Assembly (NCBI GenBank): GCA_947561395.2
Contig: OX387188.1
Span: 12,116,061-12,180,060, forward strand
DNA length: 64,000 nt
Source of the DNA: Buxus sempervirens
Taxonomy: Eukaryota; Streptophyta; Magnoliopsida; Buxales; Buxaceae
Reading direction: 5' to 3'
Part shown: in pieces, positions 1 through 64,000 of the stretch
Layout of the letters: every line of letters begins with the position of its first letter
Position numbering within the stretch: position 1 is the first letter of the stretch
Position numbers and translations under genes: made by a program
The notes under the pieces: model-generated
What the model was told of the DNA's origin: nothing
Seen by the model: the letters and a program-made list of their open reading frames with translations, nothing else
Database searches by the model: none

Positions 1-425
1 CTCCCATTCTGTTTAATCTTTGACTGGTCCAGACCCAGCTTGACAAAAGTGATTAACGGGCAGACATTTAATGCCGACCCGTTGTCAATCAAAACCCGTG
101 CAATCATGCTGCCCTTACAAAGCACTGTAATGTGCAAAGGGTCAACATGATAGCACCCACCTGGGCTGATCTCACCCTCAGAGAAACTTATCACATTATG
201 TGACAAGATTTGACCAACCATTTTGCCTAGCTGGTCTGGATCAATTGTCTGGGATACATGTGCACTCTGTAGCACCATTAACAATGCATCCCTGTGCTTT
301 TCCGAATTCAGCAAAGGGCCCAGTATTGAGATCTGGGCCGGGACCGTGTTTAGCTGATCCATAAGATTGAATTCACTTTTCTTAATTATTTTTATGAGGT
401 CTGCTACCTCATTTTCTGCACCCTG
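1..425 (-). pseudogene. Element C retroviral-type aspartic protease, partial and frameshifted
   Basis: Reading leftwards from about 340, the minus strand encodes SEKHRDALL, then CYHVDPLHITVLCKG, then the active-site stretch MIARVLIDNGSALNVC. This is the pepsin-like protease of Tat-lineage gag-pro polyproteins; the catalytic triplet here is DNG instead of DTG/DSG, as it also is in element A (element B has DNA there). The frame from gag is lost near 423-427, where C has five G and A has six in the same run, and stop codons follow. The C-terminal half (the GRPWIH region) is off the window. The product would cleave the gag-pol precursor; this copy cannot be made in one frame with gag. Confidence 0.8.
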
Positions 426-427
426 GG

Positions 428-2630
428 GGTGTCTTCTCCTATTTTTGTCTTTCCTTTCTGTTTTCTTTTTTCTTCATTTTCTTTTTCTACTTCTGTCTCC
501 TTCTCCTTCTCCTCACCTCCTGCACATCTCCCCGACCTCGTCATGAGGTTCACCTCCTCCTGGTTCTGGTTCCTAACCACTGGAACCGTAACTGTGATTC
601 CCTCGCTGTAGTTTCATGGTACAGCGGCCTCAGAATAGGCTAATTTAGGGATATTAACCACTAATGGCTGGAGTTTGGACCGGGATGTATGGGCCGGTTT
701 AGGGATAGTTCGGGCTGGTTGAAAATTTACAACCAAGGGCTGGAGCTTGGATTTTGTGGGAACAGCAGAAGTAATGGAAGCAGTGGTGGGATCAAGGTTG
801 ATGACCAGTGGAGCCTTGGATGGCTTAGATGGTGAACAAATGGGTGGACTGCAATTAAAGACCAATGGAGGCCTTGCAGTGTTTATTTGGGCCATGAGGG
901 AGGAGACCCGGTTCAGAGAGGAACTGATGTCCTCAGCAGCATGATTATTTTTTTGGGAGACCATATTGACCTCCTCTTCCTCATTCTCTTGGAAAAATTG
1001 GACCTGGACCGTGGTCCCTACAGGAGCTATGAGCTGAGATGGGTTAAAGGCCCTTCTGGTAGTGGATATGGCAATGATAGAGTTGGATGGGCCTGCCCCA
1101 TTGTGGTACGGCAGAGGGTTCTACCCAATATCATTTCTCGACGGGGAGGGTGCAGCAGTGTTGAACACCAAGGCCTTCTGGTCCAACAGGTCTTGGACCA
1201 CATGCTTCAGCATCCAGCAAGTGTCAGTAGAGTGCCCCGGTGCACCCATGTGATAGTCGCATGTGATGGTTGGATCAAAATTCCTCCCCTTCGGGGCATT
1301 CGGGTTGGGCTCTTTCAGAGTCAAATATTCCCCTTTTAGCAGGGTTGGCAGCAGTTGGGAAAGAGATACGGGAAGGGGAGTAAAGACTCGGTTCCTTCTT
1401 GCTGCCATCCAGGCCTCCCTCTCCTCCTTAGTAAAGGTCCTCCTCTGATTTGCGGGCATAGAAGGAGAGAAATTGACATTGTGCGGGCTCTAATACAACT
1501 GCTGGGCTGGCTGGGCCTGCTGGGTTTGCTGGGCTTGTTGAGGTATGGATATGTTGACATGGAGTGGCTTCTTGGCAGGAGGAGCTTGTACTAGGTTCAC
1601 TTCCCCCTCTTTTCTGGCTCCGTTCTTTTTGAATCCAGCCCCCTTCTTTTGTGCCAAGGAAGCAGAGGAATCAGACTGCCCAGTCAGAGTAGAGTAGTCA
1701 ATAAGTCTTCCTGACCTAATCCCTTCCTCGATCCGGTCTGCCACCTGGACCAGGGCTGCAAATTTGGTGGTGATCTACCCCACCAAATGGTTGTAGAAGG
1801 GTTGCCCCAGTGTACCCATAAACGTTGATATCATTTCTGGTTCCAGCATGGGCGGCCTGACCTGGGAGGCTGCCTCTCTCCACCTCTTGGCATACTGCCG
1901 TACAGACACATCCTTCCCCTTACTCATCCTCATCATGTCGTACCGGTCTGGCACAATCTTGGCGTTGAACTTGTACTGGTCCAGAAACGCATCAGCCAAG
2001 TCCTTCCATCTTCTAATTCTGCCGCGGTCCACGGTGGCGAACCACCTAAGAGCTGACCCGGTCAAACTCCTTTGGAAGAGTTGGATCAGTATACCATCGT
2101 CCCAGCCAAATTGGCATAGGGCCCCGCAGTATAGCTTCAAGTGGCTCATTGGGCCGCCTGTGCCGTCAAATTTGTCGAAATCCGGGCACTTGAATTTGGC
2201 CGGTAGGCATACATTCGGGTACATGCAGAGCTCATCAAAAGTGGTGCCTCCATAGCTGTTTCCCCCTTTTACCTCCTTCAGCTCTTCCTGGATTCTCTCT
2301 ATCCTGAGTAGCATTTTCCTTTCCATCTCTTCCCTAGCCTTTTCCTTCTCTAGTTCTTTCTCGGATTCTGCTGTATTTTCCCTGATCAGAATGGGTTCAG
2401 GGACCGGTTCAAAAACGGGCTCAGGCATGGGTTGAGCCGGAGGCGGAATATAGGCCTGAGGTGGTGGTGCTTGATGGGAGGTAGAGGCCTGGTTTTGGGC
2501 TTGGGCTTGTTGGGCCTGAGCCGCCAGTAAGTCCCCCAGCATTTTGGCCAAACTAGCCACTTGCTCCTGCAGCTGAGCAAAGTCTTGAGCGGGTATAGTG
2601 GCTTGAGCTTGGTTCTCTTCAGTATTCATG
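428..2630 (-). pseudogene. Element C gag polyprotein, one frame with four stop codons
   Basis: Gag starts at the ATG whose complement is 2628-2630 (MNTEENQ), the first ATG after a good splice acceptor at 2681. The gag core spans roughly residues 150-285: CPDFDKFDGTGGPMSHLK, then LFQRSLTGSALRWF and VRQYAKRWREAA, the Retrotrans_gag fold that builds the virus-like particle. Further on comes a zinc-knuckle-like CDYHMGAPGHSTDTC (CX2HX5HX4C). The frame is continuous from 2630 to about 430 but carries TAG at 1775, 1490 and 1121 and TGA at 614. Compared with element A, three of the four are C-to-T type changes (CAG to TAG, TGG to TGA). After 614 a charged EK-rich linker with MTRSG leads into the protease. 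Confidence 0.9.
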
Positions 2631-2827
2631 GTGCGAGCTTTGGATCTGGTCACGGGAGCAATGGTTGCAAATAAGTGTACCTGGGGTAGGAAAAAGCAAA
2701 GAAACTTGTCAGCTTTCATTTAATTTGAGACACACCCCTATAAATGTAGACAAGTGGGTTAGGTGAGCACAAGTCTGAATTTTTTTTTTTTAGTTTTTTT
2801 ATTTTGTTTTCTTTTTTTTTTTTTGGC

Positions 2828-3350
2828 TTGGAATATTCTGAGGCTTCCAAATGTCCTAAAAATTTTTGACTTTGAGTGGCTCTCATGACCAAACAAAGGT
2901 TTTTGGAATATTCTGAGGCTTCCAAATGTCCTAAAAATGTTTTGACTTTGAGTGGTTCTCGTGACCAAACAAAGGTTCTTGGAATATTCTGAGGCTTCCA
3001 AATGTCCTAAAATGTTTGACTTTGAGTGGTTCTCGTGACCAAACAAAGGTTTTTGGAATATTCTGAGGCTTCCAAATGTCCTAAAAATTTTGACTTTGAG
3101 TGGTTCTCGTGACCGAACAAAGGTTTTTGGAATATTCTGAGACTTCCAAATGTCCTAAAAAAATTTTATTTTGATTGGTTCTCGTGACCAAACAAAGGTT
3201 TTTGGAATATTCTGAGGCTTCCAAATGTCCTAAAAATGTTTTGACTTGAGTGGTTCTTGTGACCAAACAAAGGTTTTTGGAATATTCTGAGGCTTCCAAA
3301 TGTCCTAAAAAATTTTGATTTTGATTGGTTCTCGTGATCAAACAAAGGTT
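2828..3350 (-). repeat. Tandem repeat of about 76 bp, ~7 copies (element C leader)
   Basis: Seven imperfect units begin with GGAATATTCTGAGGCTTCC and end in CAAACAAAGG. Units start near 2830, 2907, 2983, 3056, 3129, 3206 and 3283. They lie just upstream of gag in sense orientation, inside the predicted leader intron. Element A has a related 76-bp array (37667-38728) with about 14 units. Open frames across the array are by-products of the repeat. Confidence 0.92.
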
Positions 3351-3618
3351 TTTTCCTTTTCTGAATTTTCTCAGTTTTCAAGTTCAAAAGCTTGATTGAA
3401 ACATGTTTGAATTGAATTGGTATAAAAAAATATGACACCTTAGCTTGCTTTTTGAGTTTCAAAATTAGGTTAAATCCTAAAAGCATATTTCCTTTTTTTT
3501 TTTTTTTTTGGAAACGTTTTTATATTCTCTTTGGGGTGCCTAAGGATTAACCACATTGTTTAGGCATTTTATTCTGGAAATTCGGGCTGAAAAAGCCAAT
3601 TTACACATTTTCTGCATG

Positions 3619-3758
3619 TATCCGGTATTAAGTGCCGGATAAGGATATGTCTTATTGTATCCAGCCATAATGACCGGATACACGCATATACCTTTGTAAC
3701 CGGCAATATATACCGGATATGAATGGAATTGTTCTTAACCGGCCTGAGTTGCCGGTTA
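3619..3758. repeat. 39-bp-period dyad array in element C leader (4 units)
   Basis: Four 23-bp imperfect palindromes of the form TATCCGG-N9-CCGGATA start at 3619, 3658, 3697 and 3736, exactly 39 bp apart. The last two have TAACCGG/CCGGTTA or mixed arms, so both sides have changed together in unit 4. An array at the same place in element A (39033-39172) has the same spacing. No TATA box follows closely in sense direction. Confidence 0.9.
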
Positions 3759-3764
3759 ATGCTG

Positions 3765-4520
3765 AAATGGCCCTTTTTGACTCATTTTTTCATCAGATTA
3801 GGTTTTTTTTTTCATTCCCACTTGATGTTCACCTTAACTTGGCCTCTAAAACTTGCCCCAAATTGGGCTTGGACATCATTCTTGCTATATTCACAAATTC
3901 ATAAAAAAAACATGGCTTTACCTTGCCACCTTGTATTACCTTCAATATGGTATTCATAGTATACCTTGGCCTGTAAAACATGCAAACGGCCTTCCCACAT
4001 TTACACCCAATTCCTCAAACGCAATTGTGTGCTTTTAGCTGAAAACGTGTTTCTCCGCCTTCAAGCGTATGGTTTTTGGGTTTTGGCTTAATTGGCAACT
4101 TAGAACTCAAGTCTAGTGATGCCCGGAATCGAATCACAGATCCCATTGTCATCACATCATTGACTCAAATTCTAAGGTAAATGTTTTCACTTTCGCTTTC
4201 CGAAGTCACGACCTCGGTGCGCCAAGCTACACACATTCATGGTTCAACTTCCTATAGGTAATGGGTAGGCTGTGCAAATAGTTTAAAGTGCTCAAGTGTA
4301 ATTTAAAATTGAGGTAACATTCACAACGTCCCAGCCCCTTGCCACTCTTTTTCGTAGCCATGCATTCAATTTCAAGCCAAGGCACATATGACATTATAAT
4401 GAAGCTAAATACAAGCAAGCAAGAGAACCAAAGCAACTAAATATGCACACAAGTATTACATGCCCCAAGAAGTAGTATACAAACATGTTATTTGTTGCAC
4501 AAATCACTATTAGATCATGA
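3765..4520. other. Element C leader, no gene
   Basis: Non-coding leader aligning closely with 39180-39920 of element A. It contains GCCCGGAATCGAATC near 4118-4132 (minus strand GATTCGATTCC), which resembles a pol III B box, but I see no matching A box. No protein-coding signal. Confidence 0.6.
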
Positions 4521-4526
4521 AAAGCA

Positions 4527-5130
4527 TGCTTGTAAAATTCAAAACATCCCCTAAATTTCCAGATTTTATGCTCTTTTTCTCATGCTCAAAGTGTACCATT
4601 TCTACCCAATTTGAAGCCTAAAAATTCAGCAACTACTTGACATGGTCCAAAAAGTGCTTTAATTAGGTACAACATGCTTGAAATCTCCCAAAATACACAC
4701 TAAATTTCCAGATTTCATGTTCTTTATTTTTATGCTCAAGTGACATTGTTTTATGCCCAAATCCAAGCCTAAAAATACAACACCTAAATGTATGGTACAA
4801 GAGATGTTTGGTTCAAGGAAACATGCTTGAAAAAGCCCAAATTTATCCATTGAATTTCCAGATTTTGTATTCTTCATCTTTGGTGCTCAACATGCTTTAT
4901 TCATGCCCAAATCAAAGCCTAGGAATTCAATAACTAAAATATGGCATAAGAAAGGTTTGAACTGGTGAAAACATGCTTGGAACTCCCAACATATACCCAT
5001 TGAGTTTACTGAATTTATGCCCTTCATTTTCATGCTCCAACATGGCACTGAAACCTCCCAAAACAAGGTAAGAAAATATAACAAGTAGGCATGCACACCA
5101 AGATAAGCCCATAAACATGATCCTAGGCAT
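4527..5130 (-). repeat. Degenerate ~148-bp repeats, about 4 units (element C leader)
   Basis: Units begin with CATGCTTG at about 4527, 4673, 4822 and 4972, and each contains a version of AAATTTCCAGATTT followed by a CATGCTC-like word. Spacing is 146-150 bp. The units are much more diverged than the 76-bp repeats. Element A has the same kind of units from about 39928. Function unknown. Confidence 0.6.
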
Positions 5131-5290
5131 AATCCAATAATACACACATGTCTTTATCCATGTAAATTTCAAAGCACCCTCATCAGATTTCAAAATACAA
5201 CAATATGCAACAAAAAAAAAATCAGATTAGCAAGCATTCAAAAATAAATAAAAAGCATGAACGAATACACAAAATGGCTTAAATCCACAA

Positions 5291-5309
5291 GTCCCCAGCA
5301 GAGTCGCCA
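5291..5309 (-). other. Primer-binding site of element C
   Basis: Minus strand TGGCGACTCTGCTGGGGA starts two bases after the end of the 5' LTR. An 18-nt tract beginning TGG next to an LTR is the usual place where a tRNA 3' end primes minus-strand DNA synthesis. The identical PBS is present in elements A and B. Ogre elements in legumes are reported to use an arginine tRNA; I could not check the match to any tRNA. Confidence 0.8.
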
Positions 5310-7236
5310 GTTGTGAGACACGGGAAAAATCACCGGGATGATTTCCCCTCCGTCAGCACACGGGCTCAACGCAAAATTGGGAGAGTCGCCACCATTCAGA
5401 ATTTTGGGGTGTGAATGGACACCAAAAGATTCAAAACTATGCAAAAATAGCTAAAAGGCAAATTCTAGGGTAAAAATAATCCTACTTGAAAATCAAATCC
5501 AGAGATGGGTAAGGGGATTAGATTATGAACGGGGGAAGGTGTTAGGCACCCCCATTCACCCACACAAGGTGGTTGCCAAGTGTTTGTTCATGCAAAAAAG
5601 ATAATAAAGCTTGCTAAAAATCATTAAAAATATTGGAAAAGAATTAAGCCAATGTGTGATATTTTCACATGAGGAATCCAAATGGATTCTAGATCCTCTT
5701 TTATGTCAATATCACTTCTGGAATATCATAAAAAGATGGAAATCAAAGCAAAAATTTTTCAAAACCAAGTTGAGGCAAATCCGGAGAATTTGGTAAAAGT
5801 AATGCCATTTGTCTTGAAATCATTCAAATCCCATTTTAAATTGATCCAAACCAAATCCATTTGAAAGATTATCGTAAATAATAGTTCTATGCAAAATTTC
5901 ACCCCATTCCGATTAAAATCCTAGGAGTTATATTCCTTTAAAGTTGCTGCCGGAGAAAATCAAAAGTGGCAAGTAGGCAAGTTCGGAAAATCACTTAGAA
6001 ATATCCACTCCATAAAAATCCATGAAATTTGGTGTGATTGAAGTCTGTATGGCCATCTTTCGAAAGAAACTAGCCTCATAAAAAAATTCACTCGGATGTG
6101 CCTTGGGTGGTCTCCCAAACAGGCCCCAAAGATCACAGATTTACCTAGAAAAGTGTCATTGGGCAATTCTGAGTAAATCTGTTACCAATAATACAAATGG
6201 AGTCAAAAAATTATGAAACCAATAAGATTTGAAAATAGACTTATAGGGGAGTGCCCAGAAACAAAAATCGCTCAAATCGGACTTAAAACGAACACATGGC
6301 GCTCCGTCGAAGTGACAAGTTCCGTATTTGAACCTGAACTGTCCAATCAACTTCGACAGAGAGGTGTCAAAAATCCGCATGATAGAAATTAATGAAATTT
6401 GGTGGACATAAACTAGAAAGCCTCACCTTTCCCATGGTTCTAAAATCACTCCAAAATTCATCGAGACGATAAAGTTATGAGTGTCCGAAGTTGGGGTACA
6501 GTTGCTGTCAAGTTAAGCCCTTTTTGGAGAAAAACAATTCAAAACTGTGACAAAGTATGTGCAATTCGTGCAAGATAAATACAAAACCTTTAAAAATCAT
6601 TTTAAAACATTCCCGAATTGATTGAGGCCATTTATTTCAGATTTATCACAATAAATGTAATAAACCCAAAATATGAGCCTATCCCGCCAAAACGGGTGCA
6701 ATGTATGTGTAAGTGAAAATCATTCAAGAACAATATAACAACATAGCATGCATTCTCATTCATTTAAAATAGGGTTCTAAAAGCAACCTAGGGTTCCGTT
6801 CCATTATCGTTTCCCTTTGTTCCCTCTCCCCGTTAAACACGGTTCTTCAAGATAATCATGGGGTACTTTGAATATGAAACGGGCTTCAAAGATTCAAAAG
6901 GCTTTATTCTACATAGGTTCTAGTACTAGGGTAAATCCCCAGTCTCGTTTCTCCTAGATCCCGCCTTCACGTTTTACGGCTAGGGGGAGTCTTGAGATAC
7001 TTTGAGCCGGGGAAGGATTTTCATACACACAAAAAGGCCTTATTCTACAGAAAGGTAGAAGAAGAGACTAGATCTAGAAATGTAAAAACAGAAAATAAAA
7101 GAAAAGTTTGAGGCTTACCTGGGTTCTGGAAGCACTTCCGCAGCGGTTTCCCTCTTCACTCGGAGCTCTTCTTGGCAGAGATTCTTGGCAAGAATTCAAG
7201 GCAAGAGTTAATGGCCATTTGGTTAAGGAGGAGCCT

Positions 7237-7247
7237 CCTATTTATAG
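7237..7247 (-). promoter_or_regulatory. TATA box of element C LTR
   Basis: Minus strand CTATAAATAGG, about 165 bp downstream of the dyad array in sense direction and about 120 bp upstream of the splice donor. The same motif is at 19913-19923, 23101-23111, 42583-42593 and, as CTATAAATAGA, 56143-56153. Transcription start not determined. Confidence 0.75.
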
Positions 7248-7410
7248 GCAAAGGTTAGGGTTAGGGTTGGTGAGAATGGTAGACACAACATAATGTCTAT
7301 AGCCCACCAACCTTAACCTTAAGGCTATTTCCGAGATTTCCCTTCATTTAAGTACATGATGGTAAAAAGTGAAATCTTTCGGAAAACCCTAATTTTGAGC
7401 AAAACTTGTG

Positions 7411-7550
7411 TATCCGGCATGTCAGGCCGGATACAAAAGGGTCTTAATGTATCCGGCATATAATATCGGATATACTAAGGATTGCTTGTATCCGATATCT
7501 TTCACCGGATACAAAGAGGAGTACTTGTATCCGGCCTGAGTTACCGGATA
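7411..7550. repeat. 39-bp-period dyad array in element C LTR (4 units)
   Basis: 23-bp dyads TATCCGG-N9-CCGGATA (one arm mutated to ATCGGATA in unit 2 and TATCCGAT in unit 3) start at 7411, 7450, 7489 and 7528, exactly 39 bp apart. The 16-bp spacers are not conserved. The array sits near the sense-5' end of the LTR, upstream of the TATA box, where an enhancer would be expected. Confidence 0.93.
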
Positions 7551-7640
7551 CAGGTAAAAACTTATTTCCTTCAATTTTTGTACTGGCTTTCAAGGAGATA
7601 ATGATTTTTGATGATTATTGTGCAATTTGGGGTGTCTACA

Positions 7641-9894
7641 CCAGGTACAACCCTGAAAGTTCTACAATTGAATTAAAGACATTCCTCACAGGTGATGCCC
7701 AAAGTGTTGTGTACATGCTGGGTGGGATCCACCATTTGATTGGATTCATGTAGGAGAAGAAGATTGATTCACAAGCCATTTCTTATTCAATTTTTAACTG
7801 GACCTATTGCCAACTTGTTCTTAACCATAAGAAAATATCCAAAGGATAAGTTTGATAAGCTCCTTACCATCAAAGCATAACCTTACAATTACACTTTTTA
7901 AGCCTATATTTGGACTGGAATAGACATTGGATAGAAATAAATGGAAAATACAAAGCTAGATATCGTCAAAACTAACAGAATTGATTTGGAGCCAGTATGG
8001 ATTTTGTTTTATGAAGATAGAAGTTGTGTTTTTGGTGTTGAATAAGTGGGTTATCCAACTTTACCCAAGGAATGGCAACAGGGTGGATTTTGTTTTATGG
8101 CTAGTGCTGCCAGTAATCCACCCAAAGATGCCCTTTAAAAACAAATTTAAATGATATCTTCTTTGATAGTCAACATACAATCCTAAAGATGCCCTTCAGA
8201 AGGAGTTGCAAGACAAAACTAAGATCACAACCTTTTTTTTTTTTGGGTGTTATACGGAGTATATGCTGAAAAAAATGGTTTGCCTGCATGCTACAAACCC
8301 CAAAACCAAAGAGAAACAAAGGACAGCACAAAGACTCAGAACCTCAGATCAATATAGGACCTAAATGTAACCAGAATAACAGAGAGATCACAAGATAGTC
8401 TAGCGTAGAGAAGAGAAGAGGTTTTTTGAGTGTGTTGGGGAAGGAATTTATAGAACAAAAAGGACCTAACAGGATAAAAAATAATCAAGGAAATGGAAAT
8501 CAAAATTAAGAAAAAAAATTAATAAAGTACAAAAGTAAAGAGGCCTTTGAAAGCTTTTGGCTTTTTGGGGAGATGATGAGGCATGAGGGGCATCGAACCA
8601 AATTCAACAAACATAAAACTAGCGCCAGACGACCTCACTCAGATTTTCACCAACCATTCACCATCGGCACCAGATTTATCATTGTGGTTTTTGCCTTCCG
8701 TAAGAATTAAGAGATGGAAGTGGTATTGTTGGGAGATTAGGTAGCGGAAGAGTTGATCGATGAAACGATAGAAATAAAAGAGAACCATTGAAGCAACACT
8801 AACTCGGAACCTAACCATTAACAAAACACCAAACTATAAAACCTAGCCATTACAATAAAACACATCAAACGATCGCCACATAACTAGAACACGTTGATTA
8901 CTTTCAAAGAGAGAACCAAAAAAAAAAGCAGAGAAACCTTGACCACAACCAGAAGGAGGAGGAGATAAACAATTAAAAACTTACCAGAAACCTTGAGCAG
9001 TCGAAGACTTTGTGCTTGAGAATTGTAAAAAACCGAGGGTCTCGTTAAATGTGATCCAGAAAAATCTTGTCATGTGAATGGATCCAACACCATAAAATGA
9101 ATGAAGCTCAAATCTGAAATTAAAAAAAGGGTCGTTGTTTCCAATTCTTTGCAGACATTAAGAATGCATCACAGATCAATATATTGAATTGATCAGATAA
9201 CTGTTGGTTATCAACCAAAAGAGAAATGAAAAGAAAAAAAAAAAGGGAAATAAATCTGCAAAGCAAAATAGCACACAGGTTCTAAGTCTTTATTACCAAT
9301 GGATTAACACAGGTGCAAATCTCTAGCTACGAATAGCAACAATATGTAATAACATGCTCACTTCAAGTGGATAACTGTTTAAGAGGGTGCATAGGAATTC
9401 AATGATGAGAAGCATCTTAAATACAATTAAAAAGCCAATCCATAAGCTAATATTAACACGAGAGTTTCACTTTCCAGAAGTAAAATAGCTCAAAAATCCC
9501 CGTATGAATAAGAGGAATAGTAAACAGAGAAGACTTCGACAGAGAACATACTCTCGAGCTTCGATTTCTAGGGTAGACATTGAAGCTGCTTCTGCGTAGA
9601 CAATACAAACAAACCTGTAATATGGTTCAAAGAAATCTTAATCTCGATTTCTCCATGAATGAGAACCCTACTGATGCGTGTCCTTCTCCTTTAGAGAGAA
9701 CCCTATCGATACACCCTTGCTTTTTGAGGTATCTACACAGGGTGTGATACCTGTGTAGATACCTGAAGAAATAAGTCGATAGAAGTTCTTACTCTGTAAA
9801 TAAACGTGTTAGGGTTAAGGTTTGTGTTGATGGCGATGAAGGCTCCGCTTTGTTCCTTTAGATTTCCTGTATCTTCTCTCTCTTTATTTTCCGG
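7641..9894. other. Unassigned AT-rich DNA between element C and CACTA end F
   Basis: About 2.25 kb with no convincing coding region, LTR boundary or transposase. A 15-bp inverted repeat with an 8-nt loop lies at 9727-9764 (arm AGGTATCTACACAGG). It may be the interior of the CACTA element that ends at 10148, into which C inserted; this is inference, because no CACTA left end is visible. Confidence 0.5.
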
Positions 9895-10148
9895 TCATTG
9901 GGGAAAACGGCAATGGACGACTATCGCTCGGTAGCGCTTGGAGAAAACAGCAATGGAGTAGGACGAGGGAAAACGGCAATGGAGCAGGACAATTGTGGGC
10001 CAAGGGGAAGAAGGAGGCGTTGGAATTTGGGGCAAAAAGAAGACGACGGAAAAACAATTCATTCGCGCGGCTTTATTGGGTTTTTGCCGGCGGCTTTTAA
10101 AAAACCGCCGGCAAAAATTCACCCTTGTTGCCCCCTTTTTTTGTAGTG
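9895..10148. mobile_element. CACTA-type transposon terminus (F)
   Basis: The segment ends in CCCTTTTTTTGTAGTG, the complement of a CACTACAAAAA terminal inverted repeat. Just inside is GCCGGCGG/CCGCCGGC (10086-10112) and repeated GCCGGCAAAA-like words, the kind of subterminal repeat seen in CACTA/EnSpm elements. The end abuts the LTR fragment E, so F inserted into E. The other end is not in the window, probably because it lies beyond element C. No transposase is visible. Confidence 0.65.
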
Positions 10149-11349
10149 TTCCCAAACTTGCCTCCAAGTACCTCAAGAATCCTCTCTAGCCGTAAAACGT
10201 GAAGAGAGAGCTAGGGGAAAGGGGAACAGGTGGATCCCTAGAATAAAACCCCATAATCTGTTCTTTTCTTTTTTTTTTTATAGAATAAGGCCTTTGATTG
10301 TGTTTGTATACCCAAACCTATCTCCAAGTACCTCAAGACTCCTCTCTAGTCGTAAAACGTGAAGAGAGAGCTAGGGGAAAAGAGAACAAGTGGATCCGTA
10401 GGGTAAACCCCCATGTGCTATAATCTGTGAGATGTGGTTGCTTTTACTATCATGTGAATGTTTTGATGGTTTTATTTTGAATCTGGAGGAATCCTATGAA
10501 TCCATGATATTTATAGCATGAGATCCCCACTTCTTTCTAAAATTTGGATTTTTCATACCTTTGCACCTACAACACTGTTTTCTTAATTTTGGTGATATTT
10601 GGCTAGGATTCTAGATCTACCATGATCTATATGTAGATCTAAAACCAAAAGCCTAAAAGTAACCTGTAGGGTTTCATGACATGATTTTAAAATTGTTTTT
10701 GGTCTTGGAGAAAGGATCCTATGGTCTAAACTCTCCCTTTTGATGTTTTTTCATCAACATGGGTTGAGTGGGGGTTCTATATCTCCACTATTGAGAGATC
10801 CGGATCAGATCTGTACTCCAAGTAACTGTATTCTTCAATGATTTAATCAAGAGATTTCAATCTAGTTTTTCAACCTTTTAATGGTTTAGCCTAAAGCTAG
10901 TTTTTTAGGTTTCTCTTTAGATTAGTTTTATCTGATTTTTTATCTCAATTTTATTTTAATCATGAAACCCTAGGATTGGTATGATCATATTGAAGGTTCT
11001 GAATTAATCTAAATATTCATATGAAAAACCATACATTTTTGTTACTTTTATGTTTTTTTCCTTTTTTTAGCAAGCATTCTTTATTTTAACATGAACAATA
11101 CCTGGCTACCACCCTGTGTGGATGAATAGGGGTGCCTAACACCTTCCCCTGTTCATAACCTAATCCCCTTACCCATCTCGGGTTGGTTTTTTTTAATAGA
11201 GTTATTTTTACTCTAATTTTGCCTTTTTGTGTTTATTTGATGATTTTGGTGTCCATTCACACCTAAATAGAATGGTGGCGACTCTTTGTTTTTAAAAAAT
11301 CCCGTGTGATGATGAGGAAGTCATTAAATTGATTTTTCCATATCTCACA
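10149..11349 (+). mobile_element. LTR fragment E, sense +, truncated on the left
   Basis: The right end reads ...CCATATCTCACA at 11349, the sense end of a Tat-type LTR. The whole fragment aligns in opposite orientation with the solo LTR at 54753-56567, including the internal duplicated unit with CGTAAAACGTGAAG. Its sense-5' part is missing because CACTA F interrupts it at 10148. It interrupts element B just after the protease region. ATTGT at 11350-11354 would be the right copy of its target duplication. I cannot tell whether E was a solo LTR or part of a full element. Confidence 0.8.
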
Positions 11350-13858
11350 ATTGTGCTCTTCCATTATTATTTTTGCATGTTCAATTGATTGTTTAATGCC
11401 AAGGTTTGCAGTTTCTTCCGTTATAACCTTATTGCCTATCTCGTGCTTCGGCCCATTCGGGTGTGCGTCGAGATCAACATTAGGATTACAGGGTTTATCA
11501 TGGTTATGTTTGTTTTTACTTTCATTTTCAGACACATGCAAATAGAAGAACTGATTCAGATATTTATTAAAAAGAGCAGAGTTCTCTACAACAAAAGCAT
11601 CAAAAGATGTGGTGGGAACTCCCTGTGGAAGGTTAGCCTTTCTAATTGCAAAAGGGGTGGAACTCCAGTTCTTGAGTGGCTTAGCATCTTCCTCTTCAGC
11701 TGCATTCATCTTCAGTTTAGCATCACCCACTTCGACCATAAAAATGTACTCCTTTGGATCACTTTCATCACTTGACAGATAGATTACTTCATTAGCTACA
11801 CGGGGAGGCTCATCCTCGCTTTCTTTTGAGTCAGATATGTCAATGAAGAAGGGAGTGGATGGTGGCACTCCTTTGATTGAGATATCATGAACACCGAGCC
11901 ACATGGGCATCCCATGTGAGGGAGAGGTGAGGGCGACGTGCTGTGGCTGATCAAACTCTTGTGATGGTGTGTCAGTGAGGGCCGGTGGAGGTACGGCAAT
12001 AGGGATCCGTGGGGGCGAGTTTGTTGAAGACATACAATCAGGAGGCCATTCAGCAGACCTTTGGGGATGGAATTCTGGAACTTCGACAGGTGGTTCTAAG
12101 ACATGTGGCATGCCTTGAAACATCTGTGCCAATCCTCCAAAGTCGCCCATTCCTTCCCTACGAGGAGGCGATGGAGATTCATTGAGCCATCCACATTCCA
12201 TCGAGCGCCATGGCCCCTAGACTTTCTCATTGCTTTGGGATTCATTACTGATCACAAAAACGTAGACATCCGGATTGTCTTCAGTTTTGGATTCTTTGGC
12301 AGGAGCACATAGTGGGATTTCCTCAGTGGTGATCACGAAATCAGTGAGCAGCGGTACAATAGTAGGTGGCAGCGGTTCAGCAACTTGTTCATTTATTTCG
12401 AATATTTCCAGTAAGCCTTCAGGTGACCAGTCAGGGAATGGTATTTCAGTTTCCAAGACCATCTCCATCGAGTCCAGAACGGATGGTTCTTCCCAAAACA
12501 TTGGTGCTATCCCTTCCAGGTTGTCCTCATCTCTCTCCTGTGAAAGTGGGAACTCATCGCCCCATCCTTGGGCAACTACATTCTCTAGCGAGTTGGCTGC
12601 CCTCAATGCCTCATTTGTGAAGATCTTGTACAAGTCCCCATGCATGCAGATAGGCCACTCTGGTTCCCTTCCTTCCATCCTAGCCCTTTTCAGTTCAGAT
12701 TGCCTCCCAAAAAGTCTTGCATAATCCTCTGGCATTGGGTCATAGCCCATTCCAAATCCGATTATCTTCTCTGATACTTGCATGGCCGTTTTCACTCCTT
12801 GCTTGTAACGGCCTAATCCTTCTCCTGCCCGCAATCCCCAGTCGGCGCATTTAGCAGCGCCAAACACTGCATTTCTCTTTCTCTTCCTGGATTGTTGCCT
12901 CCTTTTATGTTCAAGGACATTGACTACATTGATCATTTCCACAACTTGGAAGTTCAGTGAAGTGGGTAGCTCATAGTCAATGTAGGGCACCCCTATCATT
13001 TCAAATTCCCTGTGATCCTCAGCATGCATTGTTATTAGCTCATTTCCAAAAATGAATCTTACCATCCTGTGTAGAGAAGAAGGTACTGCTCCAGCATGAT
13101 GTAACCAGGGTCGCCCAATTAGCAGGTTGAAAGAAGCATTGATGTCCATTACTTCAAATACAAGGGTGAAGGGCTTTTCAGCTATAATTATGGTCAAAAT
13201 GACCTCCCCAAGGGATTCCCTCTTCGAGTTGTCAAATCCTCTGACATTGTGGACACTCGGCTTAATAAGGGAGGAATCGAGCTGTAGATTGTGAAAAGTC
13301 CTTATCGGACAGATGTTCAAGGCGGAAGCATTATCTATCATAGCTCTTTTCACTATCATATCACAACACTTGACAGTGATGTATAGAGGTTCAATATGAT
13401 AGCATCCTTCTGGCAGCAGGTCTTCGGCTGAAAAAAAGATGGCTTTTGGTGCCCTGATTTGGGAAATGATAGCTTCCAACTGTTCCGGCTGAGTGTCTTC
13501 AGGTACATGTGCATCCGCGAGGACCTTCATCAAAGCATCTCTGTGTTTGATCGAGTCCACAAGGAGACGCATGATGGAGATTTACGCCGGGTCGTACTCA
13601 GGTACGTGGATACTGTTGTGTAGGTCAGTGATATCTTCCTCAGATGCTCCGCCCTTGCCTTTCTGGGTTTGTGGCTTCTCAACTGCCACTTCCTTCCCCT
13701 TTTCTCTCTTTTTTCTTTCTTCTTCTGTCTCTCCCTCGGGTACGGGTAATGGGTCAGTGTTGACATATTGACCAGATCGGGTGATCCGATCAATCTCAGC
13801 TTCAGTGTATATGGGAGTGGTTTGGTAATAGGAGGGGTCAATGGTATAGAGGATGGGG
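11350..13858 (-). pseudogene. Element B gag-pro linker and aspartic protease
   Basis: The frame enters at 13858 with DPSYYQTTPIYTEAEIDRITRSG, runs through an EK-rich linker, hits TAA near 13569, and continues with the protease: KHRDALMKVL, CYHIEPLYITVKC, the active site AMIDNASALNICP (DNA at the catalytic triplet) and LLIGRPWLHHAGAVPSSLH. A glycine-rich GLRAGEGLGRYKQG follows, a G-patch-like motif seen at this place in related elements. A single in-frame TAG at 12217 separates a further acidic tail that runs into LTR E at 11349. Reverse transcriptase is absent. Two in-frame stops and no frameshift over 2.5 kb suggest modest age. Confidence 0.85.
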
Positions 13859-16136
13859 TGTAATGCCCCGAACCCAGGTCAGTGCAAACCGGCACCCGAC
13901 CCAAACCCAGTTCGCTACTGTAACAACTATGAATTCAGTTCAACAACCAAATCCGAGGTGTTACTGGCCCATATCAAATACATCATCATTAATATACCAA
14001 ACAAAAGAATTAAAATCCATTCACTTTATTATACTATTAGAGTTGCGGAAACAAGTATGTGCAGAAGTGCAGTCTAAAATCCTCAAATAAACATTTAAGT
14101 TGATCATCAATCATTAATATCAACGTCTGGTAAAATAAAATGGTTACTATCTCTCTTATCTTTCTAGTACATCAAATCCAAATGAAAAATAGTTTATCAA
14201 ATATGACTAAGTCTAAATCAATCATCCACCTCAAACAAGATCCGGATAAAAGTAATCCTCCGGTGTATACTCAGCTACCTCTCCCTGGAAATCACTAAGA
14301 TCCCCCTCTCGTGTATCAGCTGAAAAATGAAATGAAAGTAGGGTGAGATACGAATATCCCAGTAGGTAACACATGCATGATTAAACAGTTCATATAGGTA
14401 AAATACCAGTTCATGCAAGATTAAGCAATATCGACTAAGCAGGCTCGTATAATCATTCGTATTATGATAAACAGTTCTAATGATGAATTTCAACAAGTTT
14501 TATTATAAGAATCCAATATCAAAATCAATGACATAATTCATACATTGTTAGGATGCACTCAACAGTCACATCCAGCCAATCTCTATCACATGCCTCCAAC
14601 ATGTATACAATAATAATAACAAGTGTTGTGATTTCAGTGTCATTGTAGGACTCACAAAGATAGATAAACCTTTTGAGATGATTCTCAACCAATTGCTATA
14701 CCACCGTGCGGCTTAGGAGCAATGCTACTAATGATACTCAAGTCCCATGCAGCGCAGCTTAGACAAGAGCCGTAGTCACCGACTTATTGCACACGTACCC
14801 ATCACAGTTGGCATGTACCACCAGCATGCAGCACCAGAATCAATACATGGAGATGGTCACTTATCCACATGTACAGGGAATCACCAGCGGCTCATCGGGG
14901 TGTCCCTCCAGACATAGGACCTTCCCAGACAAACTGAATTGCAAAGGAAGCGCGTCGCATATAGGAGTAACTCAACCCAAATGACATATCCCTCAGCTAT
15001 CTAGCAACAACTATGGATCCATAACTAGCTATGCCCACTAGACTCCAAAATTCCCTAAAATATAATATTTCTATAAGGGTTGGTGCATAGCGGCATATAA
15101 AGGTTAAATCTGTCAATTACTTCAATATTCGGTCATCTGAGTTCTGAATTCTCTTTATAAAGTTTTCTGGTTTATAGTGTCATTTAGAAGATGTTCTAGT
15201 AATTAAATACTAGTTAGGTTTTCCAAAAATTAGATTTCTCAATTACTTTCAAAGTTTGGCAACTAATGTCCTAAATATATTCCTAATTTATTTTTCTGTA
15301 AAACATGGTATTAGATAATTTATTTTGGTCTTAAAACATCTTAATTAATCATTAAAATTGTCTAAAAATAGTTTGGAAATGAATCAGGGTGTGAAATTAC
15401 GAAAATCTGCAAAATCTGAACAGAGCGCCTAGGATCGCTCAGGATCGCCCCGGCGGTCTGTGGTCGGCAGTAGTTCAAAATCGAACGCCGACGGTACGTC
15501 TTCCGGCGGTCTACAGTTTATAATTAGCGCCGATTATCGCCGAGCACAGTCGAGGTCGGCGGTCGTTCGGAAACGAACAGAATCAGTTCCAAAATGTGAT
15601 TTTTCTCGTCTAAACTCATTCTAACATATTTATAACATGATTATCTAACTAAATACATCATTACATATCATAAAAAAACATGTTTTTGCGATTAAATGAA
15701 TGTAAATCCAAACACGAAGGTAAAACAGTGTCACCTAAACAATGATTCACACAGGTGCGAGGTACTCCCTAGGTGATGAAAAACACAAAACCAGCACCCT
15801 TCCTTCTTCCTCTTCTTCTTCTCCTTGAGTCGCTCGGTTTGTCGCTTGCGGCTGAAGTTGACGAGCGAAATACAAACAAATACGTTTTTAGGTTATTAAA
15901 CTAATATATATACCTCTTGATCCCATGTATCTTACGTACAACTTCCCTATACACACTACTCAATCAGAACACATACCTCGATATCTCATGATCGGACGGT
16001 CAGATCTGCGTCTAATTCTGGATCTCCACTAATTAGATCATCTCCTACAATAATAAAATATTTCCATCAATTATAACTCTCAATAATATTATTTATTAAT
16101 TTAATTTATTATTTAAGGAAAATTCGGGGTTTTACA
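13859..16136. mobile_element. Solo LTR (2278 bp) of an unrelated retroelement family
   Basis: Begins TGTAATGCCCCGAA and ends TTCGGGGTTTTACA, so it has TG...CA ends inside a 14-bp imperfect inverted repeat. Flanks are TGGGG (13854-13858) and AGGGG (16137-16141), a target duplication with one mismatch. The element B frame continues across it when one flank copy is counted once. There is no internal coding region. A CG-rich cluster of short dyads lies at 15425-15578. Ends of this type are common on Ty3/gypsy (chromovirus-like) LTRs; the exact family and sense direction are not settled. Confidence 0.75.
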
Positions 16137-18011
16137 AGGGGACTGTGTGGTATATTGGGGGTTCAAGGTTAAGTGTTGAAAGGTTCAAGGTAGGTAGTTC
16201 AAGTGGGATAATTGTGGGTTCTGGTATGGGAAGGTCTCCTATGTTGAAGGGATTGTTAGCGGGGTCTCTTATGGTGATGTACAATGGTGGGACAGGAGGG
16301 GCAGATAGGTTTAGGTTGGGTATGGGTGAGGGAAGGAGGTGTTCGATGTTAATTTCAGGGTGAAGGTGTACCCGAGGGAGATGCAGGGGATTTCTTGCAT
16401 TGCCTTCTTTCTCCACAATATTCACTTCTTGCCTGTCAACCTCGTATCGAAAGTGTACTCCTGCTATTTGTCCTGGCTGCCCAATCAGAATAGAAGGGTC
16501 AAATTGCATGCTACTGATACTGATGTGATTCGCTGTCTTGCTTGTGGAGGCCTTGGAGTGGTTCGGGAGAGGATTAGTGGTTACACCAGCTATTTGGGCT
16601 GGCGCTGGTTGTGCTGGCGGATCAACCGTAATGAGGTCTTGGATGTCGTGCCTTAGATCCCAACAGCGGTTGGTACTGTGCCCCGGTGCCCCAGAGTGGT
16701 ATTCACACCACTCTGCAGTTGTAATCCTTTGCCATGGTCATCCTGGGATTTGGGGATTTTAGTTGTACTTCCCTTCAAGAGTGTTGGTAACAGTTCTGCT
16801 GGAGAATATGGAAGTAGGGTAAACACCCTCCTTAGCCTTGCTTCCATCTCTTCTCTAGTTCTCCTTGGGGGGAGGGGGGGTCCCTGGTATGGTGCCACCA
16901 TCTGTCCCAAGTTCTGTGGTACTGTTGCTACAGGTCCCTTAGACACGTGGTATGGGTGTGTTGGCTGCACATAACTGACCACTTGACCTTCATTTCTCTT
17001 CGGTTCCTGCCCCTGATTCCTGTAACCTTGACTTCCCATTGGCTTTCTCTGGGTTACACTCTGTCCACTACCGTTTATCTTTCCTGCTCTCATGGCATCT
17101 TCGATTCTATCTACTGTCAGGATCAAATCATTGAAATTTGAAGAACTCTGCCCCAGTAGCAAAGTAAAAAAATGGCTGTCCCAGTGAAGCAATAAACAAG
17201 GATGTCATGTCCTGCTCTAGTAAAGGAGGTTGGACCAACGCTGCTAATTCTTTCCACCTCTTGGCATAGTCTCTCACAGTCTCTTGGTTCTTCTTCGACA
17301 ACCTTTGCAATTCGGCCCTTGTTTGTACCATATGGCTGTTTAGGCGGTATTGTTGGAGGAATACTGCTGCAAGGTTGTTCCAAGTCTTAACCTTTGCCTT
17401 ATCAATACTCAGGAACCACGAGTAAGCTGCCCCAGTTAGTGACTTCTGAAAGAACTGCACCATAATCTTTTTGTCTTTCGCGTATTGGCACATGTCGCCA
17501 AAATACGACCTTAAGTGATTTAGAGGGTAGCCTGTACCATCAAAGTGGTGAAGTTCCGGACACCTAAATTTAGGTGGCAGTTGTATGTCCGAGAAGAAGC
17601 AAAGGTTCTCCAATATTGCCTCGTTCTTTACCGTACTCAGCTGTAGCTGCTTTAGCAAATCTTCTTCCATGGCTGCCAGGCGAACCTCAAACTGTGCTTC
17701 CTGTGCCCTATACCAGTCCTCTTCATCTTGCCTCAGCTGGGCAGGCATCAATGCCATAAGTGCAAACTGCTCTGGTTGCTGAACAGGGTAGCCAGGGATG
17801 ACTACAGGTGGTACGAGTGGTGCAGCTGGCTGTAGTGGAGGAGGTGGTGCTACTGGTGTTGGGTGTACGTGGAATGGTGGTAATGGTGCAACTGACACTT
17901 CTGCTTGTGGCGGTGGCTGTGGAGCGACATGAATGGACAGTGGAACTTGTTTCAAGTCACTGATCTCTGCAAGAAGGGACTGAATCAATGTTCCCATGGT
18001 TTCAACCTTGT
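16137..18011 (-). pseudogene. Element B gag, main part
   Basis: From 18011 leftwards: a proline-rich N-terminal region, then the gag core CPELHHFDGTGYPLNHLRS, FFQKSLTGAAYSWFLS and VRDYAKRWKELAA, the capsid-type domain. A frameshift occurs at an A-run near 17163-17171, after which DRIEDAMRAGKI, a basic Gln-rich stretch and RRVFTLLPYSPAELLPTLLK follow. Another shift near 16715 separates the knuckle-like CEYHSGAPGHSTNRC (CX2HX5HX4C). The C-terminal part is rich in LNLSAPPVPPLY-like sequence and ends at the solo LTR. The first codons lie on the far side of element A (43031-42981). Confidence 0.85.
18007..18011. repeat. Target duplication CTTGT, left copy (element A)
   Basis: CTTGT immediately left of the A 3' LTR matches CTTGT at 42981-42985 immediately right of the 5' LTR. 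This pairs the two outer LTRs and excludes the inner one at 21225 as a partner. Confidence 0.93.
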
Positions 18012-20310
18012 TGTGAGACATGGGAAAAAATCACCGGAATGATCATCCCTCCGTCAACACACGGGGCTCGAAATAAAAGTTGGGAGAGTCGCCACCATTC
18101 ATGATTTTGGGGTGAGAATGGACACCAAAATATTTAAAAATCATCAAAAAGTGCAAAAATGCCAATTCTAGGGTAAAAGTAACCCTACTTAAAAATTAAA
18201 TCCAGAGATGGGTAAGGGGATTAGATTATGAACGGGGGAACGTGTTAGGCACCCCCATTCATCCACACGAAGTGGTAGCCAAGTGTATGTTCATGCATAA
18301 AGAAAGTAAGAAAGCTTGCTAAACATCATGAAAAACCTTGAAAAATGTCAGATGTATGATATTTTCACATGAAGATCCAAATGGATTCTAGATCCTCTCT
18401 TATGTCAATATCATTTCTGGAATACCACAAAAGGATGGAAATCAAAGCACAAATTGCTCAAAACCACGTTAAATCAAATTCGATAAAAAGTATGCCATTT
18501 GCCTTGAAATCATTCAAATCCAATCCTAAATTGAACCAAACCAAATCCATTTGAAAGATTAGGGTAAATAAGAGTCTCATGCAAAATTTCACTTCATTCC
18601 GATGAAAATTCTAGGAGTTATGCTCCTTTGAAGTTGCTGCTGGGGATTTTTAAAAAATGATAAGTGAGCAACTTTGGAAAATTGTCTAGAAAAATCCACT
18701 ACATAGAAATCCGTGAAATTTGGTGTCAATGAAGTCTGTATGGCCATCTTTCGAAAGAAACTAGCCTCATACAAAGACTCATTCGGACGTGCCTTGGGTG
18801 GTCTCCCGAACAGGCCCTGAAGATCACAGATTCACCCAGAAAAGTACAAATGAACAGTTCTGAGTAAATCGGCTACCAATAATTCAAATGGAATCCAAAA
18901 ATTATGAAACCAACTGGATTTGAAAATAGACTCACAAAGGAGTACTCAGAAACAAAAATCGCTCGAATCAAACTTACAACGAACACATGGCGGTCCGTCG
19001 AAGTGACAAGTTCTGCATTTGAACCTGAACTGTCCACCCAACTTCGACAGAGAAGTGTCAAAAATCCGTTCAATGGAAATTCATGAAATTTGGTGGACAT
19101 AAACTAGACAGCCTCACCTTTCTCATGGTTCTGAAATCGCTCCAAAATTCATCCGGACGATGAAGTTATGAGCGTCCGAAGTAAGGGTACAGGTGCTGTC
19201 CAATTAGGCCACTTTTGAAGAAAACCAAATCCGAAAATTGATAAAATGTGTGTGATCCGTGTGAGATGAATCCAAAACCTTTGAAAAACATTTAAAAACA
19301 CTCCAGAATTTGATTGAGGTCATTTATTAGAGATTTATCACAATGAATGTAATAAATCTCCAAATGTGAGCCTATTCACCAAAAAAACGTAATATGTGTG
19401 CAAGAGTGAAAAACCAAGTAAGATTAATACAGCCACATATCATGCATATAGATTCAACAAAATAGGTTCTAGCATAGCCTAGGGTTCCGTTCCATTATCG
19501 TCTCCCTCTGTTCTCTCTCCCCGTTAAACACGGATCTTCGAAATAATCAAGGGTACTTTGATTATAGAACGGTTTTCAATCATTCAAAAGCCTTATGCTA
19601 CATGGGTTCTAGCACTAAGGTCAATCCCCAGTCTCGTTTCTCCTAGATCCGCCTTCACGTTTTACGGCTAGGGGAGTCTTGAGATACTTTGAGCCGGGGA
19701 AGGATTTCCACACATACAAACAAGGCTTTACACTACAGAAAGGTAGAAGAAGAGATCTAGATCTAGGAATGTAAAGACAGAAAATAAAAAGAAAAGTTGA
19801 GGCTTACCTGAGTTCTGGAGGCGATTCCACAGCGATTTCCTTCTTCTCTTGGAGTTCTTCTTTGCGAGAATTCAAAACAAGAGTTGGTTCTTTTTTGCTT
19901 GAGGAGGAGGCTCCTATTTATAGGCAAAGACTAAGGTCATTAGTAGACACAACTTAATGTCTAGAACTCCCCAAACCTAAACCCTAAGATTATTTCCGCG
20001 ATTTCCCCTCATTTAATGAGGGACATGATGGTAAAAGGGAAAAGCTCTCGGAAAACCCTAATTTTGAGCAAACTTAAGGTATCCGGTATGTCAGACCGGA
20101 TAAAAAAGGGCCTTAAGGTATCCGGTACATGGTACCGGATACACTAAGGCTCACATGTATCCGGTATGAGTATCCGGATACGGGAAAGGGTACTTGTATC
20201 CGGCCTGAGTATCCGGATACAGGTAAAAGTTTAGTTTCTCCAATTTCTGTGCTGGCTTTCCAGGAGATAATGATTTTTTATGATTGTTTGTGCAATTTGG
20301 GGTGTCTACA
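18012..20310 (-). mobile_element. Element A 3' LTR (2299 bp)
   Basis: Plus strand TGTGAGACAT ... GGTGTCTACA. Almost identical to the 5' LTR at 40685-42980 except for a short patch at 19787-19845. It contains the four-unit dyad array (20080-20219), TATA box (19913-19923) and splice donor near 19807. Confidence 0.95.
20080..20219. repeat. 39-bp-period dyad array in A 3' LTR (4 units)
   Basis: TATCCGG-N9-CCGGATA dyads (unit 3 and 4 right arms TATCCGGATA) start at 20080, 20119, 20158 and 20197, exactly 39 bp apart. Each unit carries two CCGG sites. Confidence 0.95.
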
Positions 20311-20312
20311 AC

Positions 20313-20324
20313 TGCCCCTCTTTG
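20313..20324 (-). other. Polypurine tract of element A
   Basis: Minus strand CAAAGAGGGGCA lies three bases from the sense start of the 3' LTR (TGTAGACACC). This is the expected primer site for plus-strand DNA synthesis. The run is interrupted by one C. Confidence 0.7.
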
Positions 20325-20716
20325 CGGGAGCTGCGAAGCAGTGAGCTGCAAAGAGTAGACAAGCCCAAATTGCATTCCCTTGAGCATGATTTGCTCGGTT
20401 CAATTCAATTTCTGTAGAAAAACAATTTTTTAGTGGAGATTTGCCAAAAAGCCCTCACTTTAAGGGGGCATCTCTCCAAGAGTTCTTAAATTACACTGAG
20501 CTCTCGTGGCTATGAAGTGGATTTTAAGCCCAAAAATAGGATTTTTTGAAAAACTGATTTTTTATCAAACCAAGTTGAAAATTGAGTGGATATCATCCTT
20601 TTGACCAGGCACATTTCCCAAAGTTGTCCTAAATTCCACAGAGCTCTCGTGGCTGTGAGGTGGATTTCAAGACAAAAATAGGATTTTGAGAAAATAGTAA
20701 GAATTATAGCACAAGT

Positions 20717-20875
20717 TTGCTTTTTTCTTTTCTTCTTCTTTTTTTTCTTTTTTTTTTCTTTTTTTTCTATTTTTTTTTCTTTTTCTTCTTTTTTACCATT
20801 TTTTCCTGTTCTTTTCTCTATTTTTTCTGTTTTTTTCCTGTTTTTTCCCTTTTTTTTCTCTTTTTTTTTTTTTGG
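20717..20875. repeat. T-rich low-complexity tract
   Basis: About 160 bases almost entirely T with scattered C, A and G, immediately left of the two-unit dyad array. An open frame here is an artefact of composition. Confidence 0.85.
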
Positions 20876-20953
20876 TATCCGGTATGTATATCCGGATAAT
20901 CAAGGGCCGGCGGGTATCCGGTCTAAGTATCCGGATACCCCAGTTTTTATAAG
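20876..20953 (+). promoter_or_regulatory. Probable promoter of the antisense mobile-domain gene: 2 dyads + TATA
   Basis: Two 23-bp dyads (20876-20898 and 20915-20937, 39 bp apart) are followed after a few bases by a TATA-like TTTTTATAAG (20943-20952) and a CT-rich stretch suitable for a start site. It points rightwards towards the gene at 24708. Its leader would run through the site where solo LTR H later inserted (21225), then to a donor CAG|GTTAGT near 23536. Inferred from layout; no transcript data. Confidence 0.6.
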
Positions 20954-21224
20954 TCGCGCGCGACCGCGACCTTTCCCCTTCTATTCTTTCTTCTCCGATT
21001 ATTCAGACCGGCTACAGACCTCTCTTCTTTGGCGACCGACGATCTTCCTTCTTCTCCGGTGATCTCTGACGAGTTATTTAGCTCCGGCGACCTCCTGAGA
21101 TTCCGGCGACATTCCTATAATTGCACAGATTGTCCATTTACAGCTACGGTCGAGCCCTAGCCCATTTTTGAGGATTTTCTAGCTGCTGGGAGCGTCAACT
21201 TTTGGGCGATTGTGCTAGCGACCT

Positions 21225-23498
21225 TGTGAGACATGGAAAAAATCACCGGAGTGATCATCCCTTCGTCAACACACGGGCTCAACGCAAAAACGGGAGAGTC
21301 GCCACCATTCATGGTTTTGGGGTGAGAATGGACACCAAAGACTTCAAAAATATGCAAAAATAACCAAAAGAAACATTCTAGGATAAAAATAACCCTACTT
21401 GAAAATCAAATCCAGAGATGGGTAAGGGGATTAGATTATGAACGGGGGAAGGTGTTAGGCACCCCCATTCATCCACACGAAGTGGTTGCCAAGTGTATGT
21501 TCATGCAAAAATAAAGTAAGAAAGCTTGCTAAAAATCATGAGAAACCTTGAAAAATGTCAAATGTATGATATCTTCACATGAGAATCCAAATGAATTTTG
21601 GGTTCTCCTCTTATGTCAATATCATTTCTGGAACATTAAAGAGGTGGAAATCAAAGCACAAGTTGCTCAAAACCAAGTTAAATCAAATCCGAAAAAATCG
21701 GTAAAAAGTATGTCATTTGCCTTGAAATCATTCAAATCCCATTTTAAATTGAACCAAACCAAATCCATTTGAAAGATTAGGGTAAATAAGAGTTTCATGC
21801 AAAATTTCAATCCATTCCGATAAAAATCCTGGGAGTTATGCTCCTTTGAAGTTGCTGCTGGGGCTTTTTAAAAGTGATAAGTGGGCAACTTTGGAATATT
21901 GTCTAGAAAAATCCATTACATAAAAATCGACGAAAATTGGTGTGATTGAAGCTTGTATGATCATCTTTCAAAAGAAACTAGCCTCATACAAAAATCCCTT
22001 CGGATGTGCCTTGGGTGGTCTCCCGAACAGGCCCCGAAGATCACAGATTTACCCAGAAAAGTACAAATGAACAGTTCTGAGTAAATCGGCTACCAATAAT
22101 TCAAATGGGATTCAAAAATTATGAAACCAACTGGATTTGAAAATAGACTCATAAAGGAGTACTCAGAAATAAAAATCACTCGAATCGGACTTAAAACGAA
22201 CACATGGCGGTCCGTCGAAGTGACAAGTTCTGTACTTGGACCTGAACTGTCCACTCAACTTCGACAGAGAGGTGTCAAAAATCCGCTTGATGAAAATTCA
22301 TGAAATTTGGTGGACATAAACTAGACAGCCTCACCTTTCCCATGGTTCTGGAATCACCCCAAAATTCATCCGGATGATGAAGTTATGGGCGTCCGAAGTA
22401 AGGGTACAGGTACTGTCAAGCTAAGCCATTTTTGAGTAAAACCAAGTCCGAAAATTGATAAAAAAAAATGAAATTCGTGCAAGATGAACACAAATACTTT
22501 AAAATCATCCGAAAGGCATTTCAGAATTGATTGAGGCCATTTATTTGAGATTTATCACAATAAATGCAATAAACCCCAAATATGAGCCTATCCCGCCAAA
22601 ATAGTGATATGTATGTGAAAGAGTGTAAAACCAAGCAAGATTAATACAACATGCATATATTCAACAAAATAGGTTCTAGCATAGCCTAGGGTTCCGTTCC
22701 ATTATCGTTTCCCTCTGTTCTCTTTAAGATAATCAAGGGTACTTTGAATATGGAACGGTTTACAATCAATCAAAAAGGCCTTATGCTACATAAGTTCTAG
22801 CACTAGGGTCAATCCCCAGTCTCGTTTCTCCTAGATCCGCCTTCACGTTTTACGGCTAGGGGAGTCTTGAGATACTTTGAGCCGGGGAAGGATTTCCACA
22901 CATACAAACAAGGCTTTACACTACAGAAAGGTAGAAGAAGAGATCTAGATCTAGGAATGTAAAGACAGAAAATAAAAAGAAAAGTTGAGGCTTACCTGAG
23001 TTCTGGAGGCGATTCCACAGCGGTTTCCTTCTTCTCTTGGAGTTCTTCTTTGCGAGAATTCAAAACAAGAGTTGAGTGCCATTTGCTCAAGGAGGAGGCT
23101 CCTATTTATAGGCAAAGGCTAAGGTCATTGGTAGACACAACTTAATGTCTAGAACCCCCCCAACCTTAACCCTAAGGTTATTTCCGCGATTTCCCCTCAT
23201 TTAATGAGGGACATGATGGTAAAAGTGAAAAGCTCTCGGAAAACCCTAATTTTGAGCAAACTTAAGGTATCCGGTATGTCAGACCGGATAAAAAAGGGCC
23301 TTAAGGTATCCGGTACATGGTACCGGATACACTAAGGCTCACACGTATCCGGTATGAGTATCCGGATACGGGAAAGGGTACTTGTATCCGGATTGAGTAT
23401 CCGGATACAAATAAAAGTTTATTTTCTTCAAATTCTGTGCTGGCTTTCCAGGAGATAATGATTTTTGATGATTGTTTGTGCAATTTGGGGTGTCTACA
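21225..23498 (-). mobile_element. Solo LTR H (2274 bp) inside element A
   Basis: Same family as the A and C LTRs (TGTGAGACAT ... GGTGTCTACA). Flanks GACCT (21220-21224) and AACCT (23499-23503) form a target duplication with one mismatch. No PBS or polypurine tract adjoins it, so it is a solo LTR left by recombination. It retains dyads at 23268, 23307, 23346 and 23385, TATA at 23101-23111 and the splice donor; a short segment near 22722 is deleted relative to A. It lies in the presumed 5' leader of the antisense mobile-domain gene. Confidence 0.88.
23268..23407. repeat. 39-bp-period dyad array in solo LTR H (4 units)
   Basis: Dyads start at 23268, 23307, 23346 and 23385, exactly 39 bp apart, with the same TATCCGG/CCGGATA arms as in A. 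Confidence 0.94.
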
Positions 23499-24707
23499 AA
23501 CCTGTCCTTGATCCAATTTCTCCACCATTCGTTCAGGTTAGTGAGTTCATACTTAACCTTTCCTTATGAACCAATTCCTGTTTGATTTGAACGAATAACA
23601 GATTTTGTGGTTAACACCATTCGGCCTTGTCACTCATTGATATGTGTAACACAGTTGCTTGATTGGGAATTGAATTGCTCATCCTGCATTGAGATACCTG
23701 CTTTGTCAGGATTTCGGATACATGTCTATAATTGCCACATGCTTTGATTGATCCTTTTGTTCTAATTTTAGCAATGTGATGCTTCTTTCTTGTTTGGTAG
23801 ACAATTTCTGAAATCTTGTATTGCCGAATCTATGCTTGCCAAAATGTTGACTTGCATCCAGTTGGTGGTAAAATTTTAATGCTATGCTTCACCAACTCTG
23901 TCCCCTCCCAACATGCTTTTTCTCACGCTTTGATTGTTGTTTGAACTTAGTTCATTTGTAAACTATTGCTCATTTCTCCACTGTTCCTGCCGAAAATAAA
24001 CATTGAATGGCATGCTTGCTCCCAATTTCCTCTATTCTTGAATTTCTGCAGAATTTGATGTTTTAATGAAACTCTTGCAATTGCCCGGCCATGATTTACT
24101 TTTTCTGAATTGCTATGCTTCCATTTTTGTGATGACTATCCCTTGCATTGATTGGAATTGCTGCTGAAGAGGATTTCTGACCGGATGATTTACTTTTATG
24201 CTATTCTAATTTGCTTTGACTTCCAACTGGATTCTTCCAATTCCTATGATCTGACTTTAGATTGCTTGCTGGTGGTATTCATGGATCCCAACCTTGATCC
24301 AATTTCACTTCCCACTGGATTCTTGGATTGCCGAAAGTGAAAGTTTCTGATGAATTAGTGCTGGTGGACTGCTTGTTTTCAATTTTGCCACCCTCCTTTG
24401 AAAAGATTTTTTTTTTCAATTGACTTCCCAATCTGTCTTGTGGATATCAATACTTCTGCTTGCTTTTGATCCTGCGGCCTTTGATTTTTCCATACCCTGC
24501 AATCACAAACATTTAGAAATATTAAGGTTTGTAGGAATCTTTTGGGGGTTAGGAAGGCATGTTTTAGAATTAGAAAACAGAAATATCTATCCTTTCCTAA
24601 ATGAGATAAAATTCTCACAATTTATGATAATGTTAAAAAAACCTGCCCAGATCCCTGATGAACTAAAACGCAAGGTAAAATTTTTGATAAATCACTTCCC
24701 TGTGTAG
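23499..24707 (+). other. 5' leader/intron region of the antisense mobile-domain gene
   Basis: About 1.2 kb without a convincing open frame, T-rich on the plus strand, with a donor-like CAG|GTTAGT at about 23536 and the CDS start at 24708 preceded by CCCTGTGTAG. It looks like a leader intron of the gene that follows. No other feature seen. Confidence 0.45.
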
Positions 24708-27481
24708 ATGGCTAGGAGTCGCTCTCGCATTAGAGAGGAGGCTGACCCAGCTGATCAGCCCTCCAGTTCGCGGGCTCGGACAAAGGCGAGCTCCAGCGCC
24801 ACCTTGTCTGAGCCATTAGATGTCTCCAGGGAGAGTTCTGCCGAGGTAGGCTTTCAAAATTTTTCCTTTCTTTCTTTCTTCCATTCCCCTTTCCCACACA
24901 ACCTTCATACCTTTCTCTTGAATTTTAGCCCGTGGTTGCACCGGCTCGGGGTCGAGGCAGAGGCAGAGGCAGAGTTCAGGATCAGGCCCCTGAGGGCGAG
25001 AGAGGTCGTGGCAGAGGCCGAGGCAGAGCCAGAGATACGGCTCAGGAGGGGGTTGCTGTGGCTCTGGCAGGGGTCTCTGAGGAGTTGAGGGCCTCTGTTC
25101 AGGATACAGAGCTTCTCCATGGCTTGGATAGCCACCCTTCCATGTGCATCAGGGCAGATGTGTCGCTTCCGTACCACTCCTCTCACCTGCGAGGCAACTG
25201 GGGGAGATTCAGTGAGTTGGCACAGTCACTTTCTCCGGCACTCAGGCGGGAGTTTGGGAGATGTCATCTGGACCACTTTCTTAGCATCCCATCCTTCAGA
25301 GCCGACTGTCCGCTTATTTTTGCCATGATGGAGAGATATTTCCCAGAGACTCAGTCGTTCCATCTGCCGAACGTGGAGCTGGGGATCCACCCCTCCGATT
25401 TTGTGATGATTACTGGCATTCCTCTGACGGGGCGGACCATTGTCTTGGAGCGGCCTTCTGCGGAGGATATCGGACTGCTCTTGGGATATCAGGCCCTGCC
25501 ACCTACTGCTTGGGATGGGAGGAGTGGCCGGCTCTCCATTAGCTGGCTGCGGGAGAGTCTGGCTCGTCATTTTGAGAGGAGGCACGAGACCGTCTCTGTG
25601 GAGGATGCAGCCTTTGCACCGATCTTCCGACATGTTTTTCTGTTGATGCTTGGGAGCTGCTTTTTTTCGGAGGATACGACTGGCGTCAGTCCGCTCTTTT
25701 TGGACGCCTTGAGAGATTTCCATCAGACCCGCCAGCTAGCATGGGGTCGGCTCATTTATGGGACCATCCTAGCCGGGTTGTGCCGAGCGGTTCGAGGCCT
25801 AGCATCCCCGAGGGGTGATGGAGTCAGCAGCCGGTTCTTCTGGGAGATTCTACAGGTATTGCATTCATCTGTCTGGTTTAATTCCTTAGGCTTTATCTTT
25901 TCTTGACTGATCTTTCTTTTGCTAGGTGTTCATGTACACCTATATGACCTTCTTCCGCCCCTCCCCGGTTCCTGAGGTTGCGGATTTCCCTGTGGCCCTG
26001 CGATGGTCGGCCCAGGTTCGAGATGCTGATAGGAGCCAGCCTCGTACTGCCCGGGTGCACTTAGACCGTGCCCGCCGATCTGATGTAGGCCCTCTATCTT
26101 TTCCTTTTACTTTTCTGCCTCTTGACTGTATCTGACCACTTTGTTTCTTTGCAGCTCATTCTATCCCGTCCAGATGACGTGGATGTCGGAGTTGCCCGTG
26201 AGATGGCAGTACAGGATGCTTTTGAGAGAGATCTTCGACGTCAGCCCTACCAGTGCTTCCTTGGGAAGCTTGGTAGGGTGATGTACTTAGGAGAGCGTCT
26301 GTACTTCCAGCACACGGGCGCACTTCGCATCCCCGTTCTGCCTCCTCCTGTGGGTCCCGATACTCTCCTTCCTGGCTTCGACGTGGATCAGTTCGATCAT
26401 TTCCTGGATGCAGAGGGGCTCACAGTAGCCGGAGATTATGACGAGTGGTTCCAGAGGGTATCTATTGGATGCTTGATGGATCGACCCACTCGTGCCGGGG
26501 TGACAGAGATCGGCGGGATCCGTATCCGGATCCACGAGGACACGGTAAGCCTTGTACTCTTCCCATTTTCATCCCCTTTTCCTTCCTTATGCATTTCTGA
26601 CCATGCTTCTGTTCTTGTTGGCAGGTACACGAGCTGAACTCCATTCGGGACCGGTTCAAGAGCCAGCGGGCTGCGATCGATGATATGATCACGGAGCACG
26701 ATGCGGTCGTGGCCCAGCGGGATGCCCGGATCAGGGAGCTGGAGGCCCTGGTTGCTGAGCTCCAAGCTAGACAGGTATCTGGTATTCTTATGCTTTCATT
26801 TCTTTTATTTTCCTGTTTCTGCTATTCTGATATGCTTGTTTGACTTGTGCAGGGCCCGGTCCATGATCAGGATGCCTTTTTTGAGCATGATTTTCTCATT
26901 CCTGACCCATCTCCTGCTCGGGCCTCTGATCCTGTGGACGTCCCAGCTGCTGATCCCGATGATGCTCCACCTACTGATGCCCCAGTTGTTCCTGCGGATG
27001 CCCCGGCTGTTCCAGTGATGGTTCATGAGTCGGAGGAGGTCCTTGCTGCTGACCCAGTGGATCCGGATCCTCCAGTGCCTGCTGTAGATATCCCTGGTAT
27101 GCTTTCTTTAATTTTTCCTCTTTGGTTTATTCTGATGCTTTCATTTCTGATTTTTTTTTTCCTGTTGATCCAGATGTTTCTGCTCCGGGCCCTTCCTCTG
27201 ATACTGCTGGGCCATCTGGATCTGCGGGAGTGGAGGCTACTGTAGCTGCGGGCCCGGTCGAGCCGGTTGCTGCGGAGCCAGAGGCTTCTTCTGATTCTGT
27301 CCCTGTCCCTTCCCCTGATACATCGGATTACTGCATCGAGTACCAACTTCAGTCCTTCATAGGACGGAGACCACGCTACATGGCGGAGCGTCTACTGTCC
27401 TATTATAGGCGCCGATCATCTCGGGGGAGAGGTCGTAGAGGAGGACGAGGCAGAGGCCGCGGGGATGATCCTGCACAGTAG
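24708..27481 (+). CDS. Antisense plant-mobile-domain (PMD) protein, 7 exons
   Basis: Exons 24708-24845, 24929-25855, 25926-26084, 26155-26544, 26625-26774, 26853-27096 and 27174-27481, all with GT-AG borders, join into one 771-codon frame without a stop. The N-terminus is basic and acidic (MARSRSRIREE), followed by an RG-rich stretch (about residues 52-76). Residues ~95-530 resemble the plant mobile domain (PF10536, aminotransferase-like family): LPYHSSHLRGNWGRFSEL, FHLPNVELGIHPSDFVMITG, WLRESLARHFERR, LIYGTILAGLCRAVR. Exon 5 is a coiled coil (ITEHDAVVAQRDARIRELEA). Exon 6 is Asp/Pro-rich, and the C-terminus ends in an RGG-like tail. PMD proteins occur both in transposons and as host MAIN/MAIL1 proteins that affect silencing; the function here is unknown. 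It is antisense to gag-pol. Confidence 0.85.
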
Positions 27482-27708
27482 CAGTAGTTTAGGATTCTTT
27501 CTGTTTTTTTCTTTTTTCTTTTTTCTTTTTTTTTTTCATTATCAATTGTACAAATGAGACTTATATATAAAAAATATTTTTATTCATTTTCTCTTGTCTT
27601 GTACATCTTTGGTTTTCAATTTCTTGCAAATATGACATGTAAGCAGGTAAAACAGATAAAAAAACCGGAATTTTCATCCTTAGCTCTTTTTTTTCCATTT
27701 TTTCTTTG
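27482..27708 (+). other. 3' region of the PMD gene and T-rich spacer
   Basis: Contains T-rich tracts and TTATATATAAAAAATATTTTT near 27560, plausible 3'-end signals for the PMD gene. No coding signal. Confidence 0.4.
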
Positions 27709-27868
27709 TATCCGGTCTGACATACCGGATATATTGATTGGTCTTAGTATCCGGTATGTCGTACCGGATACTCATGGCCTCCTTTGTATCCGGTCTACTT
27801 ATCCGGATATGAATAAAACCTTTATTATCCGGTCTGAGTAACCGGATACATTAAAAGATGCTATAAAT
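27709..27868 (+). promoter_or_regulatory. Promoter of the antisense ORF1-type gene: 4 dyads + TATA
   Basis: Dyads TATCCGG-N9-CCGGATA start at 27709, 27748, 27787 and 27826, again exactly 39 bp apart. A TATA box CTATAAAT (27861-27868) follows 12 bp after the last one, and the ATG at 27979 is about 110 bp further. The array is the same class as that in the LTR promoters of the same element. Confidence 0.8.
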
Positions 27869-27978
27869 GCAACCAGCCTCGGGATTTGAGCATTTTTTAC
27901 GAGTTCTTGAGTTTAGAAACCCCCTTTTTCGCCTTTTTCTTCCTCCTCTTGAGTTCTAGCTTGCTCCCATCACATCCA

Positions 27979-29678
27979 ATGGAATCCGGATCATCTTCTG
28001 CCCCGTTATTGTCTGTCCACACTGCCTCCCCTGCAAAACAACCTTTTAGATCAAAACCCCCAAATCTCACTAGGTATAACCCCGTGGATTCCTTTTACAC
28101 AAGGTGGGTTAACTCTATGACCCTGGATGAGGAGAGGAGATGGGGTACAATTAATCTAGGCCATACCCTGCTCATTCCCAAAGTTCCCTTTAGGTGGGAG
28201 ATTATAGAGGCCATGATTGGTCATTGGGTTCCTGACCTCAACTTGTTCCGTTTTGGGACCCATGAGATGACCCCAACCATTGAGGAGGTGGAAACTATCT
28301 TGGGCTTGAGGTTTGATGAGAAGGTGATGAATCCACCTCTTAGGCCCAGTTACAAGAAGGAAACTTCTACTTTTTGGGCATAGGGAAGAAGGACTTGGGG
28401 GATTCCGACACCCTTTTGACCCTATCTAAGGCTTTTTTAACTGAGAAGCTTTTGAGGGGGGAAGATAAGGAGGCCCGGTTCAACGCCTTGACCCTAATAG
28501 TGGTCAATCAGTTGCTTTTCCCGCGGGATGATGATGAGGTGGACTTGGCCTTGATTTCAGTGATATGCCAGGTTAGGGAGCGGGAGAGGTTGGCCCCTAT
28601 GATTTTGGCTGGGATGTATCAGGCCTTGACCGACTGCTACAATAGGAAGTCAAAACGCTTCCTAGCATGTGCCCAGATCCTGCAGGTAAAAAAAAAATTT
28701 TTTTTTATTTCTTTTTTCTTGCTTTTTGGCTTTCTTTTTGCCTTTTCTACTTTTTTTTTTTTTTTTACAATGTGCTGACATATCCCTCTTCCTTTGCAGC
28801 TTTGGCTACTTGATCATTTGAGCCAGATTGAAGAGATTAATCGACACTTCTTCCCGAGTCTAAAAGTCCCCTTGTTGATGAGCAACAGGGGGTGCCCCAA
28901 TATTCCAGGGGGCAAACAGGGCTGGTTCACTTTCTTGGGCTCACTTCAGGATGACCAGGTGAGATGGCCTGGTACTTATCAGCCTAATGCGGAGACAGTG
29001 ATTAGCTTCCGAGATCGCAACTTTCTGATTCTGGCTGGCCTGAGACATGCAGTGCTTTATCTTCCTCTGCGGGTCCTTCGTCAGTTCCGAGCGACCCAGG
29101 GGATTATCATCCCATGTGGATATGAGGATCGTCTTGGGCCCCTTTCTATGAAGCTGAATGCCTGGTTGATGAAGGAGTGGTCCTATGTCCGCTTTATGCA
29201 TGGTCCAGTCTTCTCAGAAGCCCATGTCAAGGATTATCTCTTCTGGATCAAGGAACAGATACAGACTCAGGCCTCGGTACCCGAAGATCCTCCTGTAGTC
29301 TTGGCTCCTACTTATGAGGACATTCTAGAGTCTGAGCGGGCTTCTCATAAGAGGCTTCAGCAGATATGGGTACGGGAGGCCCAGGAGCTCAGGATACAGG
29401 GCGCTTATCTAGAGAGGCAGCTTGAGGAGCAGATCTCACGCCGTATTGCCGTGGAAGAGAAGCTGGAGGAGCAGAGGCAGGCTCGTTGCTTTGAGGTCCG
29501 TATGATCCGGCAGAAGTACCAGGATACTTTGGCCAGCCTTAGGAGTATGCGGATCAGGCAGGCCCTTTCAGATGAGGTCATTTCCTTCTTGAGTGATCCT
29601 GCTGCAGAGGGGGCTTCAGGAGTCATTGCAGCTCAAGCAGCTCGAATTCGGGAGCTTGAGAAGCGGCTAGGAGACTAG
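27979..29678 (+). pseudogene. Antisense ORF1-type (DUF7745-like) protein, 2 exons, one frameshift
   Basis: Start chosen at MESGSSS, the in-frame ATG after the TATA box. Exon 1 is 27979-28685, exon 2 is 28800-29678, with GTAAAA donor and TTTGCAG acceptor. The N-terminal part has WVNSMTLDEERRWG, HWVPDLNLFRFGTHEMTPTIEEVETILGL, the pattern I know from Ogre ORF1 and DUF7745 plant proteins (family name from memory). One base is lost in the T-run 28371-28375, shifting the frame; otherwise about 528 codons. Exon 2 ends in a long coiled coil (about 29310-29670: YLERQLEEQISRRIAVEEKLEE). The homologous gene in element B (44081-44626) lies in sense orientation before gag. A polyadenylation signal AATAAA is at 29756-29761. 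It may be a sequencing error rather than a real break. Confidence 0.75.
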
Positions 29679-30594
29679 CTTTATTTCCTGCACATTTTTC
29701 ATACCTTTGTACCAAAGCAAACTCCAATAGTGGAAAGACAAAGAATTTAATTCAAAATAAAATTTTTATATTATTGGCCTCAGAATGCTCAGATGCTTGT
29801 AAAAACAAAGGTTTTATGAAAAGTATTTGATTTATCATCACTGGCCAAAGTATAATTTTTCCTTTTTATATTTTTTTTGTATTTTTTTTTTTGAAATTTG
29901 GTCCATGCACTTAATCACCTATAATTAAAGGAATTGAAACCAGGTTAAATAATGAAAAGGGTAGTCCACAAAATACTGAGGGATCAGAACCGTCCATCTT
30001 AGGACCTTTAGAGTCATCCCCAACTGCCAAAACTGCCCCATTCTGCTCATGCCAACTTTTCTTCAAGCTCAGATCTCCATGATCAACTCAACCTCTGATT
30101 TTTTTTTTTGTTGCCAATACTGCCCCTAGCGCCAGTTACGGTTTTCACTAGGGCCGGCTTCTGAATTCCGTCATCACCCATCTTACTCTGATATTTGAAT
30201 GAACAAGCTAAGATCACCGAGGGCTTAAAAATAGGACGAAATAAAGGCTAGGCTCAGTTTATGAAAGAAAGGGTATTAAAGGCCCAAAATTTTTCAAGTG
30301 CGGAGATAGGTCAACCGGATTTACAGTCATGATAAATTTACCCATTTTTCCCCAAATTGCATTTTTTGCATCTTTTTTCACACTTGGCTTTCATTTGCCA
30401 TTTCCATTGCTTTTCCTCTCTTTTTCTTTTTCTTTCCTTACTTTGCCCCAATTTGTTTTGCCCCAATTTAAGACTGTAAATCCGGTTTGGGTTTATCAAA
30501 GAAACGAACCGGCTCAACTTGGCTAGACTAGGAATTAAAATTTTTGAAGGAAATAAAGAAAAATGGCCTCGGATCATTTCCCAGAAATATTCAC
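29679..30594. other. Spacer between antisense ORF1-type gene and pol of element A
   Basis: AT-rich DNA with no coding signal. It holds the tail-to-tail 3' ends of the plus-strand ORF1-type gene (AATAAA at 29756) and minus-strand pol. The two transcripts would converge here. Confidence 0.55.
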
Positions 30595-31569
30595 TCAAGG
30601 GAAATACCTTTTTACCGCATAAGAGTTAACGGGCTCAGGAAAATCTGACCCATCCATTTCTGCTAAGATGAGTGCTCCCCCTGATAGGACTTTCTTGACG
30701 ACATATGGGACTTTCTTGTGCTCCCCCTGCTCACACATTTTCTTCATGTCCTTGTTCTTAATATTTGAAGCATTGTCTGATACTATGGCACTTGGCAGTC
30801 CATAGCGACAAATGATATTGTGCTTCAAAATTTTAATAACATGGTTGCTTGTGATATTTGCGTATGATGCTGCTTCTACCCACTTAGTGAAATAGTCAAT
30901 CGCCACCAGGATGAATCTGTGTCCGTTCGATGCCTTAGGTGAGATCATGCCGATAACATCTATGCCCCACATAGAGAAGGGCCAGGGTGATGTCATGTTG
31001 TGCAGCTCACCTGGGGGTGCATGCTTATTATCTGCATATATCTGACATTGGTGGCACCTCCTGACATGTATACAGCGATCATGCTCCATGGTTGTCCAGT
31101 AGTATCCCAGCCTTAGGATCTTCTTTGCCAGCATGTGCCCACTCATATGGGGCCCACAGACTCCTCCATGTATAGTCTCAATCAGCCTTTCCGATTCAGC
31201 CTTGGCAACACATCTGAGCAGAATATCGTTATGCGACCTCTTGTACACATGTCCACCACTTAGCAGAAATTGACCCGCCAATCTTTGTATTGTCCTCTTT
31301 TCAGTAGCAGTGGCATTTTCTGGCAAACTCCGATTGTTCAAGAAATTTTTGATATCTTGGAACCATGGTGTTTCTTCTTCTGGTGCTCCCTCTAGAACGA
31401 GACAGTAAGCCGGCTCATCTCTAACCTCAATTTCCAGCGGTCTGATGTCTACTCCTTCTGGTATGCTGACCATTGAAGCCAAGGTGGCTAGAGCATCCGC
31501 AAACTGATTCTTGGCCCTTGGCATATAGTTGAAGGAAATTCGAGAGAAATTTGTGCTTATTTCTTCCAA
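30595..31569 (-). pseudogene. Element A integrase with internal deletion (plus end of second RNase H)
   Basis: The first part (NYMPRAKNQFADALATLAS) is the end of the archaeal-type RNase H. The integrase zinc-binding region follows (HGGVCGPHMSGH ... CHQC), then the catalytic core with the first Asp (MWGIDVIG) and second Asp (AIVSDNAS). Shortly after KKMCEQ, at about 30730, the sequence jumps to KKVPYVVKKVLSGGALILAEMDG, which corresponds to the GPY/F region near the integrase C-terminus. The part with the catalytic Glu, normally well over 100 residues, is missing, so strand transfer is not possible. The frame ends KRYFP just before the spacer. A TAG at 31571 separates it from the upstream frame. 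Confidence 0.88.
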
Positions 31570-31570
31570 A

Positions 31571-32780
31571 TACTAGTGATAGGGGATCAATTTGTGATCC
31601 TTGGTTTTCCATTCACCAGTTGTTTGGAAGATGATAAGACTCGAATCCCCGTATACGTCAAGTTCCTCTACTCCATGATCCATAGCTGCTTGCAATCCAA
31701 TTATGCATGCCTCATATTCTGCTATGTTATTGGTGCACTGGAATCTCAGCTTTACTGCAATCGGGATGTGTGAACCATCTGGTTTGACCAAGACTGCCCC
31801 TATTCCGTTCCCATTCATATTGGCGGCCCCATCAAAGAACATCTGCCAAGAACTCTCACTGTCTTCCTCTTCAGTGTACAGAATTGCCTCATCTGGGAAA
31901 CTGGTCTTCAAGGGTTGATATTCTGGCAAAGGATGCGCAGCCAGGTGGTCAGCTATGGCTTGACCCTTGATCGCCTTCTGGGTGATGTATGTGAGGTCAA
32001 ACTCGGACAGTAGCAGTTGCCACTTTGCCGTCCTGCCAGTCAGTGCCGATTTCTCAAATAAATATTTCAGCGGGTCCATCCGGGATATCAATAGTGTGGA
32101 GTGACTAAGGAAATAATGCCTTAGCCTCTGAATGGCCCACACTAGAGCACAACACGTCTTTTCCAATGGTGAGTATTTGGCTCCATATTCCGTGAATTTT
32201 TTACTCAGATAGTAAATTGCCCTTTCTTTTCTACCCGTCTCATCATGCTGCCCCAAGACACATCCCATCGACGTTTCCAACACTGACAAGTACAGGATCA
32301 GCGGTGTTCCTGGAGTTGGTGGCACTAGCACAGGTGGGTTCAGCAAATACCTCTTTATTGTGTCAAATGCCTGCTGGCAGTCCTCATTCCAGACCGTAGG
32401 GTTATCTTTCCTCAAAAGTTTGAAAATTGGTTCACAGATAGCAGTGAGCTGTGCTATGAACCGGCTTATGTATTGAATCCTCCCGAGAAAACCCCTGACC
32501 TCCTTCTCGGTTCTGGGTGCTGGCATTTCAATTATGGCCTTGGCTTTAGCCGGGTCAATTTCAATTCCTCTTCGGCTCACTATAAACCCAAGTAACTTCC
32601 CTGATGTAGCCCCAAAGACGCATTTAGCCGGGTTAAGTCGTAGACTGTACTTCCTGAGACGATCAAACACTTTCTTCAGGTTGATCAAGTGGTCCTCCTC
32701 TTTGCATGATTTGGCAATCATATCATCCACGTAGACCTCCATCTCCTTATGGATTATATCATGGAATAGGGCAGTCATGG
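31571..32780 (-). pseudogene. Element A reverse transcriptase C-part, RNase H and archaeal-type RNase H
   Basis: Starts after a frameshift and contains the RT catalytic YVDDMIAKS, the thumb/connection (LNPAKCVFGATSGKLLGFIVSRRG), RNase H (YLSVLETSMGCVLGQHDE, YSPLEKTCCALVWAI) and then a second RNase H (MFFDGAANMNGNGIGAVLV, NNIAEYEACIIGL, VYGDSSLII) with DEDD-type acidic positions. A second RNase H in tandem is the hallmark of the Tat lineage. The frame ends at TAG 31571 inside the second RNase H; the CAG-to-TAG kind of change is the simplest explanation. Confidence 0.9.
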
Positions 32781-32784
32781 CCCC

Positions 32785-33706
32785 GCTGGTATGTTGCCCC
32801 AGCGTTTTTAAGCCCAAACGGCATGACTGTATAGTGGAATGTGCCCCAAGGTGTGATAAATGCTGTTTTCTCTTGATCCTCCTTAGCCATCTTGATCTGA
32901 TTGTACCCCGAGAAACCATCCATGAAGGAAAACAGGCTATGTACCGTAGTATTATCGACCAGAATGTCGATGTGTGGAAGCGGAAAATCGTCCTTTGGGC
33001 TTGCCCTGTTTAAGTCTCTATAATCCACGCACATTCGGACTTTCCCGTCCTTCTTTGGTACCGGCACTATGTTTGCGAGCCATTCAGGGTACGTAGAGAC
33101 TGCCAAAAATCCAACTTGGAACTGTTTGACCACTTCGTCCTTGACCTTCAGAGTCCACTCAGGTTTCAATCTTCTCAGCTTTTGCTTAATCGGCTTAACC
33201 CCTGGTAAAATTGGCAACTTATGCACCACCATGTCAGTGTCTAACCCCGGCATGTCCCGATATGACCTAGCGAACACATCTTTGTAGTCTGCCAAGAATT
33301 GTGACATTTCATTTTTCTGCACATCAGACAAGCATGACCCGATTTTCACAATTTTTGGGTCATCTTCAGTCCCAAGGTTTATGGATATGGTCTCCTCAAT
33401 ATTAGGTTGGAACCCCTTTTCATGACATTCCAATTGGTATTCAATTTCTTTTGAAACGTCTTCTTCTTCGACCTCAGTCTCTTCTTCGACCCCCATGAGA
33501 TCAAAGTCGAGCTCAAGGTTGAAGTCATATTCAACCTGGTCCAATTCGGTCTGATTATATGGTTCATAAGTGGTTTGGACCTTTTTGAAAAATTTAAATT
33601 TTTTAGAAAAAATAGAAAAATCTTTTTGGGTTTTTTGTGGGCCTTCTAAACATAATTCCCCTGAAGACGAAGGCCCATTAGAACCTTCAGGGAAATGGCA
33701 TTCCAC
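32785..33706 (-). pseudogene. Element A reverse transcriptase N-part
   Basis: An acidic spacer (EEETEVEEEDVSKEIEYQL) precedes the RT fingers and palm: DVFARSYRDMPGLD, NIVPVPKKDGKVRMCVDYRDLN, FSFMDGFSGYNQI, MPFGLKNAGATYQR. The frame is lost at a run of four C (32781-32784), after which the rest of RT continues in another frame. The enzyme would copy element RNA into DNA. A homopolymer-length error in the assembly is an alternative to a real mutation. Confidence 0.9.
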
Positions 33707-34401
33707 TATTGGAGTTTTTTTTTGGAAGCCGCGTCAGTTTGCCACACAGACGCTGCTTCAAAGGTAAGGGGAGTTTCCTCCCAATTGTTCATTACAAAAT
33801 TTTTGGGAGTAGGGGAAATAGGGAAAGCCTGCTCCTCAAGCCCAGCATCCGATGCCATCATCACCGGGTGGGTACTGCCCTTTTCTGTTACGGGGCTCAA
33901 TCCAGAAATGACCTCTTCTGGAATCTTTATTGCGGCCCAATCAATGAATGGCAGTTCCATGTCTGCCCCTGTCTTTTCGCCTTCAGTCATGGCGAAGAAG
34001 GCCCCAACATCCTCAGAATAGTCCAACTGCTGCTCGGGCTGTGGCCCAGGTCCATTTGCTGCTTTCAGTATCGGAGATGGGTTATAGGGTTGTAGGGTCG
34101 AAACCAAAGGCTTTTGAAATGGGTTGACATTTCGGTATGGGGGCTTGGACTGGTCCATGGGAGGAGAAATTTGGATTATATATGAGGGTTTTGGAAAGTT
34201 CACCCTCAGATGCGGGAGTTTTCCTCTGCTTCTGCTCTCCCCTTCTTCATATTTCATTCTTCTCCAGCCTCTGGGCTTGAAGCCCAACCCTACCTTGGGG
34301 ATCAGTTTCTTAGCCGTGATTGGCTCCACCATCCCTTGCAGATTGATCCCCAGGCCTTTCCCTGGGTGAAAGTGGTATTTCTCCATCACTTTCTTGACCA
34401 T
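33706..34401 (-). pseudogene. Element A gag-pro/RT spacer with G-patch-like motif
   Basis: Opens with KVMEKYHFHPGKGLGINLQG, a glycine-rich motif like the G-patch found after protease in related Tat elements, then a basic and proline-rich stretch and LPFIDWAAIKIPEEVISGLSPV. It joins the protease frame by a shift near 34400 and the RT frame by a shift near a T9 run at 33715-33723. In Ogre elements an intron lies between protease and RT; I found no clear splice pair here. Confidence 0.65.
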
Positions 34402-35102
34402 TTTTTCTGCAGTGGTCCCCTTTTCCTTCTTTTTATCACACCCCCAGGTATGTAATTGACCGCCTCAAATTGGAATGAGTGGAATGCAATCTTGTCGACA
34501 GTTAGGTCCACATTGATTAAGGGTACATCAGGTGACACGATGGGCGGCACCAAGTTTTCGGCTAGGACTGTTATCACCCTTTGCCCTCTTATATATTTCA
34601 CCCTCTGGTGGAGCGTGGATGGTATTGCCCTAGCCGAATGTATCCACGGCCTTCCTAGGAGCAGATTGAAAGCTGCGGGTATATCCATCACTTCAAATGT
34701 GATGTTAAAGATATTCGGCCCAATTGTGACCGGCAGTTCAATCTCCCCTAGGGAGTGGGTCTTGGAGCTATCAAAAGCCCTTACTATCCACCCATTTCGT
34801 TTTATCCTTGACTGGTCCAGACCCAGCTTGGTAAAAGTGATTAACGGGCAAACGTTTAATTCCGACCCGTTGTCAATTAAAACCCGTGCAATCATGCAGC
34901 CCTTACAAAGCACAGTGATGTGCAAAGGGTCCACATGATAACACCCACCTGGGCTGATCTCACCCTCTGAGAAACTTATCACATTATGTGACAAGATTTG
35001 ACCAACCATTTTACCAAGCTGGTCCGGATCAATTGTCTGGGATACGTGTGCACTCTGTAGCACCCTCAACAATGCATCCCTGTGCTTTTCAGAATTCAGC
35101 AA
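34386..35102 (-). pseudogene. Element A aspartic protease
   Basis: KHRDALLRVLQSAHV, CYHVDPLHITVLCKG, the active site RVLIDNGSELNVCP (DNG triplet) and LLLGRPWIHSARAIPSTLHQ define the retropepsin-like domain. The same domain appears in C (1-425) and B (11350-13858). The frame is cut off from gag by a shift near 35098 and from the spacer by a shift near 34400. The domain itself is uninterrupted. Confidence 0.88.
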
Positions 35103-36001
35103 CAGGCCCAGTATTGAATCTGGGCCGGGACCTTGTTCAGCTGATCCACAAGATTAAATTCACTTTTCTTTATTATTTTTATGAGGTCTGCTGCCTCATT
35201 TTCCGCACCCTGGGGGGTGTCTTCTCCTACTTTATTTTTTCCTTTTTGTTTTCTTTTTTCTTCATTTTCTTTTTTTTCTTTCTCTACTTCTGTCTCTTTT
35301 TCTTTCTCTTCACCCCCTGCACATTTCCCCGACCTCGTCATGAGGTTCACCTCCTCCTAGTTCTGGTTCCTGACCATTGGAACCGTAGCCGTGATTCCCT
35401 CGCTGTAGTTCCATGGTACAGCGGCTTCTGAATAGGCTAATTTAGGGATGTTAACCACTAGTGGCTGGAGTTTGGACCGGGATGTATGGGCCGGTTTAGG
35501 GATAGTCTGGGCTGGCTGCACATTTACAACCAAGGGTTGAAGTTTGGGTTTGGTGGGGACAGAAGAAGTGATGGAAGCAGTGGTGGGGTCAAGATTGATG
35601 ACCAGTGGAGCCTTAGACGGCCTGGATGGTGAGCAAATGGATGGACTGCAATTGAAGACCAATGGGGGCCTTGCAGTATTCATCTGGGCCATGAGTGAAG
35701 AGACCCGGTTTAGAGAGGAACTTATGTCCTCAGCAGCAAGATTATTATTTTTTTGGGAGACCATGTTGATCTCCTCTTCTTCCTCTTCTGGGAAAAATCG
35801 GACCTGGACTGTAGTCCCCACAGGTGCTATAAGCTGAGATGGGTCAAAGGCCCTTCTCGTGGTGGATATGGCAGTGATGGAGTTGGATGGGCCTGCCCCA
35901 TTGTGGTAAGGCAGAGGGTTCTGTCCAATATCATTCCCGGACGGGGCCGGTGCAGAAGTGTTGAACCAAAGCCTTCTGGTCCAACAGGTCCTGGACCGCA
36001 T
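35096..36001 (-). pseudogene. Element A gag-pro linker
   Basis: Repeated KLQPLVVNIPK/KAPLVINLDP phrases (valine-rich, proline-rich), then an EK-rich stretch with LMTRSGKC. A shift near 35965 separates it from the knuckle segment, a TAG at 35357 interrupts it, and the last part (35350-35096) runs out of frame before the protease. The same linker in C has CAG where A has TAG at 35357. Confidence 0.75.
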
Positions 36002-36600
36002 GCTTCAGCACCCAGCAGGTATCTGTAGAGTGCCCCGGTGCACCCATGTGGAAGTCACAGGTGGCTGCCGGATCAAAATTCCTTCCCTTAGTGGCATTCG
36101 GGTTAGGCTCTTTCAGAGTCAAGTATTCACCCTTTAGCAGGGTTGACAGTAGTTGGGACAGAGATATCGAGAGAGGAGTGAAGACTCGGTTCTTCCTTGC
36201 TGCGAACCAGGCATCCCGCTCCTCCTTAGTAAAGGTCCTCCTTGTGTTAGCTGGCACAGAGGGAGAGAAGTTGACATTCAGCGGGGTCTGGTACGACTGC
36301 TGGGCCTGCTGGGCCTGTTGGGGTGCCGAGATGTTGACGTGAAGTGGCTTCTTGGCTGGAGGAGCCTGGACTAGGTTCACCTCCCCTTCTTTTCGGGCCC
36401 CCGTCTTTTTAAATCCGGCCCCTTTCTTCTGGGCCATGGAGGCCGAGGAATCAGACTGCCCAGCCAAAGTAGAGTAGTCTATCAGCCTTCCTGACCTGAC
36501 CCCTTCTTCGATCCGGTCTGCCACTTGCACTAGGGCTGCAAAGTTGGTGGTGACTGACCCACCAGATGGTTGTAAAAGGGCTGCCCCAGTGTGCCCATAA
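35931..36600 (-). pseudogene. Element A gag C-part with zinc-knuckle-like motif
   Basis: DRIEEGVRSGRLIDYST, a lysine and glutamine-rich region (PQQAQQAQQSYQ), RRTFTKEERDAWFAARKNRVFTPL and the knuckle-like CDFHMGAPGHSTDTC (CX2HX5HX4C), where one Cys of the usual CCHC is His. It would bind genomic RNA. It is separated from the gag core by a one-base loss near 36567, in the same neighbourhood as the 1775 stop in C. Confidence 0.85.
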
Positions 36601-37408
36601 ATGTGGAGATCATCTCCGGCTCTTGCATAGGTGGCCTGACCTGGGAGGCGGCCTCTCTCCACCTCTTGGCGTATTGCCGTACTGGCTCATCTTTGCCCTT
36701 GGTCATCCTCATCATGTCGTACCGGTCTGGCACAATCTCCGAGTTGAACTTGTACTGGTCCAAGAAAGCATCGGCTAGGTCCTTCCACCTCCTGATTATT
36801 CCATGGTCCACTGTAGCGAACCACCGAAGGGCTGACCCGGTCAGACTCCTCTGGAAGAGCTGGATCAGTATGCCATCGTCTCGACCAAATTGGCATAGGG
36901 CCCCGCAGTATAGTTTCAAATGGCTTAATGGGCAGCTCGTGCCATCAAATTTGTCGAAGTCTGGGCACCTGAACTTAGCCGGTAGACAGACGTCCGGGTA
37001 CATGCACAGGTCTTCGAAGGTGGTGCCTATATGGCTGCCTCCCCCCTTCACTTCCTTCAGCTCTGCCTGGATCCTCTCTATCCTCAGCAGCATTTTCTTT
37101 TCCATCTCATCCCTAGCCTTTTCTTTTTCCAGCTCTTTCTCAGACTCTACTGTATTTTCCCTGATCAGAATGGGCTCAGGGACTGGTTCAAAAATGGGCT
37201 CAGGCATGGGCTGAGCCGGAGGCGGTATGTGGGCCTGAGGTGGTGGTGCCTGGTGGGAGGTAGAGGCCTGGTTTTGGGCTTGGGCCTGTTGGGCCTGCGC
37301 CGCCAGTAAGTCCCCCAGCATTTTGGCCAGACCGGCCACTTGCTCCTGCAATTGAGTAAAGTCCTGAGCAGGGACAGTAGCTTGGGCTTGGTTCTCTTCA
37401 GTATTCAT
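36567..37408 (-). pseudogene. Element A gag core
   Basis: Starts at MNTEENQ, the first ATG after the acceptor at 37481. An Ala/Gln/Pro-rich N-terminal region with a KELEKEKARDEMEKK coiled-coil stretch leads into the capsid-type core: CPDFDKFDGTSCPLSHLK, LFQRSLTGSALRWFATVD, DAFLDQYKFNSEIVPDR and VRQYAKRWREAA. The core reading frame is intact up to the shift near 36567. Confidence 0.88.
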
Positions 37409-37666
37409 GGCTCTTGCTTTGGATCTGGTCACGGGAGCAATGACTGCAAATAAGTGCACCTGGGTTGAAAGTAAGTGTACCTGAGGAAAAAAAATAAATA
37501 GAACATGTTAGCTTCCATTTAACTTGAGTCACACCCCTATATATGTAAACCAGTAGGTTAGGTGAACACCAATCCAGATTTTTTCTTGTTTTTTTTTTTT
37601 GTTTTTGTTTTTGTTTTTTTTTTTTTTTTGTTGGAATATTTTTTTTTTTTGTTTTGATTTTGTGTT

Positions 37667-38728
37667 GGAATATTCTAGGGCTTCCAAGGGTCCCAAATTT
37701 TTTTGATTTGATTGATAAAAATAACCAACCAAGGTTTTCATGGAATATTCTAGGGCTTCCAAGGGTCCCAATTTTTTTTGATTTGATTGATAAAAATAAC
37801 CAACCAAGGTTTTCATGGAATATTCTAGGGCTTCCAAGGGTCCCAATTTTTTTTGATTTGATTGATAAAAATAACCAACCAAGGTTTTCATGGAATATTC
37901 TAGGGCTTCCAAGTATCCCACAAATGTTTTGATTTGATTGATAAAAATAACCAACCAAAGGTGTCTTGGAATATTCTAGGGCTTCCAAGTATCCCACAAA
38001 TGTTTTGATTTGATTGATAAAAATAACCAACCAAAGATGTCTTGGAATACTCTAGGGCTTCTAAGTATCCCACAAATGTTTTGATTTGATTGATAAAAAT
38101 AACCAACCAAAGGTGTCTTGGAATATTCTAGGGCTTCCAAGTATCCCACAAATGTTTTGATTTGATTGATAAAAATAACCAACCAAAGGTGTCTTGGAAT
38201 ACTCTAGTGCTTCCAAGTATCCCACAAATGTTTTGATTTGATTGATAAAAATAACCAACCAAAGGTATCTTGGAATATTCTAGGGCTTCCAAGTATCCCA
38301 CAAATGTTTTGATTTGATTGATAAAAATAACCAACCAAAGGTGTCTTGGAATACTCTAGGGCTTCCAAGTATCCCACAAATGTTTTGATTTGATTGATAA
38401 AAATAACCAACCAAAGGTGTCTTGGAATATTCTAGGGCTTCCAAGTATCCCACAAATGTTTTGATTTGATTGATAAAAATAACCAACCAAAGGTGTCTTG
38501 GAATATTCTAGGGCTTCCAAGTATCCCACAAATGTTTTGATTTGATTGATAAAAATAACCAACCAAAGGTGTCTTGGAATACTCTAGTGCTTCCATGTAT
38601 CCCACAAATGTTTTGATTTGATTGATAAAAATAACCAACCAAAGGTGTCTTGGAATATTCTAGGGCTTCCAAGTATCCCACAAATGTTTTGATTTGATTG
38701 ATAAAAATAACCAACCAAAGGTTTTTTT
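37667..38728 (-). repeat. 76-bp tandem repeat, 14 copies (element A leader)
   Basis: Units GGAATATTCTAGGGCTTCC ... AACCAACCAAAGG start at about 37667, 37741, 37817, 37893, 37968, then every 76 bp to 38652. The units nearest gag (37667-37893) form a slightly different subtype (AAGGGTCCC); the rest are nearly identical, so recent array expansion is likely. Element C has a related array with 7 units. Overlapping open frames of 68 residues are repeat artefacts. Confidence 0.96.
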
Positions 38729-39032
38729 TATTTTTTTTCAAATTTGCTGAATTTTCTCAGTTTTCAAGTTCAAAAGTTTGACTAACACATGTTTGAGTTG
38801 AGTTGGTGTCAAAAAATATGACACCTTGGTTTCCTCTTTGATTTTCAAACTTAGGTTAAATCCTGAAAGAATATTTTATTTTATTCTTTTTTGTTTTTCT
38901 TTTTTTTTCTTTTTTTGTATTTTGGAACATTTTTTATGTTCTTTTCGGGGTGCCTAAGGATGATCCACAGTGTTTTAGGCATTTTATTCTGAAAATTTGG
39001 GCTGAACAGCCAATTTGTGCATTTTTTGAACG

Positions 39033-39172
39033 TATCCGGTATAATATACCGGATAAGGATATGCCTTATTGTATCCGGTCACCCTAACCGGATACACGCA
39101 TATGCCTTTGTATCCGGAAATACATACCGGATATGATTAGAGTTGTTATTAACCGGCCTGAGTTGCCGGTTA
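39033..39172. repeat. 39-bp-period dyad array in element A leader (4 units)
   Basis: Dyads at 39033, 39072, 39111 and 39150, exactly 39 bp apart; unit 4 has TAACCGG/CCGGTTA arms, the same paired change as in element C. It is about 300 bp from the end of the 76-bp array on the PBS side. Confidence 0.92.
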
Positions 39173-39179
39173 TTGCCGA

Positions 39180-40660
39180 AATGGCCCTTTTTGACTCATT
39201 TTTTTTCACCAGATTTGATTTTTTTCATTCCCAATTGATGTTCACCTTAATTTGACCTTCAAAACTTGCCCCAAATTGGGCTTGGACATCATACTTGCAA
39301 AATTCCCTAAATTTAGGAATAGAACATGGCTTTACCTTGCCACCTTGTATTACCTTCATTCAATATGGTATTCACATTATACCTTGGCCTGTAAAACATG
39401 CAAACGGCCTTCCCACATTTACACCCAATTCCCCAAACGCAATTGTGTGCTTTTAGCCGAAAACGTGTTTCTCCACCTTCAAGCGTATGGTTTTTGGGTT
39501 TTGGCTTAATTGGCAACTTAGAACTCAAGTCTAGTGATGCCCGGAATCGAATCACAGATCCCATTGTCATCACATCATTGACCCAAATTCTAAGGTAAAT
39601 GTTTTCACTTTCGCTTTCCGAAGTCACGACCTCGGTGAGCCAAGCTACACACATTCATGGTTCAACTTCCTAATAGGTAAAGGGTAGGCTGTGCAAATTG
39701 TTTCAAGTGCTCAAGTGCAATTTTAAATTGTGGTAACATTCACAACGTCCCAGCCCCTTGCCACTCTTTTTCGTAGCCATGCATTCATTCCAAGCCAAGG
39801 CATATATGACAAAATAATGAAGCTAAATACAAGCAAGCAAGCAAGCACCAAATATGCACAAAAATATTACATGCCCAAAAAGTGGTATACAAAACATGTT
39901 ATTTATACAAACAACAATTAAACCATGGAAGCATGCTTGAAACCCAAAAGCATTCCCTAAAATCCCAGATTTTCACGTTCTTTTTCATGCTCAAAGTGTA
40001 CCATTTACCCCAAATTGAAGCCTAAATTTTTAGCACTTACTTGGCATGGTTCAAAAGTGTTTCAATGAGATAAAATATGCTTTAAAATCTCCAGAAATAT
40101 GCACTAAAATTTTCAGATTTCTCATGCCCAAAAGTGCATCCTTTATACCCCAAATTAATGCCTAAAAGTTTAGCAACTACTTGACATGGTATATTGGTGA
40201 ACATACTAAAAAAATCCACAATGTGCACTAAAATTCCAGATTTCATGCTCTTGGTTTTCATGCTCAAATTGAATCCCTCTATACTCCAAATCAAAGGCAT
40301 GGCATAACAAAAATTTTTAAGCACAAAAAAGTATGCTTTATAGGAATCATGTTTGAATACCCAAAAATTCTGAACCCCTAGATTTCGTGCTATTAATTCT
40401 CATATTCAAACCATGGTATTCAAAATTCAAATTAGAGCATGTTATCACCAAATACAACCAAATCATGCTTCAAGATAGGCTTTTCCTAAATCAACCTTTA
40501 GGCAACATCAAGCAAAACATACATGACTTGATTCATAAAAAATTCAAAAGCATCCCAATCTGATTTGAAATACAAGAATATATACAAATGAATTAAACAA
40601 AGTAGCAAGCATTCAAAAATAAGTAAAAAGCATGAATATACACAAAAAGGCTTAAATCCA
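39180..40660. other. Element A leader with degenerate ~148-bp repeats
   Basis: Aligns with 3765-5290 of element C. Degenerate units with CATGCTTGAAA and CAGATTT words begin near 39928, 40075 and about 40200, fewer and more eroded than in C. No gene seen. Confidence 0.55.
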
Positions 40661-40664
40661 CAAG

Positions 40665-40682
40665 TCCCCAGCAGAGTCGCCA
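40665..40682 (-). other. Primer-binding site of element A
   Basis: Minus strand TGGCGACTCTGCTGGGGA begins two bases after the sense end of the 5' LTR. Identical to the PBS of C and B. Confidence 0.85.
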
Positions 40683-40684
40683 GT

Positions 40685-42980
40685 TGTGAGACATGGGAAA
40701 AAATCACCGGAATGATCATCCCTCCGTCAACACACGGGGCTCGAAATAAAAGTTGGGAGAGTCGCCACCATTCATGATTTTGGGGTGAGAATGGACACCA
40801 AAATATTTAAAAATCATCAAAAAGTGCAAAAATGCCAATTCTAGGGTAAAAATAACCCTACTTAAAAATTAAATCCAGAGATGGGTAAGGGGATTAGATT
40901 ATGAACGGGGGAAGGTGTTAGGCACCCCCATTCATCCACACGAATTGGTAGCCAAATGTATGTTCATGCATAAAGAAAGTAAGAAAGCTTGCTAAACATC
41001 ATGAAAAACCTTGAAAAATGTCAGATGTATGATATTTTCACATGAAGATCCAAATGGATTCTAGATCCTCTCTTATGTCAATATCATTTCTGGAATACCA
41101 CAAAAGGATGGAAATCAAAGCACAAGTTGCTCAAAACCACGTTAAATCAAATTCGATAAAAAGTATGCCATTTCCCTTGAAATCATTCAAATCCAATCCT
41201 AAATTGAACCAAACCAAATCCATTTGAAAGATTAGGGTAAATAAGAGTCTCATGCAAAATTTCACTTCATTCCGATGAAAATTCTAGGAGTTATGCTCCT
41301 TTGAAGTTGCTGCTGGGGATTTTTAAAAAGTGATAAGTGAGCAACTTTGGAAAATTGTCTAGAAAAATCCACTACATAGAAATCCGTGAAATTTGGTGTC
41401 AATGAAGTCTGTATGGCCATCTTTTGAAAGAAACTAGCCTCATACAAAGACTCATTCGGACGTGCCTTGGGTGGTCTCCCGAACAGGCCCCGAAGATCAC
41501 AGATTCGCCCAGAAAAGTACAAATGAACAGTTCTGAGTAAATCGGCTACCAATAATTCAAATGGAATCCAAAAATTATGAAACCAACGGGATTCGAAAAT
41601 AGACTCACAAAGGAGTACTCAGAAACAAAAATCGCTCGAATCGGACTTACAACGAACACATGGCGGTCCGTCTAAGTGACAAGTTCTGCATTTGAACCTG
41701 AACTGTCCACCCAACTTCGACAGAGAAGTGTTAAAAATCCGTTCAATGGAAATTCATGAAATTTGGTGGACATAAACTAGACAGCCTCACCTTTCTCATG
41801 GTTCTGAAATCGCTCCAAAATTCATCCGGACGATGAAGTTATGAGCGTCCGAAGTAAGGGTACAGGTGCTGTCCAATTAGGCCACTTTTGAAGAAAACCA
41901 AATCCGAAAATTGATAAAATGTGTGTGATCCGTGTGAGATGAATCCAAAACTTTTGAAAAACATTTAAAAACACTCCAGAATTTGATTGAGGCCATTTAT
42001 TAGAGATTTATCACAATGAATGTAATAAATCCCCAAATGTGAGCCTATTCACCAAAAAAACGTAATATGTGTGCAAGAGTGAAAAACCAAGTAAGATTAA
42101 TACAGCCACATATCATGCATATAGATTCAACAAAATAGGTTCTAGCATAGCCTAGGGTTCCGTTCCATTATCGTTTCCCTCTGTTCTCTCTCCCCGTTAA
42201 ACACGGATCTTCGAAATAATCAAGGGTACTTTGATTATAGAACGGTTTTCAATCATTCAAAAGCCTTATGCTACATGGGTTCTAGCACTAGGGTCAATCC
42301 CCAGTCTCGTTTCTCCTAGATCCGCCTTCACGTTTTACGGCTAGGGGAGTCTTGAGATACTTTGAGCCGGGGAAGGATTTCCACACACAAAAAAGGCTTT
42401 ACACTACAGAAAGGTAGAAGAAGAGATCTAGATCTAGGAATGTAAATACAGAAATTAAAGAGAGGTTTGAGGCTTACCTGGATTCTGGAGGCACTCCCGC
42501 AGCGATTTCCTTCTTCTCTTGGAATTCTTCTTTGCGAGAATTCAAAACAAGAGTTGGTTCTTTTTTGCTTGAGGAGGAGGCTCCTATTTATAGGCAAAGA
42601 CTAAGGTCATTGGTAGACACAACTTAATGTCTAGAACTCCCCCAACCTAAACCCTAAGGTTATTTCCGCGATTTCCCCTCATTTAATGAGGGACATGATG
42701 GTAAAAGTGAAAAGCTCTCGGAAAACCCTAATTTTGAGCAAACTTAAGGTATCCGGTATGTCAGACCGGATAAAAAAGGGCCTTAAGGTATCCGGTACAT
42801 GGTACCGGATACACTAAGGCTCACATGTATCCGGTATGAGTATCCGGATACGGGAAAGGGTACTTGTATCCGGCCTGAGTATCCGGATACAGGTAAAAGT
42901 TTATTTTCTCCAATTTCTGTACTGGCTTTCCAGGAAATAATGATTTTTGATGATTGTTTGTGCAATTTGGGGTGTCTACA
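40685..42980 (-). mobile_element. Element A 5' LTR (2296 bp)
   Basis: Partner of 18012-20310. Sense order: dyad array (42889-42750), TATA (42593-42583), splice donor (42478/42477), conserved block with GGTGTTAGGCACC near 40913-40926, end CTCACA and PBS. Right flank CTTGT (42981-42985) is the second target duplication copy. Most of it matches the 3' LTR closely, but 42445-42505 differs in many positions. Confidence 0.95.
42750..42889. repeat. 39-bp-period dyad array in A 5' LTR (4 units)
   Basis: Dyads start at 42750, 42789, 42828 and 42867, exactly 39 bp apart, essentially identical to those in the 3' LTR. Confidence 0.95.
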
Positions 42981-43031
42981 CTTGTGTGTTAGGTCATTGA
43001 TCACTTGGTCTTGACTGAACTCAGCTGCATG
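42981..43031 (-). pseudogene. Element B gag, first codons, separated by element A
   Basis: The minus strand reads AAEFSQDQVINDLTHK and the frame continues at 18011 with VETMGTLIQ when the CTTGT duplication is counted once. A TAA lies just upstream in this frame, and ATGCAG|CTGAG at 43025 could be a splice acceptor, so gag may begin in an upstream exon. Confidence 0.7.
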
Positions 43032-43254
43032 TTAAACTGGCGGTGCTGGATTTCCCTATGCATCCATATTGAGTTTCTTACGTGATCTCAGCAAGTAAGG
43101 GCTCCTGGGAGCAATTTTGGTACCTAGTTGACCATTTGACAAGCATTAGTACAATTTATTGACAATTAATTGAATTCAAGTTTTTTTTTTAAACTTGTTT
43201 GCAGATTCTTATGAAATTTTCTTTTTGCCGTGGTCAAATTGAGACCTTATTTCT

Positions 43255-43563
43255 GATCTGGTTTAGTTGCTTAAAAGCAGCAAGGGAAGAGACCCCGATG
43301 TTAGAAAACCGATCTGTTTTAGCCACTTGGAGGTGGCTGGGATAGAGAACCCTATGAGTCTAATCTGTTTTAGTCACCCATAGGGAACTGGGGAAGAGAA
43401 CCCTGGATTGCTGAAGACTGATCTGTTTTAGCCACTTGGAGGTGGCTGGGACAGAGAACCCTACAAACCTGATCTATTTTAGTCACTCGTAGGCAACTGG
43501 GAAAGAGAACCCTGAATTGCTGACCTATTTTAGCTGCATAAGAGTAGCAAGGGAAGGGAACTT
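43255..43563 (-). repeat. Array of six ~51-57-bp hairpin units (element B leader)
   Basis: Units begin with variants of GATCTGTTTTAG at 43255, 43311, 43362, 43419, 43470 and 43522. Each contains a short inverted repeat whose arms differ from unit to unit yet still pair, for example GCCAC/GTGGC and GTTGC/GCAGC, and ends near GAGAACCCT. The arms therefore covary. Located between gag and ORF1 of B. Confidence 0.7.
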
Positions 43564-43567
43564 TGGT

Positions 43568-43980
43568 TTGGACTGCGTCGGGGTCTCCGTAGGGAGTGAG
43601 CTAAACAGCAACACTCGGGCTCACCTAAGCCTGTCTCCGACTTATCCGTCGGCTGCTTCGGCACCACCAATTTTGGACCGCGTCGGGTCTTCGCAGGGGG
43701 TGAGCTAAACAGAAACACCCGGGCTCACCTAAGCCTGTCTCCGACTAATTCGTCGGCTGCTTCAGCACCAAAATGGACCGCGTCGGGTCTCCGCAGGGGG
43801 TGAGCTAAACAGCAACACCCGGGCTCACCTAAGCCTGTCTTCGACTCATCCGTCGGTTGCTTCGGTGCCACCAATTTTGGACCGCGTCGGGTCTCGGTGG
43901 GGGGTGAGCTAAATAGCAACACCTGGGCTCACCTAAGCCTGTCTCCGACTTATCCGTCGGCTACTTCGGCGCCACCAATT
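43568..43980 (-). repeat. Four ~100-106-bp tandem repeats with CCGAC/GTCGG dyads (element B leader)
   Basis: Units start with TTGGACCGCGTCGGG-like sequence at about 43568, 43674, 43773 and 43877. Each includes GAGCTAAACAGCAACAC, GGGCTCACCTAAGCCTGTCT and a dyad CCGAC-N6-GTCGG. GC-rich compared with the surroundings. Confidence 0.88.
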
Positions 43981-44080
43981 AGGATTGTTAGATCCAAGTC
44001 TAAAAGAAACAATCAGGTGTGATACTATCTCATTCTAGGGTGTTTTAAGAAACACCTGCCAGGTTGTTCATGCCATTTAG

Positions 44081-44626
44081 TCAAGATGATTGGTTTGAGG
44101 AAAAGGGGTCTAAGGTGACCAGAAAATGCGATCTTGCATGATCGGAAAGAAGGGGGGTCTGTCGGAGACCCACAATGCAACTTTTCACAAGGAAATGCAA
44201 GAACAACCATTCTTTCCGATTGAATGATGTTTCACCTCCAAAAATCTGGAATTCTTGCCTTGAAAGGCCAAAGAATTTACAGGCCTCATTCTTATAGCTG
44301 TCTTTGAGGTTTGGTCTGATTGGCTCCCCGCGGTGCTCAAACCTAAGGAGTAGGTCTAACTCCTCAATTGTGGGTGTCAATTCCGTGATCCAAAATCGGA
44401 AAACCGAAAACTGGGGATCCCAAAACAAAAGGGAAGCCTGAATCATGTTCCAATCAATTGGCACATTTAACAGGGACAGAGTTTGTCCCATGTGGTATTT
44501 CATTTTCCACTCAATTTGCTCACTCCCTTGAAGTTGTTCAGTCCAAGAACGGATCCAGGGAGTGTCCAAGGCATTCTTTTCTAGTTTAGGGAATTTAGTC
44601 TTTTTAGATGATGAGGACGATGCCAT
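44081..44626 (-). pseudogene. Element B ORF1-type (DUF7745-like) protein, N-terminal part
   Basis: Starts MASSSSSKKTKFP and gives 181 codons. WIRSWTEQLQGSEQIEWKMKYHMGQTLSLL, VPIDWNMIQASLLFWDPQFSVFRFWITELTPTIEELDLLL and RPNLKDSYKNEACKFFGLSRQ match, position by position, the pattern of the antisense gene in element A (HWVPDLNLFRFGTHEMTPTIEEVETILGL). Here it lies in sense orientation between PBS and gag, the classical Ogre ORF1 place. It stops well short of the ~500 residues expected and is probably truncated, or it continues by splicing that I cannot see. Confidence 0.75.
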
Positions 44627-45744
44627 TGCTCTACTATCCGATTTGTTGTTTTAGACCATTTGGGCGATTCAAAGGAGAACTTGACATAAGTTCACGAAAA
44701 TCCAAGAAAAACAGTTGATCTGATTAAACCAACTAAAAAAGAAAGTAGTTAAGACCAAGGGCTATCATCCAGTTGTAATTCCTGACAAACTCTAGCAAAC
44801 AGTCATATTGAATCAAAGAGAAGAAATGCACAGGTGTGTGCAATCCTAGGGGTTGGCTCCTATTGAGGTGCGACTCCTAGACATACTTGCGTGTGGAAGT
44901 ATATCCAAGTCCAAACCAGTCTTTCTTTCATCTGCTTGTATTTCTGGTGCTTGACCAAATAGAAAAAATTACAACTTACCATCGAAGGCGAAAAATACAT
45001 GATGTTTGGAAAAGCTAAAAATGAATCATCTTTAGGGTTGTTGGGAATCCTAAAGAAGGATACAACTTTGCTTCAACTGGCAGGGTAGGTTTAAAAGACC
45101 TATCCCTAGGGTTTGTTGCCCCTGTTCTGTTCTGATGTGCTTTCATCTGTTCATCTGTCTGATCTGGCCGGCTTTCATCTGCTCAAAGACTGGCTCAGAC
45201 TCAAAGTACTTCCAGTAGACTGAAATGGGTCAAGGCCCACAATTCTCAGGACTCAATGCATGGATCTGGGGTGGTTCCCCTGATCAAAGTTAGGTTGGCT
45301 TCCTGATCTAGGGCTGAGATAGCCCAGAGTTTAGGGTTCACTTAATTTGATGCAAAGGTATATCAGAACGCTGAGTGGAAAAAGGGGTACACAGCCTGAG
45401 ACAAACGCCTACAAGGGTCTGTGCTAGGTCCAAGACCCCTCACGCATCGCGGCAAGAAACCAGCAGCGCTATAGGGATCCAGTAACCTGGGGGGATGTTT
45501 TACCTTCGCTTCTCCCGGGCAAGCCAGAGGCGCGTGAGGCTAATATCATACCAAAAGTTGTTTATACGGTGAAGAAGGGTGGCTGCTAGAGAGGTCTAGG
45601 TTTTGGTGAAGAAGAGCATTCACAATCATATATCCATTCAAGTCGGATCATCCACGCAGACTCCCTCATGCGTGTCACCCCGCGCATATATGATGAACGC
45701 AATAAAACAGATAAATAGATAACTGATGAACAAGACCTGCTGCA
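44627..45744. other. Element B leader, no gene
   Basis: Unique-looking leader between ORF1 and the alternating purine-pyrimidine tract. No coding, repeat or RNA signal recognised. Confidence 0.5.
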
Positions 45745-45975
45745 TGTGTACATGAGAGAGTATATACATGTGTGCACATATGCAAAAGTGTGTGCGTGTG
45801 TGCACATGTGTACAAATATGTGCATGTGTGCACATGTATAAGTGCATGTGAGTGTGTTCACATGTGTACAAATGTGTGTGTGCGTGCACGTGTATAAGTA
45901 TGTGCGTGTGTGCACATGTACAAGTATGTGCGTGTGTTAACATGTACAGGTGCATGTGCATGTGTGCACATGTGC
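45745..45975. repeat. Alternating purine-pyrimidine (TG/CA-rich) tract
   Basis: About 230 bp built from TGTGTGCACATG, GTGCATGTG and TGTACA words, almost strictly alternating purine and pyrimidine and locally self-complementary. Such DNA is prone to form Z-DNA or cruciforms. The histidine-rich frames across it are artefacts. Confidence 0.85.
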
Positions 45976-46020
45976 ATCCTAATGAGTCAACTCAGCCTAA
46001 ACTCCAATTGGGTTGAACCG

Positions 46021-46038
46021 TCCCCAGCAGAGTCGCCA
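46021..46038 (-). other. Primer-binding site of element B
   Basis: Minus strand TGGCGACTCTGCTGGGGA two bases from the sense end of the B LTR (plus strand TGGTGCGCAC starts at 46041). Same PBS as A and C, although the LTR is unrelated in sequence. Confidence 0.82.
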
Positions 46039-46360
46039 AGTGGTGCGCACGTGGGGGCGCACAATGCCGGTGCCCGGTTTTCCATGGGTTTTTTTTTTTT
46101 TGTTTTTGTTTTTGGGGAGTCACCACTGTTCATTGTTGAGGGTGTGAACAGTCACCCAAATTTAAATTTAAATTTGGTCTACACAGAGACTTTGGATAAG
46201 CGGTTCGGTTATAACCTAGGGAAGTCCGTAGACACCTTGAGTTATCCTGCTAGATAGTAGGTTCCCGTGAGTCAGAATTTAGGCGAGTTGACTCAATTAG
46301 CTTGTATGCGTGTTTCCTTAAGGTTGGGCTGGCTTAGGTGCTTACTTGATGATGGGGCTT

Positions 46361-46735
46361 ATTGGAAAGCCCCCATTAAGTTCTAATTTGATCCGGGCCC
46401 ATCAAAAGACCCAATTTTCTTCCAGGGGTAAAATGGTCATTTCCATATGCTATTCCTCAGAAAACCATCAATTCACAGTATAGAGCACATAAAGCAAGAA
46501 ACATAATATTGGAAAGCCCCCATTAAGTTCTAATTTGATTCGGGCCATCAAAAGAACCAATTTTCTTCCAGGGGTAAAATGGTCATTTTCATATGCTATT
46601 CCTCATAAAACCATCAATTCACAGTATAGAGCACATAAAGTAAGAAACATAATATTGGAAAGCCCCCATTAAGTTCTAATTTGATTCGGGCCCATCAAAA
46701 GACCCAATTTTCTTCCAGGAGTAAAATGGTAAATT
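46361..46735. repeat. ~146-bp direct triplication in element B LTR
   Basis: ATTGGAAAGCCCCCATTAAG begins units at 46361, 46508 and 46654; the third is cut short near 46735. Units 1 and 2 differ by only a few bases. Confidence 0.92.
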
Positions 46736-48300
46736 CGTAGCTGGGATTTAACAAAAGCCACTAATTTACATTATAGAGGGTTCAAAATGAGAAACAACCA
46801 TAAAAAGTTGCACTCAAAAAGCTACTAAAATGAAGAAATTGAGTAAAAAATATAAACAGGGGATAATTGGAAATGAAAAATTGAAGAGCATGGGTTAAAT
46901 TAAAACTTGAAATTTTATTTTAACCTTGAACTTTTCGAAATAACAAAATGGCACCACTGTTCATCATATTTACAAATTCAATGCCCCAAGCCATATACGT
47001 TGAAGCAAGGTCCAGCTTGGCTTTGGTTATTGTGTTAGCAACCAAAAAATCCAAATAAATAACAAAACAGATCCTTGGCCTCCTTAAGTAACAATTGCTT
47101 TGAAATGGGGAGGATTTTCATTGTGTTTTGTGATTTTAAAATGTCTGAAAATTTCTGGAAATCACTTCATTCCAAACAAGAACTTGAGCCAAATCTCCTA
47201 CCCACCATTTTAATTTGAATGAAAGAGAAGCCGAAGAACAGCCACTTTGTGGCTATTCTTCCACTTCATGAAGTCGGGTTCGGCTGTTGGCTGAAGCCGA
47301 ACCTGTTCTTCACAATTTTTTTTTCTTTCACATTTTTTTTATTGGTTTTTGCTTTACAGGTGTTGGACAAGTTGATACTACACCTTAAAAATGATGATTT
47401 GAATGTTATTTTGAAGCCTTAAGGAAGGCAACTAAACTGAGACTTGCATTTCATGTGACTGTAATCAAGAGGAATACATAACATTACCTACGGAAGAGTA
47501 AACCGTGGTTGGGAGCCTCCCTGATTGTGAGCAGTACCCTCTCTCCTTCTTGCCAATTTGTTTCCAAGTTTCAGTTTTTTTTTTGGCCTAAGAGAATAGA
47601 AACCGAGATAGTAAGCTCTCCCGTTTTTTTTTTTTTTTTTTTTTGATCACCACTCGTTTTCTTTGCTCTGTTCGTCCCCTCTTTTTTCCAGCCATCTTCC
47701 CTTCTCTTTTAACAGAGAAGGGAGAAGGAGATGGGAGGGGGAGAGGCAAGCCCACGTGGGTCACCTCCCCTCTCCCCAATCATCATTAGATAAGGAGGGT
47801 CCAAACTGCCCCTTCCTTATTTAATTTTCTTTTTTGATTTTCTTTTTTTCTTTTTTTTTGATTTGATTTTATTTTTTTTATTTAATTTGTACCCTCAACT
47901 GCTTTGTTTTTGTTGGATACTCATTATCCAAATTTTTTTTTTGTCTTTTATTTTTTATTTTTACATATTGCTGCCCAATGACAAACTTGTGACATACAGG
48001 TTTGCCACATGGCAAACCAAATCTTATAAATTTATGAAAATACCCTTCAAACTGTTTTGGCCATAACTTCATTGTTCGAACTCCGATTCACGCAAATTTA
48101 GTTACGTTGGAATCGTATCGAAGCCTACTTTTCAATGGAGCAAGGGTTACTAGCCAAATCAGCTTCAAACAAAATGACAAGTTTTTAGTTCTTTGTTTCA
48201 GCTTGCTTAGGGTTTTGCTGTGTTTAGCACTTTTTGGTTTGAACAAAATTTGGGTGCTTACACCATGTTCGGATTTTGCTTTTATAGAAAACTGGAACAA

Positions 48301-48475
48301 AACCGCATACTTAGTGCGGTTTGATCGAAAATGAACAGTAACCGCACATACGGTGCGATTTGGTCAAAACCGCAGTGTATGTGCGGTTTTGGCCCTGTCT
48401 TTTCAGTAATGATTAAGGGACAAACTCGCACAGGCACAGACTGATGAACCATGCAACCGCACTTACAGTGCGGTT
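48301..48475. repeat. Four ACCGCA/TGCGGT dyads in element B LTR
   Basis: 21-bp imperfect palindromes AACCGCA-N7-TGCGGTT are centred at 48311, 48350, 48378 and 48465 (spacing 39, 28 and 87). They lie about 13 bp upstream of the TATA box in sense direction. The sequence differs from the TATCCGG dyads of A/C, but the arrangement is the same. Confidence 0.85.
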
Positions 48476-48902
48476 ACTTTTGGCACACCGCTTGCGCTGA
48501 TTGGCTCACGCGCCGCTTGCGCAGATTTGCCCTTTTTCTTCCCCTTTTTTGGTTGAGTTGATGGTTGAGGTGACTCAGCCGCCCACTCGGATGAATTAGA
48601 CTTCCCCAATTTTTATTATTTCCCATTTATGTTAATTAGTTTAATTAAGATATTTTAGCTTTGACTGATTTGCCCCTGGGACTGTTTTGCTCATATCTTC
48701 TCCATCCGAGCTCCGATTACAACAAACTCAATTACATTGGAACCATGTCGGGATTCTATATTCACTAAGATAGAGCAAGGTGGTCAATTATCACTTGATC
48801 AAAAAGTCAACTTTTGCCCCCTCAGGGTTTTGGCCTTTCTTTTAGGATTTTGCTTTCTTTCTTTCTGGCTTTGAAGAGGGGTGCAAAAATGAGGTGCTTA
48901 CA

Positions 48903-51900
48903 GCTAGGATAACCACCGGCAAAGTTATTTGCCGACGGTTTTTTGCCCGCCGGCAAATATGTCAAATGCCAGCGGCCGAGAGAACCGCCAGCATATATCA
49001 TTTCCGACGGTTATCCTGGCCGCCGACGAGCTTTTCCGGCAGTTTTCTGGCCGCCGACGAATCCAGTGGGGGTCAATGGATTACTAGCGGTCAGTAAACC
49101 GTCGGTAAAAGTGAGCCCATTTTTTTGGATGTTCTACTTGTATTTTTTATCCCGAATTTTTTTAACCTTTAAGTTTTGCCCTGAACTATATACACTTGTA
49201 GAAATATCTTATGATTACGACCAAATCTTTTCAAGTGCCACAAAAAAGATCAAATTAACATAAATAAAACATTAAAAATTAACAAAAGTGCTAATACATT
49301 GTATTTCCATAAAAACATACGTACACTCTAATAATTAATTTAAAAAGATATGGTAATTAAAATGTTTAATAATTGTGTCAAATACATGTAATTAAACTAA
49401 AAAATTCAATAGCTCTTCAGCTATAGTCGTCGCTTGCTGGTGCCCCTTCGAATAATGCACAAGGTGATTGATCCTGCTTCTTGCGAAAAAAAAAAAAAAT
49501 TTGATGAGTTCAACATGAATGTTATATGACAAATAAATAGTATAAAAGACTTACATGAAACTTTCAATTATAACATACATTTGCAATTACTCAAATTGAG
49601 TTTTCATATACACTAAATTAAAAGTGATTAATTAATTTTAAGTTAGATTTATTTTAAAATCCCTAAAGAAATAAATAAATAGAAAAAATAAATAATAATA
49701 ATAATAAATAGCCCAAAATACATTAAAAATTCCAGCTATTTCTTAAAAATAAAATTCTAAGTCTCAATCAATAAAGATGAGCCCAAATTTCGGCAGCACC
49801 TCCCCTAAAATGGAAGGGGTGACCATGCCCAAATAGATCCTAAAATCAAATAACCTGCAATAACCTACAATGGTGTTGTACCTTCTTGGTTTTACACGTC
49901 CTTTCTTTGAACAATACAAGTGTTACTATAGGTTTAATCTTTTCATGATATAAGAATGCAATCACTATAAAATTTTGCCTTTATGGCAAGTCTCAGAGCG
50001 ACAGCTTTATGAATACAAATTGATAGAACTAAACAAGAACTTGAGTGTTAAAAGATGATCAACTAACCAAATGCAGACCTTTAGTCTATACCATATAGAA
50101 ACAGCTAATTGTTCACAGATAGAAACTAGAATCATCAAGGATATCCAAAGCAAAGAACCTGTGCTTCATTTGCTTAAAGCAAAACTTATCTGCAACTATA
50201 TAAGTTTAGAAAATTTACTCTTTACTTGGAAACCAAGAGCATCATTGTTCCAAATTTCACATGATCTTCTTTGTTTTTCATGCGAACCTGATTTTTTTTT
50301 ACACCTACATTTGCACTTGTGAAAAAGGAAGATCTACGCACCTGCATATATACCTTATATCAAAAATCCAACACAATACAACACAATACATTAAAATCCT
50401 TGAAAAATTAGGAAAAAATTACAACACAATACATTAAAATCCTTAAAAAATTAGGAAAAAATTACAATACAATACATTAACATATACTTTCTATTACAAC
50501 ATGAACTTCAATCTTTGATACTTGTTAAAAAAGCTCAAATAAATATATCAAATACATTTAGTCAAGTTTAAAATACAAAAACATAACATCAATATTCAAC
50601 TTTAGTTTGGCTTGAAACTCGAGTTGGATTTGATCGCAAGCTGTGCCATATCCTTCCCTCAAAATTAAAATAAATTGGTTAGTTGAACATTTTATATAAT
50701 ACATAAATAAATGATTAACCAATTAAACAAATAACATACATCAAGACAAACCTGGGCAAAATAAGGAACAAATGTAGTGGAACATCCAGGCTGCTTCACG
50801 TGGCATAAAAAGTAAAAAAGCAGAAAAAAATCTTCACATGCAAATGCAAATCGTCGGACCATCACGACTTCATTCTTACTAAAAAAATGAGGAAAATCAT
50901 GGCTAACTAATTAACTTATCATCTCAAAACTCAATGACATTCATAGCTCATCTTTTCTGGAATAGCGAATATCAAACTGTAACAATTCCCACTTTAGAAA
51001 GAAAAATATACTTCCAGTTCATAGAATTTCTTGACTTATTGACACTAAAACCAGAACGAATACTGAAAGTGTACCTTCTAATTACTGAGACACCACATAG
51101 CCTTTTACAGAAATCCACTCTAGCATACACAGACCCTGCATTTATATTTTATGCCTTGAAAGAGTAAGAAACCATCCACCCACAAAAGAGAAAGAAATAT
51201 TTCATCAAGAAATGGTAGTTACACATGAATATCAAGACTATGTTCTCGTATCTTGCAAAAATAATTGCTTCAGAAATGATAATCACTTGATCTGAAAATT
51301 AGATGAATATGTTAGAAGACATGATTCAATCCAAATAGTCTAATATATCAGCTAAAGTACTATATCCAACTTCAACAATCATGATGAACTTGCAATATTA
51401 CAAGACAACCTACATGAGTTATGTAGATAATGTAACTTCAATAAACTTCTAAAAAAAAACAACCAAAATTGGTATTGAAATAATCAAAACTTGCAATACG
51501 CACAAATTACTTGATGAGTTTATGAATCCAAGACTTTAGAGTTTCATGACAAGTAGTTAAGTGTGTAAAGCTTATATGAAATTTCATTGCTGTGAGCTAT
51601 GAAAATGTCAAGAAAAGTATACAAACTATTGATATCACTACACTCATTCTAAAAAACAGTCTTAACAATAGAAATACATAAAGTAGCCACAGTGTCTGTG
51701 TTTGTGTGAATGTGTGATTATCATTTTTGTTCAAGCACCGCTTACCTATAAAACATGCTCAAAATAAACAAGTTTTTACAATAAATTTCTATCTTTCAAC
51801 AGACGAATGGAGGTGATAGAATCAGGAGTCAATATGCAAATGGATAGAAAGCGAAATCCAAGACTTTACCTTCCCTTTTTTTTTTCCTTTTTTTGGTAAA

Positions 51901-54217
51901 GGGGCAATGAATTCACACCATATCTAAACAAAATTAGACACATTTCAATTTCATGATTGCAGAGCCGATCATTTCAAGGTATGGAAAACTATCAAACTCC
52001 AGACTGCATACAAATAAATACATCTAATAATGGCTTTGCATAAGCTTATTGTGCATGTTTAATTCAGAAACATATTGCGCATGTCAGTAAAATATTTGAA
52101 ATTGACTGATAACTTTCAATCAATCTAATCTATGCTCAATTTTTAAGAGAAAATTTAGATACAATCCAGAACCCAGAAAACTTGACAGCAATTTCAATGT
52201 TACTAAATAATGTAGGTATGCTTGTGTTATAAACATGTTGCTTCCTAATTATGTAACAGGTAAATAGCTTAAGCACATAGATTCTTTTAAAATTAAATAC
52301 CAACCATTCAATTTGAATGGCAAATTTTAAAGAAGACACGAAGTTAATACAAATAATATTAAACCATCCATTTAGAAAGGAAATAAACCACAAAGCCACT
52401 AACAAAAATAGAAATTAAAGTAAGAAAAATAGACAGAAAAGAAATAAAAATTGAGAATCTTACCTGCTGATCCAGAAAGAAAGAGAAGCCCAAGAAACTT
52501 TGCTGGTAACCTTACTTTCTCTACTGCATATCCTATATGATACAAATAATATTAACCCATCCATTTAGAAAGGAAATAAACCACCAAGGCAGTAACACAA
52601 ATAGAAATTAATTAAAGTTAGAAAAAAGGACGGAAAAGAAATAAAATCAGTTTTGAGTGATTCTCACAAAAATAAAAATCTTCAAACAATAAGAACTGAA
52701 ATTTCATAGCGTACAGTCAAACCCAATAAGCCTTTTAGTAACAGAAATTTATTGATATAATTCTTTTATTTTTTTGAATTGTCCCTAACATCTTCTTTCT
52801 CTGTACAGATATGATTTCCCTACAGCAAAGCTTCGATTATTAGAGAGTTAAAAAAAAGAAGATTAAAAAACATAGTAATTAAGAAGTAGCACCCATTCTC
52901 ATAACTGCAAAACCAAATCTACCAAAGCAAACAAACACAATCAATTAAAACAAAAAAAGAAAAAAAATGATGGTAAACTAATTTTTTTCCTACTGCAACT
53001 ATGCAAAGAAAATACTGTTTCAAAAAAAAAATTACCAAGTAAGAAGCAAAATATATAGTCATAACCGTAAAACAAAATATAGAAAAAATAATCCAAATTC
53101 CATATATTTTATTCATTTGTGAAAGAATAAGAAAAAAGCAAAAATCCATACCTGCCCGGATCTCCTCTCTCCAGTCAATTTCTGAAATTGAAATACCAAG
53201 AAACTCCACTCTCTTTTTGAAAGTATTAGAGCAATGCTCAAATGAAGAAGAGCACAAATCTAAAAATGAATACCCAAACAACTGGAAATCAATACCACAT
53301 CAAATCGATTTCTCAAAGTATAGCAGGAATCCCCAAACAAAGAAGAACATAAATCCAAGTACAGGAGAAATCCCCAAATTCTAAAAAACAAAAAAATACA
53401 CTCGATTTCTTCAAGCAAAACAGAAATCCCAAATGTAGAAGAACAAAAATATTGAAATGAGTACCTCCCATTGAAAAGGTGCGCCAGGAGGAGAGCACAA
53501 ATCTGAAAATGAATATCCAAACGGAGTCGCCAGGAGGAGGCACAGAAACAGTGATTGCAAAGACTCGCCTGGTTTGGACTCCTCAGATCTCATTGATTTC
53601 TCATGTTTTTTCAATACAGGTTTTTATTTTTTCTGATTTTAACTTTAGTTTTTGGTTTGTTACAGATGAAGATGTATCTATGGAGTTTCAGGAAACGGCA
53701 AGGCTACGGATCGAGGGAGTAAGAAAGATGCAGATCGAGATCAATTGAGTAGGAACAAACGACGGAGATGTGATAGATTGATGCATGGAAGTATTTGAGA
53801 GGAAGGAGCTTAACTATTAGTTCCCTTGAAGAATATAAACATACGAATATGGGTTTTGAACCTTGGAATCGCCGAAGGATTTGAGCAAGAAGATGATGCA
53901 CGACAATGGAAGTGGGCGCATGGCGGCGGTAGTGAGCAGTGGAGGACGATCGGTGCACAACGGCAGTGGTGAGCAGAACGATCGAGGGCACCAAAAATCT
54001 CAAGTGAGCAACCAAGCGGAAGGAAAGTGAAACCCTAGCGGTGAAACCCCAAAACAAAGAGAACCCCAGCGGAAGGAAAGGGAGAAAAAATGAAGATAAC
54101 GGTAGGGCGTGACTTTTGCCAGCGGATTTTAAAAAGCTGCCGGCAAAAGCAACATTTGTCGGCGGTTTTACGACCACCGGCAAAAGTCCGCCCTCCTTGA
54201 CCACATTTTTTGTAATG
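48903..54217. mobile_element. Probable CACTA-like remnant G
   Basis: The left end (48903-49110) is a cluster of GCCGGCAAA and CCGACGGTT words; the right end (54112-54217) has TTTTGCCAGCGG, GCCGGCAAAAG and a TTTTTGTAATG end, one base from the TTTTTGTAGTG of a CACTA terminal repeat. The outer left terminus is missing because B's LTR starts there. No transposase found. The interior is AT-rich with isolated donor-like sites on the minus strand (AG|GTAAGA near 52465) and a ~105-bp duplication. Treat as probable, not proven. Confidence 0.45.
49130..53900. other. Interior of remnant G, no recognised gene
   Basis: AT-rich sequence, mostly without open frames above 90 residues; none resembles a known protein. 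It contains small repeats (AACACAATACATTAAAATCCTT at about 50380-50470) and a 105-bp direct duplication (52349-52450 and 52539-52645). Introns of a decayed transposase gene are a possible explanation. Confidence 0.45.
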
Positions 54218-54752
54218 TAATATCAATAGTCTCTCAAGGTTAGTTTATGAGTACAATAAGTAAGTAAATAACTATGTCTGATATAATATTACTATTAGCT
54301 TATGATAAAGTAATTGTCTTAATTGGTTTTAAGGATATTGATGGCATTGAAAGTGAGGTTGAACTTCAAAATGAATCTCAAAATGAATCTGATGAAGTAT
54401 TAGTAGCTATAACAAAGTCAGTTGAAGCTGGTACGTCATCCTCAAGAGAATTTGAGCTCCCCGTTTAGAGGATGGATGGAACTCCTTCGCTCAATTTATG
54501 AAGATTGTATTATGGATGATAAGTTATTTGATGGTCCATATGTGTTTCAACAAGCATTATATAAATTTAGTGTAGCTCACCATCTCCCATACAAGTGGGT
54601 ACGTAATACCACATATTACTTTGATGCCTGCTGTCAAGTTGAGGAATGCTCATGGATGGTGACGGCAAAGCAAATCAAAGCCATACAATATGTAAGGGTT
54701 AAAGAGTTTGTTAACCAACATCAACATTCTATACAATATCATCTTCGCATGC

Positions 54753-56567
54753 TGTGAGACATGGAAAAAAATCAATTTAATGATTTCCTCAATCATCACA
54801 TGGGATTATATTAAACAAAGAGTCGCCACCATTCAATTTAGTTGTGAATGGACACCAAAATATTAAATAAGCACAAAAGGCAAATTTTAGGGCAAAATAT
54901 CCCTCCTAAAAAAAACAACCAGAGATGGGTAAGGGGATTAAGTTATGAACAGGGGAAGGTGTTAGGCACCCCTATTCATCCACACAAGGTGGTTGCCAGG
55001 TATTGTTCATGTTTAAAATAAAGGAAAAACCTTGTTATAAAAATCACAAAAAATCACAAAAAGACACAATTGTATGGTTTTTTCATATGAATAGTCTGAT
55101 TGATCCAGAACTATCAAACATGATCATACCATTCCTAGGGTTTCATGATCAAAACAAAATTGAGATGAAATCAAATAAAATCAATTTAAAGTGAAAAATC
55201 CAAAAATCTGGTTTCAAGTCAAATTCTAGAAATCTGGAAAAATATGATTTTTATAAAATATTTCAAAATTGAACTTGAATAGTCCAGGACATAGATAAAG
55301 CCCAAATTTCACATTAAATCAGAAAATCAAAACCAAAAATACCCACGTTGATGAAAAACACCAAAAAGGGAGAATTTAGACCGTAGGGTCTTATCTCAAT
55401 AATGAAAAATAATTTAAAAACCACATCATGAAACTCTAGAATTTACTTTCAGGCTTCTGGATTCAGATCTACCATATTGATCATGATAAATCCAAAATCT
55501 TAGCCTAAAACCACAAAAATCACGAAAACAGTGCTGTAGGTGCAAAAGTGGCAAAAATCCAAATTTTAGCAAAAAGTGGGGATCTCATGCTATAAACATC
55601 ATAGATTCATGTGATTCATTCAGATATATCATAAAAAGCATTAAAACATGATCAAGATATTCAAAACAGCCATATCTCACAGATTAGAGCACATGGGGGT
55701 CTACCCTACGGATCCACCTGTTCTCTTTTCCCCTAGTTCTCTCTTCACGTTTTACGGCTAGAGAGACTCTTGAGGTACTTAGAGATAGGTTTGGGTATAC
55801 AAACACAATCACAGGCCTTATTCTATGAAAAAAACAGATATGGGGTTCTATTCTAGGGATCCACCTGTTCCCCTTTCCCCTAGTTCTCTCTTCACGTTTT
55901 ATGGCTAGAGAGACTCTTGAGGTACTTAGAGACAAGTTTAGGAATACAAAAACAGATATGGCCTTATTCTACAGCAATAGAGATGATCCTATTACTTCTA
56001 GAATTGAAGACAGAAAATAAAAAGGGATAGGGGACTTACCTGGATTGAGCAGGCAGGCAGCAGGAGTTCTTTCTCTTCTCTTGGAGCTTCTTATAATTCC
56101 TTGGACTCAAAATTTCGTGGCCCTTAGCTAGAGGAGAGACCCTCTATTTATAGGCAAACCCAGGGGTATGGTTGGTCCAAGGTTTGGCAAGATAGAGTTT
56201 CAGTTTGAGTTAAACACAAGATCATGCCAATCCTTTATCCACAAGGATAAATGAGATAATTCGAACAGATAAATAAGAGAATTCGCTTATCCAAGAGCGA
56301 TATTTGGGTGCAGATAAGGCTCAAAAATCAAAAAGGTAAAATTCGCACAAAGACCCCCGTGCCCGTATATATATTACGGTCGCGCCCTGCCCGTATTATT
56401 AATACGGGCACGCCGTGACCCTATATCAACTGCAGATATGACCAGTCCGTAAACAAAATACGGTCATGACCAGTTTGGCCAGATTTTACACTTTTTTGAC
56501 CTGTTTCAAATCCCAATTAATATTTTCAATTATTTTCTCATTTTTAGTGCAATTTGGGGTGTCTACA
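54753..56567 (-). mobile_element. Solo LTR (1815 bp) inside the MULE relic
   Basis: Plus strand TGTGAGACAT ... GGTGTCTACA with a perfect CATGC duplication (54748-54752 and 56568-56572). Same family as LTR fragment E, related at both ends and in the GGTGTTAGGCACC block to the A/C LTRs. It contains a 147-bp internal duplication (units at 55710 and 55857), TATA (56143-56153), a splice donor at 56040/56039 and CCGTA/TACGG dyads at 56360-56463. Confidence 0.93.
56360..56463. repeat. CCGTA/TACGG dyad cluster in solo LTR
   Basis: CCGTA-N7-TACGG dyads at 56363-56379, 56391-56407 and 56447-56463; the middle one sits inside a perfect 23-bp palindrome (56388-56410) with arms TGCCCGTATTA and TAATACGGGCA. 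Centres are 28 and 56 bp apart. It occupies the same sense-5' place in the LTR as the TATCCGG arrays of the A/C family. Confidence 0.85.
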
Positions 56568-57850
56568 CATGCAACCCATTATGCGGAGCAAATAGGTTGC
56601 TAGTATGATTGAATCAACTATAAAGCAAGCCCTTGATTATTTGCCATAATATATTTGTAAAGATTTTAATAAAAATTATATGATGACAATGAATTGCACC
56701 AATTTTAGTATAGTAAAGAGGGGGAAAAGCAGAATATTAAAGGTGATGGTAGAGTCAAACAAGTTAGTTCCATGGATATGTAACAAGATAATGGAGGTGG
56801 TGCCTGGGTTTGTTGCAACATGCACAAGGACTAACGATGGTTGATTTTTTCAGTTATTAGTTGCTTTTCTTTGTAGCCTTCATGGTTTTAAATCTGGATG
56901 TCAATTCTTGTTATTTGTGAATGGAACATTTTAGAGTAGGCCATATAAGGGGACCATGTTGAGTGAAACAGCAGTAGATGCGAATAATAGAATATTTCCA
57001 GTATCGTATGCTATTGTTTCATGTGAGGATCATGAAAATTGGCTTTGGTTTTTGCAAAAATTAAAGACTGCATTGAAGGTTTGAGGAGAGCTTTTGGTAG
57101 TGTATATCATACTTGTTGTGTTTGATACCCTGAAGAAAATTTTGTACTTGGCTAAGTCGAAAGCATTTACAAAAAGATGCAAAAGATCTTGCTCTTGTAT
57201 TGCTGTCAGAGCTAGCAAAGGCTAGATTACCAGAAGATTTTGTGGTGTTCATCCTGAATGCTCAGCTTGGGTCTGTAATAATTCATCACATCATTTAATG
57301 GTTAGGTGAAAATGGAAAGGCAACTGCCAATAATGTCCTTGATGGAAGAAATGCGAGTCAAACTTGGAGAGTTTCTGTTGAGGAAGCGCACTGAGATTGA
57401 TGGCTGGTATAATGTTGTTGGGATAAATGTTGTAAATCAAATAAAAAAAAAAGAACAGTGGGTGGATTGTTAGGTGTTTTGATAGTGGTGAGTTTGAGAT
57501 TGAGATGATGTCTGGAGAGAAGATTGGAATTGACTTGCTGCAAGATCATGTGGTTGTAGAAAGTGAGATATGACTGCAATACCTAGTGAGCATGCTTGTT
57601 ATGCCATAGGCATATCTAGGCAAGATGTATATAAATATATTGAGCCATTTTACCACAAAGACGCACAGTTACAAATTTGCTCTCAACTAATGCATGCTAT
57701 GACAATTCTTGATATGCCTATTATTAATCTTGACAATCCAATGTGTGCACCACGAAACGACTTGTTGAGCATCCTAGAACAAAACATATTGAATCTCAAT
57801 TGCAAGATAAAAGGACAATACATTGCAGATGTTGCAACCCACCTGACATA

Positions 57851-58410
57851 ACACAAAAACTTGTACGGCAGTCATCGAGGATATTCATGATTGTTATGTC
57901 AGAAGTAATCCACCTTGTGAGCAAGTTATCTTACTGGTATGATGGTTCTTTATTGAAAGTTGTTTATATTGTTCACCATTTTGGATTGTTGTAGTTCAAT
58001 TAGTAATATTGTGTTTCCAACATGTTATTTTTTTAATGGGTATGTAGCTCATGGCAGGGAGTTGTATGCTTATGGAAGGTATTGAATGGAAGAAGTACTG
58101 AAGCATCCTTTTTTGTAACTTATGCATGAAAGTCTTGTGTATTTAGTTCATATGTGTCACTTTAAATGGATTGCTTGTAGTATTACAATTTTGTTTATTC
58201 TAGTTAAAACTAAGACGATTTAAGGGTGATTGGTTAGGTCACGAAGAGCATAAGGATGTTAGGGGTGATTGGTTGGGTAACAATTTTAAGGGTTGGCTCT
58301 AATTAGACGTGAGTAGTTGAAGACGTGATTCATTCTTTCAAGTTGGTTCTCTCTCTATACTATCTCTCTCTCTCTCTCTCTCAACTTTTTGGTAAAGAAA
58401 AGCCTAACTT
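57851..58410. other. Flank between MULE relic and CACTA element
   Basis: No gene. GGTGATTGGTTAGGTCACGAAGAG-type words are partly duplicated near 58226-58280, and a (TC)n microsatellite lies at 58363-58382. Confidence 0.6.
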
Positions 58411-61400
58411 CACTACAAAAAAGGAGGGCTCTAGCGGCGGGGTTTAATGGACTTTTAACAGCGGTCTCTTAGTGACCGCTGCTAAAAGCCATCCCATTTT
58501 AGCCCTAATTTCTCCTTTTCCCCAATCTATCTCTCATTCCCCCGATCTCTGTCTCATGAAAGCCATTTCCCTCTTCCGACCCATTCCCTGTTGCATGCCC
58601 CTGCGAAAGTCCTTCTTCTCTCTATCTCTCTTGCCCTAATCGCTCTCATCCGACTTGTTCCCGCAATCCCCTGCCAAAGGCCTACTTCTCTCCATCTCTC
58701 TCACCCTAATCTCTCTTCCGACCTGTTCTCTCCATTCTTTCTGAACTGCCCTAATCAAAGCAAAATCGAAGCACTTTGGAGTAGTCCTCGTCTTGCGCTG
58801 CATTGTCCCTGGAGGACTTGACGGAGTCAGAGTGGTTCTACCTTATGTGCATCTCCTTCTCATTCCGACCTGGAATCAAGTAAGTTTCTTTTCTTCTCTT
58901 GATTGTTTTTTTTTATTATTTTAATTTTCACTTGGATTGTGGTTCTCTGTAAGTTTATGCTGTTGGATTTATGTGAAAGCCATTTCTCTCCATGCTGCCC
59001 TGAGGTTAAACAGGTTACGCACACGATCTGTTTCATAATTTAACAGTATTTTTTTGTCGTGCAAAACGTGAAGGCTTTTGGGTGTCGTTCTTAGAGAGCT
59101 GTTGTTCAGGCGCTCCACGTCTAAGAGAAAAGTCACGACTCTACTACCAGGTATCTTTCTTTATCATTTATGAAGGTGCTCTGTATTCTGTTCTAGTCTC
59201 GAATGCTCATGTATGGATGCATTGTCTCTTTAATTTGATTCTATTTCATGTGATTCCGACAAGAGTATAATGATCATCCTTGAATTCTCATTATTACTTC
59301 AACTTCGTCAGAGTTTTTTTTAATTGATTGAAAATTGTTAGAAGAAGTTCTATTTGATTTAGATCATGTCGTGGGGTTAAGGCTTTCAGATTGTGCATGG
59401 ATTCATGAAATAACGAGTCCTTATCAATGGCTCAGTTTTTGCTGTATCATTTCGTTCTCTTAGAAAGCCTTGTAATTAAGTGCGCACCTATGAAAAGGAT
59501 TTGATCAGAATTGTTTAAAGGAAGTTGAATGGTAATGACCCAGATAGTTCCATGTTTCCTGTTTCATCAATCTCGTTTCATTTTTTTTAATCACTTATAT
59601 TTCTTTTATCAATTTCATGTTACAACTTGGGGTTTGATTTATTTGTTTGTTTCTATTCTTTGGGATTGAGTTAGAATGGACGCAAGCTCATCGTTATATA
59701 TTGTTCAATTGTGAGAAGGCCACAGATTATTTAGAGTAAGATAATTATGCATGTAATTACTAAATGTTTTATTTGATAAAATTTTGATTTTGAATGCTTT
59801 ATAAATTTAATATTTATCTTTTCAGTCAACATGTTGGGTTACTTAAGATGAAGAATCCAAGAGCACGTCCACATGAAATTGATTAAATGCATAATGAGAA
59901 GTTTATCAGTTGGTTCATGCACTATGTAAGTAATGCTTACTTGATTCTAGTGGACAACTAAATTTATATTTTGACAAATTTATAATCTTTTTATTTATTT
60001 ATTTATTTATTACTTATATGCCAAAAATAGGTTCCAACATTGAAACAAGCAAATATAGAGGTGCCGGATGAGATTACAGAGCTTGCCCAAGGTCCACTTT
60101 CAGTGATGGTATGAATAGATTTGGATATTTGCCATACAATTCCATTATCTTGGATCATATAGATTCTAGGAGCATGTTACCTATAGAATAATAGATAAAT
60201 GACTTACTGGAATTTTTGTGTAACTGAATCAAAGCTATGTTTTGTTCTTTGAAATATGGCAAATTTGATTTTTTAACAAGTTATGTTAACTTGAAAGAAC
60301 AGAATTAATAGCCTCAACGCATTTAAGGAGTTAAACAACAAAAGTTAACAAATTCCTTGCTCTTTTCTGTTGTGGTTTTCTTCACCCTGTTTGTGTTACG
60401 TTCCTTTTCATATGCTATATGACAAGTAATGTTTTTTTGGATCTTTCTAGCTTGCTCTGAGGGAACACAACAGGTCGGTAATACTTCTACAAAGTAACAA
60501 CCCATATTTCCTTGTTATATCTTTCTCTATCGGATATGCAATTAGAACATTACCCTAAATCTTGTCCATTATTTGAGACTCCTGATAGGTTCTACTCAGG
60601 TGCTTTAGCTAGAGCAAGAGAAGCACTAATCTATGGTGTACCATCTCTTTGAATGTTATATATATTTTGAAAATATATGGCTTATATTTATTGCAGTAAT
60701 GTTATTTTCACTGTTGTTGCTACTTGAAAACTCTACTAAAAGATACAGAAGCCATGCCTCTGCCACCTCCAATTATAATAAAAAAAAAAAGTAGAAACTA
60801 GATCTGTTCTGGGTATTTTCATCGGCTGTTGATCACTTGTTTCGTAACACATCAGACTTACTTTGTAGAGGTGTGCAACATCTTAAAGAAAGAGACTTGG
60901 TCCATGCTTGATCCATGCCATAAATTGACCAATCGGTAATTATGAATATTTGGATCAATTTGAGGAATTGTCTCATCGAGTTGTCTACATATGCTAACAT
61001 CTTTTTCCTCATTCAGCTGATTTTTTTTTTTTTTTAATTTTCACTATTACGGTGGCTGATTTTATTCTAATAAAATTTCTAGCAGCAAATTTGATACTAT
61101 TTCCAGCTTCAGGTATTCCTAAACCAAGCTCGACCTCTATGACTGGAATTACATAAGAGGTGTGTCTGCTATAACTATCTGCACACCCACCCTTTTCTGT
61201 TTTTGGATTGTAGTTTTAATCCTTTTTTTTTAATATATGTAAGGGATTTTCTTATAATTTAGAATGCCATCTTGATCGAGAAAGAGAATAGAAAATGGTA
61301 AAACAATATAAAAAATAGCTGTTGACTTGAGTTTTTTGCTTTTTTTATGATTTGTGGTGTTTTGACTAATTGATGAGTTTTCTAGATTGTTTGGCAGTTA

Positions 61401-62080
61401 TTTTTGTTGTTCAAGAATCAAGACTGAAATGCTTTAATTGTTGCAAATAATCGATGAAGTACTTTATACTTCTGTAGAGTACTTCATTTGATTGTTTAGA
61501 AGTCCCATCGTGATTTCCACGATTCTAGGGAGATAAATATGTTGATAACATTCTTTTTTTCATCCCTCTTATTATTGAAATCCATGATCCATGGTTATGG
61601 ATTGGAATTGATCGAGTAAACTGTGACACCTAGTGTTCATTGGGTCAACAATATTTTATATTTTTTTTGGTAGTGCAACAATATTTTATATGATGGTGTA
61701 AAGCATAACCACCCCCATTATCAGTCCCTTTTCTCTGCTAACTAGTCCAGCAGCACTTTTAGTGCTTCGAGAGATGCTTTTTTGGCAAGACCAACTATTT
61801 TCAGATTTTAATATAACTCTCACCGCTTTCAGTATGTTGTTTGTCGTTTTGAGAATAAAATAAAATAAATTAAATGGCGAGGTAAAGCATTGGGGCCGTT
61901 TTGAAAGAAAAAATTAAATGGGCTTAAGTGGCGGGCTAAGACAGTCGTCTGTCGCTGAAAGATTCAACGACAGAACAATCAGTGGCAGACATCTGTCGCG
62001 GTGATAAGGGTTTAGCGGCAGTCCTTACTGATTTGGCAGCGGTCTTAGCCCACCGCTAAAAGGCCCATATTTTTGTAGTG
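58411..62080 (+). mobile_element. CACTA (EnSpm-type) DNA transposon, 3670 bp, non-autonomous
   Basis: Begins CACTACAAAAAAGGAGGG and ends TTTTTGTAGTG, with a 3-bp target duplication CTT on both sides (58408-58410 and 62081-62083). Subterminal repeats with AGCGG/CCGCT-type words (GTGACCGCTGCTAAAAG at left, CCCACCGCTAAAAGG at right) are inverted between the two ends. The interior has only remnants of the transposase-associated gene (59850-59926, 60031-60108). It could be moved only by a transposase made elsewhere. Confidence 0.92.
59850..60108 (+). pseudogene. CACTA-associated protein remnant (two exon-like pieces)
   Basis: 59850-59926 reads KNPRARPHEID, a stop, then MHNEKFISWFMHY before a GTAAGT donor; 60031-60108 reads VPTLKQANIEVPDEITELAQGPLSVM after an AAATAG acceptor. 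The pattern (HNxxFIxWF ... ITELAQGP) resembles the region before DUF4216 in plant CACTA genes. Family assignment is from recall of the pattern. The in-frame stop shows decay. Confidence 0.5.
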
Positions 62081-64000
62081 CTTCCTCATAAAAATAGGTT
62101 TACAGGCATTAGGAGAGAGAGGACAAGACAATCATAAAAATTTGTATGCAAAGGGTATATTAGGCATTAGGAAAGAAAGGGTATGATAGACATTAAAAAA
62201 TGGGTTTGCAAAGGGTAGAACTATCCATTTGAGTTCCGGAACAGTAAATTACCACTTGAATGTAAAACTGTTTAAAAAGCCTAACGCCCTCAACGACTAT
62301 TTTGAAAGCACTAGTGTCATGTAAATTTTTTGAAAAAGTAAACTTATTATGCAATTTTGCCCTTTTTTTCCATTCCGAAAATCTGACTACATTATCAGAT
62401 CCAAGGCTACTGGACACTTTCCTTTTTCTCTTATTAGATGAAGAAGACTCCCCCCTTTGGTTCTCCCGAGTTGCTTGGATCTTATCCATTTTCATTAAGT
62501 GACAATCTTTTTTCTTGGTGGTGTTCTTTGGTCTGAGTGTCTTTTCCTGTGCTTTATCTTTTTTTCCTCTCGAAAGGGTCAAAGTTAGATGGGGTAATGC
62601 AGATAGCTTATACACTGGGTTAGGCTGTATGTTTTCTGGGCCCCAAAATTAAAAATTGAGAAAGGAGAAGATTTGTGTCTATCTCAGTTATTTTGGTAAC
62701 TTTAGTACCTTGGACCCAATCCATCTCTATAGCTTGGCTCATGATACTAATGTTGGAAGTTTTCAGTCTTTATTGATGTCTATCTATAACATGAGATCTA
62801 AATTAAATGTGGAAGCAAGGGAACATACTTCCTGTCATTGTGATCAAGTGATAAGATTGAAGAATAATGTCTATCCAGTTTCCCATCTTTTTTTCTGTTT
62901 CGCAGAACCCTATAGAAACTCTTGGACGATAGGTGTTTCTTGTTTGTTGATTTGAGAGAAATGCTAAAAAGTGTTTTAAAGAATAAAGATGGATGAGGCA
63001 CCTCTATGTATATATAATATATATATTCCAAACCAAAGCACCCTTTCCCTTTATGATCTCACCCATTAGATCTCCCTTCAAAAGATCAAATCAATGGTTG
63101 AAATCAGTTACTAATTACTTAAGGCACATGAAATTACAATCATGCCCTCAAAATTTTATCAAAATACCCATTATTTAGAAGATATAAAATACACATATGC
63201 CACGTCTGCGTTGGACCACATTAAATCCCAAAAGGGACGTGCCCAACAAGTAATGTTACTATTGGCACAGATCATAGAGGAGTGAGCATCTTAAGGCCCT
63301 TCACTGTCAGAGTTGATTTCGATAGAATTTTCTCCATGGGTGCCATGCCATCTGACATCTCGATCTTGGCGTGTAGAATTAGCAACTGTTTGAGTTGCCT
63401 TTGTGGTGATGTTATCCTGAGTTGCAAGGCTAACTCGGTTGGGACTCACTTTTACTCGCCTCCTTCCTTGTCTCTTGCTTCTGCTGGTCTGAAAACATGG
63501 TTCGATAAAGCAAGGATGAACAACTTCTTAAAATCCCTAGTCATGTCTTCCATACCCACCACTAGGGAATCCCAAATAACACTGTTGCTCCAAAAATGGG
63601 CCGGTGTGGACACGTGTCTGTGGTGATGATGTGTCTCTACGCGGGCGTGCCAGTATCGTTTGATACAATGATTTTCGAGTCGATTCCTGACCCCGGGCAC
63701 CTGTTCCGAATCTGAACCGGGATCGGTTCAGTCGTACTGCAAGTCACCTGTAATAAAGTCGGTCAGGCGATGGTATGAAGACTAGGGGTTCGGTCTTCGT
63801 TTCGGGTTCTTGTAAGTGTTTGAAAGCAAAAGCAACTAACGGCACACAAATCCCTTTATTATAAAATCGGCCGAATAGCCGAAAGCGACAACAGATAATC
63901 CTCAAAATGGAAACAAAAAGTACAAAAGAAGATCGACAGGGCTCGCAGGACCGGCCTGTCCTGGTCTTATAGCCGTAATCGGGTATAAGCGCAGGAGGAA
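62081..64000. other. Right flank, no recognised gene
   Basis: Several short open frames exist on both strands (for example minus 62193-62615, with SSSNKRKRKVSSS, and 63282-63700 on both strands) but none is recognisable. The compositional change after about 63640 (more GC, GTATC-GTTT-GATAC hairpin at 63652-63665) suggests another element begins there. Confidence 0.45.

Follow-up and report, generated by a model that had tools for sequence, protein, structure and literature searches.

The U3 region, the leader and the predicted promoters of both antisense genes of one giant retrotransposon of Buxus sempervirens carry the same spaced symmetric site, the dyad TATCCGG-N9-CCGGATA. The analyzed window comprises 64,000 nt (assembly GCA_947561395.2, contig OX387188.1, positions 12,116,061-12,180,060, forward strand), and all dyad, frame and TATAA counts are given within it. 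The sequence provides good evidence that the arrays are selected promoter sites. They may serve as promoter binding modules for a dimeric regulator, most likely a PMD/DUF7745 protein encoded by the element, by which the LTR would be coupled to the PMD genes; the chances of this reading are judged to be about even.

Retrotransposons and antisense genes of the window

Elements A and B and the solo LTR C are assigned to one Tat/Ogre-like Ty3/gypsy family (Table 1). The LTR pair of B shows 98.0% identity, and its coding region (30598..37507, minus strand) is spread from gag to integrase over several separate frames. A second RNase H besides the RT-linked one marks Tat (excerpt of PMC6317226), and such a domain (aRH) was found in B, with RT_RNaseH (2.8e-25) and RVT_3 (3.7e-12) in 31576-33009. 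The PBS CCCAGCAGAGTCGCCA is present at 5294, 40667 and 46023; a tRNA-Arg-type PBS is named for Ogre (excerpt of PMC9289625). B contains an extra ORF with a plant mobile domain, an Ogre feature. According to excerpts of the respective papers, the PMD occurs in 57% of Ogre elements (PMC6317226) and Gypsy elements are the exclusive carriers of the clades PMD-A1 and PMD-A2 (PMC5418596).

Table 1. Retrotransposons, genes and dyad arrays annotated in the window.
Feature	Position	Strand	Description
Element A	1..7641	-	cut by window edge; 5' LTR 5311-7641, leader, gag 1775-2719
Dyad array	3619..3758	.	leader of A; 4 units, one exact
Dyad array	7411..7550	.	5' LTR of element A; 4 units, two with one mismatch
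Element B	18012..42980	-	Tat/Ogre-like Ty3/gypsy; both LTRs; TSD CTTGT each side
3' LTR of B	18012..20310	-	
Dyad array	20080..20219	.	3' LTR of B; 4 units
Dyad array	20876..20937	.	likely promoter of antisense gene 1; two units
Solo LTR C	21225..23498	-	TSD GACCT/AACCT, 4/5 match
Dyad array	23268..23407	.	solo LTR C; 4 units
Antisense gene 1	24708..27481	+	7 predicted exons, GT-AG introns, 771 aa
Dyad array	27709..27848	.	antisense gene 2 promoter; 4 units
Antisense gene 2	27979..29675	+	PMD/DUF7745 superfamily; frame interrupted in exon 1
Integrase of B	30598-31572	-	
RT/RNaseH/second RNaseH of B	31576-33733	-	
G-patch of B	33709-34464	-	
gag of B	36533-37507	-	
Dyad array	39033..39172	.	leader of B; 4 units; unit 4 TAACCGG/CCGGTTA
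5' LTR of B	40685..42980	-	
Dyad array	42750..42889	.	5' LTR of B; 4 units, 39 bp
DUF7745/PMD open frame	44084..44650	-	assigned to F; sense orientation, upstream of gag
5' LTR of element F	46041..48902	-	PBS 46023-46038; right boundary inferred from TG..CA ends
Dyad set of F	48301..48475	.	AACCGCA-N7-TGCGGTT at 48301, 48340 (one mismatch), 48368, 48455
Solo LTR D	54753..56567	-	TSD CATGC each side; family other than B
Dyad array of D	56363..56463	.	CCGTA-N7-TACGG at 56363, 56391, 56447; degenerate slot 56419; 28-bp register

The solo LTR C is located between the promoter array and the coding exons of antisense gene 1, i.e. within the transcription unit of this gene. In antisense gene 1, the plant mobile domain (PF10536) was detected with 1.8e-17 on the spliced protein and with 3.5e-13 in 24929-25903. 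The protein has RG-rich ends and a short coiled-coil-like stretch; the structure model of the PMD exon (mean pLDDT 40) was of no use. For antisense gene 2, the Pfam scan gave DUF7745 above the cut-off in one of three pieces, and a long helical C-terminus was recognized by eye. The frame assigned to F shares 33% identity over 111 aa with antisense gene 2, whereas BLASTP gave no similarity between this frame and antisense gene 1 (E 5.9), so that gene 2 alone links B and F by direct comparison. B and F, the two families with visible coding parts, contain homologous PMD/DUF7745 frames. We know of no DNA-binding activity of PMD or DUF7745. Transposase_28 (PF04195), a Retand feature, gave no row at E ≤10 in the Pfam search of the spliced gene 1 and the three gene 2 pieces.

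Phased dyad arrays

Eight arrays with a spacing of 39 bp had been claimed in an earlier note on this DNA. All of them were found at their coordinates, with 30 dyads in total (24 exact, four with one mismatch and two with two mismatches), and each unit-to-unit step within them is 39 bp. As a universal step, 39 bp does not hold, since the steps are 28 bp in the related array of D and 39/28/87 bp in that of F, both within the window. Searching the window with up to two mismatches revealed 31 sites, i.e. the 30 in arrays and one stray at 29504, compared to 0.09 expected from dinucleotide shuffles.

Two motif-blind scans of the window recovered seven of the eight arrays; the array at 20876 was missed by both because two units are too short. 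The scan with arms of 6 and four slots gave 38 rows, of which 36 are located at arrays or one register before and two elsewhere (3277 and 45762), and 0, 0 and 0 rows on three block shuffles. With arms of 5 and 3/4 slots, 45 rows were obtained (38 at arrays, one at LTR D and six in TG/CA microsatellite), against a mean of 0.07 rows and a maximum of 1 on 40 shuffles.

The arrays do lie in separate contexts, namely the LTR U3, the leader and two antisense-gene promoters, but the eight are not independent, because those at 7411, 20080, 23268 and 42750 are copies of one LTR and those at 3619 and 39033 of one leader. The two-unit array at 20876 had been placed correctly; it has to be added that it is probably the promoter array of the other antisense gene.

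Conservation of the arms

In each of the five comparisons made (Fisher p 0.005 to 2e-13), the arms had diverged less than centres and spacers. Each arm carries CCG or one-base variants of it; for the dependence of binding on methylation that the earlier note suggested, the LTR copies differ at too few of these positions. Between the LTRs of A and B, 2/56 arm positions but 27/84 centre and spacer positions are substituted (p 2.7e-5); the values are 2/56 and 17/84 for the leaders of A and B (p 0.005), and 0/56 and 45/84 for the LTR against the promoter of antisense gene 2 (p 2e-13). The closer pair, LTRs B and C (0/56 and 3/84), has too few changes for a contrast, the whole array being conserved. 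In the alignment of LTRs A and B, gap columns are absent from the array, whereas 17 fall in the 150 bp on the TATA side and 50 in the rest of the LTR. Arms and register therefore look selected, as the arms were kept while spacers and centres diverged without indels.

It is very improbable that the arrays are a by-product of copying, in which one array was duplicated with and within the element in the absence of selection. In favour of this reading, copies of the LTR account for four of the eight arrays and copies of the leader for two, and spacers as well as centres of three contexts agree beyond letter shuffles (0/5000 reach the observed value for either). The reading is contradicted by the contrast between arms and spacers in the five comparisons; the lack of indels in the array, the short or missing flank matches between contexts, and the arrays of D and F, which differ in sequence and have the same frame, also speak against it. 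A recent duplication of one 160-bp segment, named beforehand as a possible refutation, is disfavoured by a spacer identity of 29-48% between contexts. In the 300-bp flanks of different contexts only short matches were found (a T-rich one of 42 bp, an inverted one of 16 bp and one 36-bp repeat, the latter within the DNA that separates the 3' LTR from 20876).

Spacers and centres had been described as freely variable. Both diverge, but some positions are biased among the 14 non-redundant units: TATCCGG is preceded by G in 12/14, and in the centre position 1 is T in 11/14, position 2 is A or C in 14/14 and position 3 is T in 11/14. A paired arm change exists, namely TAACCGG/CCGGTTA in two leader copies, but these copies are homologous, and the change most likely arose once; the four remaining changes in arms, in units 7450, 7489, 3658 and 3697, are unpaired.

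A frame shared with elements D and F

Four-slot dyad sets are also present in the U3 regions of D and F, with sequences that differ from those of B. Judged by their sequences, the motifs of B, D and F all fit one frame, CCG-N11-CGG. Outside the B arrays, CCG-Nk-CGG with at least 3/5 complementary flank pairs occurs six times at gap 11, always in the U3s of D or F, whereas the remaining 21 gaps in the range 3-24 have 0-3 such sites each. The frame is post hoc because D and F were noticed after B; nonetheless, when five LTRs were scanned motif-blind for dyads with at least three occurrences, each LTR yielded rows of one array fitting CCG-N11-CGG, the only other rows being TCTCT (D) and ATTTT (F). 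For the third step in the F array (87 bp), no simple register fits. The arm contrast, the gap-free array and the frame in three families support the proposal that a symmetric binding site is under selection.

Gal4-type fungal sites (CGG-N11-CCG) consist of two half-sites with a fixed 11-bp gap and are bound by a dimer. The gap is the same, whereas the polarity of the half-sites is opposite to that of CCG-N11-CGG. To our knowledge, there are no Gal4-like zinc-cluster factors in plants.

Distance to TATAA

The outer CGG of the array is located 14 bp before TATAA at 20948 for antisense gene 1 and 17 bp before TATAA at 27862 for antisense gene 2, and in LTR F the nearest CCG precedes the TATAA at 48286 (minus) by 17 bp. 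A TATAA at 14-17 bp is expected by chance with 0.0044-0.0048 per side, the six contexts having 12 sides. Promoter proximity is not general, because the leader arrays have no TATAA within 90 bp, the nearest CCG in the 5' LTR of B is 161 bp upstream of TATAA (42592, minus) and the TATAA of LTR D is 211 bp from the array.

These positions also bear on the hairpin alternative of the earlier note. In an RNA version of it, the genomic RNA would form 7-bp hairpins at the dyads, which would serve packaging, dimerisation or the control of translation. Perfect dyads can pair by construction, and by their position all contexts but the 5' U3 copy would lie inside the full-length transcript. We regard this as improbable, as the sequence of the arms and not merely their pairing is kept across four contexts, three families have a constant distance from CCG to CGG, B also has a constant register, and three arrays lie outside the transcripts of their own promoters because they precede TATAA by 14-17 bp.

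Proposed mechanism

In the model favoured here, one dyad would be the site of one dimer, with CCG-N11-CGG as the fixed skeleton and with family specificity coming from the bases flanking CCG, i.e. TAT-CCG-G (B), CCG-TA (D) and AA-CCG-CA (F). Four tandem sites, mostly in 39- or 28-bp steps, would allow cooperative binding on similar helix faces; the two steps differ by 11 bp, about one helical turn. In B, the LTR promoter, the leader and the two antisense genes would all be targets of one regulator, and transcription of the genomic RNA would thereby be coupled to expression of the accessory proteins. The regulator would most likely be encoded by the element and belong to the PMD/DUF7745 superfamily; it may work by itself or together with a host protein, and would act on its own family as activator, autorepressor or VANC-like anti-silencer. 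Protein binding, the element origin of the binder and the sign of its action are what we infer here. The interrupted frame of antisense gene 2 in this copy and the location of C within the unit of antisense gene 1 count against the model.

Alternatively, a host transcription factor dimer could bind the arrays, so that captured host sites drive the LTR and antisense promoters and PMD/DUF7745 are unrelated passengers, a serious possibility at clearly less than an even chance. Host factor sites, e.g. stress elements, are frequent in plant LTRs, which counts for this explanation, and the TATA-proximal placement at 14-17 bp suits any activator. Moreover, the excerpt of PMC9899485 leaves it undecided whether MAIN, MAIL1 and their partner contact chromatin, and recruitment by an unknown factor is among its authors' hypotheses. 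Factors diverging with the element fit better with three families that keep the frame and yet change the flanks symmetrically. For the LOB domain, one host candidate looked up in the literature, nothing relevant was among the matches listed.

It is extremely improbable that the CCG dyads are silencing targets, either for recognition and methylation by the host or for repression by a MAIN/MAIL1-type PMD complex. MAIN and MAIL1 silence TEs in Arabidopsis (excerpts of PMC5418596 and PMC7156037), and the consensus arms hold a CCG and a CG site, but elements should lose rather than keep the sites of a host repressor. The window contains no exact copy of the DOWN motif of MAIN/MAIL1 (CATGCAGTTT), and its two one-mismatch matches (16501, 32816) lie away from the arrays.

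Known systems and significance

No phased dyad layout of this kind was found in the literature listings searched, in line with the earlier note, which knew of no described system. VANDAL elements are DNA transposons. Their VANC proteins are element-encoded binders of family-specific motif arrays (excerpts of PMC5735166 and PMC10398659, also for the following comparison). As there, the elements' own non-coding DNA is dense in short family-specific motifs and related families differ; an element-encoded binder is known for VANC and is a proposal for the present arrays. The VANC21 motif YAGTATTAY forms single-orientation arrays in repeats gaining or losing units, whereas dyads in a fixed register of an LTR retrotransposon are found here. 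With 2 occurrences in the window against 1.36 expected, YAGTATTAY shows no enrichment, and no VANC-type domain was named in the Pfam scans of the antisense genes. DUF1985, which we take to mark VANC, gave no row at E ≤10 in antisense genes 1 and 2 (Pfam), so that neither qualifies as a VANC homologue. The term DUF1985 occurs once in the excerpt of PMC5735166. A further mark of the VANC system is that the protein causes DNA methylation to be lost.

Retand, Grande and RIRE2 also have antisense accessory genes, which encode TRP28 or SMC-like domains instead of PMD/DUF7745, and the excerpts of PMC11963269 and PMC7264820 describe tandem repeats, but no phased dyads common to the LTR and the antisense promoters. 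The PMD proteins of Ogre elements and the host proteins MAIN and MAIL1 belong to the same protein superfamily as the frames of B and F, and for Gypsy-encoded PMD proteins no target sites are described in the excerpts of PMC6317226, PMC5418596, PMC7156037, PMC9899485 and PMC9289625. MAIN and MAIL1 affect transcription, and some target promoters have the DOWN motif in common (same excerpts); this motif does not match the dyads.

Tentatively, and with the balance against it, retrotransposon PMD/DUF7745 proteins could be an unrecognised family of dimeric, sequence-specific DNA-binding regulators that would recognize CCG-N11-CGG dyads by the flanking bases typical of each family. Each Ogre-like family would have a matching, helically phased array in its LTR and in its PMD gene promoters, and the MAIN/MAIL1-type host proteins would descend from such a regulator. 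If true, this would be a private retrotransposon transcription circuit, comparable to a retroviral transactivator and diverging with the family.

As to the role of the PMD genes in Ogre-type elements, whose host relatives MAIN and MAIL1 act in the control of silencing, the locus gives candidate target sites and a geometry, namely CCG-N11-CGG, followed by TATAA after 14-17 bp in three promoters; the three families provide natural variants of it. Should the element encode the binder, plant retrotransposons would have transactivator circuits of their own; should a host factor bind, the arrays would be an LTR switch common to several families. With either binder, the arrays predict promoters that respond together.

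Element content of the window

Judged by its content, the window is plant DNA in which nested Ty3/gypsy elements are densely packed, and those relevant to the arrays are all located on the minus strand (see table). Element B contains gag, G-patch, a reverse transcriptase with two RNase H domains and an integrase, spread over several frames. Its double RNase H and its plant mobile domain (PMD) gene, the criteria used here for the Tat/Ogre group from the accessible text of PMC6317226, fit an assignment to this group. B appears to be inserted into element F, and we infer from strand and order that the pieces of F form one element. Tandem repeats of 51 and 104 bp at 43304-43980 adjoin the B insertion site and were taken as part of the F leader. 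A further LTR, E (10135-11350, plus orientation), is related to the solo LTR D (80% over 1.2 kb); it is cut at 10135, so that its U3 and any array are absent from the match. No tRNA was detected in the window by ARAGORN (bacterial code) and no Rfam family reached its gathering score.

Elements, genes and dyad arrays in the window
Feature	Position	Strand	Remarks
Element A	1-7641		second copy of the B family, cut by the window edge
Element B	18012-42980	minus	both LTRs, 98.0% identical; TSD CTTGT on both sides
PBS of B	40667
Antisense gene 1 of B	24708-27481	plus
Antisense gene 2 of B	27979-29675	plus
Solo LTR C	21225-23498		same family as B, inside B
B-type arrays, LTRs	7411, 20080, 23268, 42750		TATCCGG-N9-CCGGATA
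B-type arrays, leaders	3619, 39033
B-type arrays, antisense genes	20876, 27709
Solo LTR D	54753-56567		family other than B's; TSD CATGC
Array of D	56363, 56391, 56447; decayed slot 56419		CCGTA-N7-TACGG; four slots, 28-bp register
gag of F	17131-18030
Sense PMD/DUF7745 frame of F	44084-44650
PBS of F	46023
5' LTR of F	46041-48902
Dyads of F	48301, 48340 (one mismatch), 48368, 48455		AACCGCA-N7-TGCGGTT; steps 39, 28, 87

Dyad arrays of the B family

The eight arrays of dyads on a 39-bp register described in the earlier note were borne out, with 30 units, of which 24 are perfect, and a step of 39 bp throughout. Allowing up to two mismatches, 31 sites were counted in the window, where 0.09 are expected. 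A motif-blind scan (arms of 5, G+C of at least 40%, three of four slots) resulted in 45 rows, 38 of them at seven of the eight arrays, one at the D array and six within TG/CA microsatellite sequence at 45.8 kb; the mean of 40 block shuffles was 0.07 rows. The seven four-unit arrays had been regarded as separate contexts, which does not hold: the arrays belong to one family and four contexts, as four are copies of the LTR, two are copies of the leader, and the arrays of the two antisense genes (20876 and 27709) make up the remaining two contexts. In comparisons across contexts, matches between the 300-bp flanks are confined to a T-rich stretch of 42 bp, inverted stretches of 16 bp and a repeat of 36 bp located between the 3' LTR and 20876.

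A degenerate symmetric unit, AATTTGG-N9-CCAATTT, is present at 38994-39016, exactly one register before the B leader array. It was rejected as a fifth leader unit, being out of register in leader A by eye.

The leaders also carry tandem repeats with a unit of 75/76 bp, in A at 2828-3353 (7 copies) and in B at 37661-38722 (14 copies). A further dyad, (C)TTGGAA-N11-TTCCAA(G), is present in their consensus units. It contains the heat-shock-element-like sequence GAATATTC and is retained though the repeats of A and B are about 74% identical. In the F leader, an array of TGTGCACATGTGTACA type with a 28-bp period and internal dyads adjoins the PBS (45765-45974); it may be a microsatellite.

Constraint on arms and register

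Between LTRs A and B, substitutions were found at 2 of 56 arm positions, 27 of 84 centre and spacer positions and 300 of 1908 positions in the remaining LTR. The leaders of A and B differ at 2/56 and 17/84 positions, respectively, and comparisons between contexts gave 0-2/56 in the arms and 45-47/84 in centre and spacer. The alignment of LTRs A and B has 0 gap columns within the array, compared with 17 in the adjoining 150 bp towards the TATA and 50 over the remaining LTR sequence. By this pattern, arms and register are under constraint, and the proposed selection on a symmetric site is supported insofar as the arms are far less substituted than the spacers and gap columns are absent; the closer pair B and C (arms 0/56, centre and spacer 3/84) has too few changes for a contrast. 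Recent duplication of one 160-bp segment, named beforehand as an explanation that would undo this reading, is unlikely because spacer identity between contexts is 29-48%. As a measure of possible unit-by-unit descent from one ancestral array, same-index spacers of three contexts agree at 59 of 144 positions, which 3 of 36 index permutations reach, and same-index centres at 55 of 108, reached by 45 of 576 permutations.

Paired arm changes were recovered in part: one symmetric change is common to both leader copies, and the remaining four affect one arm only. The 9-bp centres vary less freely than had been stated, since base 2 is A or C in all 14 non-redundant units and base 1 is T in 11 of them.

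A frame common to three motifs

One frame, CCG-N11-CGG, can be fitted to the motifs of B (TAT-CCG-G), D (CCG-TA) and F (AA-CCG-CA). The D array was first noticed among the tandem repeats and that of F among the inverted repeats, which makes the shared frame a post hoc observation. For a gap test, CCG-Nk-CGG sites outside the B arrays were scored by how many of five flank pairs are complementary. With at least three of five pairs, k=11 gave six sites, every one of them in D or F, and each of the 21 other gaps gave 0-3; with at least four pairs, there were four sites at k=11 and 0-1 at other gaps. In a blind count of 5-bp dyads occurring at least three times in the LTRs of B, A, C, D and F, each LTR yielded rows belonging to a single array that fits the frame, with TCTCT (D) and ATTTT (F) as extras. 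Any such dyad with at least two G/C in the arm occurred in one of 100 dinucleotide shuffles each for B and F and in none for A, C and D. When B and D are aligned, the array falls in an unalignable part of U3, between the alignable TATA region and the alignable LTR ends.

Position relative to promoters

Measured from the outer CGG of the closest dyad, a TATAA starts 14 bp away at antisense gene 1 (20948, plus strand) and 17 bp away at both antisense gene 2 (27862, plus) and LTR F (48286, minus). Per side, the chance that a TATAA falls 14-17 bp away is 0.0044-0.0048, and six contexts have two sides each. The distance from array to TATAA is 161 bp in LTRs B (TATAA at 42592, minus) and C, 168 bp in A and 211 bp in D. 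Leader A has one TATAA at 98 bp, and none was found within 250 bp of the array in leader B. Going by the measured distances, three contexts have a promoter-proximal array, and in others the array would be an upstream element.

Accessory proteins and the candidate binder

Antisense gene 1 of B is open in this copy, with seven predicted exons, 771 residues, RG-rich ends and a PMD (1.8e-17) spanning an exon junction. The solo LTR C is located between its promoter array and its coding exons; given this insertion, the gene may be dead or driven differently in this copy. Antisense gene 2, whose frame is broken in this copy, encodes a PMD/DUF7745 protein with a tail that looks helical by eye. The sense frame of F (DUF7745, 1.5e-6) is 33% identical to antisense gene 2 over 111 residues; with antisense gene 1, BLASTP found it to share no similarity. 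The homologous gene is sense and upstream of gag in F, and antisense and downstream of pol in B.

A protein search with spliced antisense gene 1 returned one PMD protein, MAIN-LIKE 1-like of Ananas comosus, among the 7984 candidates scored (those sharing most words); residues 112-560 of this gene and the frame 28779-29675 had no match. The PMD exon had no relative in the PDB at E up to 1, and its structure model was too poor in quality for use. Among viral contigs, no relative of the RT piece or the PMD exon was confirmed (pattern-only matches in 1 and 9 stretches).

Both families with visible coding, B and F, combine a CCG-N11-CGG array with a DUF7745/PMD gene. Mainly for this co-occurrence, and for the symmetric flanking-base change between families, an element-encoded binder is preferred over a host factor. 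MAIN and MAIL1 are host-encoded PMD proteins with a role in controlling genes and silencing; the promoter motif DOWN marks some of their targets, and they may or may not contact DNA directly (accessible text of PMC7156037 and PMC9899485). The DOWN motif was not enriched in the window.

Comparison with known systems and proposed function

As in VANC/VANDAL, the anti-silencing system of DNA elements, family-specific motifs lie in the element's own non-coding DNA (accessible text of PMC5735166), whereas the sites here are phased dyads. Membership in the VANC system was rejected on this difference, on the lack of a VANC-type domain in the antisense genes of B and on the lack of VANC21 motif enrichment in the window. 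B resembles Retand/Grande in having antisense accessory genes, which there carry TRP28 in place of the PMD. Among the titles and abstract openings listed in the literature search, none described a plant LTR with dyads arrayed in phase, and no paper was found for DUF7745. In the accessible text of the soybean GmOgre minisatellite paper (PMC3305785), a term search found palindromes, inverted repeats, promoters, antisense and binding unmentioned. The two-unit dyad pattern had 0 matches in viral contigs and two in genome contigs, both bacterial (Ignavibacteriales, Lachnospiraceae) and assumed to be chance.

In the proposed mechanism, each dyad would be occupied by one dimer, and a spacing of mostly 39 or 28 bp among the four sites (a difference of 11 bp, about one turn) would bring dimers into contact, so that occupancy would jointly set how strongly the LTR and the accessory genes of the element are transcribed. 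Conservation of the sites and their position close to TATA make a putative activator or anti-silencer with feedback on its own promoter the first choice; a regulator that represses itself at the antisense promoters would fit equally well. The putative binding is possibly methylation-sensitive, as the consensus arms hold a CCG and a CG; between LTRs B and A, the counts are small, with 2/16 CHG and 0/16 CG changes in the arms and 13/103 and 16/102 elsewhere. If the reading of a DNA-binding PMD is true, the element-encoded protein would represent a novel type of regulator.
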